Shown here piece by piece: positions 1-48,818 of a DNA stretch of 48,818 nucleotides. This stretch comes from Streptomyces sp. 8K308. GTDB taxonomy: Bacteria; Actinomycetota; Actinomycetes; Streptomycetales; Streptomycetaceae. Made by a program: the position numbers and the translations under genes. The stretch is taken from NCBI RefSeq assembly GCF_004348315.1, contig NZ_SMKC01000011.1, forward strand, positions 1-48,818, in the 5' to 3' direction. Every line of letters starts with the position of its first letter. The first letter of the stretch is position 1. The notes beneath the pieces are model-generated. The model saw only the letters and a program-made list of their open reading frames with translations, was not told the origin of the DNA and did not search any database.

Positions 1-138
1 CTCCGCGGGGAGTACGCCGCGGTGCCTGCCGCCCCCCGGCGTACCGCCGGGTTCGTTCCGGCGAGCGACGAAACGCACCGGCACCGCCGGAACGCTGGAG
101 GGACCAAGCCGCTGAAGCAAGAAACCGAGGAGTCACCG

Positions 139-2238
139 ATGTCGGCCGTGACCATGAGCCCTCCCCAGGCGCCGCCAGGATTCCCGCCCCGCCGCGTCCT
201 GCCGTGGGCCGTCGTCGCCCTGTGGATCGTCGTCGTGGCCGTCGCCGTGCCGTTCGTCGGCCGGCTCGCCGACGTCCAGCGGGACGAGAACGTCGACTAC
301 CTGCCCGACAGCGCCGACTCCACCCAGGTGGTCAGGATCCAGGACGAACTGCCCGGCGGCGAGGGCACCGAGCTGGTCGTCGTCTACCACCGCGACGGGG
401 GCCTCACCGACGCTGACCGCGCCGTGGTCGAGGAGCGGGCCGCCGGGATCGCCGGGGACTACGCGCTCATCACCGAGGGCGCGCCCGGGGTCATACCGTC
501 GGAGGACGGCACCACCACCATGGTCCCGTTCGTCATCGGCGGGTTGGCGGGCGAGGAGGAGGTGTCGGCCGCCGTCACCGACGTCCGGGAGCGGGTCGGC
601 GCCGACCTGCCGGACGGGCTGACCGCCGAGGTCGGCGGCGCCGGCGCCCTCCAGCACGACGCGGAGCAGGTCTTCGAGTCCGTCGACACCACCCTGATGC
701 TCGTCACCGTGGCCATCGTCGCCGTGCTGCTGATCGTCACCTACCGCAGCCCCGTCCTGTGGCTGCTGCCGCTGCTGGCCGTGGGCGTGGCCGCGGTGAC
801 CTCGCTCGCCTGCGTCTACGCGCTCGTCCAGGCCTTCGACCTCACCGTCACCACCATGAGCCGGTCCGTCATGACCGTCCTGCTCTTCGGCGCGGGCACC
901 GACTACGCCCTGCTGCTCGTGGCCCGCTACCGCGAGGAGCTCCGCCGCCACGAGCGGCCGGCGGAGGCGATGGCGCGCGCCCTCCGCGGCTGCGCGCCCG
1001 CCCTGCTCGCCTCGGCGGGCACCGTCGCCGCCGGCCTCGTCTGCCTGCTCGCCGCCGACCTCAACAGCAGCAGCGGCCTCGGCCCGGTCGGCGCCGTCGG
1101 CGTGCTGCTCGCGCTGGCCGTCATGCTCACCCTGCTGCCCGCGCTGCTCGTGCTGTGCGGCCGACGCGTGTTCTGGCCGCTGATCCCCGCCTTCGGCAGC
1201 GAGGCTCGCGGGCGCTCCGTCCTCGCGCGCCTCGGCACCTCGGTCAGCCGCCGCCCGGTCGCCATCCTCACCGGCGGCGTGGTGCTGATGGGCGCCCTCG
1301 CCCTCGGCACGCTCAACCTGCCGGGCACGCTGAGGAACGCCGACTCGTTCGTCGACACCCCCGAGTCCGTCGCCGCCATGGACCGCCTCGCCGAGGCATA
1401 CCCCGAGCGCGGCACCCAGCCCCTCACCGTCCTGGCCCGCACCGACCACGCCGCCGAGGTGGTGCGGGAGGTCGCCGCCACCCCGGGCGTCGCCGAGGCC
1501 GAAGCCGGCCGCGCCGGCGACGGCTGGACCGAGATCGACGTCTACGCCACGGACCGTCCCGAGTCCGACGGGGAGTTCGCCACCATCGAGGCGTTGCGCG
1601 ACCGGCTCGACCGCGTCGAGGGCGCCGACGCCCTGGTCGGCGGCCCGTCCGCCCAGCAACTCGACCTGGCCGACACCAACGCCCGCGACCGGGCGCTCGT
1701 CATCCCCCTCGTCCTCGTGCTGGTCTTCCTCATCCTCGCCGCCCTGCTGCGCGCCCTCGTCGCGCCGGCGATCCTGCTGGCCGCCGTCGCCGCCTCCTGG
1801 GGCGCGGCCCTCGGCATCGGCGGTCTCGTCTTCGGACCGCTCCTCGGCCTTCAGGGCACGGACCCCTCGGTGGTGCTGCTCAGCTTCGTCTTCTGCGTCG
1901 CGCTCGGCGTGGACTACGGCATCTTCCTGATGCACCGGATGCGCGAGGAGAACCTGCGCGGGCTCGACACCCGCCAGGCGGCGCTGGCCGCGCTGCGCAC
2001 CACGGGCGGCGTGATCGCCTCCGCCGGCGTGGTGCTGGCCGCGACGTTCGCCGTGCTGGCCTCGCTGCCGGTGGTGAACCTGGTCCAGATCGGGTTCGTC
2101 GTCGCGGTCGGCGTCCTGCTCGACACCTTCCTGGTCCGCACCTACGTCGTCACCGCCGCGGCCTGGCTGCTCGGCCACCGCGTCTGGTGGCCGGGGGCGC
2201 TCTCCCGCCGCCCGGCTTCGAACAGCCGTACCCGATGA
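139..2238 (+). CDS. MMPL/RND-family membrane transporter
   Basis: The 699-residue product is a polytopic inner-membrane protein of the MMPL branch of the RND superfamily, which exports lipids or hydrophobic compounds using the proton gradient. It has the usual two-fold layout: a membrane helix near residues 20-41, an extracytoplasmic loop, a helix bundle, then a repeat of the same plan. The two signature segments are GTDYALLLVARYREEL near residue 253 and GVDYGIFLMHRMREE near residue 589. The open frame continues upstream to a GTG at 22. I chose the ATG at 139 because a GAGGAG-like ribosome site lies just before it and the upstream residues look untranslated. A sensor kinase gene begins 7 bases after the stop and a response regulator follows, so the pair may sense the same stress. 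The substrate cannot be told from sequence. Confidence 0.9.
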   Translation: MSAVTMSPPQAPPGFPPRRVLPWAVVALWIVVVAVAVPFVGRLADVQRDENVDYLPDSADSTQVVRIQDELPGGEGTELVVVYHRDGGLTDADRAVVEERAAGIAGDYALITEGAPGVIPSEDGTTTMVPFVIGGLAGEEEVSAAVTDVRERVGADLPDGLTAEVGGAGALQHDAEQVFESVDTTLMLVTVAIVAVLLIVTYRSPVLWLLPLLAVGVAAVTSLACVYALVQAFDLTVTTMSRSVMTVLLFGAGTDYALLLVARYREELRRHERPAEAMARALRGCAPALLASAGTVAAGLVCLLAADLNSSSGLGPVGAVGVLLALAVMLTLLPALLVLCGRRVFWPLIPAFGSEARGRSVLARLGTSVSRRPVAILTGGVVLMGALALGTLNLPGTLRNADSFVDTPESVAAMDRLAEAYPERGTQPLTVLARTDHAAEVVREVAATPGVAEAEAGRAGDGWTEIDVYATDRPESDGEFATIEALRDRLDRVEGADALVGGPSAQQLDLADTNARDRALVIPLVLVLVFLILAALLRALVAPAILLAAVAASWGAALGIGGLVFGPLLGLQGTDPSVVLLSFVFCVALGVDYGIFLMHRMREENLRGLDTRQAALAALRTTGGVIASAGVVLAATFAVLASLPVVNLVQIGFVVAVGVLLDTFLVRTYVVTAAAWLLGHRVWWPGALSRRPASNSRTR

Positions 2239-2245
2239 TGGGCCG

Positions 2246-3456
2246 GTGACCGTGCCGCGCATCCCGCCCCTGCTGCGGACCGCCGAGGCCCCGGGCGTCG
2301 CCCGGGGCCTCCGGCTGGACGCCGGCCTCGCCCTGCTCGCGTTCCTCGTCAGCCTGGCCGCGGCGCAGCTGCTCAGGCCGGACGGCCGCGAACTCGACCT
2401 GATCGGCCTGCTGTTGATGGTCGGCCTCACGGTGCCGCTCGTCTGGCGCCGCCGCTGGCCGATGGCCGTGCTGGTCGCCCACCTCTGCTTCGACGCGCCC
2501 TACCACGCCCTGAACTACACCCACCTCGCGCCGTTCCCGGTCACCGCGCTCGCCCTCTTCACGGTCGCGCTGGCCGGGCCGCACCTGCGGACGGTCCTGG
2601 TGTCCTGCACGGTCATCGTCACCGTCTTCGTCGTGTGGATGCTCTCGGGCAACGAGACGGGCCTCGAGACGCTGCGCACCTCGGGATGGATCCTCGCCGT
2701 GCTCGTCCTCGGCGAGGCGTTCCGGCTGAACCGCGAGTACCTCGCGGCGATGCGCGAACGCGCCGAACGGGCCGAGCGCACCCGAGAGGAGGAGGCCGCG
2801 CGCCGCGTCGCGGAGGAGCGGCTGCGCATCGCCCGCGACCTGCACGATTTGCTGGCGCACAGCATCACGCTGATCGGCGTCCGCGCCTCCGTCGCCGCCC
2901 ACCTCCTCGCCACCGACCCCGGTCGGTTCGACCGGCCCGCACTGGCCGGGGAGTTGGACGGCATCTCCGAGACCTGCCGCGAGGCACGCGCCGAACTGCG
3001 CACCACGCTGCGGGTGTTGCGCGGCGACGGCCCGGAGAGCAGCGGCCCGCCGCCCGGCATCGGCGGGCTGGCCGACCTGGCCGTGGCGGCCGAGACGGCG
3101 GGCGCCACGGTGACGTTGACCGTCGACGTCGGCGAGGGGAACGTCCCGCCCGTGGTCGGCGCGGCGGCCTACCGGATCGTGCAGGAGGCGCTGACCAACG
3201 CCGTTCGGCACGCCGGGCCCGAGGTGTCCGTGCGCGTCACCGTGCGCCGCGCGGGCCAGGACCTGCGCATCGAGGTCGTCGACGACGGCACCGCGCCGGC
3301 GGACGCGGCGAGCCCGGCTTCGGCCTCGCCGGCATGCGGGAGCGGGCCCGCAGCATCGGCGGCACCCTGCGCGCCGCCCCGCGCCACGGCGAGCCCGGCT
3401 TCGCCGTCACCGCCCAGCTACCCGTGGAGGAGCCCGAGTGCCAGCAGAGCCCGTGA
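2246..3456 (+). pseudogene. Sensor histidine kinase (HisKA_3), frameshifted in the ATPase domain
   Basis: This is a NarL-type sensor kinase: an N-terminal multi-helix membrane region (about residues 20-155), a short coiled coil, a HisKA_3 dimerisation box RIARDLHDLLAHSI with the phospho-acceptor near His200, then a GHKL ATPase. The ATPase N box (ALTNAVRHA) and the VVDDG motif are in the starting frame. From about base 3306 the remaining ATPase (GFGLAGMRERARSIGG) is readable only in another frame, consistent with loss of one base near 3306-3311. In that second frame the gene ends with TGA at 3454-3456, overlapping the response regulator start by 19 bases, as expected for a coupled pair. Read without a shift, the first frame runs on to 4063 as nonsense over the regulator. 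Either the kinase is inactive or there is a sequence error; the two cannot be separated here. Confidence 0.8.
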
Positions 3457-4121
3457 TCCGCGTGCTGCTCGCCGACGACCAGACCCTGGTGCGGGCGGCG
3501 TTCGTCATGCTGATCGAGGCCACCCCCGGCATGTCCGTCGTCGGCGAGGCGGGCACCGGCCGGCAGGCCGTCGAACTGGCCCGCACGACCCGCCCCGACC
3601 TGGTCGTGATGGACATCCGGATGCCCGACCTGGACGGCATCGAGGCCACCCGCCGCATCGCCGCCGCCGAGGAGCTGGCGGGGGTGCGCGTGCTCGTGCT
3701 GACGACGTACGACACGGACGAGCACGTGGTCGAGGCGTTGCGCGCCGGCGCGTCCGGCTTCCTGGTCAAGGACACCCGCCCCGCCGACCTGCTGGACGCC
3801 GTCCGCACGGTCTCGGCGGGCGAGGCGCTGCTGTCGCCGGGGCCCACGGCCCGCCTCATCGCCCGCGCGCTGCGGGTCCCCGACACCCTGGCCACGGCCC
3901 GGCCGCGGCCGGCCCTCGACCGGCTCTCGGACCGCGAGCGCCAGGTACTGACGCTGGTCGCCCGCGGCCTGAGCAACGCCGAGCTCGCGGACGCCCTGCG
4001 CCTGTCCCCGCTCACCGCCAAGACCCACGTCAGCCGGATCATGGGGAAGCTCGCCGCCCGTGACCGGGCCCAACTCGTCATCGCCGCCTACGAGTCGGGT
4101 TTGGTCACGCCGCGGCCCTAG
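3438..4121 (+). CDS. Response regulator, NarL/FixJ family
   Basis: A 227-residue cytoplasmic DNA-binding response regulator. The receiver domain (about 1-125) shows the acidic pair at Asp13/Asp14, the phosphorylation site Asp59 in VVMDIRMPDLDG, the conserved Thr of LVLTTYD and the Lys of FLVKD. A LuxR-type helix-turn-helix occupies roughly residues 158-217 (LSDRERQVLTLVARGLSNAE and onward). Translation starts at a GTG inside the end of the kinase gene, so the two are coupled. Its expected targets are its own operon and the MMPL exporter upstream, which is inference from gene order. The stop codon TAG is part of a CTAG motif after which a MITE-like element is inserted, so nothing of the protein is lost. 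Confidence 0.93.
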   Translation: MPAEPVIRVLLADDQTLVRAAFVMLIEATPGMSVVGEAGTGRQAVELARTTRPDLVVMDIRMPDLDGIEATRRIAAAEELAGVRVLVLTTYDTDEHVVEALRAGASGFLVKDTRPADLLDAVRTVSAGEALLSPGPTARLIARALRVPDTLATARPRPALDRLSDRERQVLTLVARGLSNAELADALRLSPLTAKTHVSRIMGKLAARDRAQLVIAAYESGLVTPRP

Positions 4122-4283
4122 GGCCTGTTGCGAAAGCCCCGCCGGGCCCGCGCCGCCAGCTACGGCACCTCGCTGCGTTACCGAATCGCGCGAATACGGT
4201 CAAGTATGAGCTGCGATCCGGCGCCTTGCGATGCACCGCATCTGACGACGCGGGCTGATCCGACGCGACTTTCGCAACAGGCC
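4122..4283. mobile_element. MITE-like element, copy 1 (162 bp, GGCCTGTTGCGAAAG ends)
   Basis: A 162-bp non-coding element with perfect 15-bp terminal inverted repeats (GGCCTGTTGCGAAAG at 4122-4136, its complement at 4269-4283). It is bounded on both sides by CTAG (4118-4121 and 4284-4287), which looks like a target duplication; some IS5-family transposases duplicate such a tetranucleotide. No transposase is encoded. The internal segment 4162-4240 is nearly identical to 8283-8361 in copy 2 and lies at the same offset of 40 bases from the element end, although the ends differ. It fills the gap between two convergent genes and could serve as a two-way terminator hairpin. Confidence 0.85.
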
Positions 4284-4295
4284 CTAGCCGGCCGG

Positions 4296-6908
4296 TCAGC
4301 CGCCGGCGCTACACGGCCTGGTGTTGAGGGTGAACGCGGTCGGATCGGTGCCCGAGGTGCCGCTCGTGTTGAAGCCGAAGGACACCGAACCACCCGCCGG
4401 CACGGTCGCGTTCCAGCTGGCCGGCCGCGCCACGACGGAACGGCCGTTCTGGGTGAGGGTCGTGTTCCACGCGTTCGTGACCCGCTCGTCGCCCGGGAAG
4501 CTCCACGCCAGCTCCCAGGGCGAGATCGGCGCCGTGCCGGTGTTCCGCACCGTCACCTGGGTCGTCGCCCCGCCCGTCCACCGGTTCGAGACGTAGGACA
4601 CCTGGCACGTCGTGGGCTCCGGCTCGGCGGCGCCCGCGCCCAGGTCGTCGACGTAGGACGCGATCCACGCCAGCGGCGCGTTCCAGTTCACCGTGACCTC
4701 GTTGGTCGAGTACGACTCGATGTGGTCGATGTAGCACATCGCCGGCGCGCAGCCCTGGAGCATGTCCTCCGCGATCGGGTCCTGGAGCGCGTTGTTGGGG
4801 CCGCCGGCCAGCGAACCGGCCGGGGGGTTGGGCAGGCTGGCGTTGAGCTGGTTGGCCCAGAACCTGTGGTGCTGGTTGCGCACGTCCCGCTCGCCGTAGC
4901 CCGTCACATAGGAGAGGTTGAGCGGGTTGCGGCCCAGCAGGTAGTCGAGGCCGGTGAGCACCGCGTCCCGGTAGGTCGCGTCGTTCGTCAGCTCGGCTGC
5001 CGTGGCCAGCACCACCATGTTGTTGAGCACCTGGCTGTTGGAGCCCCACACGTAGTTGCCGCCGGTCGGCGCGTACGGCAGCCCGTACGCCGCCGCCTCC
5101 GCGTCCGCCGCGTACCGGTCGGCCGCGTCGGTGACCATGGCCCGCACCTCGGCGAGATCGCCGGCCGGCAGGTCGTTGTCGACCGTCGCCAGGCTGAGCG
5201 CGCCGAGCGCGGCCGTCCAGCCCCAGGAGAAGCCGTCGTCCGTGAAGACCGCCGCGGCGTCGCCGTGCAGCGGCGAGTCGAGCACCGCCTGCCGGTAGGC
5301 GTCGTCGCCGGTTGTCACGTACAACTCGGCGGCCGCCCAGTAGAACTCGTCCCGCACGTCGTTGTCGCTGTACGCGCCGCCGCCGACGCCGTCGTTGGGG
5401 TCGGCGTAGACGTCCGGGTGGGCGAGGGCCGCCGCGTAGGCCGTGGTCGCGGCGGAGAGCAGCTCGTCCGCGAAGGCGGCGTCGTACTCCTCGAACAGGC
5501 GCGCGCCCTGGGCCGCGGCGGCGGCCAGGTTGAGGGTGGCGGCCGTCGACGGCGGGTGCAGCTCGCGCGGCTGCGGGTCCTGGTCGGGCCGCAGCGGAAG
5601 ACCGGTCCACTCGCGGTCGTGCAGCTTGTGGTGCGCCATGCCGGCCAGCTCCTCGCCGGCCGGGACCTGCATGGCCAGCAGGAACTCCAGCTCCCAGCGG
5701 GCCTCGTCGAGGACGTCCGGCACCCCGTTGTCCCGCTCGGGGATGGCGAGGCTGCCGTCGCCGAGCGCCCCGGCCGCGTCCCGCTCGTAGGCGGAGAGCA
5801 GCTGGGCGACGGAGATGCCGCCGTTGACCACGTACTTGCCGTGGTCGCCGGCGTCGTACCAGCCGCCGGCCGCGTCCAGCGTGTAGTCGCAGACGCCGGG
5901 CTGGCAGGGCACGTCGTCGTCGCCCTGGTTGGGCGCCACGTTCACGTGTCCGGCCGGGCGCGCGTACTCCTCGCCGACGTACTCCGCCTCGATCTCGATG
6001 CCGCTGCGGTTGTGGTAGAAGTACGCGAGCGCGTCGGTGCGGAGCGTGTCGTAGAGGTCGTCGCCGATGGCGAACGGCTCGCTCGTCTCCTCGCCGATCG
6101 TCACCGTGTAGCCCGTGCCGGGCGTGGCGAACGCGTCGAAGGCGAAGGTGTGCGTGTTCTGCCCGGAGGTCGGGTCGACGCCGCGCGGCGTGGTGGTGCC
6201 GGTGGCGGCCGCGGTGCCGTCGGCGGCGTTCAGGGTCCAGGTCTGCGGCTGGGTGGCCTCGGTGACGAAGGTGCCGCGCTTGGGGCCCTCGGTGAGGTAG
6301 CCGACCTGGTTGACGCGGACCGGGGAGCCGGTGTCGGGCTCGTAGACGGGCGGCTCGGCGCCGCCGGTGAGCGAGACGTCGTCCAGGCAGAAGGTGAACG
6401 GCTCGGCGCTGCCGCCCATCTGGAACACCAGCTGCGCCGCCGCGTGGTCGGCGCCCGCGGTGAAGACGTGGGTGACGGGCTCGGCGGTCTCGTCGACGGC
6501 GTCCAGCGCCGCCAGCTCGGTGGTCCACGGCTCGGTGTTCATCTGCACGTTGGTGCGGACGGTGACGGGCGTGGTGGCGGTGGCCGTGAACGACAGCTCG
6601 TAGCTCTCGCCCGCGGTGAGCGGGAGGCCGTCCTGACCGACGATGACGTCCCAGGGGTTCACGGTGCCGCCGGGCACCTCCGCGCACAGCCGGCCGTCCA
6701 CGACCGAGGCGGGAGCGTTGGCGGTCGACCACCAGGGGACGATGACGCCGCTGGCGAAGTCGCCGTTCTCGATCAGCTCGGGACCCTCGGCGGCGGCGGG
6801 CGCGGCGCCGGCCGCGGTGAGCCCGGCGACGGCGAGGCCGGCGGCCAGCGTGACGCTCAGCGGCCGTCTGCCGCGGCGGGGCGGGTGGGATGAAGGAAGT
6901 AAGGTCAC
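4296..6908 (-). CDS. Secreted cellulase, GH9 with CBM4/9 and CBM2
   Basis: An 870-residue exported beta-1,4-glucanase. In order: a Sec signal peptide with cleavage likely after APAAA (about residue 40), a CBM4/9 carbohydrate-binding domain (about 41-170), an Ig-like CelD_N domain starting at PVRVNQVGYL (about 185-265), a GH9 catalytic domain (about 275-745) and a C-terminal CBM2 (about 766-868) ending with a cysteine close to the terminus. Catalytic features are visible: YDAGDHGKY carrying the base Asp pair near residue 350, a RNQHHRFWA segment, and the acid Glu in YSTNEVTVNWNAPL near 736. The start is GTG with AAGGA ten bases upstream. The third codon is TTA, the rare leucine codon read by bldA tRNA in Streptomyces, and a CebR box lies 48-61 bases upstream. 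Expression is therefore probably induced by cello-oligosaccharides and linked to development. Confidence 0.95.
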   Translation of the reverse strand: MTLLPSSHPPRRGRRPLSVTLAAGLAVAGLTAAGAAPAAAEGPELIENGDFASGVIVPWWSTANAPASVVDGRLCAEVPGGTVNPWDVIVGQDGLPLTAGESYELSFTATATTPVTVRTNVQMNTEPWTTELAALDAVDETAEPVTHVFTAGADHAAAQLVFQMGGSAEPFTFCLDDVSLTGGAEPPVYEPDTGSPVRVNQVGYLTEGPKRGTFVTEATQPQTWTLNAADGTAAATGTTTPRGVDPTSGQNTHTFAFDAFATPGTGYTVTIGEETSEPFAIGDDLYDTLRTDALAYFYHNRSGIEIEAEYVGEEYARPAGHVNVAPNQGDDDVPCQPGVCDYTLDAAGGWYDAGDHGKYVVNGGISVAQLLSAYERDAAGALGDGSLAIPERDNGVPDVLDEARWELEFLLAMQVPAGEELAGMAHHKLHDREWTGLPLRPDQDPQPRELHPPSTAATLNLAAAAAQGARLFEEYDAAFADELLSAATTAYAAALAHPDVYADPNDGVGGGAYSDNDVRDEFYWAAAELYVTTGDDAYRQAVLDSPLHGDAAAVFTDDGFSWGWTAALGALSLATVDNDLPAGDLAEVRAMVTDAADRYAADAEAAAYGLPYAPTGGNYVWGSNSQVLNNMVVLATAAELTNDATYRDAVLTGLDYLLGRNPLNLSYVTGYGERDVRNQHHRFWANQLNASLPNPPAGSLAGGPNNALQDPIAEDMLQGCAPAMCYIDHIESYSTNEVTVNWNAPLAWIASYVDDLGAGAAEPEPTTCQVSYVSNRWTGGATTQVTVRNTGTAPISPWELAWSFPGDERVTNAWNTTLTQNGRSVVARPASWNATVPAGGSVSFGFNTSGTSGTDPTAFTLNTRPCSAGG

Positions 6909-6955
6909 GGCTCTCGATCCTTCAGGTGGGGGGCGATGGCTTCAACGGTGGTTCA

Positions 6956-6969
6956 TGGGAGCGCTCCCA
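6956..6969. promoter_or_regulatory. CebR operator (TGGGAGCGCTCCCA)
   Basis: A perfect 14-bp palindrome, TGGGAGCGCTCCCA, matches the known binding site of CebR, the LacI-family repressor of cellulose and cellobiose use in Streptomyces, which releases DNA when cellobiose or cellotriose is bound. It sits just upstream of the cellulase start on the other strand, so it most likely represses that gene. The divergent small membrane-protein gene at 7070 is about 100 bp away and might also be affected. Confidence 0.92.
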
Positions 6970-7055
6970 GAAAGGAGCCAATACAGCCTGCGCGTCGTGG
7001 CGTGACCTCGTCAACCCTTGGTGACCCCCCGAGAACGGTCACATTCGCCCGTTAC

Positions 7056-7061
7056 TAAACT
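7056..7061 (+). promoter_or_regulatory. Possible -10 box for a near-leaderless transcript
   Basis: TAAACT fits the actinobacterial -10 pattern TANNNT and ends 8 bases before the ATG at 7070. No ribosome-binding purine run lies before that ATG (the preceding bases are TTCCACCCC). This combination is typical of leaderless or near-leaderless transcripts. No clear -35 box is seen, so the call is tentative. Confidence 0.3.
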
Positions 7062-7069
7062 TCCACCCC

Positions 7070-7420
7070 ATGGACGCCCTGATCGCCGTCTTTCTCGCCC
7101 TGCACATCATCGGCATCGCAGCGCTGCTCGGTGGCTTTCTGGCGCAGACCAAGGCGCTGCGCACCGGCGAGGCCCGGATGGTGCCGGGCATGCTGCACGG
7201 CGCGCTCACCATGCTGGTCACGGGCCTGGCGCTGGTCGGCCTCAACCAGGCCGACGACCAGGAGGTCAACAACGTCAAGATCGCCGTCAAGCTGGCGATC
7301 CTGGTGGTGATCCTGGGCCTGGTCTACGTGAACCGCGACGAGGAGAAGGTCGCCGCGCCGGTCTTCGGCACGGTCGGGCTCCTCACCACGGCCAACATCT
7401 TCATCGCCACGGTCTGGTAG
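7070..7420 (+). CDS. Small integral membrane protein, unknown function
   Basis: A 116-residue protein made almost entirely of hydrophobic helices, about four of them (near residues 3-21, 43-60, 72-90 and 97-115), with short charged connectors such as QTKALRTGEAR and NRDEEK. It resembles conserved hypothetical membrane proteins of Streptomyces; no catalytic motif is visible. It stands alone, divergent from the cellulase and convergent with the metallo-hydrolase gene 31 bases away. Coding bias is normal. No Shine-Dalgarno sequence precedes the ATG. Confidence 0.85.
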   Translation: MDALIAVFLALHIIGIAALLGGFLAQTKALRTGEARMVPGMLHGALTMLVTGLALVGLNQADDQEVNNVKIAVKLAILVVILGLVYVNRDEEKVAAPVFGTVGLLTTANIFIATVW

Positions 7421-7451
7421 TCCGGGCGCTGGGGTCGCGACTCCGTCCGCG

Positions 7452-8228
7452 TCACCCGGTGGTGGGGGCCGGGTGGCCGCTTCCGTGAGCGAGGTCGGTG
7501 ACGAGCCCGGGAGCGGCGACGTCGATGGGGGACCGGAAGGCCTCCGCGGCCGCCTCGTGGGCGGCGTTCGGGTCTGTTCCCGGCCACAGGTGGGTGAGCA
7601 TGAGCCTGGCAGCGCCCGCCTGGCTGGCGTACTGGCCCGCCAGTCGCGCGGTCAGCAGGTACGGTGCGTCTGCGGTCGGTACCTCGTGGACGTAGGTGGC
7701 CTCCGACAGCAGGAGGTCGGCGCCTCGGGCGAGGCGCGGGACATCAGGACTCGGACCCGTGTCGCCGGTGTAGGCGAGCACGGCTTCCGGCGTGGTCAGT
7801 CGGACGCCGGCGTTGGGCACGAAGTGCGGAAGGAGCCAGGTGTCGGTTCTGAACGGACCGATGTCGAACCGGTCGCCTGGCTGGAACTCGCGCAGCCGGT
7901 ACGCGTCCGCGAGCATGCTCGGTTTGTCGAGCGCGAGAACGGCGTCGGCCGCGCCACGGGGTGCGTGTACCGGCAGTGCCGGCGGTGGCGTGTCGCTGAG
8001 ACCTCGCGCGCGCAGCAGGGGGTTGAGGTCGGCGCAGTGGTCGGGGTGCCCGTGGCTGATCAGCACGGCGTCGATCGCGTCGACGGTGTGGTGGTCGAGC
8101 AGGCGTGGCAGCGTGGCGTACCCGGGGTCGATGAGCAGGCGGAAGCCCTCGTGTTCGACGAGGTAGCCGCTGCATGCCTGGCGCGCGGTCGGCCATGCTC
8201 CGCAGCCGCCGAGAACGGTCAGACGCAT
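7452..8228 (-). CDS. MBL-fold metallo-hydrolase
   Basis: A 258-residue cytoplasmic hydrolase of the metallo-beta-lactamase fold. The metal-binding motif HxHxDH is present as SHGHPDHCAD near residues 59-66. Further ligands are plausible at LLPHFVPNAG, AYTGDTGPS and the C-terminal LTHLWPGTD. This arrangement is that of the RNase Z-like or cyclic-nucleotide phosphodiesterase-like subgroup, but the substrate is unknown. The start is ATG with a weak ribosome site. It is followed downstream by the convergent small membrane-protein gene. Upstream lies a MITE-like element only 14 bases from the start, which may have displaced or supplied promoter sequence. Confidence 0.88.
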   Translation of the reverse strand: MRLTVLGGCGAWPTARQACSGYLVEHEGFRLLIDPGYATLPRLLDHHTVDAIDAVLISHGHPDHCADLNPLLRARGLSDTPPPALPVHAPRGAADAVLALDKPSMLADAYRLREFQPGDRFDIGPFRTDTWLLPHFVPNAGVRLTTPEAVLAYTGDTGPSPDVPRLARGADLLLSEATYVHEVPTADAPYLLTARLAGQYASQAGAARLMLTHLWPGTDPNAAHEAAAEAFRSPIDVAAPGLVTDLAHGSGHPAPTTG

Positions 8229-8242
8229 GCCCGCGACACTAG

Positions 8243-8404
8243 TGCCGCATCAGCCAAGGTTCACCCCGTCGCGACGCCCGGCACGGCACCTCGCTGCGTT
8301 ACCGAATCGCGCGAATACGGCCAAGTATGAGCTGCGATCCGGCGCCTTGCGATGCACCGCACCGGACGCCGCTCCTTGACGGGCAAACCTTGGCTGACAC
8401 GGCA
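8243..8404. mobile_element. MITE-like element, copy 2 (162 bp, TGCCGYRTCAGCC ends)
   Basis: A 162-bp element bounded by CTAG at 8239-8242 and 8405-8408. The terminal inverted repeats are about 19 bp with two mismatches (TGCCGCATCAGCCAAGGTT on the left, TGCCGTGTCAGCCAAGGTT read from the right). The core at 8283-8361 matches that of copy 1 with one difference visible by eye. It has the same length as copy 1 but different ends. Its reverse complement matches copy 3 almost throughout. It lies between two genes on the minus strand, 14 bases past the stop of the M23 gene. Confidence 0.85.
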
Positions 8405-8422
8405 CTAGCCTTCCCGGGGCCC

Positions 8423-9070
8423 TCACCACCTCGGATCGCGGACGTTGCCGTAGCCGCCGCCGCGTGGTCGGTCCTCGAAGTGCAGGTGTGGCCCGGTGAC
8501 GTTGCCGGTGGCGCCGACGCGGCCGAGCCGCTGGCCGGCGATGACGCGGGTGCCGGTGCGCACCTCGCGCGCGGAGAGGTGGCAGTAGACGTAGTCCCGG
8601 CCGTTGTCGGCGCGCAGGCCGAGCCACTTGCCGTAGGCGCCGCCGTTGTCGTTGGACCAGACGATGGTGCCGGAGAGCACGGCGACCACCGGCGTGCCGG
8701 TCGGCGCGGCGTAGTCGTCGCCGGTGTGGAAGCCGGCGGCGTAGCGGCTGTTCCTGACCCCGTAGGGATACGTGACCGACCGTCCTGGCACGGGTGAGGA
8801 GACCCGCCCGCTCTTGGACCCGGAGTCGGCGCGGCTGTCCGTGAAGCCGAGCCGGGCGAACGTCTGTGGCCCGGGCAGCCCGTCGGCGCCGCTGCCGCTC
8901 CATCCCCGCGCCCGCTGGAACGCGGCGCAGGCGGCCTTGGTCTGGTCCCCGTAGTAGCCGGTGGCCCCGGCCGGGATCCGGTGGCCCCGGCTGATGAGCG
9001 CCCGCTGGAACGCGGTGACGCAGGAGTCGCTCTTCCCGAACTTCACGTGCGCGAAGTTGATCGCGGGCAT
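8423..9070 (-). CDS. Peptidoglycan-binding domain plus M23 endopeptidase, no signal peptide
   Basis: A 215-residue two-domain protein. The N-terminal part (about 1-75) is a peptidoglycan-binding-like domain (AFQRALISRGH, AAFQRARGWSG, DGLPGPQTFARLG). The C-terminal part (about 95-215) is an M23 zinc endopeptidase with HTGDDY near residue 115 and HLHFE near 193, which cleaves peptide cross-bridges of peptidoglycan. The start ATG has a GGGGGAA ribosome site, and the protein begins MPAINFAHVKFG with no signal peptide or membrane helix. That layout is common in Streptomyces phage endolysins and in related chromosomal genes, so it may be a captured lysin needing a holin, or a protein released by lysis. 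No holin or other phage gene is adjacent. Confidence 0.88.
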   Translation of the reverse strand: MPAINFAHVKFGKSDSCVTAFQRALISRGHRIPAGATGYYGDQTKAACAAFQRARGWSGSGADGLPGPQTFARLGFTDSRADSGSKSGRVSSPVPGRSVTYPYGVRNSRYAAGFHTGDDYAAPTGTPVVAVLSGTIVWSNDNGGAYGKWLGLRADNGRDYVYCHLSAREVRTGTRVIAGQRLGRVGATGNVTGPHLHFEDRPRGGGYGNVRDPRW

Positions 9071-9142
9071 GGTTCCCCCATGTCAATTGGGCGTGGATCG
9101 TGCTCCTTTGGAAGGTGATTCTGGCCGCTAATTGTCCGGCAC

Positions 9143-10310
9143 ATGACGATAACGGACAAGGGGGTCAGCGCGCTGCGTGCGCGTGGACGCCACATCCCGC
9201 GTCGCCGCTCAGCGTGTTGTTCAGCGGACGTCTCGGCGATCGAGCGGGGGCGTCGTCGGGTGACGTCGCGGGAGGCGCGGCAGCGGATCGTCGAGGGCCT
9301 TCGCGTTCCCGCCGAACTCCCGAGTGGCGAGGGGCCGGTGGCGAGGCTCGCCCTGCCCGACGTGGCGCCGGAGCCGGAGCTGCTGGAGCGGGTGGCGGGG
9401 GTGGTCGAGGACGGCCGGCGGGTGGATGGGGCGACGTTGGACTGGTTGGAACGGCTGCTCGCGGAGCACCGGCGGGCGGAGGACGTCATCGGTTCGCGGC
9501 CGCTGGTCGGGGTGATGCGGCGGCAGTTGGACACGGTCGTCGCCCTACACGGCCGGGCCCGGGGAGAGTTGGCTACCCGGCGTGGTGCGACTCGCGGCCG
9601 AGCACGCGCAGTTCCTCGGGTGGATGGCACAGGACCAGGACGAGACCGGGGCGGCCCTGGCCTGGTATGACCGCTCGCACGAGTGGGCCCTGGAGGCCGG
9701 GGACCCGAACATGGCCGCGAGCACGCTCAACATGAAGGCGCACATGGCCTGGTCCAGGAGGCGTGCCGAGCGGTGCGTCGGCTTGGCCGAGGCGTCCCGC
9801 TGGTCCGCGCCCGGGGCGTCGCTCGGGGTGCGGGGCATGGCGGCACAGATGGCCGGCCGCGGGCAGGCCCTCGCGGTGCGAGGGGACGACGCCCGCCGAG
9901 TCCTCGACGAGGCAGAGGAGTTGATCGGCCGCGCGGCGGAGCGGCCGGAGGACGAGCCGCCCTGGCCGTACTTCTACGACGAGACGTGGTTCACCCTGCA
10001 ACGCGGCATGGCCCTGATGCACCTGCGGGCCTGGCCGCGGGCGATCGAGCACCTCACCGCCGGGCTCGCCGCGCTCTCCGGCGACTACCGGCGCGACCGC
10101 ACCTGGTACCGGGCCTGCCTGGCCCGCTCCCTCGCCGGCGCCGGCGAGCCGGACGCGGCGTTGGCCCTCGCCCTGGACATCGTCCCCCACGCCGCCGAGG
10201 TTGGCCGGCCGCACTCGTGGAACGAACTCCACACCACCCCAGCGATGTTGCTCCGTAGGGCTCCCCGAGCCCGCCGGCACCTCGTCGCGGCGCTCAGGGC
10301 GGAGGGCTGA
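9143..10310 (+). pseudogene. XRE-family regulator with TPR-like C-terminus, frameshifted
   Basis: Remnant of a helix-turn-helix regulator of the large Streptomyces XRE/TPR class. The N-terminal frame (from ATG 9143) keeps the end of the HTH (DVSAIERGRRRVTSREARQR), but the first HTH helices are unrecognisable. It continues to GRARGELATR near 9578, where the sense moves to the next frame (VVRLAAEHAQFLGWMAQDQ and onward) and carries helical repeats to TGA at 10308-10310. A one-base insertion (or two-base loss) around 9578-9582 explains the switch. Both the damaged HTH and the shift suggest loss of function. The gene overlaps the opposite remnant by 17 bases at its 3' end. Confidence 0.75.
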
Positions 10311-10785
10311 CCGCGCCGAACTCAGCGGCCCGAGGGGCCGTCCCGCGACACGTCACCGCGAGGGGGGCGTCGAGGTGGCCGGGGACGAGGAGGCCCGTCT
10401 CGTAGGCGGCGATGACGGCTTGGGCACGGTCGCGCAGGCCGAGTTTCGTGAGGACGTTGCTCACATGGGTCTTGGCCGTGTGTTCGCTGACCACCAGGGT
10501 GGCGGCGATCTCCGCGTTGGACAGGCCGCGGCCGAGAAGCCGCAGGGTTTCCCGCTCGCGGCCGGTGAGGAGGGACAGCAGCTCGGTTCGTGGTGGGCGT
10601 GGGGTTCGGCCCGAGGTGAACGCGGCGATGAGGGTGCGGGTGATGGAGGGGGGCCAGGAGGGATTGGCCCGCCACGGCGACCCGGACGGCGTGGACGAGG
10701 TCGTCCCGCCGCACGTCCTTGAGGAGGAAGCCGCTGGCGCCGGCGCTGAGCGCGTCGAAGACGTAGTGGTCCTCACCGTGTGCAG
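10294..10785 (-). pseudogene. Response regulator remnant (half receiver plus LuxR HTH), frameshifted
   Basis: The C-terminal half of a NarL-type response regulator. The LuxR HTH (LTGRERETLRLLGRGLSNAE and onward to RDRAQAVIAAYETGLLVPG) is intact in one frame. The end of the receiver (EDHYVFDALSAGASGFLLKD, then RRDDLVHAVRVAVAGQSLLAP) is in another. The switch falls in a run of six identical bases at about 10648-10653; five would restore the frame. The first half of the receiver, including the phosphorylatable Asp, is missing. It is joined directly to a piece of another coding sequence, so the gene is dead whatever the cause of the frameshift. Confidence 0.78.
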
Positions 10786-10896
10786 GAAGAGCAGCGGCGC
10801 GGTCTGGGCGATGGTGGTGGCGGCCGCCAGCAGCGCGTCCGACCAGGGAGAACCCAGCAGGCGGCGGAGCCGGGGGACGGCGGGTGGTACGGGCAC
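10786..10896 (-). pseudogene. N-terminal scrap, probably of the partner sensor kinase
   Basis: About 35 codons from GTG 10896 read VPVPPAVPRLRR, then LLGSPWSDALLAAATT and AQTAPLLF, which looks like the start of a sensor kinase with its first membrane helix. The sequence then breaks off and continues as the second half of a response regulator receiver. A single internal deletion removing the rest of the kinase and the first half of the regulator would produce this join. The identity as a kinase is inferred from position and hydrophobicity, not from a conserved motif. Confidence 0.45.
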
Positions 10897-10928
10897 GAGC
10901 CCGGATTCTCCCACTGGGCCGGGTGGAT

Positions 10929-11504
10929 TCAGCCGCGCGCGAGAGCGACCGGGGCGGACGCGGGCGTGACGCGGGCGAGGCCCGCGAACAGCAGCAGACC
11001 GACGACCGGCAGCAGATCGTGGCTCACCGGGGCGACGAACACCGCCAGGGTCACGGCCGCCGCACGCCACCAGGGAACGACGCGGGCCACCGCGAGCCGG
11101 CAGACCAGGACGAGCAGCCCGAGGAAGAACAGCACGGGGCCCGCCTCGTAGACGGCGATGTCCACGCCTGGCAGGTTGTGCGCGTCGACGAACATGCGCC
11201 GCATGTCGTCGTGGTCGGCCGCCAGCAGGCCGATGACGAGGTCGATCGAGATCTGGGCCAGGGAGCAGGCGACGCCGACGAACGCGGCGACGACGGTGAC
11301 CGTCGCGAACGCGCCGCGGCCCGCCAGCCGCCGCAGTTCTTACAGCACCCACCCCAAGAGGAGCAGGGACAGGAGGAAGGCCGCGTGCCCGGCAGTCCAC
11401 GCCGGGCCGGGACCGCGCTCCCCGTCCACGCCGTCGAGGGCCCGGATGAGCCCATAGGCGGTGACCAGGAGCGGAGCGAGGAGGAAGGCGATGGAGGTAC
11501 GCAT
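10929..11504 (-). pseudogene. Membrane protein with an in-frame TAA
   Basis: A hydrophobic protein of about 191 codons starting at ATG 11504 (MRTSIAFLLAPLLVTAYG), with four or five membrane helices. The frame is interrupted by TAA at 11340-11342, right after LLLLGWVL. The same frame resumes at once with ELRRLAGRGAFATVTVVAAF and runs to TGA at 10929-10931. A one-base change such as TAC to TAA explains it. Reinitiation is possible at the ATG of MRRMFVDAHNLPG (11204), giving a 91-residue fragment. The family was not recognised. Confidence 0.72.
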
Positions 11505-11604
11505 GCCCTCGATCCTCGGCACGGCGCCCGCGCCGGACATCGCCGACGCGACCCATTGTCGGCCTCCCCCGCGCGAGGGACGGCCCAGAGCGAGTCGGAT
11601 CGCG

Positions 11605-12480
11605 TCAGATCACCGGTGGGCGGCCGAGGCGTGTCATGCGCCAGACCGTGCGCCAGCGGATGGGGCGGCGGGGACCGCACGGGTGGCGGAGGCCCTCGGC
11701 GAAGCCGGCGAACCAGGCGCGGAGGCCGGGGAGGGAGCGGTTGCGGGCGACGGTGAGGAGGAACCAGGTGGTGAGGTAGGCGGGGATCAGCGGCAGCGGC
11801 AGGTGGCGGCGGGCGAGCCAGACGCGGTTGCGGGCGGTCATGCGGTAGTAGACGGCGTGCCGCGCCGGCGACGTGCGGGGGTGTTGGAGCAGCAGGGCCG
11901 GCTCGTAGACGACCTTCCAGCCGGCGTCCAACGCGCGCCAGGCGAGGTCGGTCTCCTCGTGCGCGAAGAAGAACTCCTCCGGCCAGCCGCCGGTCTCCTC
12001 AAGCATGCGGGCGGAGAGCGCGTGGCCGCCGCCGAGGAAGGTGGTGACCTCGCCGGCCCGCATCGGGTCGCCGGCACGGAGCCGTGGCACGTGGCGGCGC
12101 TGGGTGTGGCCGGTCTCGTCGGCGATGCGGAAGCTGACGATGCCGAGTTCGGGGTCGGCCGCGTACATCTCCTGGATGCGGGTGAAGACGTCGTCGTCGA
12201 CGAGCAGCCCGTCGTCGTCCAGGTCGATGACGACGTCGACGTCGCCGAAGGCCCGCAGCGTGGCGAGGGCGGCGTTGCGGCCGCCGGTGACGCCCCGGTT
12301 CTCCGGGAGTTCGACGGTGGAGACGGGCGCCGGGTAGTCGGGCAGCTCGGTGCCGTTGCCGACGACCACGACGCGGGTGGCGGGCGTGTGCTGGCGGGCC
12401 ACGGACTCCAACAGCGCGGCGACCTCGGCCGGGCGGTCGCCCATGGTGAGGATCGCGACACCCAGGCGTGGTGATGACAC
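11605..12480 (-). CDS. Glycosyltransferase family 2
   Basis: A 291-residue GT2-type transferase that would move a sugar from a nucleotide donor to an acceptor at the membrane surface. The nucleotide-binding start is LGVAILTMGDRP (residues 6-17), the conserved ENRGVTGGRNAAL segment follows at 60-72, the metal-binding acidic stretch DLDDD is at 86-90, and the acceptor-side motif FFFAHEETDLAWR lies near 180-195. The C-terminal region is basic, with a hydrophobic stretch LPLIPAYLTTWFLL that may anchor it. I chose the GTG at 12480 because GGGAG lies five bases upstream; the frame extends further to 12525. It looks intact although both neighbouring regions are decayed. Confidence 0.9.
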   Translation of the reverse strand: MSSPRLGVAILTMGDRPAEVAALLESVARQHTPATRVVVVGNGTELPDYPAPVSTVELPENRGVTGGRNAALATLRAFGDVDVVIDLDDDGLLVDDDVFTRIQEMYAADPELGIVSFRIADETGHTQRRHVPRLRAGDPMRAGEVTTFLGGGHALSARMLEETGGWPEEFFFAHEETDLAWRALDAGWKVVYEPALLLQHPRTSPARHAVYYRMTARNRVWLARRHLPLPLIPAYLTTWFLLTVARNRSLPGLRAWFAGFAEGLRHPCGPRRPIRWRTVWRMTRLGRPPVI

Positions 12481-12586
12481 GGGCACTCCCACAGCTCGGC
12501 GACAGCTGCCGGAAGCTTTCGGCAACTTCCGAGATGCTAGCCGTTCACCCTCCCGTGGGGTTCACGCAACCCTGGGGAACGTGCTG

Positions 12587-13083
12587 TCAAGGAGTGTGCG
12601 ACGCGATGGCCGCGTCGATCACGGCGACTCGCCGGGCGAGGTCGGCGGCGGGCACCTCGACGAGCTCGTAGCCGAGATCGCGGTAGGTCTCCTCGTGGAG
12701 CCGCTCGAAGGCCAGGGACTCCTCGAAGCTGATCCGCCGGGCCGGCGTCGGCTCGCAGAGGCCCAGGTTGCGGACGAAGAACACCCGCCGCTCGTAGACG
12801 CCCTCGGTGGCGATCCGGGCGAGCTCGGCCCTGAGCGCCCGGGTCACGGGGAGTCCCAGGTGGGCGGCGAGGGCGAGGGTGCAGACCGGCGACCTGTCGT
12901 ACACCTGGACCGCCGCCGACGCGGCCAGCTGGCGCCGCCGCTGGAGCGCGACGATCTCGTCGACGAAGAACGGGCGCCGCCACGGCTCGTCCACGCCCCG
13001 GGTGTGTGCCTGGGCGATGACCGCCGTCGCCGCCTCCTCGACGACGTGGTGGCCGAGCTCGGCCAGGCGCCGCACCGGCCAGC
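12587..13083 (-). pseudogene. AAA-type NTPase, 3' part without the P-loop
   Basis: About 164 codons read as the C-terminal part of a small AAA_28-like NTPase: RLAELGHHVVEEAATAVIAQ, then RRPFFVDEIVALQRRRQ, YDRSPVCTLALAAHLG and FEESLAFERLHEETYRDLG. Members of this group begin with a Walker A P-loop about ten residues before the RLAELGH segment. Here that N-terminus is gone and the frame instead joins the end of another gene fragment. Without a P-loop it cannot bind nucleotide. It ends at TGA 12587-12589. The function of the original is unknown. Confidence 0.7.
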
Positions 13084-13704
13084 AGCAGGGCCTCGCCCAA
13101 CCGGGCGCAGGCGGAGTTCGCCCTCGATGCGGAATCCGTCGTCGCCCACGATGCCGCCGCCGAGCTCCATCCTTGAGCCGTCGAGAGCCACTCCGCCGGG
13201 GTTGGAGAGGTGGGCGTCCTGGAGCAGCAGGCCGCCGTCGAGCCGCGCGTCGTACAGGGCGATGCCCGGAGCCGTGATCCGGGTGTGCATCAGGTCGAGG
13301 TTGCCGCCCTCCACGATGATCCGGCCCGCGCGGAGGCCAGGGAGATGGGAGCCGGCGAAGCCGGTCATCCGCAGCCGGGCCCCGTACAGCTGGGGTTTCC
13401 GCTCGAACCAGCAGCGTTCGAGCCGCAGCACGCAGCAGGCCTCGGCGAACTCGAGCCGCAGTTTGCCGGTGACGCGGGCGCACACCAGGTGGACCACCGA
13501 GGTCTCGCCGGCCCGGGCCTCGGCGCCGCCGAGCACCAGGGCACGCACCACCTCGGCGCGCACCGCGCGCTCGGCGCCCCACCGCTCGCCGCCGGCCGGG
13601 CCGTCCGCCACCGGGTCGCCGGTGCGCAGGTCCACCCGCTCGCCGATGGCGAAGGCGTCCCACAACAGGCGCTCGGGCGGCGTGAGTTCGGCGCACGACA
13701 GCAT
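13084..13704 (-). pseudogene. Pentapeptide-like repeat protein ('membrane-associated oxidoreductase'), 5' part
   Basis: From ATG 13704 about 200 codons (MLSCAELTPPERLLWDAFAI and onward) encode a repeat-rich protein with motifs such as GKLRLEFA, GGLLLQDAHL and GVALDGSRMEL. This is a type often called membrane-associated oxidoreductase in Streptomyces, although a redox role is not evident. After RIEGELRLR, near 13105, the expected continuation RLGEALLLAGA is in another frame. Loss of about five bases between short CGC repeats would explain that. Only about eight codons later the sequence changes into the truncated NTPase. So the gene is frameshifted and lacks its 3' part. Confidence 0.65.
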
Positions 13705-13736
13705 CAATGCACGGTACCGGGACCGGCACCCGGACG

Positions 13737-14936
13737 TCAGGACGGGCGGACGCCGGCGTAGAACGGCATGGTGTCGATGGACTCGTAGCGGACCACGGCG
13801 CCCGGCTTGGGGGCGTGGATCATCATGCCGTCGCCGACGTAGAGGCCGACGTGGCTGATGTCGTCGTAGAAGAAGACGAGGTCGCCCGGTCGCAGCGCGT
13901 CGCGCGAGACGCGGCTGCCGGCGTCGACCTGGTCCCAGGTGACGCGGGGCAGTTCGACGCCGGCGGCGCGCCAGGCGGCCTGGGTGAGGCCGGAGCAGTC
14001 GTAGGAGTTGGGCCCGGTGGCGCCCCACACGTACGGCTTGCCGAGCTGGGACTCGGCGAAGGCGATGGCGGCCTCGGCGCCGCTGGCGTCGGGGGCCGGG
14101 GCGGACGGCGCCTCGACGCTCTCCTCCGCGGCCTCCGCCTCGGCGGCGGCCTCCTCGGCCGCGGCGCGCTCGGCGGCCAGCCGCTCCTGCCGCCGGCGCT
14201 CGGCCTCGGCGGCCTGGCGCTCGGCCTCCTCCCGCTCGAGCCGCTCCAACTCGTCGAGCTCGGCCTGTTCCTCGGCCGACAGGTCGTCGAGCATCGCGCG
14301 GGCCTCGGCCAGCATGGACTGGACGGACTCCTGCTGCCGCTGGAGCTCGGCCTGCCGCTCCTCGAGCGCGGCCAGCGCCGCGCCGGCCTCCTCGCCCTGG
14401 GCGGTGGCGGCCTCCTGCCGCTCGGTGAAGTCGGCGAGCGCCTGCCGCTGCGCGTCGCCGAGCCGGTCCAGGGTGTGGGTGCGGTCGAAGAAGGCCCGCG
14501 GGTCGGTGGAGAGCAGCAGCGCCGCGGTGTCGCTCACCGCGCCGCCCCCGCCGGTGCGGTACTGCGCGGCGGCGAACGAGCCGAGCGTCCGCCGGGCCTC
14601 GTTGACCCGCTCGGCGGCCTGCGCGGCCTCGGTCAGCAGCCCGTCGACGGTCTCCTGCTGCGCCTCGACCGCCTCCTGGGCCTCGTTGTAGTGCTGGGTG
14701 GCGGTGCCGGCCTCCCGGTAGAGGCGGTCGACCTCGGCCCGCACCTCGACGGCCCGCTCGTGCGCGGCCTCGGCACGCTCACGTTGCTCCTCGATCGACC
14801 CGTCGTCGGCGGACGCGGCCCGGCTGAGCAGCGTCATCGAGGCCAGCGCCGCGGCACCCACGCCCACGACGCCCCGGCGCCCGGCCGGGGACTCGAGCAG
14901 TGCGGTGCGGCCGCGTGGCTTGCGGTGGGAACCCAA
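13737..14936 (-). CDS. NlpC/P60 peptidoglycan endopeptidase with coiled-coil N-domain
   Basis: A 399-residue exported cell-wall hydrolase of the RipA/PcsB type. A twin-basic N-terminus followed by GVVGVGAAALASM forms the signal peptide (cleavage near ASA, about residue 43). A long coiled coil rich in Glu, Gln and Ala (about 45-280) follows, then an NlpC/P60 cysteine peptidase (about 285-399) with the nucleophile in YDCSGL near 313 and the histidine in SHVGLYVGDG. It would cleave within stem peptides, and the coiled coil commonly keeps such enzymes inhibited until activated. The start chosen is TTG at 14936, because GAAGGAG lies nine bases upstream and homologues begin near the SHRKPR motif; the open frame extends upstream to 15158. 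It is divergent from pcrA. Confidence 0.92.
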   Translation of the reverse strand: MGSHRKPRGRTALLESPAGRRGVVGVGAAALASMTLLSRAASADDGSIEEQRERAEAAHERAVEVRAEVDRLYREAGTATQHYNEAQEAVEAQQETVDGLLTEAAQAAERVNEARRTLGSFAAAQYRTGGGGAVSDTAALLLSTDPRAFFDRTHTLDRLGDAQRQALADFTERQEAATAQGEEAGAALAALEERQAELQRQQESVQSMLAEARAMLDDLSAEEQAELDELERLEREEAERQAAEAERRRQERLAAERAAAEEAAAEAEAAEESVEAPSAPAPDASGAEAAIAFAESQLGKPYVWGATGPNSYDCSGLTQAAWRAAGVELPRVTWDQVDAGSRVSRDALRPGDLVFFYDDISHVGLYVGDGMMIHAPKPGAVVRYESIDTMPFYAGVRPS

Positions 14937-15200
14937 GGCCGGTGTCTCCTTCGTACCTGCCCGCTCACCGGTCGGTTCCCCACGCCCGCTGGCCCGTCGG
15001 CTGGCCAGCCAATCCCTCGCGTGCCCGATGGAACGGCGGCGGCCCGCGGGGCCGGGTTCGACCTCCGGGGAACGAGCCACCCGCGGTGCACGGTAGCCAC
15101 CCGACGAAGGCTTTGGGAAGACTGATGTGCGATATGCCCGAAACCAATTCGTGACCATGCCGGGTCGGCGCGGCGCCCCCGCCCCCTAGACTCGGGGGTG

Positions 15201-17636
15201 ATGAGCGGCCTCTTCGACGACAGCGCACTGGCGGGCCTCGGACCCCTGGGGGGACACGAGGAGCCGCCACCACCCGAGCCCGACGCCCACGTGTACGAGT
15301 ACGAGCACGAGCGGGAGGAGATCCCGGACGACCTGTTCGCCGGCACCTTCGCCGAGCCGGGGCGGGCCGAGGAGGACGCCTACTACCGCAACGGCGCGCG
15401 CAAGCCGGTCGGCGACCCGGCGGCGCTGATCGACGGGCTGAACGAACAGCAGCGCGCCGCCGTCACGCACAGTGGTTCGCCGCTGCTCATCGTGGCCGGT
15501 GCCGGCTCGGGGAAGACCCGCGTGCTGACGCACCGCATCGCCTACCTGCTGGCGGCGCGGGACGCGCACCCCGGACAGATCCTGGCGATCACCTTCACTA
15601 ACAAGGCCGCCGGCGAGATGAAGGAGCGCGTCGAGGAGCTCGTCGGGCCGCGCGCCAACGCGATGTGGGTGATGACCTTCCACAGCGCCTGCGTCCGCAT
15701 CCTGCGCCGCGAGAGCAAGCTGCTCGGCTTCACCTCCAGCTTCTCCATCTACGACGCGGCCGACTCCAAGCGTCTGATGGCGCTGGTCTGCCGGGACCTC
15801 GACCTCGACCCCAAGCGGTTCCCGCCCAAGTCGTTCAGCGCCAAGATCTCCAACCTGAAGAACGAGCTGATCGACCACGAGGACTTCGCCGCCCGGGCGT
15901 CCGACCAGTTCGAGAAGACCCTGGCCGAGGCGTACACCCTCTACCAGTCGCGGCTGCGCGAGGCCAACGCGCTGGACTTCGACGACATCATCATGACCAC
16001 CGTCCATCTGCTGGACGCCTTCCCGGACGTCGCCGAGCACTACCGGCGCCGCTTCCGGCACATCCTGGTCGACGAGTACCAGGACACCAACATCGCCCAG
16101 TACACGCTGATCAAGCTGCTGGTCGGCACCGAGGACCCGGGCGAGCTGTGCGTGGTGGGCGACGCGGATCAGTCGATCTACGCCTTCCGCGGCGCCACCA
16201 TCCGCAACATCCTCCAGTTCGAGGAGGACTTCCCCAACGCCACCACGCTGCTGCTCGAGCGCAACTACCGCTCAACGCAGACCATCCTCTCCGCCGCCAA
16301 CGCCGTCATCGCGCGCAACGAGGACCGCCGCCCCAAGAACCTGTGGACGGACGAGGGCGCCGGCGCCCGCATCACCGGCTACGTCGCCGACACCGAGCAC
16401 GACGAGGCGCAGTTCGTCTCCGACGAGATCGACCGGCTCACCGACGCGGGCGACGCCAAGCCGGGCGACGTGGCCGTCTTCTACCGCACCAACGCCCAGT
16501 CCCGGGTCTTCGAGGAGGTGTTCATTCGGGTCGGCCTGCCCTACAAGGTGGTCGGCGGCGTCCGCTTCTACGAGCGCCGCGAGGTCCGCGACGTGCTCGC
16601 CTACCTGCGGGTGCTGGCCAACCCCGAGGACACGGTGCCGCTGCGCCGCATCCTCAACGTGCCCAAGCGCGGCATCGGCGACCGCGCGGAGGCGATGATC
16701 GAGGCGTTGGCGCTGCGCGAGCGGATCTCGTTCGCCCAGGCGCTGCGCCGGGTCGACGAGGCGTACGGCATGGCGGCCAGGTCGGCCAACGCGGTCAAGC
16801 GGTTCAACGTGCTGCTCGAGGAGTTGCGCACCGTCGTCGAGTCGGGCGCAGGGCCGGCCACCGTGCTGGAGGCGGTGCTGGAACAGACGGGCTATCTCGC
16901 CGAGTTGCAGGCGTCCACCGATCCGCAGGACGAGACGCGGATCGAAAACCTTCAGGAACTCGCGGCCGTGGCGCTGGAATTCGAGCAGGCTCGCGATGAG
17001 GACAATCCCGGCACGCTGGCCGAGTTTTTGGAGCGAGTGGCGCTGGTCGCCGATTCCGACGAGATCCCGGACGAGGCGGAGGACGGCGGAGTCATCACGT
17101 TGATGACGCTGCACACCGCCAAGGGCCTGGAATTCCCCGTGGTGTTCCTCAGCGGCATGGAGGACGGCGTTTTCCCCCATATGCGCTCGCTGGGAAAGAC
17201 CAAGGAGTTGGAGGAGGAGCGCCGGCTCGCCTACGTCGGCATCACCCGGGCCCGCAAGCGGCTCTACGTGACCCGCTCCACGATGCGCAGCGCCTGGGGG
17301 CAGCCGCAGCACAACCCGCCGTCCAGGTTCCTCGACGAGATCCCCGAGGAGCATCTCGACTGGCGGCGCACGGGATCCGCCGTGTCGGCCCCGGTACCCT
17401 CCGTGGCCAGCACTCCCGGGTCGGCGCCGCGCGCCCGCGGCTTCGCCACCGGGCGCGTCAAGGACCGGCCGATCGTGGCGCTCGCGCCGGGCGACCGGGT
17501 GACGCACGACACCTTCGGCATGGGCCGGGTCATCTCGGTGCAGGGCAGCGGCGATCGGGCCGAGGCGACCATCGACTTCGGCGGCGAGAAGCCCAAGCGG
17601 CTGCTGCTGCGATACGCCCCGGTCGAAAAGCTTTGA
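15201..17636 (+). CDS. pcrA: ATP-dependent DNA helicase PcrA/UvrD
   Basis: An 811-residue superfamily 1 3'-5' helicase acting in nucleotide-excision and recombination repair. An acidic N-terminal extension of about 75 residues is followed by the Q motif region LNEQQRAAV, Walker A AGAGSGKT, motif Ia ITFTNKAAGEMKER, Walker B DEYQDTN, motif III GDADQSIYAFRGA, motif IV NYRS, motif V TLHTAKGLEFPVVFL and motif VI YVGITRARK. The C-terminus has a Tudor-like fold (DRVTHDTFGMGRV to YAPVEKL) that binds RNA polymerase in related proteins. ATG 15201 is preceded in frame by GTG 15198; either may start. It stands alone and divergent from the NlpC/P60 gene. Confidence 0.97.
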   Translation: MSGLFDDSALAGLGPLGGHEEPPPPEPDAHVYEYEHEREEIPDDLFAGTFAEPGRAEEDAYYRNGARKPVGDPAALIDGLNEQQRAAVTHSGSPLLIVAGAGSGKTRVLTHRIAYLLAARDAHPGQILAITFTNKAAGEMKERVEELVGPRANAMWVMTFHSACVRILRRESKLLGFTSSFSIYDAADSKRLMALVCRDLDLDPKRFPPKSFSAKISNLKNELIDHEDFAARASDQFEKTLAEAYTLYQSRLREANALDFDDIIMTTVHLLDAFPDVAEHYRRRFRHILVDEYQDTNIAQYTLIKLLVGTEDPGELCVVGDADQSIYAFRGATIRNILQFEEDFPNATTLLLERNYRSTQTILSAANAVIARNEDRRPKNLWTDEGAGARITGYVADTEHDEAQFVSDEIDRLTDAGDAKPGDVAVFYRTNAQSRVFEEVFIRVGLPYKVVGGVRFYERREVRDVLAYLRVLANPEDTVPLRRILNVPKRGIGDRAEAMIEALALRERISFAQALRRVDEAYGMAARSANAVKRFNVLLEELRTVVESGAGPATVLEAVLEQTGYLAELQASTDPQDETRIENLQELAAVALEFEQARDEDNPGTLAEFLERVALVADSDEIPDEAEDGGVITLMTLHTAKGLEFPVVFLSGMEDGVFPHMRSLGKTKELEEERRLAYVGITRARKRLYVTRSTMRSAWGQPQHNPPSRFLDEIPEEHLDWRRTGSAVSAPVPSVASTPGSAPRARGFATGRVKDRPIVALAPGDRVTHDTFGMGRVISVQGSGDRAEATIDFGGEKPKRLLLRYAPVEKL

Positions 17637-17788
17637 ACGCGCCTCGGTAGTGTTCCCGATATGTCACAGACCGGGGAAAGGGCTTGTGGTGCGAGGCGGG
17701 TGGGCGATTAGCTGCCTGCGGCAACTCGTACTCCAGTTCCTTCCTGTCCCCGGAGTACGTATCACCTCAGATTCCCAGGGGGAACACG

Positions 17789-18508
17789 ATGAGTCAGCCC
17801 TGGCAGCCGCCCCAGCCGGGAGACGGCGCCGGCCAGCAGCCGCCACAGCAGCCGGGTGGTGCCCCGCAGTACGGCCCTCCCCAGCCGTACGGCCAGCCGC
17901 AGCAACCTCCGCAGCAGCCGGGCTATGGTTACCCGTCACAGCCGCCGGCCCAGCCGCAGCCGGGCTACGGCTACCCGCAGCAGCCGCCGCAGCCGAGCCC
18001 GTACGGCGCCCCACAGCCGTACGGCGCCCCCGGTGGCTACCCGGCACCGCAGCCGGGCGGCGGTCGGCAGCAGAACGTGCTGCTCGCCATCGTGCTCTCC
18101 GTCGTCGGCGCGCTGCTCGGCGCGCTGCTCTACGGCCTCATCTACCAGGCCATGTTCGACGAGTCCACGGGCGAGCTCTCCCAGCCCTTCTACATCCTGG
18201 TCCTGGTCGGCGTGTTGACCGGGGTCGGCCCGGCGCTGTTCGCCAGGGGCAACTGGGGGATCTACATACTCGCCGCGGTGTTGGCCCTGGCCGCGGGCGT
18301 CGGTGGTGAACTCTTCGGCACCGCGATGCTGGTCAGCGAGTACATGACCGGTGGTGACCCGGGCACGTTCGAGATCATCACCAGCTACCCGGGTGACCTC
18401 TGGGACGCCTGGGACGCCGACAACGAGACGGTCAACTACCTGGCCCTCGTGCTGCCGGCGGTCGGCGCCATCGGCCTGTGCGCCGGGCTCCAGCGCCGCA
18501 ACGGCTGA
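17789..18508 (+). CDS. Pro/Gln/Tyr-rich membrane protein
   Basis: A 239-residue protein with a disordered cytoplasmic N-terminus of about 95 residues rich in Pro, Gln, Gly and Tyr (repeating QQPGYGYP-like blocks), followed by four membrane helices (NVLLAIVLSVVGALLG, FYILVLVGVLTG, WGIYILAAVLALAAG, YLALVLPAVGAIG). The start ATG follows an AGGGGGAA ribosome site. Such proteins are common in Streptomyces and often near division or envelope genes, but no specific function can be given. It ends just before a strong hairpin shared with the converging M23 gene. The stretch 17637-17788 before it holds no evident gene. Confidence 0.85.
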   Translation: MSQPWQPPQPGDGAGQQPPQQPGGAPQYGPPQPYGQPQQPPQQPGYGYPSQPPAQPQPGYGYPQQPPQPSPYGAPQPYGAPGGYPAPQPGGGRQQNVLLAIVLSVVGALLGALLYGLIYQAMFDESTGELSQPFYILVLVGVLTGVGPALFARGNWGIYILAAVLALAAGVGGELFGTAMLVSEYMTGGDPGTFEIITSYPGDLWDAWDADNETVNYLALVLPAVGAIGLCAGLQRRNG

Positions 18509-18524
18509 ACCGAAGCGGGCGGAA

Positions 18525-18558
18525 GGGCCCGCCGCTCCCCCTGGGGAGCGGCGGGCCC
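18525..18558. terminator. Bidirectional hairpin terminator
   Basis: A perfect 16-bp inverted repeat (GGGCCCGCCGCTCCCC and its complement) with a two-base spacer lies between the ends of two converging genes. It has no long U tract, as is usual in this GC-rich group, and would end transcripts from both sides. Confidence 0.85.
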
Positions 18559-18596
18559 TCGCGCTTGTGGTGCGCTGATCGGGCGGATCAGGCGGG

Positions 18597-20024
18597 TCAG
18601 GTGGGCTCGAGGCCCTGGTTGCGCAGCCAGGTCAGCGGGTCGATGGGGGAGCCGCCGCCGGGGCGCACCTCGAAGTGCAGGTGCGGGCCCGTGGAGTTGC
18701 CGGAGTTGCCGGAGTAGGCGATCACCGTGCCGGCCTGCACGTAGCCGGACTGGTAGGCGGTGCTGTCCAGGTGCGCGTACCAGGTCTCGGTGCCGTCCTC
18801 TGCGGTGAGGATCAGCAGGTTGCCGTAGCTGGGGTGCCACTGGGTGCGGACGGTGCCGTCGGTCGCGGCCAGCACCGGGGTGCCGTAGCTGACCGGGAAG
18901 TCGATGCCGGTGTGGTTGGACATCCAGTTGATGCCCGCCTGGCCGTAGTAGGCGCTCAGGCCGCGCTGCTCGACGGGGAGGAAGAACTTGGGCCGCATCG
19001 CCTCGATGCGGGCCGCCTCGGCCGCCGCCGCCTCGGCCTCGGCCTCCTGCTGGGCCTCCAGGTCGATGCGGCCCTGGGTGCGGCTGGCGCGCTCGGCGTA
19101 GTCGCCGGCGGCGGCCGAGACGCTGGTCAGCTGGGTGTCGAACTCGGCGTTCGCGGCGGCGCGCTGGGCCTCGTCGGCCGGGTCGGGCGCGGCGACGGGC
19201 GCCGGCTCGTTCCCCGTGTCGGTGCCGGACTCCGAGACGGTGGCGGCCGTGGCGACCGCGGTGACGCCGAGGACGGCGAGCGAGGGGGCGGCGACGCTCA
19301 GGAAGGCGGAGCGGGCCCGGGGCCGGCTGACGCGGCGCCTGCCACGGCTCTGCGAGCGGCTGGCGACCACCGGGGTCTCGGCCGGGGCCTCGTCCACCGG
19401 GTCGGCCGGCTCCGGAAACCCGTCCGAGGCGTCCACCACGGGGTCGGGCTCGGCCTCTGACGCGGCCGCGAAGCCCGGCGCCGCGTCATAGCCGCCCGCG
19501 TCGTAGTTCCCCGCGGCGTCGTACGCGGCGGCGCCTGGATCGGCCTCGGCCTGCTCGCCGTAGTCGGCGGCCAGCTGCTGGTGGAACTCCGGGCCGTAGG
19601 CGGCGCCGTAGGTGCCGTCGTACTCCTGGTAGCCCTGGTCCTGGTAGCCCTGCTGCTCCTGGTAGGCGGGGACGCCCTGTGCGGGGGTCTCGTGAAGGTC
19701 TCCCGCCGGGTAGCCGCCGGCGTCCCACTGGCCCACCTGCTGCTGGAGGTACCAGTCCTCGACGCCCTGCTGGGGCGGGATGGTGGCCGTGGCGACCTGC
19801 TGGGCCCCCGCCCACTGGCCGTCGGCCGACCACTCGCCGAGCCCGGCGCCGGCGTCGTAGCCGCCGTGCTGCTGTTGTCCCTGCGTGGCGTCGGCCCACT
19901 CCTGGGCCGGCGCCTGCTGGGTCGTCGTCGCGTAGGGATCGAGAACGTCGTAGGCGGCGTAGGAGCCGTAGCCGGAGTGATCCGAGTGTTGGTCGGTCAC
20001 ACCGGACAGCAGACGATCGCTCAC
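18597..20024 (-). CDS. Secreted/anchored M23 peptidase with long disordered N-terminus
   Basis: A 475-residue cell-wall endopeptidase. The first ~230 residues are disordered and rich in Gln, Tyr, Gly, Ala and acidic residues (blocks such as YQEQQGYQDQGYQEYDG). A basic patch (RSQSRGRRRVSRPRAR) and one membrane helix (LSVAAPSLAVLGVTAVATAA, near 240-265) put the rest outside the cell. An Ala/Glu coiled coil (about 290-345) precedes the M23 LytM domain (about 350-470), whose zinc ligands appear in HTGIDF, AHLD and HLHFEVRP. The complete HxxxD and HxH pattern suggests an active zinc enzyme. Unlike the smaller M23 protein at 8.4 kb it has a clear export signal. It shares a terminator hairpin with the gene at 17.8-18.5 kb. 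Confidence 0.9.
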   Translation of the reverse strand: MSDRLLSGVTDQHSDHSGYGSYAAYDVLDPYATTTQQAPAQEWADATQGQQQHGGYDAGAGLGEWSADGQWAGAQQVATATIPPQQGVEDWYLQQQVGQWDAGGYPAGDLHETPAQGVPAYQEQQGYQDQGYQEYDGTYGAAYGPEFHQQLAADYGEQAEADPGAAAYDAAGNYDAGGYDAAPGFAAASEAEPDPVVDASDGFPEPADPVDEAPAETPVVASRSQSRGRRRVSRPRARSAFLSVAAPSLAVLGVTAVATAATVSESGTDTGNEPAPVAAPDPADEAQRAAANAEFDTQLTSVSAAAGDYAERASRTQGRIDLEAQQEAEAEAAAAEAARIEAMRPKFFLPVEQRGLSAYYGQAGINWMSNHTGIDFPVSYGTPVLAATDGTVRTQWHPSYGNLLILTAEDGTETWYAHLDSTAYQSGYVQAGTVIAYSGNSGNSTGPHLHFEVRPGGGSPIDPLTWLRNQGLEPT

Positions 20025-20361
20025 CGATTACGCCTTTCGGCTCGACGACAGGAGCAGGGGTGGGGTCCCAGCGGCTGCAGTTCGGCGTGACTGTACCGGC
20101 CGGCGAGCGGCGGCCACAATCTTTCCCGGCCCGTTCGCGGGTTTCGCTGCGTCAGGAAACGGGCAATCGCCCGCCTTTCGGCGGACCGCTCATTGATGCC
20201 GCACGATTTGTTCGAGCCTTGTTCGAATTTTTTCGGGGTGGGCATCACCCACGGTGCGAACGCCTCCCACGTTCGCCCTCCATGGGGGATCCTGGACGTG
20301 GTCCCTGACGTTAACGACCGTTAGCTCCGGCGCCGTGGCCGGGCGACTTGGGAGGCTCAAC
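20025..20361. other. Divergent intergenic region with a TAACG-AC-CGTTA palindrome
   Basis: This 337-bp gap separates the M23 gene and icmB, which point away from each other. It contains an AT-richer patch with two copies of TTGTTCGA near 20208-20226. It also holds the 12-bp palindrome TAACGACCGTTA at 20312-20323, about 40 bases before icmB, which could be a TetR-type operator. No open frame in it has convincing coding bias, and I found no match to the c-di-AMP riboswitch that precedes some actinobacterial wall hydrolases. Confidence 0.45.
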
Positions 20362-20775
20362 ATGGGTGTATCGGGTCCGATTCGCGTCGTCGTGGCCAAG
20401 CCGGGGCTCGACGGGCACGACCGCGGCGCCAAGGTGATCGCCAGGGCGCTGCGCGACGCGGGCATGGAGGTCATCTACACCGGGCTGCACCAGACGCCGG
20501 AGCAGATCGTGGACACCGCGATCCAGGAGGACGCGGACGCCATCGGCCTCTCCATCCTCTCCGGCGCGCACAACACCCTCTTCGCCCGGGTGCTCGAGCT
20601 GCTGCGCGAGAAGGACGCGGCCGACATCACGGTCTTCGGCGGCGGCATCATCCCCGAGGAGGACATCGAGCCGCTTCGGGCCCAGGGGGTGGCCGCGATC
20701 TTCACCCCTGGCGTGCCCACGGGCGAGGTGGTGGCCTGGGTCCGCGAGCACGTCGGGCTCGCCCACCGCGCCTGA
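20362..20775 (+). CDS. icmB: Cobalamin-binding small subunit of acyl-CoA mutase (IcmB type)
   Basis: A 137-residue stand-alone B12-binding domain. The DxHxxG motif that supplies the lower histidine ligand to cobalt is present as LDGHDRG (residues 19-25). The SILSGAH and [10 protein letters not shown] segments that line the cofactor follow. The size and sequence match the small subunit of isobutyryl-CoA mutase, which pairs with a separate large subunit to interconvert isobutyryl-CoA and n-butyryl-CoA. The ATG has GGAGG seven bases upstream. The large subunit is not nearby, as is normal in this genus. A methylmalonyl-CoA mutase partner role cannot be fully excluded. Confidence 0.88.
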
Positions 20776-21212
20776 CGCTGCCCGCGGCTCCAGCCGGTCC
20801 CGGCGGGTCGCGCGGCTTCCGGCGCGGTTCGTCGACCCCTGAAGGGGGCGAGGGTCCGCCGTGGGGGCGGGATCAGCCGCGGTGGCGCCGCGGACGGTCG
20901 ACGGCCCGTCGCGGCACTTCCAGCGGAGCGCCTGGTTTCGCGGGGGCCCGGGTGGGAAAGCCTCTTCCCGTCCGAGCTCGTCCCGGAGCGCGCGGCCGGG
21001 ACCCCGTGTGAGCGGGCCGGCGCGGGGCGAACTGTGACAGGTCTCACCACTCTGGTGTGACCCGCGATTTATGAGCCCTCAGGGCCCCCGGATACGCTCG
21101 ACGTCGGACTTGCCGCGTGCGTCAGCCTAGGTCACCATGCCTCGCGCCGCGGCCACGCGGCACGCCCACGTCGACAACGACCGCGAGACCACTGACTGAG
21201 GGACGGACGCGC
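20776..21212. other. Long leader/intergenic region before sucC
   Basis: This 437-bp stretch between icmB and sucC has no open frame with convincing coding bias. It includes a GGTGGGAAAG motif (20951-20960), also seen twice downstream of sucD, and a marked palindrome at 21040-21062. The sucCD promoter should lie here; I cannot place it with confidence. Confidence 0.5.
21040..21062. promoter_or_regulatory. Candidate operator palindrome upstream of sucC
   Basis: A 23-base interrupted palindrome in which 10 of 11 positions pair: GGTCTCACCA, spacer CTC, TGGTGTGACC. It lies about 150 bases upstream of the sucC start. The symmetry and compact half-sites suggest a dimeric repressor site rather than a terminator. 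The regulator is unknown. Confidence 0.4.
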
Positions 21213-22388
21213 GTGGACCTGTTCGAATATCAGGCGAGGGACATCTTCGCCAAGCATGACGTGCCGGTGCTGGACGGTGAAGTCATCGACACGCCGGAGG
21301 CGGCGCGCGCGGCGGCCGAGCGCCTCGGCGGTCGCGTGGTCGTCAAGGCGCAGGTGAAGACCGGTGGCCGGGGCAAGGCCGGTGGCGTCAAGCTGGCCGC
21401 CGACCCCGAGGACGCGGTGGCCAAGGCCGAGGCCATCCTGGGCATGGACATCAAGGGCCACACGGTGCACCGGGTGATGCTGGCGCAGACCGCCGACATC
21501 GTGGACGAGTACTACGTCTCCTTCCTCCTCGACCGCACCAACCGCACCTTCCTCGCCATGGCCTCCGTCGAGGGCGGCATGGAGATCGAGGAGGTCGCAG
21601 CCACCAAGCCGGAGGCGCTGGCCAAGATCCCGGTCGACGCCATCGAGGGCGTCACCGCCGAGAAGGCCCGCGAGATCGTCGCGGCGGCGAACTTCCCGGC
21701 CGAGGTCGCCGACCAGGTGGCCGACGTGCTGGTGCGGCTGTGGGACGTCTTCATCAAGGAGGATGCCCTGCTCGTCGAGGTCAACCCGCTGGTCAAGACC
21801 GGCGACGGCCGGATCATCGCGCTTGACGGCAAGGTGTCCCTGGACGCCAACGCCGAGTTCCGGCAGCCGGAGCACGCGGCGCTCGAGGACAAGGCCGCCG
21901 CCAACCCGCTGGAGGCCGCCGCCAAGGAGCGCGGCCTCAACTACGTCAAGCTCGAGGGTGGCAACGTCGGCATCATCGGCAACGGCGCCGGCCTCGTCAT
22001 GTCCACCCTCGACGTGGTGGCCTACGCGGGCGAGAAGCACGGCGGCGTGAAGCCGGCGAACTTCCTGGACATCGGCGGCGGTGCCTCCGCCGAGGTGATG
22101 GCCAACGGTCTGGAGATCATCCTGGGCGACCCGGAGGTCAAGTCCGTCTTCGTCAACGTCTTCGGCGGCATCACCGCGTGCGACGCGGTCGCCAACGGCA
22201 TCGTGCAGGCGCTCGCGCTGCTCAAGTCCAAGGGCGAGGACGTCAACAAGCCGCTGGTCGTCCGCCTCGACGGCAACAACGCCGAACTGGGCCGGCAGAT
22301 CCTCACCGACGCCGACCACCCGCTGGTCGAGCAGGTGAACACCATGGACGGCGCGGCCGACCGGGCCGCCGAGCTGGCCGCCAAGTAG
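21213..22388 (+). CDS. sucC: Succinyl-CoA synthetase, beta subunit
   Basis: The 391-residue beta subunit of succinate-CoA ligase, the TCA-cycle step that couples succinyl-CoA hydrolysis to nucleoside triphosphate formation. The ATP-grasp domain begins with [19 protein letters not shown] and includes [17 protein letters not shown], with VEVNPL binding Mg. The C-terminal CoA-ligase domain shows [12 protein letters not shown] and the [10 protein letters not shown] loop. Translation starts at GTG with GAGGGA upstream. sucD follows after 44 bases, so they form one operon ending at a strong hairpin. Confidence 0.98.
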
Positions 22389-22432
22389 GGCTCGGACCAG
22401 GACATCCGGAACAGACGAGGACAATAAGAGAA

Positions 22433-23323
22433 ATGGCTATCTTCCTCACCAAGGAATCCAAGGTCATCGTCCAGGGCATGACCGGCTCCGAGGGCCAGAA
22501 GCACACCCGGCGCATGCTGGCCGCCGGCACCAACATCGTCGGTGGCGTGAACCCCCGCAAGGCCGGTCAGAAGGTCGACTTCGACGGCACCGAGGTACCG
22601 GTCTTCGGCGGCGTCAAGGAGGCCATCGAGGCCACCGGCGCCGACGTCACCGTGATCTTCGTGCCGGAGAAGTTCACCAAGGACGCGGTCATCGAGGCGA
22701 TCGACGCCGAGATCCCGCTGGCCGTGGTGATCACCGAGGGCATCGCGGTGCACGACACGGCGGCGTTCTGGGCGTACGCCGGCGCGAAGGGCAACAAGAC
22801 CCGGATCATCGGCCCCAACTGCCCGGGCCTGATCACCCCCGGCCAGTCCAACGCGGGCATCATCCCGGCCGACATCACCAAGCCGGGCCGCATCGGGCTC
22901 GTCTCGAAGTCCGGCACGCTGACCTACCAGATGATGTACGAGCTGCGTGACCTGGGCTTCTCGACGTGCGTCGGCATCGGCGGCGACCCGATCATCGGCA
23001 CCACGCACATCGACGCGCTGGCGGCGTTCGAGGCGGACCCCGAGACCGACCTGATCGTGATGATCGGCGAGATCGGCGGCGACGCGGAGGAGCGGGCGGC
23101 GGACTTCATCCGCGAGAACGTCTCGAAGCCGGTGGTCGGCTACGTGGCGGGCTTCACCGCGCCCGAGGGCAAGACGATGGGCCACGCCGGTGCGATCGTC
23201 TCCGGCTCGTCCGGTACGGCGCAGGCGAAGAAGGAGGCGCTGGAGGCGGCCGGCGTCAAGGTCGGCAAGACGCCGTCCGAGACGGCGCGGCTCGCGCGCG
23301 AGGTTCTGTCCAACGCGGCCTGA
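22433..23323 (+). CDS. sucD: Succinyl-CoA synthetase, alpha subunit
   Basis: The 296-residue alpha subunit partnering SucC. The CoA-binding Rossmann domain starts with [16 protein letters not shown], and the second domain contains [12 protein letters not shown] and [12 protein letters not shown]. The active-site histidine that carries the phosphoryl group lies in the [14 protein letters not shown] segment near residue 247. The ATG start follows an AATAAGAGAA leader with a modest purine-rich site. A 16-bp hairpin begins 20 bases after the stop codon. Confidence 0.98.
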
Positions 23324-23343
23324 TCTTCACGGGCTCCTTTTCC

Positions 23344-23382
23344 ACCCGCCCCTTCTCGCCCGAAGCGCGAGAAGGGGCGGGT
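23344..23382 (+). terminator. Hairpin terminator of sucCD
   Basis: A perfect 16-bp stem (ACCCGCCCCTTCTCGC and its complement) with a seven-base loop starts 20 bases after the sucD stop. No U tract follows, but stem length and position make it the likely end of the sucCD transcript. Confidence 0.85.
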
Positions 23383-23763
23383 CGCGTTCTGGGCACGGGG
23401 CGCCCAGCCGCCACGGCACTTCGCGCGGGATTCTCCCCACCCACCCGTCCTGTCCGGCGCTTCGCGCGGTTGGGGGCAGGCCGCGCTGAGCACGCGGTGC
23501 GCCTGCGGCGGCCGCGCCGCCGGGGCATCGGCCGCGTAGCGGCCACCAGCTCGCGAGCGGCGCCCGGCCGGCGGCGTGCGGATGAGGGCGGTGGGTGGGG
23601 AAAGCACCTCGAGCGGGTGTGGGCCCGAGCTTCGGGCGCGGCGCGGCCGGCCCCGGCGGCCCCGGCAGGGGTGGCTGACGCCGAGCGCGAGCGTGTGGGT
23701 GGGAAAAGCAGCTTGTCGGTGTGCCGGGCCGGGCCGGTGGGCCCGGGTTGTCAGCATGGCCGG
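23383..23763. other. Intergenic region with repeated GGTGGGTGGGGAAAGC-like motifs
   Basis: About 380 bp without a credible gene. A GTGGG-AAAGC motif occurs at 23591-23605 and 23695-23709, and a related complementary form (TTCTCCCCACCCACCC) at 23431-23446. A similar GGTGGGAAAGC lies upstream of sucC. The last bases contain the first half of a 24-bp tandem duplication that overlaps the next gene start. Confidence 0.45.
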
Positions 23764-25011
23764 GTGGCAGACCTTTCGCATGGCCGGGTGGCAGAGCACT
23801 CGTTCCGAAACCGCTGGTGGTTGGAGGGCGCGCTGGCCGCCGCACTCGGGCTCGGCATCGTCACCGTGCCGGTGCTGATGCTGTGGACCATCTCGCCCTA
23901 CTCCGGCACCGGGCCAGGCGCCGCGTTGCGGACGGCCGCCGATCTGTGGCTGCTGGGGCACGGCGTCGAACTGCTCCGCACGGACACGCTCAGCGGCGTG
24001 CCCGCGCCGGTCGGGTTGACGCCCCTGTTGTTGGCCGCCCTGCCGGCCGCTCTCCTGTGCCGCGCCGCGAAGGGCACGGGTCCGGCCGCCGCGCTGTCGA
24101 TCCTCGGCGGCTATCTCGTGGTGGCCGCCGGCGCCGCGGCGGTCGGCACGGCGCCGCTCGTCTCGGTCGGGCGGCTGCCGCTGTTCGTGGGCGCCGTCAC
24201 GCTGGTCGCGGCCCTGGCCGCCGGTGACGGCCGGGTCGGGGCCGCCGGGCGGGCCGCGCTCGCCGGCGCGGTGGCCTGCTGCGGCGTCGGGGCCCTGCTG
24301 GCCGCCGGTGCCCTGCTGATCCACGCCGGCGTCGCCCAGGAGGTGTTCGCCGCGCTCACCGACGAGTGGTCGGGCCGGATCGGGTTGCTGCTCGTGGTCG
24401 GCACGCTGGCGCCGAACGCGGCGGTGTGGGCGGCGTCCTACGGCCTCGGGCCCGGTTTCACGCTCGGCGCCGACAGCCTCGTCGGGCCACTCGTGGTGCG
24501 CGGCGAGCCGGCGCTGCCGGACTTCCCGCTGCTGGCCATGGCGCCCGGCGGGCCGCTTGAGGCGCCCTGGGCCTGGGCCCTGGTCGCGCCGGTGCCGGCG
24601 GCCGTGGTGCTGGTGGTGGCGTGGTTCGTGGCGCATGCGGCCGTCCCGGTGCGCGACTCACGAGCCATGGCGGACGGCTGGTGGGCGACGGCCGGCACCG
24701 CGCTGCTCGCCGCGCTCTGCGCCGGCCTCGCCATGGGCGGGCTCGCGGCGCTGGCCGGCGGGCCGCTCGGCACGGCCGCGATGGCCGAGTTCGGCCCGGA
24801 CCCCTACCTGGTGGCCGGCGCGACCGTCGCCTGGACGGCCGCCCTCGCGACGCCGCTGGCGCTCACGCTGCGCGCCTGGCGGCTGCGTGGCGCCCGCAGG
24901 CCACGCGAGCAGCGGATCCTGGAGGAGCTCAGGCTCACTCCCGCTCACCGAAGTACGGGCGGAGCTGGCTGGGCAGCAGATTCTCGCAGGACTCGCGGGA
25001 CGGGGTGGTGA
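23764..25011 (+). CDS. PerM-like (DUF6350) multi-spanning membrane protein
   Basis: A 415-residue, very hydrophobic protein with about nine or ten membrane helices, matching the DUF6350 family. In Mycobacterium tuberculosis the related PerM (Rv0955) is linked to cell division and sits between sucCD and purNH; the same order is seen here, which supports the assignment. The start is uncertain: GTG 23764 and GTG 23788 lie in a 24-bp tandem duplication, and only the second is next to the conserved hydrophobic region. The 3' end overlaps the converging neighbour by 77 bases, and the last ~25 residues (HRSTGGAGWAADSRRTRGTG) look like an extension beyond the family domain. Confidence 0.82.
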   Translation: MADLSHGRVAEHSFRNRWWLEGALAAALGLGIVTVPVLMLWTISPYSGTGPGAALRTAADLWLLGHGVELLRTDTLSGVPAPVGLTPLLLAALPAALLCRAAKGTGPAAALSILGGYLVVAAGAAAVGTAPLVSVGRLPLFVGAVTLVAALAAGDGRVGAAGRAALAGAVACCGVGALLAAGALLIHAGVAQEVFAALTDEWSGRIGLLLVVGTLAPNAAVWAASYGLGPGFTLGADSLVGPLVVRGEPALPDFPLLAMAPGGPLEAPWAWALVAPVPAAVVLVVAWFVAHAAVPVRDSRAMADGWWATAGTALLAALCAGLAMGGLAALAGGPLGTAAMAEFGPDPYLVAGATVAWTAALATPLALTLRAWRLRGARRPREQRILEELRLTPAHRSTGGAGWAADSRRTRGTGW

Positions 25012-25747
25012 GCGCGTCGTCGACGCAGTCGAAGTAGTCCTTGTAGACGAGCTGCATCGTGTACGAGGCGGCGACCAGCAGCAGCGCGACGCCGGCCAGC
25101 ACCACCCCGGAGATCGCGGAGGCGCGGCCGGGGGACGACGCGGCGCGGGCCGCCGACTGCCCGGGTCCCCGCTTCCCCTCGGGCCCGGGCGCCGGTGCGC
25201 CGCCCTGCCCGCCCTGGAGGGCGGCCACCCGGCGGTCCCTGGCCTCGGGGCTCTCCTTCGGTCCGCCGCGCAGCGCGCTGATGCCCCAGTACAGAGCGAG
25301 CGAGCCGAGCAGCAGGGCCAGCCACTCCCAGCCGAGCGCCGCCGTCAGCACGCCCCACATGCCGGCCAACATCGCGTAGCGGGCGTGCCGCTGGGCCGGG
25401 TCGGAGGGGTCCCACCGGCCGGGGCCGCCGACGCCTGAGCCCGGGCCGCCGTCCTGGCCGCCGCCTGACGGCTCGCCCCAGCGGCCGCTCCCTCGCCGCG
25501 GCTGCCGGCTGCTCCACTGGCTGCCCCAGCGCTGCCGCTGGCTCTCCCGCTCGCGGTCCTGGGCCCCGTTCTCGCCGCGGCTCTCGCCCCCGTCCTGGCC
25601 GGCGCCCTGGGCACCGTCCCGGTCCTCGCCCGTGAGGTGACGCGGCTGCCAGGGTCGGTCGGGCGCGCCCTCGGGTGGCGGGGCGAAGGGGTTGTGCTCC
25701 TCGCCCGACCGGTCCTGGGGTTCGGAGGCACGGCGTCGGTCCGTCAT
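24935..25747 (-). CDS. Conserved membrane protein with disordered N-terminus
   Basis: A 270-residue protein whose first ~115 residues are disordered and rich in Gly, Arg, Gln and Pro. Two close hydrophobic segments follow (MLAGMWGVLTAALGWEWLAL and LLGSLALYWGISALRG, about 125-160). After a Gly/Ala/Pro linker comes a last membrane helix (AISGVVLAGVALLLVAASY, about 208-228). The external C-terminal tail has a cysteine pair (DCVDD, SCENLLP). It is conserved between the PerM-like gene and purN in Streptomyces; no function is known to me. It is divergent from purN and overlaps the PerM-like gene tail to tail. Confidence 0.8.
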   Translation of the reverse strand: MTDRRRASEPQDRSGEEHNPFAPPPEGAPDRPWQPRHLTGEDRDGAQGAGQDGGESRGENGAQDRERESQRQRWGSQWSSRQPRRGSGRWGEPSGGGQDGGPGSGVGGPGRWDPSDPAQRHARYAMLAGMWGVLTAALGWEWLALLLGSLALYWGISALRGGPKESPEARDRRVAALQGGQGGAPAPGPEGKRGPGQSAARAASSPGRASAISGVVLAGVALLLVAASYTMQLVYKDYFDCVDDALTTPSRESCENLLPSQLRPYFGERE

Positions 25748-25912
25748 GGTGGTCGTCGGGTCTCCCTGCTAGGTGCGTTGCTTTCGACCGTACCTGGAGC
25801 GGACCGCCCCACGGCACGGGGGGAGCGGGGCGTGCCGGTATCGTTGCCGGGGACTCCCCCCGAGGCTCGCGCAGAGACACGGACACGCAGAGACGCAGAG
25901 AAAGTTTTCGCA

Positions 25913-26548
25913 GTGCCCCTTCCAGCTGAGCCGGCGGCGCCGGCGCGCGTCGTCGTTCTGGTATCCGGTTCGGGCACCAATCTCCAGGCCCTGCTCGACG
26001 CGGTGGCCGAGCGCGGTCCGGCGTACGGCGCCCAGGTGGTGGCCGTGGGCGCCGACCGGCCCGGGATCGAGGGCCTCAGGCGGGCGGAGCGCGCCGGTCT
26101 TCCGACGTTCGTGTGCCGGGTGCGGGACTTCGAGACCCGCGAGGCGTGGGACGCGGCGTTGACGGAGGCGGTGGCCGAACACCGGCCCGACCTGGTGGTG
26201 TCGGCCGGCTTCATGAAGATCGTGGGGGCGGCGTTCCTGGCGCGCTTCGGCGGCCGCGTCGTCAACACCCACCCGGCCCTGCTGCCGAGCTTCCCGGGCG
26301 CGCACGCGGTGCGCGACGCGCTCGACCACGGCGCGCGGGTCACGGGCTGCACCGTGCACTTCGTCGACGCGGGCGTGGACAGCGGGCCGATCATCGCGCA
26401 GCGGGCCGTGGAGATCGAGGACGCGGACGACGAGGCCGCGCTGCACGAGCGGATCAAGGACGTCGAGCGAGGGCTGCTCGTCGAGGTCGTGGGGCGACTC
26501 GCCCGGGACGGCTACAGCATCAAGGGACGGAAGGTGTTTATCCCATGA
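25913..26548 (+). CDS. purN: Phosphoribosylglycinamide formyltransferase
   Basis: A 211-residue cytosolic GAR transformylase, which moves the formyl group of 10-formyl-tetrahydrofolate to glycinamide ribonucleotide in purine synthesis. The phosphate-binding loop is [16 protein letters not shown], and the catalytic Asn-His-Asp set is visible as [14 protein letters not shown] and [13 protein letters not shown]. The start is GTG with a GAGAAAG ribosome site. Its stop overlaps the purH start (ATGA), so they are translated together. An antisense frame of comparable length is only a shadow. Confidence 0.97.
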
Positions 26549-28119
26549 CCGGCGAACACAGCGATCAGGGCTCGCGGCGCCCGGTGCGCAGGGCGCTGAT
26601 CAGCGTCTACGACAAGACGGGCCTCGCCGAGCTGGCCACCGGGCTGCACGCGGCCGGGGTGACGTTGGTCTCCACCGGTTCCACGGCCAGGACCATCGCC
26701 GAGGCCGGGGTGCCCGTCACCGAGGTGGCGGACGTCACCGGCTTCCCCGAGGTGCTCGACGGCCGGGTGAAGACGCTGCACCCGAGGGTGCACGCGGGCA
26801 TCCTGGCCGACCAGCGGCTCGACGCGCACCGGGCGCAGCTCGCCGAGCACGGCATCGAGGCGTTCGAGCTCGTGGTGGGGAACCTGTACCCGTTCCGCAG
26901 GACGGTGGAGTCGGGCGCCTCGGTCGACGAGTGCGTGGAGCAGATCGACATTGGCGGCCCCTCGATGGTGCGCGCGGCGGCCAAGAACCACCCGTCCGTG
27001 GCGGTCGTGGTGGACCCGGCGCGTTACCCGGAGGTGTTGGCGGCGGTCGAGGGCGGCGGTTTCACGCTGGCCCAGCGGCGGCGGCTCGCGGCCCGCGCCT
27101 TCCAGCACACCGCCGAGTACGACGCGGCGGTGGCCGGCTGGTTCGCACAGCTCGACGCGCCCGAGGGCGAGCTGTTCATCGAGAACGCCAACCTGACGTT
27201 CACCAGGGAGCGGGTGCTGCGCTACGGCGAGAACCCGCACCAGGCCGCCGCGCTCTACGGGGACGGCAGCGGCACCGGTCTCGCTGCCGCCGAGCAGCTG
27301 CACGGCAAGGAGATGTCGTACAACAACTACGTCGACACCGACGCCGCGCGGCGCGCCGCCTACGACCACGAGCAGCCGTGCGTGGCGATCATCAAGCACT
27401 CCAACCCCTGTGGCATCGCGGTCGGTTCGGACGTGGCCGAGGCGCACCGCAAGGCGCACGCCTGTGACCCGCTGTCCGCCTACGGTGGCGTGATCGCGGT
27501 CAACCGGCCGGTGTCGGTGGCGATGGCCGAGCAGGTGGCGGAGATCTTCACCGAGGTCATCGTGGCCCCGGACTTCGAGGCCGGCGCGGTGGAGGTGCTG
27601 GCCCGCAAGAAGAACATCCGGGTGCTGCGCTGCCCGCAGGCGCCGGCCGCCGGCACCGAGTACCGGCCGGTGGACGGCGGCACCCTGGTGCAGGTCACGG
27701 ACCGGCTGCAGGCGGCGGGCGACGACCCGGCCGGCTGGCGGTTGGTCGCCGGCGAGCCCCTGCCGGCCGCCGAGCTCGCCGAGCTCGGGTTCGCCTGGCG
27801 GGCCTGCCGGGCGGTGAAGTCCAACGCGATCCTGCTGGCCAAGGACGGCGCCACGGTGGGCGTCGGGATGGGCCAGGTGAACCGGGTGGACTCGGCGCGG
27901 CTCGCGGTGCGGCGGGCCGGCGAGGAGCGTGCGGCCGGCTCGTTCGCGGCGTCCGACGCGTTCTTCCCGTTCCCCGACGGGCTCGAGGTGCTGATCGAGG
28001 CGGGCGTGCGGGCGGTCGCGCAGCCGGGCGGCTCGGTCCGCGACGAGCAGGTCATCGAGGCGGCGAAGGCCGCGGGCGTCACGATGTACCTGACCGGCAC
28101 CCGACACTTCTTCCACTAG
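26545..28119 (+). CDS. purH: Bifunctional AICAR transformylase/IMP cyclohydrolase
   Basis: A 524-residue enzyme for the last two steps of IMP synthesis. The IMP cyclohydrolase domain (about 10-140) is recognised by [30 protein letters not shown] and HPRVHAGIL. The AICAR transformylase domain (about 145-524) shows [15 protein letters not shown], the catalytic KHSNPCG and [12 protein letters not shown]. It forms a translationally coupled pair with purN and uses the same formyl-folate donor made by FolD further along the window. Confidence 0.98.
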
Positions 28120-28272
28120 CCCTGTCGGGGCGGTCTTCGAGGACCAGGCCCTGGTCTCCCCGGGCCTGGCGAGTGCCGCCCGTCGGCCGTGCGGCTCGGC
28201 GCCCCCCAGGGGCACCGGGCCCGCCGCCGTGGGTGGACGCGTGGTCCTCGTTCCGCCTCGCCCAGGGGAGCG

Positions 28273-28524
28273 TCATGGCTGGGGTCTGTGCAGGAGGTTG
28301 ACGACGATCTCGTGCAGGACCTCGTGGTCGCGCGGGTCGTGGAGGCGGTAGGGGCCGCCGTCGACGGTGTACCACTCGGCGGCCCCCGCGTAGCGGATCC
28401 GCATGGTCAGGGTGCCGTCCTCGGCGGCGCCGGTGTGGAGTTCGAGCTCCCCCGTGATGACGCCGACCTCCCTGGTCATCACCCCGCCGCGGGGCGCGGT
28501 GAAGACCGTGTACCTGTCGCTCAT
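28273..28524 (-). CDS. Small conserved protein, unknown function
   Basis: An 83-residue protein starting MSDRYTVFTAPRGGVMTREVG, with alternating beta-strand-like segments and no membrane helix or metal motif. It looks like a small Streptomyces-conserved cytoplasmic protein. The ATG at 28524 has GGAGGC four bases upstream, which fixes the start against the longer open frame. It lies 23 bases downstream of the HNH nuclease gene on the same strand, so they may be co-transcribed. The 28120-28272 gap before purH holds no gene. Confidence 0.75.
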   Translation of the reverse strand: MSDRYTVFTAPRGGVMTREVGVITGELELHTGAAEDGTLTMRIRYAGAAEWYTVDGGPYRLHDPRDHEVLHEIVVNLLHRPQP

Positions 28525-28547
28525 GCCTCCACTTCTTACCCGCTGGG

Positions 28548-29204
28548 TCAGCAGGAGTTGAGCATCTCGCCCAGCGCGTCGAGCTCGTCCTGGTCGAGGG
28601 TGAGGTCGTACACGTACTTCACGTGGATCCACATCTCCGCGTAGACGCAGTGGAACCCCTCGGCCGGCGGCTGCCAGTCGGCAGGGTCCTGGTCGCCCTT
28701 GGAGCGGTTGGAGGCGGCGCTCACCGCGATCAGCTGCGATGTGGTGAGGTCGTTGGCGAACTGCCGGCGCCGGTCCCTGGTCCACTCGTCGGCGCCGGAC
28801 CGCCAGCCCTCGGCCAGCGGCACGACGTGGTCGATGTCGAGCTGGGACGGGTCGGTCCAGGTGGTGTCGTCGTAGGGGCTGAACCAGTCGCCGGCGACGG
28901 GCCGGCAACTGCCGGGCGCCAGCTCGACGTTCTCGCCGTCGCGGATCAGCACGCTCTGCCGGGTGGTGCAGCCGTTCACGGTGGTCCAGTGCGGGAACTC
29001 GTCGCGCGAGTAGCCCGCCATGGAGCCGGGCGGCTCCACGGTGAGGGCCGCGAGCTCGGCACGCGCCTGTTCCTCGTCGGGGATGTCGGGCGGCAGGGCG
29101 TCGGCCGGCGCCGCGGTCGCCAGCGCGAGCAGCGGCACGGCCAGCAGGGTCGTCAGCGCGGCGGCCAACCAGCGTGTGGGGGTGGGCTTTTGGGGGTGGA
29201 GCAT
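28548..29204 (-). CDS. Secreted HNH endonuclease-family protein (DUF1524)
   Basis: A 218-residue exported protein. A signal peptide (LAAALTTLLAVPLLALATAAPADA, about 14-37) leads to a DUF1524/HNH-type nuclease domain. The core motif is LDIDHVVPLAEGWRSGADEW, where the Asp-His pair binds the metal and activates water, followed by the SAASNRSKGDQDPADW segment with the conserved Asn and Lys. Cysteines (NGCTTR, GSCRP, HCVYAE, LNSC) could form disulfides outside the cell. Likely roles are extracellular DNA degradation for phosphate scavenging or competition. It is divergent from folD. Confidence 0.88.
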   Translation of the reverse strand: MLHPQKPTPTRWLAAALTTLLAVPLLALATAAPADALPPDIPDEEQARAELAALTVEPPGSMAGYSRDEFPHWTTVNGCTTRQSVLIRDGENVELAPGSCRPVAGDWFSPYDDTTWTDPSQLDIDHVVPLAEGWRSGADEWTRDRRRQFANDLTTSQLIAVSAASNRSKGDQDPADWQPPAEGFHCVYAEMWIHVKYVYDLTLDQDELDALGEMLNSC

Positions 29205-29419
29205 CAGGAACCTCCGTAGAGGTGTGGGGAGTTGCCTGATGACCGGTCTACCCGAATTGTGTCGTGCTCATGATCTACGGGGCGGTTCCCCCGAAGCGTC
29301 CCGCCTCCCCGCACGACCTCGTCGCGCACCGGGGTCGACCGGCGCGCGACGGGCGTGTGACCGCCCGGTCCGGGGACCGGATTCGATTCCCACCCACGCC
29401 ATCCGGGAGAATGGCGGCC

Positions 29420-30289
29420 ATGAGCGCCCAGATTCTCGATGGCAGGGCGGCCGCGGCCGCGATCAAGACCGACCTGACCGCCCGGGTCGCCGTCCTCAGG
29501 GAACGCGGCGTGACCCCCGGCCTCGGCACCCTGCTGGTCGGCGACGACGTCGGCAGCCAGAAGTACGTCGCCGGCAAGCACCGCGACTGCGCCGCCGTCG
29601 GGATCGCCTCCATCCAGCGCGAGCTGCCCGCCACCGCCGGCCAGGAGGAGATCGAGGCCGTCGTCCGGGAGCTGAACGCCGACCCGGCCTGCACCGGCTA
29701 CCTCGTCCAGCTGCCGCTGCCGCGCGGCGTCGACGCCAACCGGGTGCTCGAGCTCATCGACCCCGCCAAGGACGCCGACGGCCTGCACCCGACCAACCTC
29801 GGCCGCCTCGTGCTCGGCCAGCCGGCCCCGCTGCCCTGCACCCCCAACGGCGTGGTCACGCTGCTGCGCCGGCACGGCGTGGAGATCGCCGGCGCCCACG
29901 TGGTCGTCGTCGGCCGGGGCGTCACCATCGGCCGCTCCATCCCGCTGCTGCTCACCCGCCGCAGCGAGAACGCCACGGTCACCCAGGTCCACACCGGCAC
30001 CCGCGACATCGCAGCCCACCTGCGCCAGGCCGACATCATCGTGGCCGCCGCCGGCGTGCCCCACCTGGTCAAGCCCGAGGACGTCAAGCCGGGCGCCGCC
30101 GTCCTCGACGTCGGCGTCAGCAGGGACGAGCACGGCAAGATCGTCGGCGACGTGCACCCGGGCGTCGCCGAGGTCGCCGGCTGGCTCTCCCCGAACCCGG
30201 GCGGCGTCGGCCCCATGACCAGGGCCATGCTCCTGCAGAACGTGGTGGAGGCCGCCGAGCGCGCCGCCGCCGTCGAGGTGGGCGGGTGA
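29420..30289 (+). CDS. folD: Methylenetetrahydrofolate dehydrogenase/cyclohydrolase
   Basis: A 289-residue bifunctional cytosolic enzyme converting 5,10-methylene-THF to 10-formyl-THF with NADP. The catalytic Lys is in [13 protein letters not shown] (Lys53 region), PLPRGVD is present, and the family signature [20 protein letters not shown] is followed by the dinucleotide loop [14 protein letters not shown]. The C-terminal signature is [15 protein letters not shown]. An in-frame ATG nine bases upstream (29411) is an alternative; GGGAGA suits the 29420 start. It overlaps the DUF3017 gene by four bases. It supplies the formyl donor for PurN and PurH. Confidence 0.97.
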
Positions 30290-30711
30290 GCGGCGTGGGA
30301 AGCCGCCCGGTGGCCGGCTGGATCCGCCGCTGGCGGGTGCCGGAGAAGTACCGCACGCGCGACACCGCGCGCCCCGAGGGCGGCCAGCGCACCGCGCCGG
30401 GCAGCGCCCCGGCCCCGATACGGCAGTGGCCGCTGCTCGCGGTGCTCGGCGGCACCCTGCTCGGGCTGCTCGTCACCCTCGGCGACTTCCGGATCGGGCT
30501 GCTGATCGTGGGCGGCTCGCTGCTCGCCGCCGCCGGCATGCGCGGCTGGCTGCCGGCCGTCGGGATGCTCGCGGTCCGCTCCCGCTTCACCGACGTGCTG
30601 ACCTACGGCGTCGCCGGCCTCCTCATCACGCTGCTGACGCTGATGGCCGAGCCGAGCCCCTGGCTCGAGCTGCCGCTCCTCAACGACCTGCTGCGCTTCT
30701 CCGCGGGCTAG
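30286..30711 (+). CDS. DUF3017 membrane protein
   Basis: A 141-residue protein with a hydrophilic N-terminus of about 45 residues and three membrane helices ([53 protein letters not shown]), the pattern of DUF3017, which follows folD in many actinobacteria. The start GTG overlaps the folD stop (GTGA). Its TAG stop is part of a CTAG after which a MITE-like element is inserted, so the reading frame is unharmed. Function unknown. Confidence 0.9.
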
Positions 30712-30967
30712 TGCCGTGTCAGCCGAGGTTCGCCCGTCAAGGAGCGGCGTCCGGTGCGGTGCTCCCCCAGACTTCGTCCGGGTGGGGGTGCCCCCTGCAC
30801 GGAGTGCTCGGGGGAGTGCCCCCATTCGCCTCGCTCACGGCGCCCCACGCGGCGGAGCCGCACATCGGCAGCAGCGCAGCTCATACTCGGCCGTATGCGC
30901 GCGATTCGGTAACGCAGCGAGTGCCGTGCCGGGCGTCGCGACGGGGCGAACCTTGGCTGATGCGGCA
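30712..30967. mobile_element. MITE-like element, copy 3 (256 bp, with nested segment)
   Basis: Bounded by CTAG at 30708-30711 and 30968-30971, with ends TGCCGTGTCAGCC and, read from the other side, TGCCGCATCAGCC. Compared with the reverse complement of copy 2 it is nearly identical, except that a short piece of the core is replaced by about 112 bases between GTGCGGTGC and CGCAGCTCATAC. That insert contains inverted repeats of the type CTCCCCCAGACTTCG / GGGGGTGCCCCC, which resemble dispersed intergenic repeats of Streptomyces. It fills the gap between two convergent genes. Net length is 94 bases more than copies 1 and 2. Confidence 0.82.
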
Positions 30968-30983
30968 CTAGGTCTGGGCGGAC

Positions 30984-31874
30984 CTACTCAAGCCAGCCGG
31001 CGACCGTGTCCGGGTGCTCGGTGACCCACCGCTCGGCCGCGGCCGTCGGCGTGAGCCCCTCGCCGGCGATCAGCTCCGCCACCGCGTTCTGGTCGTCGGC
31101 CGACCAGGAGAAGTTCCGCAGGAAGTCGACGGCCGCGCCGCCCGCGGCGGCGAACTCGGCGTTCAGGTACTTCTGCAGCGCTATCCGCGGGTAGTACTCG
31201 GGGAGCCGTATCTCGGTGAGCGGCACCTCGGCGCTCAGCCAGTGCGGCTCCCAGAAGTACGTCAGCAGCGGCTCGCCGGCCTCGGCCGCGCCCGCTATCT
31301 CCGCGACCAGCGCGTCCTCGCTGCCGGCCGCCACCGGCCGGTAGGCCAGGTCCAGGTCCTCGACGATGGCCTCGTCCCTGGTGGCGTACTCCGGATCGCC
31401 GTGCAGCAGCCGGCCGCCGAGCTCGCCCGCGAAGTCGTTCAGGTTGCGCCAGTCCAGCACCCCGGGGTTGGCCTCGGCGAACTCCTCGGGGACGTACCAG
31501 CCGACATGGCCCGTGATGCCAAGCTCGCCCGCCCCCACCACCTGCTCCTTGCGCTCGACGTACAGCTCGACCGCGTCCGGCAGCGCCCCCCAGTCCTCGA
31601 GCACCGCCTGCACGTCGCCCTGCCCGAGCTGCTCCCACGCGTCCCGCTGACTCAGCTCCACGCGCCGCACCGGCACGTCGAGCTCGTTCTCCAGCACATA
31701 GGCGGCCACCGCCGCGTTCGCCTGCCCGCCGGGCCACGCCGGCACCGCGATCACCACCGGCTCCCGCTCGTCCTCGGCCAGCCGCCCGGTCACCCCCTCG
31801 GCCAGGCTGCAGCCGCTCACCGCCAGCAGGCTCAGGGCACCCATCCCGGCGAACAGGGGATGACGTATCCGCAT
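30984..31874 (-). CDS. Glycine betaine/proline-type ABC substrate-binding lipoprotein
   Basis: A 296-residue OpuAC-family binding protein. The lipobox LLAVSGC near residue 20 marks a lipoprotein anchored outside the membrane. The mature part has the two-lobe compatible-solute binding fold (PAWPGGQANAAVAAYVL, VLEDWGA, TYFWEPHW), with Trp residues that cage quaternary ammonium groups in this family. The start ATG at 31874 is preceded by GAAGGA. No permease or ATPase gene is adjacent, so it would need components encoded elsewhere. The ligand (betaine, choline or another) is inferred only from family. Confidence 0.88.
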   Translation of the reverse strand: MRIRHPLFAGMGALSLLAVSGCSLAEGVTGRLAEDEREPVVIAVPAWPGGQANAAVAAYVLENELDVPVRRVELSQRDAWEQLGQGDVQAVLEDWGALPDAVELYVERKEQVVGAGELGITGHVGWYVPEEFAEANPGVLDWRNLNDFAGELGGRLLHGDPEYATRDEAIVEDLDLAYRPVAAGSEDALVAEIAGAAEAGEPLLTYFWEPHWLSAEVPLTEIRLPEYYPRIALQKYLNAEFAAAGGAAVDFLRNFSWSADDQNAVAELIAGEGLTPTAAAERWVTEHPDTVAGWLE

Positions 31875-31970
31875 GGTGTGGAGTCCTTCGGGGTGTCGCG
31901 GCGGGGCGGGGCCCAGCGGAGCACGGGCGAGATGTGTGCGGGATGTGCGGGGTGTGCGTGGGATGCAGTG

Positions 31971-31996
31971 TGGCCCCGACCTCAGGTTCGGGGCCA
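31971..31996 (-). terminator. Hairpin downstream of mdh
   Basis: The inverted repeat TGGCCCCGA ... TCGGGGCCA with an eight-base loop lies about 70 bases past the mdh stop, followed on the minus strand by sequence leading to the next gene. It probably ends the mdh transcript and insulates the lipoprotein gene downstream. The rest of 31875-32064 contains G/T-rich short repeats (GTGTGCGGGATGTGCGGGG) and no gene. Confidence 0.65.
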
Positions 31997-32064
31997 CCAC
32001 TCGCGCACGATCTCTCCGTGATTTCTTCCGCTTTTTCCCGGGACGCTTCCGCGCCGCCGGTCGA

Positions 32065-33096
<1,032 letters not shown>

Positions 33097-33173
33097 TCAG
33101 GTCCGCCCGTCAGGTTAACCGACGCCTCCCGTGCGGCCGGGATCGGGCTGGCCCCGGAGGGTGGGGGACCTGA

Positions 33174-34202
<1,029 letters not shown>

Positions 34203-34264
34203 CGGGGTCGGGCCTCGAGGGTGGGGGCGCGAGTAACGAGCAGCGGACGGAAGGGAGTCCTGGC

Positions 34265-34858
34265 ATGGGCACGGTCACGCTCGGCGTGTCGATCGCGGTC
34301 CCCGAACCGCATGGCAGCGCGCTGCAACGTCGCCGCCTCGGCTTCGGCGACGCCGCCGCGGCCGGCATCCCCACCCATGTGACGCTGCTGCCGCCGATCG
34401 AGGTGCCGGCATCCGACCGGCCCGCGATCGAGGACCACCTGTCCGCCGTGGCCAGGTCCTGCCGGCCCTTCCCGATCCGCCTGTGCGGCACCGACACGTT
34501 CCGGCCGCTGACCCCCGTGGTCTTCCTGCGGGTGGTCGAGGGCGGACCGGCCTGCGACCGGCTCCAGGAGCGAGTGCGGGCGGCCGGCGGCCCGCTCGAC
34601 CGCGAACTGAGCTTCCCCTACCACCCGCACGTCACCCTCGCGCACGGCATCGCCGAGGACGCGATGGACATCGCCCAGGCCGAGCTCGCCGACTACGAGG
34701 CGGCCTGGACGGTGCGGGGCTTCGCGCTCTACGAGCAGGACGCGGCCGGCGTCTGGCAGCCGTGCCGCGAGTTCCGCTTCGCGCGGGGCCGCGCGGCGCG
34801 GGGGCGCGGCGCGCCGGCCGGCGCCCTGGCGGGCGAGCCCACGCCGCGGACGGTCTGA
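34265..34858 (+). CDS. 2H phosphoesterase (2'-5' RNA ligase-like)
   Basis: A 197-residue protein of the 2H phosphoesterase superfamily, defined by two HxT/S motifs: THVTLLPPI near residues 38-46 and HPHVTLAHGI near 122-131. Members act on 2',3'-cyclic phosphates or 2'-5' linkages in RNA or nucleotides. The spacing of the two motifs fits an active enzyme. A basic Ala/Gly/Arg-rich tail follows (about 170-197). ATG is preceded by GGAAGGGAG. It lies 62 bases after trpS on the same strand, so read-through is likely. Confidence 0.88.
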   Translation: MGTVTLGVSIAVPEPHGSALQRRRLGFGDAAAAGIPTHVTLLPPIEVPASDRPAIEDHLSAVARSCRPFPIRLCGTDTFRPLTPVVFLRVVEGGPACDRLQERVRAAGGPLDRELSFPYHPHVTLAHGIAEDAMDIAQAELADYEAAWTVRGFALYEQDAAGVWQPCREFRFARGRAARGRGAPAGALAGEPTPRTV

Positions 34859-34884
34859 CACCCGGCCGAAGTGCTGTTCCTCGG

Positions 34885-35238
34885 TCAGTCGCCGGGTAGG
34901 CGTTCGGCCTGTTCGCCGCCGACCTCGGTGGTGCGCCGCGGACAGCGCTCGATCACCGCGAGCTCTTCGTCGGTGAAGGCGTCCAGGGCCTGGCCGAAGG
35001 CCCTTCCCGGAATCTCCCACGCGGCTTCGAGCTCCGGAGTGCGCTGAGCGGTGAGGGAGACGAGCATCTTGCGACGGTCGTCGCGGTGGGGCTGACGCTC
35101 GACGAGTCCGGCCCGCTCCAGCCGGTCCACCAGGCGGCTGGCCGATCCGGAGGTCAGCCCGGTCAACGTGACCCCGGTCAACGTGACCCCGGTCAACGTG
35201 AACAGGGCGTCCGCGGTGTGATGCCGCCGGGCGGCCAC
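34885..35238 (-). pseudogene. MarR-family regulator, N-terminus lost and tandem repeat in the HTH
   Basis: A 117-codon frame keeps the recognition helix, wing and C-terminus of a MarR regulator (TSGSASRLVDRLERAGLVER, DDRRKMLVSLTAQ, FTDEELAVIER). The first ~55 residues that form the dimer helix and start of the HTH are missing. In their place are 14 unrelated residues and a triplication of LTGVT encoded by a 15-bp tandem repeat, directly before the recognition helix. Both changes should prevent normal dimerisation and DNA binding. The GTG at 35238 is only the first possible start. A decayed SnoaL-like gene lies on the other side. Confidence 0.7.
35161..35203. repeat. 15-bp tandem repeat (GGTCAACGTGACCCC)n
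   Basis: Two full copies and a third partial copy of GGTCAACGTGACCCC lie in the HTH-coding part of the MarR remnant. A degenerate fourth start (GGTCAGCCC) precedes them. The repeat adds multiples of five codons without shifting the frame, which is typical of replication slippage. Confidence 0.88.
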
Positions 35239-35258
35239 GGTGACAGCCGCGGCCGCGT

Positions 35259-35668
35259 GCCCTCTACGACCGCTGGAGCGAGATGTTGCGCGACGACTTC
35301 AGCCCCCGGCTTCACCGTCCATCAGGCGCGTCCCGACGGCAGCGACTCCACGGCGGTCACCGGACCGGCGCGGTCGCCGCCCGAGATCGAGCAGACCATG
35401 GCCGCCTTCGGCGACATCACCATCACCGTCGACCTCGGCCCGATAGTCGACGGCGACCTGGTCGCCACCCGCTGGACCATGCGCGCCACCTACGCCGGCG
35501 GCATCCCACGCCACCGCCCTGACCGGCACGAGGATCGCCTTCAGCGGCAACGACATCCTGCGTGTGGCCGACGGCAGGTTCACCGAGTACGGGACCCGCA
35601 CCGACGTCCTGGACGGGCTGACCCAGCTCGGGGCCGTCTCCGGCCCCAACGGTCCCGCCCGGCACTGA
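35259..35668 (+). pseudogene. SnoaL/NTF2-like protein, two frameshifts
   Basis: Pieces of one SnoaL-like (NTF2-fold) protein follow each other in three frames: ALYDRWSEMLRDDF, then FTVHQARPDGSDS through VDGDLVATRWTMRATYAGGIP, then ALTGTRIAFSGNDILRVADG to TGA at 35666-35668. Each step moves by one frame in the same direction. The order and spacing match an intact family member of about 135 residues, often a polyketide-cyclase-like or ester-cyclase-like protein. It is divergent from the MarR remnant, which suggests an original regulator-target pair. Confidence 0.65.
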
Positions 35669-35749
35669 CGCCGCCGTATCCGCCGCGCGCAGCGCCGTGG
35701 CGTGTCCCCGCTCCCTTCTCGGGTAGGCGCCCCTACCGTGGCACGCGCG

Positions 35750-36703
35750 ATGGTGACTCTGACCCGACTGCCCTGGATCGGCCCCACGCTGGCGAGGCTC
35801 CAACGCACCAGGGTCTGGCACGTCTACGCGTACCTGGAGGAACGCAACTGGACCCGGCTCGCGGCGGCCATCACCTTCACCAGCTTCACGGCGCTCTTCC
35901 CGGTGCTCGGCCTGGCCGCCGCCATCGCCGCCGCCGTGCTGAGCGACGAGCGGGTGAGCCAGATCGAGGACTGGTTCGCCGACCAGGTGCCCGGCATCTC
36001 GCGCCGGCTCGACCTGGACAGCCTGTTCGACAACGCCGACACCCTCGGCCTCGTCTCGCTGCTGCTCGTCGTGGTCACCGGTGCCAGCTGGGTCAACGCG
36101 CTGCGCGGCTGCCTGCGGGAGCTGTGGGACCTGCGTGACCCGCCGGGCAACCCGCTGCTGCGGCGCGCCAAGGACCTCGGCGTGCTGGCCGGGCTCGGCG
36201 TCATCACGCTGCTCTCGCTCGCCGTCTCGGGACTGGCGCTCGCCGTGGTCAGGGCGATGGCGAAGCACGGTCCCGGGATCCTGCTGATCCAGTTCGCGGC
36301 CTACGCCTTCGCCGCGGCCGTGACGTCGCTGCTGCTGGGCTACGTGCTGACCTGGCTGCCCGGCGTCCGGCCGCCCCGGCGCGTGCTGCTGACGGTCTGC
36401 GGCCTGGGCGCGGTCGGCTTCGAGCTGCTGAAGGCGCTGCTCGGCGGCTACCTCACCCAGGTCGCGACCCGCAACCTCTACGGGGCCTTCGGCTTTCCCA
36501 TCGCGCTGCTGATCTGGATCAACCTGTTGGCCAAGCTGCTGCTGGTGTGCTGCGCCTGGACGGCCGCGGCGGTCACTCCTCAGGAGCGTCGTCGCGCCGA
36601 CGTCCTGCGCGAAGAGCGGACAGCTGACTCAGCGCCGGAAGCGGATGACGGCGATGGAACACGTAGGCCCCCGCGGCGAGCACCACGAGACCCGCCGACG
36701 TGA
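35750..36703 (+). CDS. YihY/BrkB-family membrane protein
   Basis: A 317-residue inner-membrane protein of the YihY/UPF0761 family, with about six helices. The first is typical (NWTRLAAAITFTSFTALFPVLGLAAAIAA region, residues ~35-65), and later signatures such as GASWVNALRGCLRELWDL and NLYGAFGFPIALLIWINLLAK are clear. Its function is unproven; transport or envelope roles are proposed for relatives. ATG 35750 is chosen by homology to the helix start; GTG 35738 and GTG 35702 are possible. The 3' 131 bases overlap the converging carboxypeptidase gene, encoding a charged tail rich in Arg, Glu and Pro. Confidence 0.87.
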   Translation: MVTLTRLPWIGPTLARLQRTRVWHVYAYLEERNWTRLAAAITFTSFTALFPVLGLAAAIAAAVLSDERVSQIEDWFADQVPGISRRLDLDSLFDNADTLGLVSLLLVVVTGASWVNALRGCLRELWDLRDPPGNPLLRRAKDLGVLAGLGVITLLSLAVSGLALAVVRAMAKHGPGILLIQFAAYAFAAAVTSLLLGYVLTWLPGVRPPRRVLLTVCGLGAVGFELLKALLGGYLTQVATRNLYGAFGFPIALLIWINLLAKLLLVCCAWTAAAVTPQERRRADVLREERTADSAPEADDGDGTRRPPRRAPRDPPT

Positions 36704-37874
36704 TGCCGAGCACCCGCAGTCCGCTGACGGCGCCGCCTTCCGAGCCGGCCGCGCCGTGCAGGCCGGCCTCCTGGCCGCCGTTCTTGCCGTCGTCGCCGCC
36801 CTCCGACTCCTCCCCGTCCTCGCCGCCCGACTCCGGCAGCTCGCTCAGCGGCGGCACCAGCTCGCCCACCGGCTCGACCAGACCCTCGGCCGCGAAGCCC
36901 CAGTCCAGGAGCGCCGCCGACTCGCGGTAGACGGCAAGCGGGTCGTCGTCCTCGGGCGCGAGCGCCGTGACGAGCAGCACCCGTCCCTCGTGTTCGGCGA
37001 CGCCCGTGAAGGTGTGTCCCGCGGCGGAGGTGTAGCCGTTCTTGACGCCGGCGAGCCCCTCGTAGCGGTCGAGCCCCGGCGCCCCGACGAGCAGTCGGTT
37101 GGTGGACTGGATCTCGTAGCTTTCCCGGTCCTCGCCCTCCCCGGCGCCGGGGAACTCGGCGCGCGGGGTCGACACGTACTCGCGGAAGTCGGAGTTCTGC
37201 ATGCCGGAGCGGGCGAAGAGGGTCAGGTCGTAGGCCGAGGAGCGCTGCCCCTCGGCGTCGTAGCCGTCCGGGTTGACGACGTGGGTGTCGTTGGCCTGCA
37301 ACTCCTCGGCGCGTTCGTTCATTTCGGCGACGGTGCGGTCCTTGCCGCCGTTCATGGCGGTGAGTGCGTAGACGGCGTCGTTGCCCGAGGCGAGGAAGAC
37401 GCCGTGCCACAGGTCCTCGACGGTGTAGGTCTGGCCGTCGGCGATGCCGACGGCGCTGCTGCCCTCGCCCATCTCCTCGAAGTGCTCCGGCTCGGCGCGG
37501 TAGGTCTCGTCGCGCTCGAACCTGGGCAGCAGGGTGTCGGCGAACAGCATCTTGAGGGTGCTCGCGGGGGCGAGCGGCCAGTGCGCGTTGTGCGCGGCCA
37601 GCACGTCGCCGGTCTCGGCGTCGGCCACGATCCACGACCTGGAAGTGAGGTCGTCGGGCAGGGCGGGCGCGTCGTCGCCCCCGTCGACCTGCGTTCCGGG
37701 GCGGCCGAGACGCTCGCCGCCGATGGTGGACATGGTCTCCGGGGGGTGTTCGTCCCGGGCGTCGTCCGCCTCCCCGTCGGCGTGGGCCGGCGAGACGAGG
37801 GCGAACGTGACGAGTGCGGCGCAGCCGAACGCGCGCGCGGCGGTCGTAAAAGCAGACGAGCGATTGAACGGCAC
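36573..37874 (-). CDS. D-alanyl-D-alanine carboxypeptidase, S11 (DacA/DacC-like)
   Basis: A 433-residue low-molecular-weight penicillin-binding protein trimming the last D-Ala from stem peptides. A signal peptide (about 1-32) precedes the S11 domain with the serine in PASTLKML (SxxK), SGN in LASGNDAVYAL, and the third motif as KNG in AGVKNGYTSAAGHTF rather than KTG, a variant known in actinobacteria. After an acidic Gly/Glu linker, a membrane helix (LGITSAGLVVLAAGAYVF) near 390-408 anchors it, followed by a basic cytoplasmic tail. It overlaps the YihY-like gene at the 3' end and is divergent from the metallophosphoesterase gene. Confidence 0.93.
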   Translation of the reverse strand: MPFNRSSAFTTAARAFGCAALVTFALVSPAHADGEADDARDEHPPETMSTIGGERLGRPGTQVDGGDDAPALPDDLTSRSWIVADAETGDVLAAHNAHWPLAPASTLKMLFADTLLPRFERDETYRAEPEHFEEMGEGSSAVGIADGQTYTVEDLWHGVFLASGNDAVYALTAMNGGKDRTVAEMNERAEELQANDTHVVNPDGYDAEGQRSSAYDLTLFARSGMQNSDFREYVSTPRAEFPGAGEGEDRESYEIQSTNRLLVGAPGLDRYEGLAGVKNGYTSAAGHTFTGVAEHEGRVLLVTALAPEDDDPLAVYRESAALLDWGFAAEGLVEPVGELVPPLSELPESGGEDGEESEGGDDGKNGGQEAGLHGAAGSEGGAVSGLRVLGITSAGLVVLAAGAYVFHRRHPLPALSQLSALRAGRRRDDAPEE

Positions 37875-38005
37875 ATCGTGAACTTACCGTCGTCGCGGCG
37901 TGACGGGGCGAGCGCAGCGTGCCAAACCGGTGAGAGCCGCCGTCAACCGGGGGACCAGCCTCGCCCATACTTGGTTCCGGGGTCCTGACGAAAGGGTTTG
38001 GCGGG

Positions 38006-39652
38006 ATGGGGTTCGGCTTCGTCGCCGTGCTGTTGGTGCTGGTGGTCGTCGTCCACTGGTACCTGTGGCTGCGGCTCGTCCGCGACGTGTCCCGGCCGGG
38101 AGGCTGGTACCGGCGTGTCGGCACGGTGTTGCTGTGTGTGCTGCCGGTCACGTCACTCCTGGCCATCCTGGGCGGCCGCCTCCTCGGCCTCCCCTTTCCC
38201 CTGGTCCGGATCCTCGCCTGGCCGGGCAACTACTGGTACGGATGCCTCCTCTACATCCTCCTCACCCTGGCCATCTCCGAGGCCATCCGTCCCCTCCTCC
38301 TCCGCCGAGCCGCTGGCGCGGCGGCCTCGGCCGCGACGCCGGCCCCTGACGGGGCCGAACCCCGCGCCGCTGGCGCGGCGGGCCTGGCCGGGGGCGCTGC
38401 CGGTGCCGCTGGCGCGGCGGGCCCGGCTGCGGCCGGGGGCCGCGATGAAACCGGTGGCTCGGCCGTCTCGGCCGGCGGCCGGGCCGAGAGCTCGGAGCCA
38501 GCTCGTGCCGGCGCCGCTGGCGCGGCGGTCGTGCCGGACGAAGGCCGCGGCCGCCCCGGCCCAGCCGGTGCCGGTGCCGGTGGCGCGGCGGCCATGCCGG
38601 CCGTGACGCCGGCCCCTGCCGGGGCCGGAGCCCGTGCCGCTGGCGCTGCGCCCGAGCCGGCTGGGGCCGGGAGCCGCGGCGAAGCCGGCGGCTCTTCCGT
38701 CCCGGCCGGAGGCCGCGTCGTTGCCGAGCCCGCACGCGCCGGAGGCGCGTCCGCGCGGAGCGCGGCGGCCGAGGACCGGGGCGAAGCCCCGGGGGTGGCT
38801 GGGGCCGCCGCGTCAGCGGCGGTTCGTGGCCGACCGAGCCGGAGGCTCGTCGTGGCGCGGGGGATCGCCGTCGTGACGGGGGTGGTGACGGCGGGGTTCA
38901 TGTCGTACGGCACGTACGCCGCACGGCGGCTCGTCACGCGGCGGGTGAGCGTCACGCTGCCGCGACTGCCCAGCGCCGCGGACGGCTATCGGGTCGCCGT
39001 CGTCAGCGACATCCACCTCGGGCCCCTGCTCGGCCGCGCGCACTGTCAGCGGGTGGTGGACACCATCAACCGCACCCGGCCGCACCTCGTCACCGTCGTC
39101 GGCGACCTCGTCGACGCCGAGGTGGACGACCTGCGGTCGGCCGTCGCGCCGCTCGCTGGGATCGAGTCCCGGGACGGCGTCTACTACGTGACGGGCAACC
39201 ACGAGTACAACGTGGACACCCGAGCCTGGGTCGACCACGTCAGAGAGCTCGGCCTGCGCCCGCTCGCCAACGCCCGCGACGAGCTGCCCTACTTCGACCT
39301 GGCCGGGGTCAACGACGTGGCCGGTGAGGGCACCGACTTCGGCGGCCCGGACTTCGAGGCCGCGCTGGGCGACCGCGACCCGTCCAGGGCCAGCATCCTG
39401 ATGGCGCATCAGCCGGTGCAGATCCACGACGCCGTCGACTACGGCGTCGACCTGCAGCTTTCCGGCCACACCCACGGCGGCCAGATGTGGCCGCTGAACT
39501 ACGTCGCGGCGGCCGCCAACCCGACCCTCGCCGGCCTCGACCGCTACGGCGACACGCAGCTCTACGTCACGCGCGGCGCCGGCGCCTTCGGTCCGCCGGT
39601 CCGGATCGGCGCCGATCCCGACGTGACGCTGATCGAGCTGCGCGCCGGCTGA
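38006..39652 (+). CDS. Membrane metallophosphoesterase with low-complexity insert
   Basis: A 548-residue calcineurin-like phosphoesterase anchored by four helices. Three lie at the N-terminus (about 4-22, 38-60, 78-95) and one before the enzyme (GIAVVTGVVTAGFMSYGTY, near 295). The metal-binding motifs are complete: VSDIHLG, VVGDLVDAE, TGNHEY, AHQP and SGHTHGGQ (residues ~328-490), so an active extracytoplasmic enzyme is expected. Related enzymes remove headgroup phosphates (LpxH/YkuE-like), but the substrate is unknown. Between helix 3 and helix 4 lies an Ala/Gly/Pro-rich stretch of about 180 residues (101-280), longer than I would expect in the family, made of a diverged tandem duplication. 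Confidence 0.88.
   Translation: MGFGFVAVLLVLVVVVHWYLWLRLVRDVSRPGGWYRRVGTVLLCVLPVTSLLAILGGRLLGLPFPLVRILAWPGNYWYGCLLYILLTLAISEAIRPLLLRRAAGAAASAATPAPDGAEPRAAGAAGLAGGAAGAAGAAGPAAAGGRDETGGSAVSAGGRAESSEPARAGAAGAAVVPDEGRGRPGPAGAGAGGAAAMPAVTPAPAGAGARAAGAAPEPAGAGSRGEAGGSSVPAGGRVVAEPARAGGASARSAAAEDRGEAPGVAGAAASAAVRGRPSRRLVVARGIAVVTGVVTAGFMSYGTYAARRLVTRRVSVTLPRLPSAADGYRVAVVSDIHLGPLLGRAHCQRVVDTINRTRPHLVTVVGDLVDAEVDDLRSAVAPLAGIESRDGVYYVTGNHEYNVDTRAWVDHVRELGLRPLANARDELPYFDLAGVNDVAGEGTDFGGPDFEAALGDRDPSRASILMAHQPVQIHDAVDYGVDLQLSGHTHGGQMWPLNYVAAAANPTLAGLDRYGDTQLYVTRGAGAFGPPVRIGADPDVTLIELRAG
38336..38835 (+). repeat. Diverged tandem duplication and AAGAA-encoding repeats
   Basis: Two blocks of similar order follow each other within the coding sequence. 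Block 1 (38336-38605) begins TPAPDGAEPRAAGAA and later has DETGGSAVSAGGR and EPARAG. Block 2 (38606 to about 38835) begins TPAPAGAGARAAGAA and later has GEAGGSSVPAGGR and EPARAG. In addition CCGCTGGCGCGGCGG or close variants occur at 38310, 38367, 38406, 38514, 38577 and 38637, all spaced by multiples of three. Confidence 0.75.
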
Positions 39653-39779
39653 AAACACGTGGATCGAACGCTCGTAGGAGTCAACTTTTCGTGCCGTCCA
39701 GGTGTCCTAGATAACGAGCAGGGCACAACCTGACAGCGTGACGGGAACAGCGCGCGACAGCGAGGAGGAGCGTGGGGGT

Positions 39780-40079
39780 ATGGCGGACGAGGTCGAGACG
39801 GAGCCGGGTCTGATCATCAGAGGGCGGGTGCGGGACTCCCTCGGGGTGGCGTTGCCCCGCGCCGTCGTGACGCTCTCCGGCGCCGGTGGCGGCCGACACC
39901 TGGTCAAGACACGCAGCGCGGCGGACGGCGGGTTCACCGTCGCCGCGCCGGGGCACGGCGAGTACCTGCTGGTGGCGTTCTCGCCGCAGCTGGGGAGCCA
40001 GAGTGTGGCGGTCAGGCTCGATGGGCGGCCGGTGGAGGTCGAGTTCCGGATGAACGTGCCGGGCGCGCTCGCCGACTGA
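39780..40079 (+). CDS. Carboxypeptidase-regulatory-like (beta-sandwich) domain protein
   Basis: A 99-residue protein made of one domain of the carboxypeptidase-regulatory-like/transthyretin-like fold (IIRGRVRDSLGVALPRAVVTL, SAADGGFTVAAPGHGEYLLVAF, VAVRLDGRPVEVEF). These domains usually mediate binding and occur in larger proteins; here it stands alone and has no signal peptide. The ATG at 39780 follows GAGGAGGAG at a good distance; a GTG at 39738 is the alternative. It may be a cytoplasmic or otherwise exported adaptor; nothing ties it to a pathway. Confidence 0.78.
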   Translation: MADEVETEPGLIIRGRVRDSLGVALPRAVVTLSGAGGGRHLVKTRSAADGGFTVAAPGHGEYLLVAFSPQLGSQSVAVRLDGRPVEVEFRMNVPGALAD

Positions 40080-40195
40080 ATCATCACCGAACGAACCGCG
40101 AATCACCACGGCATCCGCCGGGACGTGAGGGTCGAGTGTCCGAGGAGCGGGACGAAAGCGTCCAGATTCGAGTCGCGTCCGTTGCCCCCTAACCC

Positions 40196-41902
40196 ATGCG
40201 CGGGACCAGCCACTGTGGTTGGCTGGCCTCCCACACGTCGTCGGAGGAAGGGCGCGGGGAGTTGCGACGGATCCGGGCCAGATCGGCCACAGGTATCGGT
40301 CTCGCGATGGTGCTGCTGGCCGGCGCCGTCGGCGGTTGGATGTTCTTCCGGTCGGGTGGCGGCGAAGAGGATCCGATCGTGGTCGGCAGCACCTCGACGC
40401 CCACCGTCCTCGACCCCGGCGGCGCCTACGACGCCGCCGGGGCGGCGCTGATGAGCAACCTCTTCCAGTCGCTGATGACGTACGTGCCGGGCCAGGAGGA
40501 GCCGGTCCCGGACGCCGCCGAGAGCTGCCAGTTCACCGACAACCAGCTCACGGTCTACCGCTGCACGCTCCGCGAGGGCCTGCGGTTCAGCAACGGCGAG
40601 GAGATAACCGCCGACGACGTCAGGTACTCGTACGAGCGCATCCTGTCCATGGCCGACCGCGCCGAGCGCGAAGCCGCGGACGACAGCATCCCCGACGAGG
40701 AGAAGTTCGCCTACGCCGGTCCCTCCAGCCTGCTGGCCACCCTGGAGGCCGTGCGCGTCGACGGCCAGGACATCATCTTCGAACTCAACCAGCCCGACGC
40801 CACCTTCCCCTTCGTCGTCGCCGGCAGCGCGGGCGCCATCGTCGACCAGGACAGCTACAGCAGCCTCGAACCCCGCACCGACGGCCAGGTGGTCGGCTCC
40901 GGGCCCTTCCTGCTCGAGGAGTACCGGCCCAACGAGTACGCCGAGCTGGTGCCCAACCCCGACTACCAGGGCGCCGTCGACGTCCCCGACACCCCGGTGA
41001 CCGTGCGGTACTTCGTGCAGGCCGACGACGGAACCTCGGCCGAGGAACTGCTCGCCGCGGCGTGGGACGCCGGCGAGATCGACGTCAACAACGGCCGGAT
41101 GCCCCCCTCGGTGATGTCCGACCTCAACCGCAGCGACTCCGAGCTGCGGGTCGCCGAGACCACCGGCGGCAGCATCCGCGTGATGGCGTTCAACACCGAC
41201 CAGGACATGCCGATGGGCGACGCCGTCGCTCGCCGGGCCGCCGCCGCGCTGCTCGACCGCGAGGCGATCGCCCGCCGCGTCCAGCAGGACACGGTGGAGC
41301 CGCTGTACTCGCTGATACCCGTCGGCTTCACCGGCCACGGCACCCCCTACTACGACCAGTACCGCGACGCCACCACCGACTCGCTGCGCACCGAGATGCA
41401 GGCGGCCGGCCTCGAGCTCCCGGTCCGCTTCGACCTCGCCTACTCGCGCGGCGTCGCCAACCACGCCGAGGCCGCGCTGATCGAGCAGCAGCTGGAGGAG
41501 GGCGGCCTCTTCGACGTGGAGATCGCCTACTACGACTGGGCCGAGTTCATCCCCACCATCTACGGCGCCCGCAGCTACGACGCCTGGCTCATTGGCTGGA
41601 CGCCCGACTTCCCCGACCCGGCGACCTTCACCGACACCATCCTCGGCCCCGGCGACGGCCTGGCCACCGGCTTCTCCGACAACTCCATCAACGAGCTGAT
41701 CGGCAGGACCCACCAGGAGTCCGACCGGGCCCGCGCCGCCGAGGACTTCCTCACCATCCACGACCTCGCCGCCGGCTCGGCGCCCATCGTGCCAATCTGG
41801 CAGGACAAGCGCACCATCATCACCACCGCCGACATCAGCGGCACCCAGAACCTCGTCTCGCACAGCGGCGTCTGGCGGCTGTGGGAGCTGCACCGCATCT
41901 GA
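40196..41902 (+). CDS. ABC transporter substrate-binding protein, family 5 (peptide type)
   Basis: A protein of 546-568 residues with the oligopeptide-binding fold of SBP family 5 (PTVLDPGGAYDAAGAAL, LREGLRFSNGEEITADDVRYS, GSGPFLLEEY, and NHAEAALIEQQLEEGG). The N-terminus has one hydrophobic helix (TGIGLAMVLLAGAVGGWMFF) but no lipobox cysteine, so it is probably tethered by that helix. The start is unclear: ATG 40196 lacks a ribosome site, whereas TTG 40262 has GGAAGG ten bases upstream and begins LRRIRARS, close to the helix. No permease or ATPase genes are adjacent, so it may serve a distant transporter or act as a chaperone or sensor. Confidence 0.85.
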   Translation: MRGTSHCGWLASHTSSEEGRGELRRIRARSATGIGLAMVLLAGAVGGWMFFRSGGGEEDPIVVGSTSTPTVLDPGGAYDAAGAALMSNLFQSLMTYVPGQEEPVPDAAESCQFTDNQLTVYRCTLREGLRFSNGEEITADDVRYSYERILSMADRAEREAADDSIPDEEKFAYAGPSSLLATLEAVRVDGQDIIFELNQPDATFPFVVAGSAGAIVDQDSYSSLEPRTDGQVVGSGPFLLEEYRPNEYAELVPNPDYQGAVDVPDTPVTVRYFVQADDGTSAEELLAAAWDAGEIDVNNGRMPPSVMSDLNRSDSELRVAETTGGSIRVMAFNTDQDMPMGDAVARRAAAALLDREAIARRVQQDTVEPLYSLIPVGFTGHGTPYYDQYRDATTDSLRTEMQAAGLELPVRFDLAYSRGVANHAEAALIEQQLEEGGLFDVEIAYYDWAEFIPTIYGARSYDAWLIGWTPDFPDPATFTDTILGPGDGLATGFSDNSINELIGRTHQESDRARAAEDFLTIHDLAAGSAPIVPIWQDKRTIITTADISGTQNLVSHSGVWRLWELHRI

Positions 41903-41923
41903 TCGTTAGGGCAGGATGCAGCC

Positions 41924-42763
41924 ATGGCACGTTTACGGCACACGCTCGCGCTCACCTCGGTCGACCGGGGGCGCGTCGAGAGCCTCATCGCCGTGGTCCA
42001 CGAGGCCCTGGAGAGCCTGCACGCGGAGGACGGCACGCTGGTCGCGGAGGACGGGCGCACCGTCCGGGTGGCCCGGCTGGTCGCCGGCGAACACCTGAGT
42101 CCCGGTGCCCGCTACCGGGGCACCGGCGCGGACGCGCGGCAGCCCGTCGAGGCCGGCGGCTACCGCTGGTCGGACGGCGAGTTGACGATCCTCGGCTGGG
42201 ACCGGGCCAGGGAGACCGCGCTCCGCCACGACCTCGGCCGCGAGGAACAGGAGCTCGCCGACGGCGGCCGGACCTCGGCGGCGCGCGTGGTGACAGAGTT
42301 GCGCCTCGCCAGCGCCGACCGGCCGCAGCGGGTCAGACTCACCGTGGCCGGCGCGCTCACCAGGGCGGACGGCCGGCCACGGCGGTGGCGCACGTTCACC
42401 GTCCGGGGCGAGCTCGACCTCGGCCGCTGGTGGGAGGCGGCCGGCGGCGCGCCCGGCCGGCCGCCGCTGTCCATCGGCATCAGATACGCCCTGCTGCGGG
42501 CCGACCTCCAGGCCGTGCCGCGCCCCACCGCGGACGGCGCCTGGCGTCTCGAGGTGCTGACCATGGCGCGCGGCCGTGGCCTGGCCAGACCGGTGGTGGC
42601 GGTGCCGCTGCTCGCCACCCGGCGGCTGCTGCACCGCGGCCTCGGCCAGGCCCTCGAGCGGCTCGCCGAGGACTGGCGCACCCGGGTCGTGCCCGAACTG
42701 GCCCGCGACCCGGAGGAGTTCCGCCGTCGGCTGCTCGCCGAGGCCGCCGGCGAGCCGCGCTGA
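41924..42763 (+). CDS. Hypothetical protein, unrecognised family
   Basis: A 279-residue protein of balanced composition with strong coding bias, rich in Arg, Leu and Glu, with no signal peptide or membrane helix. It alternates beta-strand-like segments (ARLVAGEHLSPGARYRG, RWRTFTVRGELDLGRWW) with helices, and ends in an amphipathic C-terminal helix (VPLLATRRLLHRGLGQALERL to the end). I do not recognise any conserved motif. It starts 21 bases after the binding-protein gene, so the two probably share a transcript. The ATG has GGGCAGGA upstream. Confidence 0.75.
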   Translation: MARLRHTLALTSVDRGRVESLIAVVHEALESLHAEDGTLVAEDGRTVRVARLVAGEHLSPGARYRGTGADARQPVEAGGYRWSDGELTILGWDRARETALRHDLGREEQELADGGRTSAARVVTELRLASADRPQRVRLTVAGALTRADGRPRRWRTFTVRGELDLGRWWEAAGGAPGRPPLSIGIRYALLRADLQAVPRPTADGAWRLEVLTMARGRGLARPVVAVPLLATRRLLHRGLGQALERLAEDWRTRVVPELARDPEEFRRRLLAEAAGEPR

Positions 42764-42870
42764 GGGCCTATGTCCCCGCATCAGGGTCGTCCCGGATGTC
42801 CGCGCGGCGGGCCTTCGTCCAGAGTTCCGTTCACCACTCCCGACGAACTCGCGCGTTCCGTGGATGCCCC

Positions 42871-43418
42871 GTGAAGGCGGTCGCCCAGGGCAGGTACGGC
42901 GCACCGGACGTGCTTGAGGTGCGGGACGTCGACAAGCCGGTGCCCGGCGACCAGGAGGTGCTGTTTTGGTGCCCGGGGCGGACTTCGTGGGTGTCGTGGA
43001 GGCGGTCGGCGGCGACCACGTCGTCGACTAACACCCGGGAGGACTTCACCCGCGACGGCCGGCGGTACGACGTCGTGCTCGACCTGGTGGGGAACCGCCC
43101 GCTGGGCGAGCTCCGGCGGGCGCTCACCCCCACCGGGACGCTGGTGCTGTCCGGCGGGGGCACCTCGGAGGGCGGCAGCCTGCCAGGGCTCCTGGTCCTG
43201 TTCCTCAGGCGGCGGCTGCTGAACCCCTTCGTCGGCCAGCGCCCGGTGGAGCTCCCGGCCAGGCCGAGCAGGGCGAACCTCACGACGCCCAGGGAGCTCG
43301 TCGAGTCGGGCGGCTCATCCCGGTCGTTGACCGGACCTACCCGCTGAGCGAGGCGGCGAAGGCGATCCGCTACGTGGAGGTCGAGCACGCGCGGGCGAAG
43401 GTCGTCATCATCGTGTGA
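42871..43418 (+). pseudogene. NAD(P)H:quinone oxidoreductase (MDR family), internally deleted
   Basis: Remnant of a zinc-independent medium-chain reductase. The N-terminus (MKAVAQGRYGAPDVLEVRDV, starting GTG 42871) is followed after a gap of about 40 residues by PGADFVGVVEAVG. A second gap of about 100 residues follows, lacking the usual GASGGVG cofactor loop. It resumes at GDHVVDY, where one extra A creates a stop (GACTAACACC), and continues TREDFTRDGRRYDVVLDLVGNRPL. Near 43300 another shift leads to the true C-terminus (RLIPVVDRTYPLSEAAKAIRYVE to TGA 43416-43418). It is clearly inactive. Confidence 0.85.
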
Positions 43419-43434
43419 GCCGGCCGGCCCCGGC

Positions 43435-44817
43435 TCAGGCGTCGGCGCCCGGGAAGACCTTGCCCGGGTTGAGGATGCCGAGCGGGTCGAACACCTCCCG
43501 GATCGAGCGTTGCAACGCGGCGTTCTCCGGACCGAGTTCGCGGGCCAGCCAGTCGCGTTTCAGCACCCCGACGCCGTGTTCGCCGGTGATGGTGCCGCCG
43601 AGCTCGAGACCGAGCCCCATGATGTCGTCGAACGACGCCTGGGCGCGCCGGCATTCGTCCTCGTCGCCCGAGTCGAAGCAGACCGTGGGGTGGGTGTTGC
43701 CGTCGCCAGCGTGCGCGACCACGCCGATGGCGAGCCGGTGGCGCTCGGCGATCGCCGCGACGCCGTCGAGGAACTCGGCGAGCCGGCTGCGCGGCACGCA
43801 CACGTCGTCGATCATCGTTGTGCCCTTGACCGCCTCCAGCGCCACCAGCGTGGCGCGCCGCGCGGCGAGCAACATCTCGGACTCGGCGGCGTCCTCGGCC
43901 GGCACCACCTCGTTGGCGCCGGCCGCCCGGCAGAGCTCGCCGACGGCGGCGAGGTCGGCGGCCGGATCAGGGGTGTCGAAGCCGGCGAGCAGCAGCGCCT
44001 GGATGGACTCGGGCAGCCCCATCCTGGTCAGCCTGTTGACAGCGGCCACGGTGGTGGCGTCCATCAGCTCGAGCAGCGAGGGGGTGTGTCCGGCGGCCAT
44101 GATGGCGGTCACCGCCTCCCCGGCGGCGGCCATCGAGTCGAACTCGGCGGCAAGCACGAGCTGCGGCGGCGGCGCCGGCCTGAGCGCCAGCACGGCGCGC
44201 ACCACGACGCCCAGGGTGCCCTCCGAGCCCACGAAGAGGCGGGTCAGGTCGTAGCCGGCGACGCCCTTGGCGGTGCGCCGCCCGGTGGACAGCAGCCGCC
44301 CGTCCGCCAGCACCACGTCGAGGCCGAGCACGTACTCGGCGGTCACCCCGTACTTGACGCAGCACAGGCCGCCCGAGCCGGTGCCGATGTTGCCGCCGAT
44401 GGTGCACTGTTCCCAGCTGGAGGGGTCGGGGGGGTAGGCGAGGCCGTGCGCGGCCACCGCCTTGGACAGGTCGGCGTTGACGACCCCGGGCTCGACCACG
44501 GCGTACCGGTTGACGGGGTCGATCTCCAGGATGGCGTCCATCCGCACCAGCGAGAGCACCACGCAGCCGTCGACGGCGTTGGCCGCGCCGGAGAGCCCGG
44601 TACGCGCGCCCTGCGGCACCACGGGGACCCGCAGCGCGCTCGCGGTGCGCAGCACGTGCTGCACGTGCTCCACCGTGCGCGGCAGCACCACCACGGCCGG
44701 GGCGCCGGCCGGGCAGAAGCTGGCCATGTCGTGGGCGTAAGAGGCGGTCACATCGGGGTCGGTGATGATCGTTTCCGGGGGCAGCCCTTCGCGTAGCCGC
44801 GTCACGAGTTCGCTCAT
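43435..44817 (-). CDS. FAD-linked oxidase (glycolate oxidase GlcD / D-lactate dehydrogenase type)
   Basis: A 460-residue soluble flavoprotein. The FAD-binding type 4 (PCMH) domain holds VPVVPQGARTGLSGAANAV, a GGNIGTGSGG segment and GVAGYDLTRLFVGSEGTLG. The C-terminal FAD-oxidase domain contains VVAHAGDGNTHPTVCFD and GTITGEHGVGVLK, which provide the substrate-binding histidines and metal ligands. Such enzymes oxidise D-2-hydroxy acids (glycolate or D-lactate). The ATG at 44817 fixes the start at MSELVTRLREGL; the open frame extends upstream without coding character. It is convergent with a decayed oxidoreductase gene and lies downstream of the sdh operon terminator. Confidence 0.93.
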   Translation of the reverse strand: MSELVTRLREGLPPETIITDPDVTASYAHDMASFCPAGAPAVVVLPRTVEHVQHVLRTASALRVPVVPQGARTGLSGAANAVDGCVVLSLVRMDAILEIDPVNRYAVVEPGVVNADLSKAVAAHGLAYPPDPSSWEQCTIGGNIGTGSGGLCCVKYGVTAEYVLGLDVVLADGRLLSTGRRTAKGVAGYDLTRLFVGSEGTLGVVVRAVLALRPAPPPQLVLAAEFDSMAAAGEAVTAIMAAGHTPSLLELMDATTVAAVNRLTRMGLPESIQALLLAGFDTPDPAADLAAVGELCRAAGANEVVPAEDAAESEMLLAARRATLVALEAVKGTTMIDDVCVPRSRLAEFLDGVAAIAERHRLAIGVVAHAGDGNTHPTVCFDSGDEDECRRAQASFDDIMGLGLELGGTITGEHGVGVLKRDWLARELGPENAALQRSIREVFDPLGILNPGKVFPGADA

Positions 44818-44929
44818 GAAAAGCAGCCTCGCAGCTTGCCGCCGGAAAAAGCCATGGTCCGGCGCGGGACGCTGGGTGGATCTCGGCGCCGGGCCGCGTT
44901 GGGGCGGGGTGGCCGCACGCACCGGGGCG

Positions 44930-44961
44930 TGGGATGACGCCGGGGCGGCCGGGTCATCCCA
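44930..44961 (-). terminator. Hairpin terminator of the sdh operon
   Basis: The inverted repeat TGGGATGAC ... GTCATCCCA with a GC-rich 14-base loop begins 14 bases after the sdhB stop, as read on the minus strand. It is the probable end of the sdhCDAB transcript and separates it from the FAD-oxidase gene. Confidence 0.8.
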
Positions 44962-44975
44962 CACCCTGGGTCTCG

Positions 44976-45755
44976 TCAGAAGCGCCGGGTGATCAGCGCC
45001 TTCTTGACCTCCTGGATGGCCTTGGTGACCTCGATGCCGCGCGGGCAGGCGTCCGTGCAGTTGAACACGGTGCGGCAGCGCCACACGCCGTCACGGTCGT
45101 TGAGGATCTCCAGGCGCTGCTCGCCACCCTCGTCGCGCGAGTCGAAGATGAAGCGGTGCGCGTTGACGATGGCGGCCGGGCCGAAGTACTGGCCGTCGTT
45201 CCAGAACACCGGGCAGGACGAGGTGCACGCGGCGCACAGGATGCACTTGGTGGTGTCGTCGAAGCGCTCCCGGTCGGCCGCCGACTGGAGGCGCTCCCTG
45301 GTCGGCTCGTTGCCCTTGGTGATCAGGAACGGCATCACGTCGCGGTAGGCCTGGAAGAACGGCTCCATGTCCACGACGAGGTCCTTGAGGACCGTCATGC
45401 CCTTTATCGGCTCGACCAGCACGGGCTTGGTGCCCACGCCGTCCTTGAGGTCCGCGATGTCCTTGATCAGGGTCTTGCAGGCCAGCCGGTTCTTGCCGTT
45501 GATCCGCATGGCGTCCGAGCCGCAGATGCCGTGGGCGCAGGAGCGGCGGAAGGTCAGCGTGCCGTCCAGCTCCCACTTGATCTGGTGCAGCGCGTCGAGC
45601 ACCCGCTCCTTGGGGTCGATCCGCAGCTCGAAGTCCTGCCAGACGGCCTCCGCGCCCTCCTCCGGGTTGAACCTGCGGATCCGGAAGGTGACGGTGACCA
45701 GGTGGTCGGCGGCCGGCGGCGCGGCGTCGGTCTTCTCCAACGTGGGGGTAGCCAT
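44976..45755 (-). CDS. sdhB: Succinate dehydrogenase, iron-sulfur subunit
   Basis: A 259-residue subunit carrying three iron-sulfur centres that pass electrons from the flavin to the membrane quinone. The [2Fe-2S] ligands lie in RRSCAHGICGSDAMRINGKN with the following LAC; the Asp in CGSD replaces a cysteine, as in E. coli SdhB. The [4Fe-4S] and [3Fe-4S] centres use CILCAACTSSCP and CRTVFNCTDACPRG. The ATG shares one base with the sdhA stop (TGATG), so translation is coupled. Confidence 0.98.
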   Translation of the reverse strand: MATPTLEKTDAAPPAADHLVTVTFRIRRFNPEEGAEAVWQDFELRIDPKERVLDALHQIKWELDGTLTFRRSCAHGICGSDAMRINGKNRLACKTLIKDIADLKDGVGTKPVLVEPIKGMTVLKDLVVDMEPFFQAYRDVMPFLITKGNEPTRERLQSAADRERFDDTTKCILCAACTSSCPVFWNDGQYFGPAAIVNAHRFIFDSRDEGGEQRLEILNDRDGVWRCRTVFNCTDACPRGIEVTKAIQEVKKALITRRF

Positions 45756-47509
45756 CAGTACTTACGCTCCATCGGCTGGTAGCGGGTCTGGACGACGGGC
45801 TTGTAGTCAAGACGGATCGACTCGTTGCCGTCCGCGTCGACCTCGCGGTAGGCCATGGTGTGCCGCATGAAGTTGACGTCGTCCCGGTTGGGGAAGTCCT
45901 CGCGGTAGTGGCCGCCGCGCGACTCCTGGCGGGCCAGCGCCGAGACGACCAGCACCTCGGCGAGCTCCAGCAGGTTGCCCAGCTCCAGGGCCTCGAGCAG
46001 GTCGGTGTTGTACCGCTTGCCCTTGTCCTGGACGGCCGCGTTCCTGTACCGGCGGCGCAGCGCCGTGATGTCCTCCAGGGCCTCCTTGAGCGTCTGCTCG
46101 GTGCGGAAGACCATGGCGTTCTTGTCCATGGTCTCCTGGAGGTCCTTGCGGATGGCGGAGATCCGCTCGCCGCCGGAGGAGCTGCGCATCCGCTCCACCT
46201 CGTCGGCCACGAACCGCTCGGGGTTCTCGGGGAGCTCGACGAAGTCGGCGGTGGCGGCGTACTCGGCGGCGGCGATGCCGGCGCGGCGGCCGAACACGTT
46301 GATGTCGAGCAGCGAGTTGGTGCCGAGCCGGTTGGCGCCGTGCACCGAGACGCAGGCGACCTCGCCGGCCGCGTAGAGCCCGGGCACCACGTCGGTGTTG
46401 TTGGCCAGCACCTCGCCCTTGACGTTGGTCGGGATGCCGCCCATCGCGTAGTGCGCGGTCGGCTGGATCGGGATCGGGTCGGTGTACGGCTCGATGCCCA
46501 GGTAGGTGCGGGCGAACTCGGTGATGTCCGGCAGCTTGGCGTCGAGCTGCTCCGGCGGCAGGTGGGTCAGGTCCAGGTAGACGTGGTCGCCGTCGGGGCC
46601 GCAGCCGCGCCCCTCGCGGATCTCGGTGTAGATCGAGCGGGAGACGACGTCGCGCGAGGCCAGGTCCTTCATGACGGGCGCGTACTTCTCCATGAAGCGC
46701 TCGCCGTCCTTGTTGCGCAGGATGCCGCCCTCGCCGCGGGCGCCCTCGGTGAGCAGGATGCCCATCTTCCAGATGCCGGTCGGGTGGAACTGGAAGAACT
46801 CCATGTCCTCGAGCGGAAGACCGCGCCGCCAGGCGGCGGCCTGCCCGTCGCCGGTGAGGGTGTGCGCGTTCGAGGTGACCTTGTAGAACTTGCCGTTGCC
46901 GCCGGAGGCGAAGACCACGGCCTTGGCCTGGAAGACGTGCAGCTCGCCGGTGGCCAGCTCGTAGGCGACCACGCCGGCGGTCTTCCTGACCCCGTCGACC
47001 TCGTTGAGCAGCAGGTCGAGGACGTAGAACTCGTTGTAGAACTCCACGCCCTCCTTGACGCAGTTCTGGTACAGCGTCTGGAGGATCATGTGGCCCGTGC
47101 GGTCGGCCGCGTAGCAGGAGCGGCGCACCGGGGCCTCGCCGTGGTTGCGGCTGTGGCCGCCGAACCGGCGTTGGTCGATCCGGCCCTCGGGGGTGCGGTT
47201 GAACGGCAGGCCCATCTTCTCCAGGTCGAGGACCGAGTCGATGGCCTCCTTCGCCAGGATCTCGGCGGCGTCCTGGTCGACCAGGTAGTCACCGCCCTTG
47301 ACCGTGTCGAAGGTGTGCCACTCCCAGTTGTCCTCCTCGACGTTGGCGAGGGCCGCGGCCATGCCGCCCTGGGCGGCGCCGGTGTGGGAGCGGGTCGGGA
47401 AGAGCTTGGTCAGCACGGCGGTGCGGCTGCGCTTGGTCGCCTCGATCGCGGCGCGCATCCCGGCGCCGCCGGCCCCGACGATGACGGTGTCGTACTTGTG
47501 GATCTGCAT
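45755..47509 (-). CDS. sdhA: Succinate dehydrogenase, flavoprotein subunit
   Basis: The 584-residue catalytic subunit oxidising succinate to fumarate. The FAD dinucleotide loop is [16 protein letters not shown], and the histidine that binds FAD covalently is in [18 protein letters not shown]. The substrate region shows [13 protein letters not shown] and the catalytic arginine segment [22 protein letters not shown] standard length and intact motifs suggest a functional enzyme. It is the third gene of sdhCDAB, 24 bases after sdhD. Confidence 0.98.
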
Positions 47510-47533
47510 GTCTCGTGTGCCTCGTCTGCCCCG

Positions 47534-48001
47534 TCAGCGGATGTTCGGGTCGAAGGTGAAGATCACCAGCGTGCCCAGCAGCACGGTGAAGATCGTGGCC
47601 GTGTAGAGCAGCATCTTCAGCCAGAAGCGGGTGGCGTCGCGCTCGGCGTAGTCGTTGATGATCGTGCGCAGGCCGTTGGCGCCGTGCAGCATGGCGAGCC
47701 AGAGCATGATCAGGTCCCAGGCCTGCCAGAACGGCGAGGCCCAGCGGCCGGCGACGAACGCGAAGCTGACCTTGGAGACGCCGCCCTCGAGGACGAGCTG
47801 GATCAGCAGGTGGCCGAGCACGAGCACCACGAGCACGATGCCGGACAGCCGCATGAACAGCCAGCCGTGGAGCTCGAAGTTGGTGCGAGTGGTCCGCGGG
47901 GTGCGCTCGGTGCGGGCCCGGGGCGGCTCGATGAGCGGGGCCGGGTTGTCCGGGGAGTAGGTCGCGTCGTCGACCTGGGTGGTCTCGATGGCCATGATCA
48001 T
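47534..48001 (-). CDS. sdhD: Succinate dehydrogenase, hydrophobic anchor subunit
   Basis: A 155-residue membrane anchor with a hydrophilic N-terminus of about 40 residues (basic, Pro- and Thr-rich) and three helices (LFMRLSGIVLVVLVLGHLLI, AWDLIMLWLAMLHGANGLR, MLLYTATIFTVLLGTLVIF). The histidine of LGHLLI and the HGANGLR motif mark heme and quinone sites in relatives. ATG 48001 overlaps the sdhC stop by one base; ATG 47995, two codons later, is the alternative. Confidence 0.95.
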   Translation of the reverse strand: MIMAIETTQVDDATYSPDNPAPLIEPPRARTERTPRTTRTNFELHGWLFMRLSGIVLVVLVLGHLLIQLVLEGGVSKVSFAFVAGRWASPFWQAWDLIMLWLAMLHGANGLRTIINDYAERDATRFWLKMLLYTATIFTVLLGTLVIFTFDPNIR

Positions 48002-48381
48002 CAGCTCCCGAACAGCTCACGGAACGCGTGGCCGAGGACCGGGTAGGCGGCCCCCGCCATCAGGACGGCCCAGACGCCGACGACGGACCACAGCATCTGC
48101 CGCTGGTAGCGGGCGCCCTTGTTCCAGAAGTCGACGGCGACGACCCGCAGGCCGTTCAGCGCGTGGAAGAGGACGGCGGCCACCAGGCCGTACTCCATGA
48201 AGGCCACGAGGGGCGTCTTGTAGACCGCGATGGTGTCGTCGTACGCCTCGGGGGAGACCCGGACGAGCGCGGTGTCCAGGACGTGGACAAAGAGGAAGAA
48301 GAACACCAGGACACCGGTGACGCGGTGCGCCACCCATGACCACATGCCTTCCCGGCCGCGGTACAGCGTTCCTGCCGGCAC
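48001..48381 (-). CDS. sdhC: Succinate dehydrogenase, cytochrome b556 subunit
   Basis: A 126-residue anchor subunit with three helices (VAHRVTGVLVFFFLFVHVLD, YGLVAAVLFHALNGLRVVAVD, VVGVWAVLMAGAAYPVLGHA). The SWVAHRVTGV segment and the HALNGLR motif are characteristic; histidines within them are the likely heme ligands. The start is GTG 48381. It is the first gene of the operon, so the promoter lies in the divergent region upstream. Confidence 0.96.
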   Translation of the reverse strand: MPAGTLYRGREGMWSWVAHRVTGVLVFFFLFVHVLDTALVRVSPEAYDDTIAVYKTPLVAFMEYGLVAAVLFHALNGLRVVAVDFWNKGARYQRQMLWSVVGVWAVLMAGAAYPVLGHAFRELFGS

Positions 48382-48685
48382 GGAAGAACCCTTCAGAAGC
48401 GATTCGGGGCCTGCCGGCAGCTCCTGCTCCTATGGGACGTCGGTCGGGCCCGGCCGGGTACGGTCCACCGGCCGCCGCCATGGTATCCGCGCCGCCGGAA
48501 TGGTCCATCGCCGGGGGCGACGATGCGGCCTCGGGCCTCCGGCGTCCGGTCGAGCGGTGGTCGCCAGCCGCGCCGCCGGCCACGGCACGCGGCCGGCGCG
48601 GGCCGGCCCTCCGGGTCGCCCGGCCGGGCCCCTGGGCCTCGCGCATAGCGGTTGCCAACTCGTGGCCCGCGGTTACCTTCGAGGT
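48382..48685. other. Divergent promoter region of sdhC and the last gene
   Basis: This 304-bp gap has no coding frame and should hold promoters for both directions. On the plus side, TACCTT (pattern TANNNT) ends six bases before the ATG at 48686, with TTGCCA about 16 bases further upstream, which suggests a leaderless transcript. No repressor palindrome was evident to me. Confidence 0.45.
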
Positions 48686-48818
48686 ATGCGACACGCGCCC
48701 TGGCGAATATTCGCACTGGCCACGGCAGTGGCGGTGATCGTCACCTCGCTGGCCCTGGCCCTGGTCCGCGACTCCTCAGGCGGCTCCACGGCCGCCCCGG
48801 GGGCCGCCACCCCCACCC
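48686..48818 (+). CDS. Exported protein, 5' end only
   Basis: The first 44 codons read MRHAPWRIFALATAVAVIVT, then SLALALVRDSSGGSTAAPGA, and leave the window. The basic start, one hydrophobic helix and the Ser/Gly/Pro/Ala-rich sequence after it indicate a signal peptide or anchor of a secreted or membrane-tethered protein. In related genomes a secreted hydrolase lies opposite sdhC, but the visible part does not prove that. Confidence 0.6.
   Translation, partial: MRHAPWRIFALATAVAVIVTSLALALVRDSSGGSTAAPGAATPT

Follow-up and report, generated by a model that had tools for sequence, protein, structure and literature searches.

A Streptomyces-wide family of short transposon-like elements whose single hairpin core carries ends resembling those of two unrelated transposase families

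We describe a family of roughly 164-bp elements, spread across the genus Streptomyces and with the look of non-autonomous transposons. One and the same core is likely mobilised in them by two unrelated transposases, and the ends have likely been exchanged as blocks; we put the probability of this reading at about 0.72. What normally defines a MITE is its pair of ends, since a transposase must read them. The Streptomyces family inverts this pattern, its core being lasting and its ends changeable, with ends of the IS5 and IS630 types found on cores that are 95% alike within one genome.

Results

Three copies in the window

The window, meaning the whole stretch of 48,818 nucleotides analysed here, contains three copies of the element. 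Each was delimited at CTAG sites, which gives copies 1 and 2 a length of 164 bp with the G and C of the CTAG and 162 bp without. Copy 1 (4121..4284, plus strand) is a type A element with IS5-type ends. Its left terminal inverted repeat, GGGCCTGTTGCGAAAG (4121..4136, plus strand), forms a perfect 16-bp inverted repeat with the right one (4269..4284, minus strand). The CTAG target of copy 1 lies at 4118..4121, and the TAG within it (4119-4121) serves as stop codon to a response regulator frame of the LuxR type (3438-4121). Copy 2 (8242..8405, plus strand) is a type B element with IS630-type ends, GTGCCGCATCAGCCAAGGTT on the left (8242..8261, plus strand) and, in minus-strand reading, GTGCCGTGTCAGCCAAGGTT on the right (8386..8405). 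The preliminary description had given these two copies as exactly 162 bp long with a shared 79-bp core that differs at one base, and cutting at CTAG confirmed this. The core (4162..4240 in copy 1, 8283..8361 in copy 2, both on the plus strand) occupies element positions 42-120, with a single mismatch at position 80; the longest stretch common to both copies is 40 nt, against a maximum of 10 in 20 shuffles. Their ends do differ, as had been claimed, with 7 of 22 bases identical at the left and 7 of 22 at the right. The two copies form the largest direct-repeat family listed in the window.

Copy 3 (30711..30968, minus strand, 258 bp) lies in the opposite orientation and has the type B ends of copy 2, again as first described, to which we add that its core is present but split by an insert. 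About 105 nt that include GGGGG/CCCCC palindrome modules (30763..30867, minus strand) replace 10 nt found in the core of copy 2. Its CTAG target is at 30708..30711, with the TAG at 30709-30711 terminating an open frame. All six element junctions in the window carry CTAG, a pattern consistent with duplication of a TA target.

The family across Streptomyces

The family far exceeds these three copies, the core being detected in 134 of 199 sampled Streptomyces genomes. From 165 core loci, 132 elements of 155-170 bp were obtained, with the core offset by 26-31 on the left and 28-35 on the right, and 33 loci failed the filter on length, offset and ends; in the source genome only 13 core loci entered the element set. 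L133 was omitted from that set as the same stretch as L225. The elements are short, carry no transposase gene, and have terminal inverted repeats and IS-like ends, as MITEs do. How many end types share the core was a question that the preliminary description had left for genome searches: we find 12 clusters with at least two members, and 19 when singletons are counted. Clusters 14, 16 and 17 of the 19 stem from a one-base shift in the end call, and we therefore rely on A together with the 12 non-singleton clusters.

A core query favours elements that bear the core, a bias partly answered by searching with the ends. This retrieved 20 end pairs (68-257 bp), 19 of which enclose the core (interrupted by an insert in six of the 19), the remaining pair being a deletion form of 68 bp. 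For nine genomes selected because they have B ends, the B end pattern gave 4 to 193 matches per genome and a reversed control pattern gave none. Searches of viral contigs returned no exact 25-nt piece of the core and no exact A end, and nothing similar to copy 2 was found in phages. Our search of mainly open-access literature turned up no comparable MITE family in Streptomyces.

Cores are conserved where ends are not

Within the source genome, type B is represented by four full copies, dispersed and 98-100% alike. Comparison of A with B elements (three pairs) gave an identity of 0.32 for the ends and 0.95 for the core, and between end types of this genome generally the ends are 0.32-0.50 alike and the cores 0.92-0.95. 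The C, D and E ends of the same genome, TGTCCTGCCGATCTT, TGTCCGGCCGGTCTT and TGTCCGGGCGATCTT, are close to each other. Across all genomes, same-genome pairs with different ends (n=41) show identities of 0.50 for the ends and 0.92 for the core, and different-genome pairs with the same end (n=822) 0.85 for both, although these pairs are not independent and 27 of the 41 come from the source genome.

That cores of different end types within the source genome (0.92-0.95) are more alike than same-end cores across genomes (0.85) is also what would be expected if gene conversion among scattered copies had preserved the similarity of cores belonging to two independent MITE families, and the repeats for such conversion are abundant. 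We nevertheless regard this explanation as improbable. It still requires a single origin of the shared core, and in many genomes its conversion tracts would have to break off at almost the same place next to the ends; moreover, cores in G054 and G127 are unhomogenised (0.73-0.77). In these two genomes and in G032, two end types per genome are found on less similar cores (0.73-0.88), so the end types there look like old lineages and not like recent swaps.

Ends match insertion sequences of two families

A search for insertion sequences (ISs) with the same ends, as had been proposed, found IS5 matches for A and IS630 matches for B. An A-like end (18-19/22) adjoins the 60-aa N-terminus of an IS5 (DUF4096) transposase in L090, a remnant in the source genome, this fragment scoring E 2e-7, below the family cut-offs. 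Two matches exceed the IS5 cut-off: an element of Streptomyces NBC_01176 with an A end (18-19/22), and an S. avidinii transposase annotated as IS5 for which both ends were found, 16-17/22 like A and nearer than chance. On the B side, IS630 frames in the source genome lie between ends that are 17-19/22 like those of copy 2, and the B ends match a source-genome IS630 element across 28-43 nt. The N-terminal piece of the L381 transposase scores 44.8 bits against IS630, which falls short of the cut-off, and a C-terminal piece matches no family. An IS630-family element in G173 scores 145.5 bits (cut-off 100), and its ends are 19-20/22 like the elements of that genome and 22/22 like the best of the cluster. 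Eight further end clusters resemble IS5-type ISs at 16-20/22 (best of cluster, with 16 marginal), and 8 of the 19 clusters, mostly singletons, had no partner above 15/22 among the ISs compared. Present transposase activity in the source genome is unproven, the A-ended IS there being a remnant and the IS with B-like ends having a broken transposase.

The same core has thus probably been moved by two unrelated transposases, IS5 and IS630, as judged from sequence comparison. The earlier proposal of end modules exchanged to let two transposases move one payload is well supported by A ends resembling IS5, B ends resembling IS630 and cores 95% identical in one genome. Descent from one parent IS, with ends that changed one base at a time, by drift or in step with their transposase, would account for the closeness of the C, D and E ends, where stepwise divergence could indeed have occurred, and for the ends of IS5 type, which form a partial continuum across the genus and are similar in their outermost bases. 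Among IS5-type ends such divergence is possible. For A against B it is contradicted: 7/22 identity at each end stands against 78/79 in the core, the B ends match an IS630 element whose transposase is unrelated to that of A's IS5 partners, and 95% core against 32% end identity is not the product of one parent's divergence. As an account of the whole family we therefore hold it to be a poor candidate.

MITEs usually arise by internal deletion of an IS, and the core could on this general ground be a plain piece of the interior of one IS, an outcome that the preliminary description had named as refuting its own reading. Among the ISs checked it did not hold. A blastn search of the core against 17 IS sequences or IS ends, representing 16 elements, gave nothing below E 0.25, and in 74 IS loci the only two matches with E <0.05 (L175 and L165) both fall outside the called ends, that in L175 being one of the core copies known from the genome survey. 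These checks covered part of the genus's ISs: the core is absent from the IS5 sequences among them and, for IS630, from L380, L381 and L397/L399. In plasmid records, 27 of the 30 listed core matches lie under no annotated feature, two overlap the annotation of a hypothetical protein and one comes from a record that lacks annotation. An origin of the core inside one IS is accordingly very hard to credit.

A strand-polarised hairpin

The elements fold as a long hairpin that is much more stable on one strand in all 57 non-redundant elements (51 of 108 unique rows having been removed as at least 95% alike). The 103-nt core hairpin of copy 2 (8270..8372) has a folding energy of -68.2 kcal/mol (z -5.8) on the minus strand, its strong strand, and -44.8 kcal/mol (z -1.8) on the weaker plus strand. 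Mismatches are polarised, with G.U on the strong strand and A.C on the other (463 vs 37 cells), and the apical stem shows compensatory changes in 93 cells against a maximum of 39 in 100 shuffles. The hairpin is thus both conserved and covarying. At gathering score, Rfam covariance models matched nothing in the window, and within 4100-8450 none matched up to E=1.

Cruciform formation as the selected function leaves the G.U/A.C split between strands unexplained, and strand-biased mutation alone does not explain the compensatory changes of the apical stem. Single-stranded DNA of the strong strand would account for the G.U/A.C polarity. The left and right ends of the ISs themselves are identical in some cases, L380 among them, and differ at several bases in L091, L177 and L189; the wobble polarity seen in the element ends may have been inherited from an IS. 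The preliminary suggestion that function or mobilisation resides in the core is borne out in part, in that its hairpin is conserved, covarying and strand-polarised. The polarity of the hairpin hints that the element may act as a nucleic-acid structure and not only as passive DNA.

Elements often lie at stop codons

About half of the elements (71 of 137) are located at an in-phase predicted stop codon. Such a codon is found at 74 of 216 element junctions, compared with 38 hits in 394 tests made at CTAG sites elsewhere. Neighbouring genes are convergent in 14 cases, tandem in 18 and divergent in two among the 34 of 54 cases that could be called, the other 20 being unclear. Together with the conserved, covarying hairpin, this location would suit a core domesticated by the host as a 3' element (a terminator or an mRNA end hairpin), with the ends as relics of its spread. 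Although the hairpin is strong on one strand, however, the orientation of that strand shows no bias towards the gene that ends at the element (36 left, 32 right, 3 both and 66 neither; n=137), and CTAG targeting combined with selection against promoter damage accounts for the location equally well. Given this lack of bias we do not claim a terminator or 3'-UTR function, and we consider domestication unlikely.

Discussion

Under the reading that we prefer, in which one core has been served by two transposases, each IS family would transpose in trans those elements whose ends match its own, as the matching ends, the near-identical dispersed copies and the CTAG junctions suggest. Both ends may be exchanged through recombination, through gene conversion or by a template switch in the course of repair, and the core would persist through selection on its one-strand hairpin, allowing an element lineage to outlive the loss of any single transposase. 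Neither transposition nor an exchange of ends was observed, nor was an empty site.

A more speculative extension, which we offer as a tentative and rather doubtful idea, is that the conserved core behaves as a selfish hairpin. Selection would act on it as one fixed single strand, most probably RNA, and it would survive across the genus by changing transposases. When an IS goes extinct, versions re-ended for another IS, even one of another family, would carry on, and their new ends would re-evolve wobble pairs that keep the strand. If the exchange of ends is confirmed, it would show how a parasite of parasites avoids dying out with its host transposon, and the genus would hold a natural experiment on such escape. 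A classification of MITEs by their ends would miss a family of this kind.

The closest known kind of element is the MITE, as exemplified by the Correia elements (CREE) of Neisseria. As far as the published descriptions consulted go, these are about 70-157 bp long and intergenic, with paired ends, a conserved core and hairpin potential (PMC2649163, PMC5039591), and they occur with two end variants at all lengths and with potential for RNase III cleavage (PMC2649163). The likeness, which on these descriptions is architectural, includes end sequences that vary on an otherwise conserved element. As described there, the CREE end variants differ within one short stretch, whereas the Streptomyces family has 12-19 end clusters and both IS5 and IS630 ends on one core; CREE also carry promoters and an IHF site.

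The Streptomyces elements share with IS5- and IS630-derived MITEs their non-coding nature, IS-like terminal inverted repeats, CTAG junctions consistent with TA duplication, and many dispersed copies. A usual MITE family has one parent IS, whose ends it inherits; the Streptomyces family instead keeps its middle and changes its ends. REP sequences and REPINs are high-copy, intergenic, imperfect hairpins that are non-autonomous, and the Streptomyces elements are likewise, yet differ from them in having the ends of DDE-transposase ISs and CTAG junctions. Set beside these systems, two features look like a new variation on the MITE: the probable exchange of ends between two transposase families and a hairpin polarised by strand.

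Results

Copies 1 (4121-4284) and 2 (8242-8405) are each 164 bp long, or 162 bp once the G and C belonging to CTAG are excluded, which is the length given in the preliminary description. As was also noted there, their 79-bp cores carry a single difference but their ends differ (by our count 7 of 22 bases are alike on either side), and copy 3 (30711-30968, opposite orientation) does share the ends of copy 2, with about 105 nt replacing 10 nt of its core. CTAG stands at all six junctions of the three copies. Palindrome modules of the form GGGGG...CCCCC, roughly 33 nt long, lie inside the core of several elements (window 30763-30867; fetched loci L107, L108 and L418-L423), whose lengths are about 164, 197 and 230, as though the main repeat were being invaded by a second, tiny one.

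Searches of the organism's own genome (7.76 Mb, 703 contigs), each limited to 40 scored candidates, listed 36, 24 and 50 matches for copies 1, 2 and 3; these are not copy numbers, given that limit and since some matches are parts of one element. Flanks read at 30 loci from the copy 1 search place around the common core end types A (GGGCCTGTTGCGAAAG) and B (GTGCCGNRTCAGCCAAGGTT), the mutually related C (TGTCCTGCCGATCTT), D (TGTCCGGCCGGTCTTT) and E (TGTCCGGGCGATCTTC), and a further end at locus L015 (TGTCTTCTGGATCTTC). Two pieces (L019, L023) combine an E-like left end with a C-like right end. At L008 (contig C695) a B element abuts a C-like end remnant, with CTAG common to both, as if inserted at the boundary of another element.

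Across the genus, with four candidates scored per genome, the 103-bp core was present in 134 of 199 sampled Streptomyces genomes, own genome counted. An exact 28-nt core piece occurs in 24 stretches in five named species (S. zhaozhouensis, S. triticirhizae, S. sp. MP131-18, S. sedi and S. hainanensis). Similar DNA was found in 36 plasmid records (32 Streptomyces, 2 Streptantibioticus, 2 Embleya), and in none of the phage records searched. After 100 further copies had been fetched, ends were called at 165 core loci, of which the own genome supplied 13. Elements of 155-170 bp were obtained at 132 of these loci, with the core offset by 26-31 nt on the left and 28-35 nt on the right; certain genomes were sampled twice, and with identical elements merged the 132 comprise 108 distinct sequences. 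Clustering at 80% identity sorts their ends, whose variety around the core had been posed as a question, into 19 clusters, of which 12 have two or more members. With each cluster represented by one sequence, mean identity amounts to 0.37 over positions 11-20 and to 0.90-0.94 over positions 41-60 and 101-120: the core is kept and the ends vary, the reverse of the usual MITE pattern, as had been proposed from the three copies.

Elements of the same genome with different ends (41 pairs) have identities of 0.50 in the ends and 0.92 in the core, and types A and B of the own genome 0.32 and 0.95, compared with 0.85 in both parts for elements of different genomes with the same end (822 pairs). Cores are 0.99 alike and ends 0.64 in S. 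hainanensis, and 0.94 and 0.34 in genome G069. At least two end clusters occur in 8 of the 29 genome labels holding at least two distinct elements, although G034 and part of G056 among these represent register shifts. Judged by these identities, the end differences would reflect swap, not drift. The cores of two end types in G054, G127 and G032 are only 0.73-0.88 alike, which counts against a simple swap story.

Because the core had been the query, we also searched by ends, in genomes picked mostly for possessing them. The B end pattern matched 9 of 9 genomes, 4 to 193 times each (reversed control, 0), and the type G end (CTAAGGGCTGTCCCGTAATC) 9 of 10 (control, 0), its two own-genome matches being an IS (L091) and not a core-bearing element. 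Among 20 end pairs of 68-257 bp from five genomes, a set that leaves aside IS-length pairs, 19 contained the core (alignment scores 74-132 versus at most 42 for shuffles), interrupted by inserts in 6. The twentieth is a 68-bp deletion form (L412; G169 C19:149092-149159), in which the two B ends and 14 nt of core are retained. One complete genome (G012) shows a burst of B-type ends, 93 of them forward and 100 reverse.

ISs sharing the elements' ends, for which the preliminary description had suggested a search, are of IS5 type for A and IS630 type for B. PF13340 (IS5-type) was present in 29 of 29 genomes picked from the core-search genomes and PF13359 in 25. End types were linked to ISs by calling ends de novo at 74 IS loci and by reading frames. 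On own-genome contig C684 an A end, agreeing with copy 1's ends at 18 and 19 of 22 bases, adjoins a 60-aa IS5 DUF4096 N-terminus, a fragment below cut-offs. An A end precedes an IS5 frame in Streptomyces NBC_01176 (112.3 bits, cut-off 110), where no right end was found, and two A-like ends (16-17/22) flank an annotated IS5 transposase in S. avidinii (113.9 bits). For type B, an IS630-family element at G173:C10:19009-20253 (145.5 bits to NF033545, cut-off 100) has ends agreeing at 19-20/22 with G173's own four elements and at 22/22 with the best of the cluster, found in another genome. Own-genome C107:10351-12350 holds two IS630-matching frames (51.7 and 64.3 bits), both below cut-off and therefore a broken gene, flanked by ends 17-19/22 like those of copy 2; copy 2 matches this element over 28-43 nt at the ends and nowhere in the core. 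Partners were also found for C/E-type ends (L084, own genome; L175) and G-type ends (L091, own genome; L211). Judged by its best member, each of ten clusters had an IS end agreeing at 16/22 bases or better, as did A; for eight clusters none from the 74 loci and frames reached that level. IS5- and IS630-type families duplicate TA and prefer CTAG; the CTAG junctions of the elements were observed directly. A RidA-like (Ribonuc_L-PSP) gene is a passenger inside an IS5-family element with E-like ends (L084 384-785, contig C138), and a GNAT-fold acetyltransferase frame (PF00583; L381 453-950, G169 C33) adjoins a broken IS630-like transposase, the two lying between B-type ends 1.9 kb apart.

The flank's best coding frame enters, in phase, a TAG or TAA made up of the target TA and the element's first base at 88 of 216 junctions, where one sixth is expected. 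A stricter rule gives 74 of 216, versus 38 of 394 tests at CTAG sites elsewhere in the fetched stretches; many of these stretches surround ISs and may be atypical. Such stops occur at copies 1 and 3, and not at copy 2 (L010). The 34 callable neighbourhoods comprise 14 convergent, 18 tandem and 2 divergent. No orientation bias relative to the neighbour gene was found, and the more stably folding strand is therefore not specially the neighbour's mRNA strand.

Folding energies for copy 1 are -124.1 kcal/mol (minus strand, z -13.7) and -91.8 kcal/mol (plus strand, z -6.8); for the core alone, z is -6.3 versus -0.8 in copy 1 and -5.8 versus -1.8 in copy 2. The minus strand is stabler in all 57 non-redundant elements, by a mean of 27 kcal/mol as RNA, and likewise when these are folded as DNA (-64.6 versus -53.2). 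A 61-pair structure, derived from the same sequences it was scored on, has 2881 Watson-Crick, 463 G.U, 37 A.C and 90 other cells, and sliding the partner by 1-3 columns lowers pairing from 0.96 to 0.32-0.46. All 19 end clusters show the G.U bias, and so do the outermost 18 pairs on their own (36 versus 8 distinct cases). Covariation is found in the apical stem, with 93 compensated cells versus at most 39 in 100 shuffles, which ignore relatedness. In the ends, compensated changes are to be expected because a transposase binds there, and they do not count as evidence for RNA. Strand polarity of this kind speaks for selection acting on a single strand, for which RNA would be a first guess and DNA the alternative.

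Discussion

These elements are best read as a MITE lineage with a lasting core, in which the ends may be exchanged for those of a different transposon, here of IS5 and IS630 types, with amplification by the new transposase to follow. Replacement would occur in register, through recombination, conversion or template switching, a course that we favour because element length is near-constant.

None of the papers listed by our literature searches concerned a Streptomyces family like these core elements, and in passages of a MITE review that covers Correia elements (PMC10969869) a search for words starting with Actino found none. PMC4681348 mentions palindromes covered by abundant short transcripts, many of them located in 3' UTRs. 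Among known systems, Correia elements, whose sizes are given in PMC5039591, are described in PMC2649163 as having inverted repeats, a conserved core, two end-sequence variants and RNase III cleavage potential.
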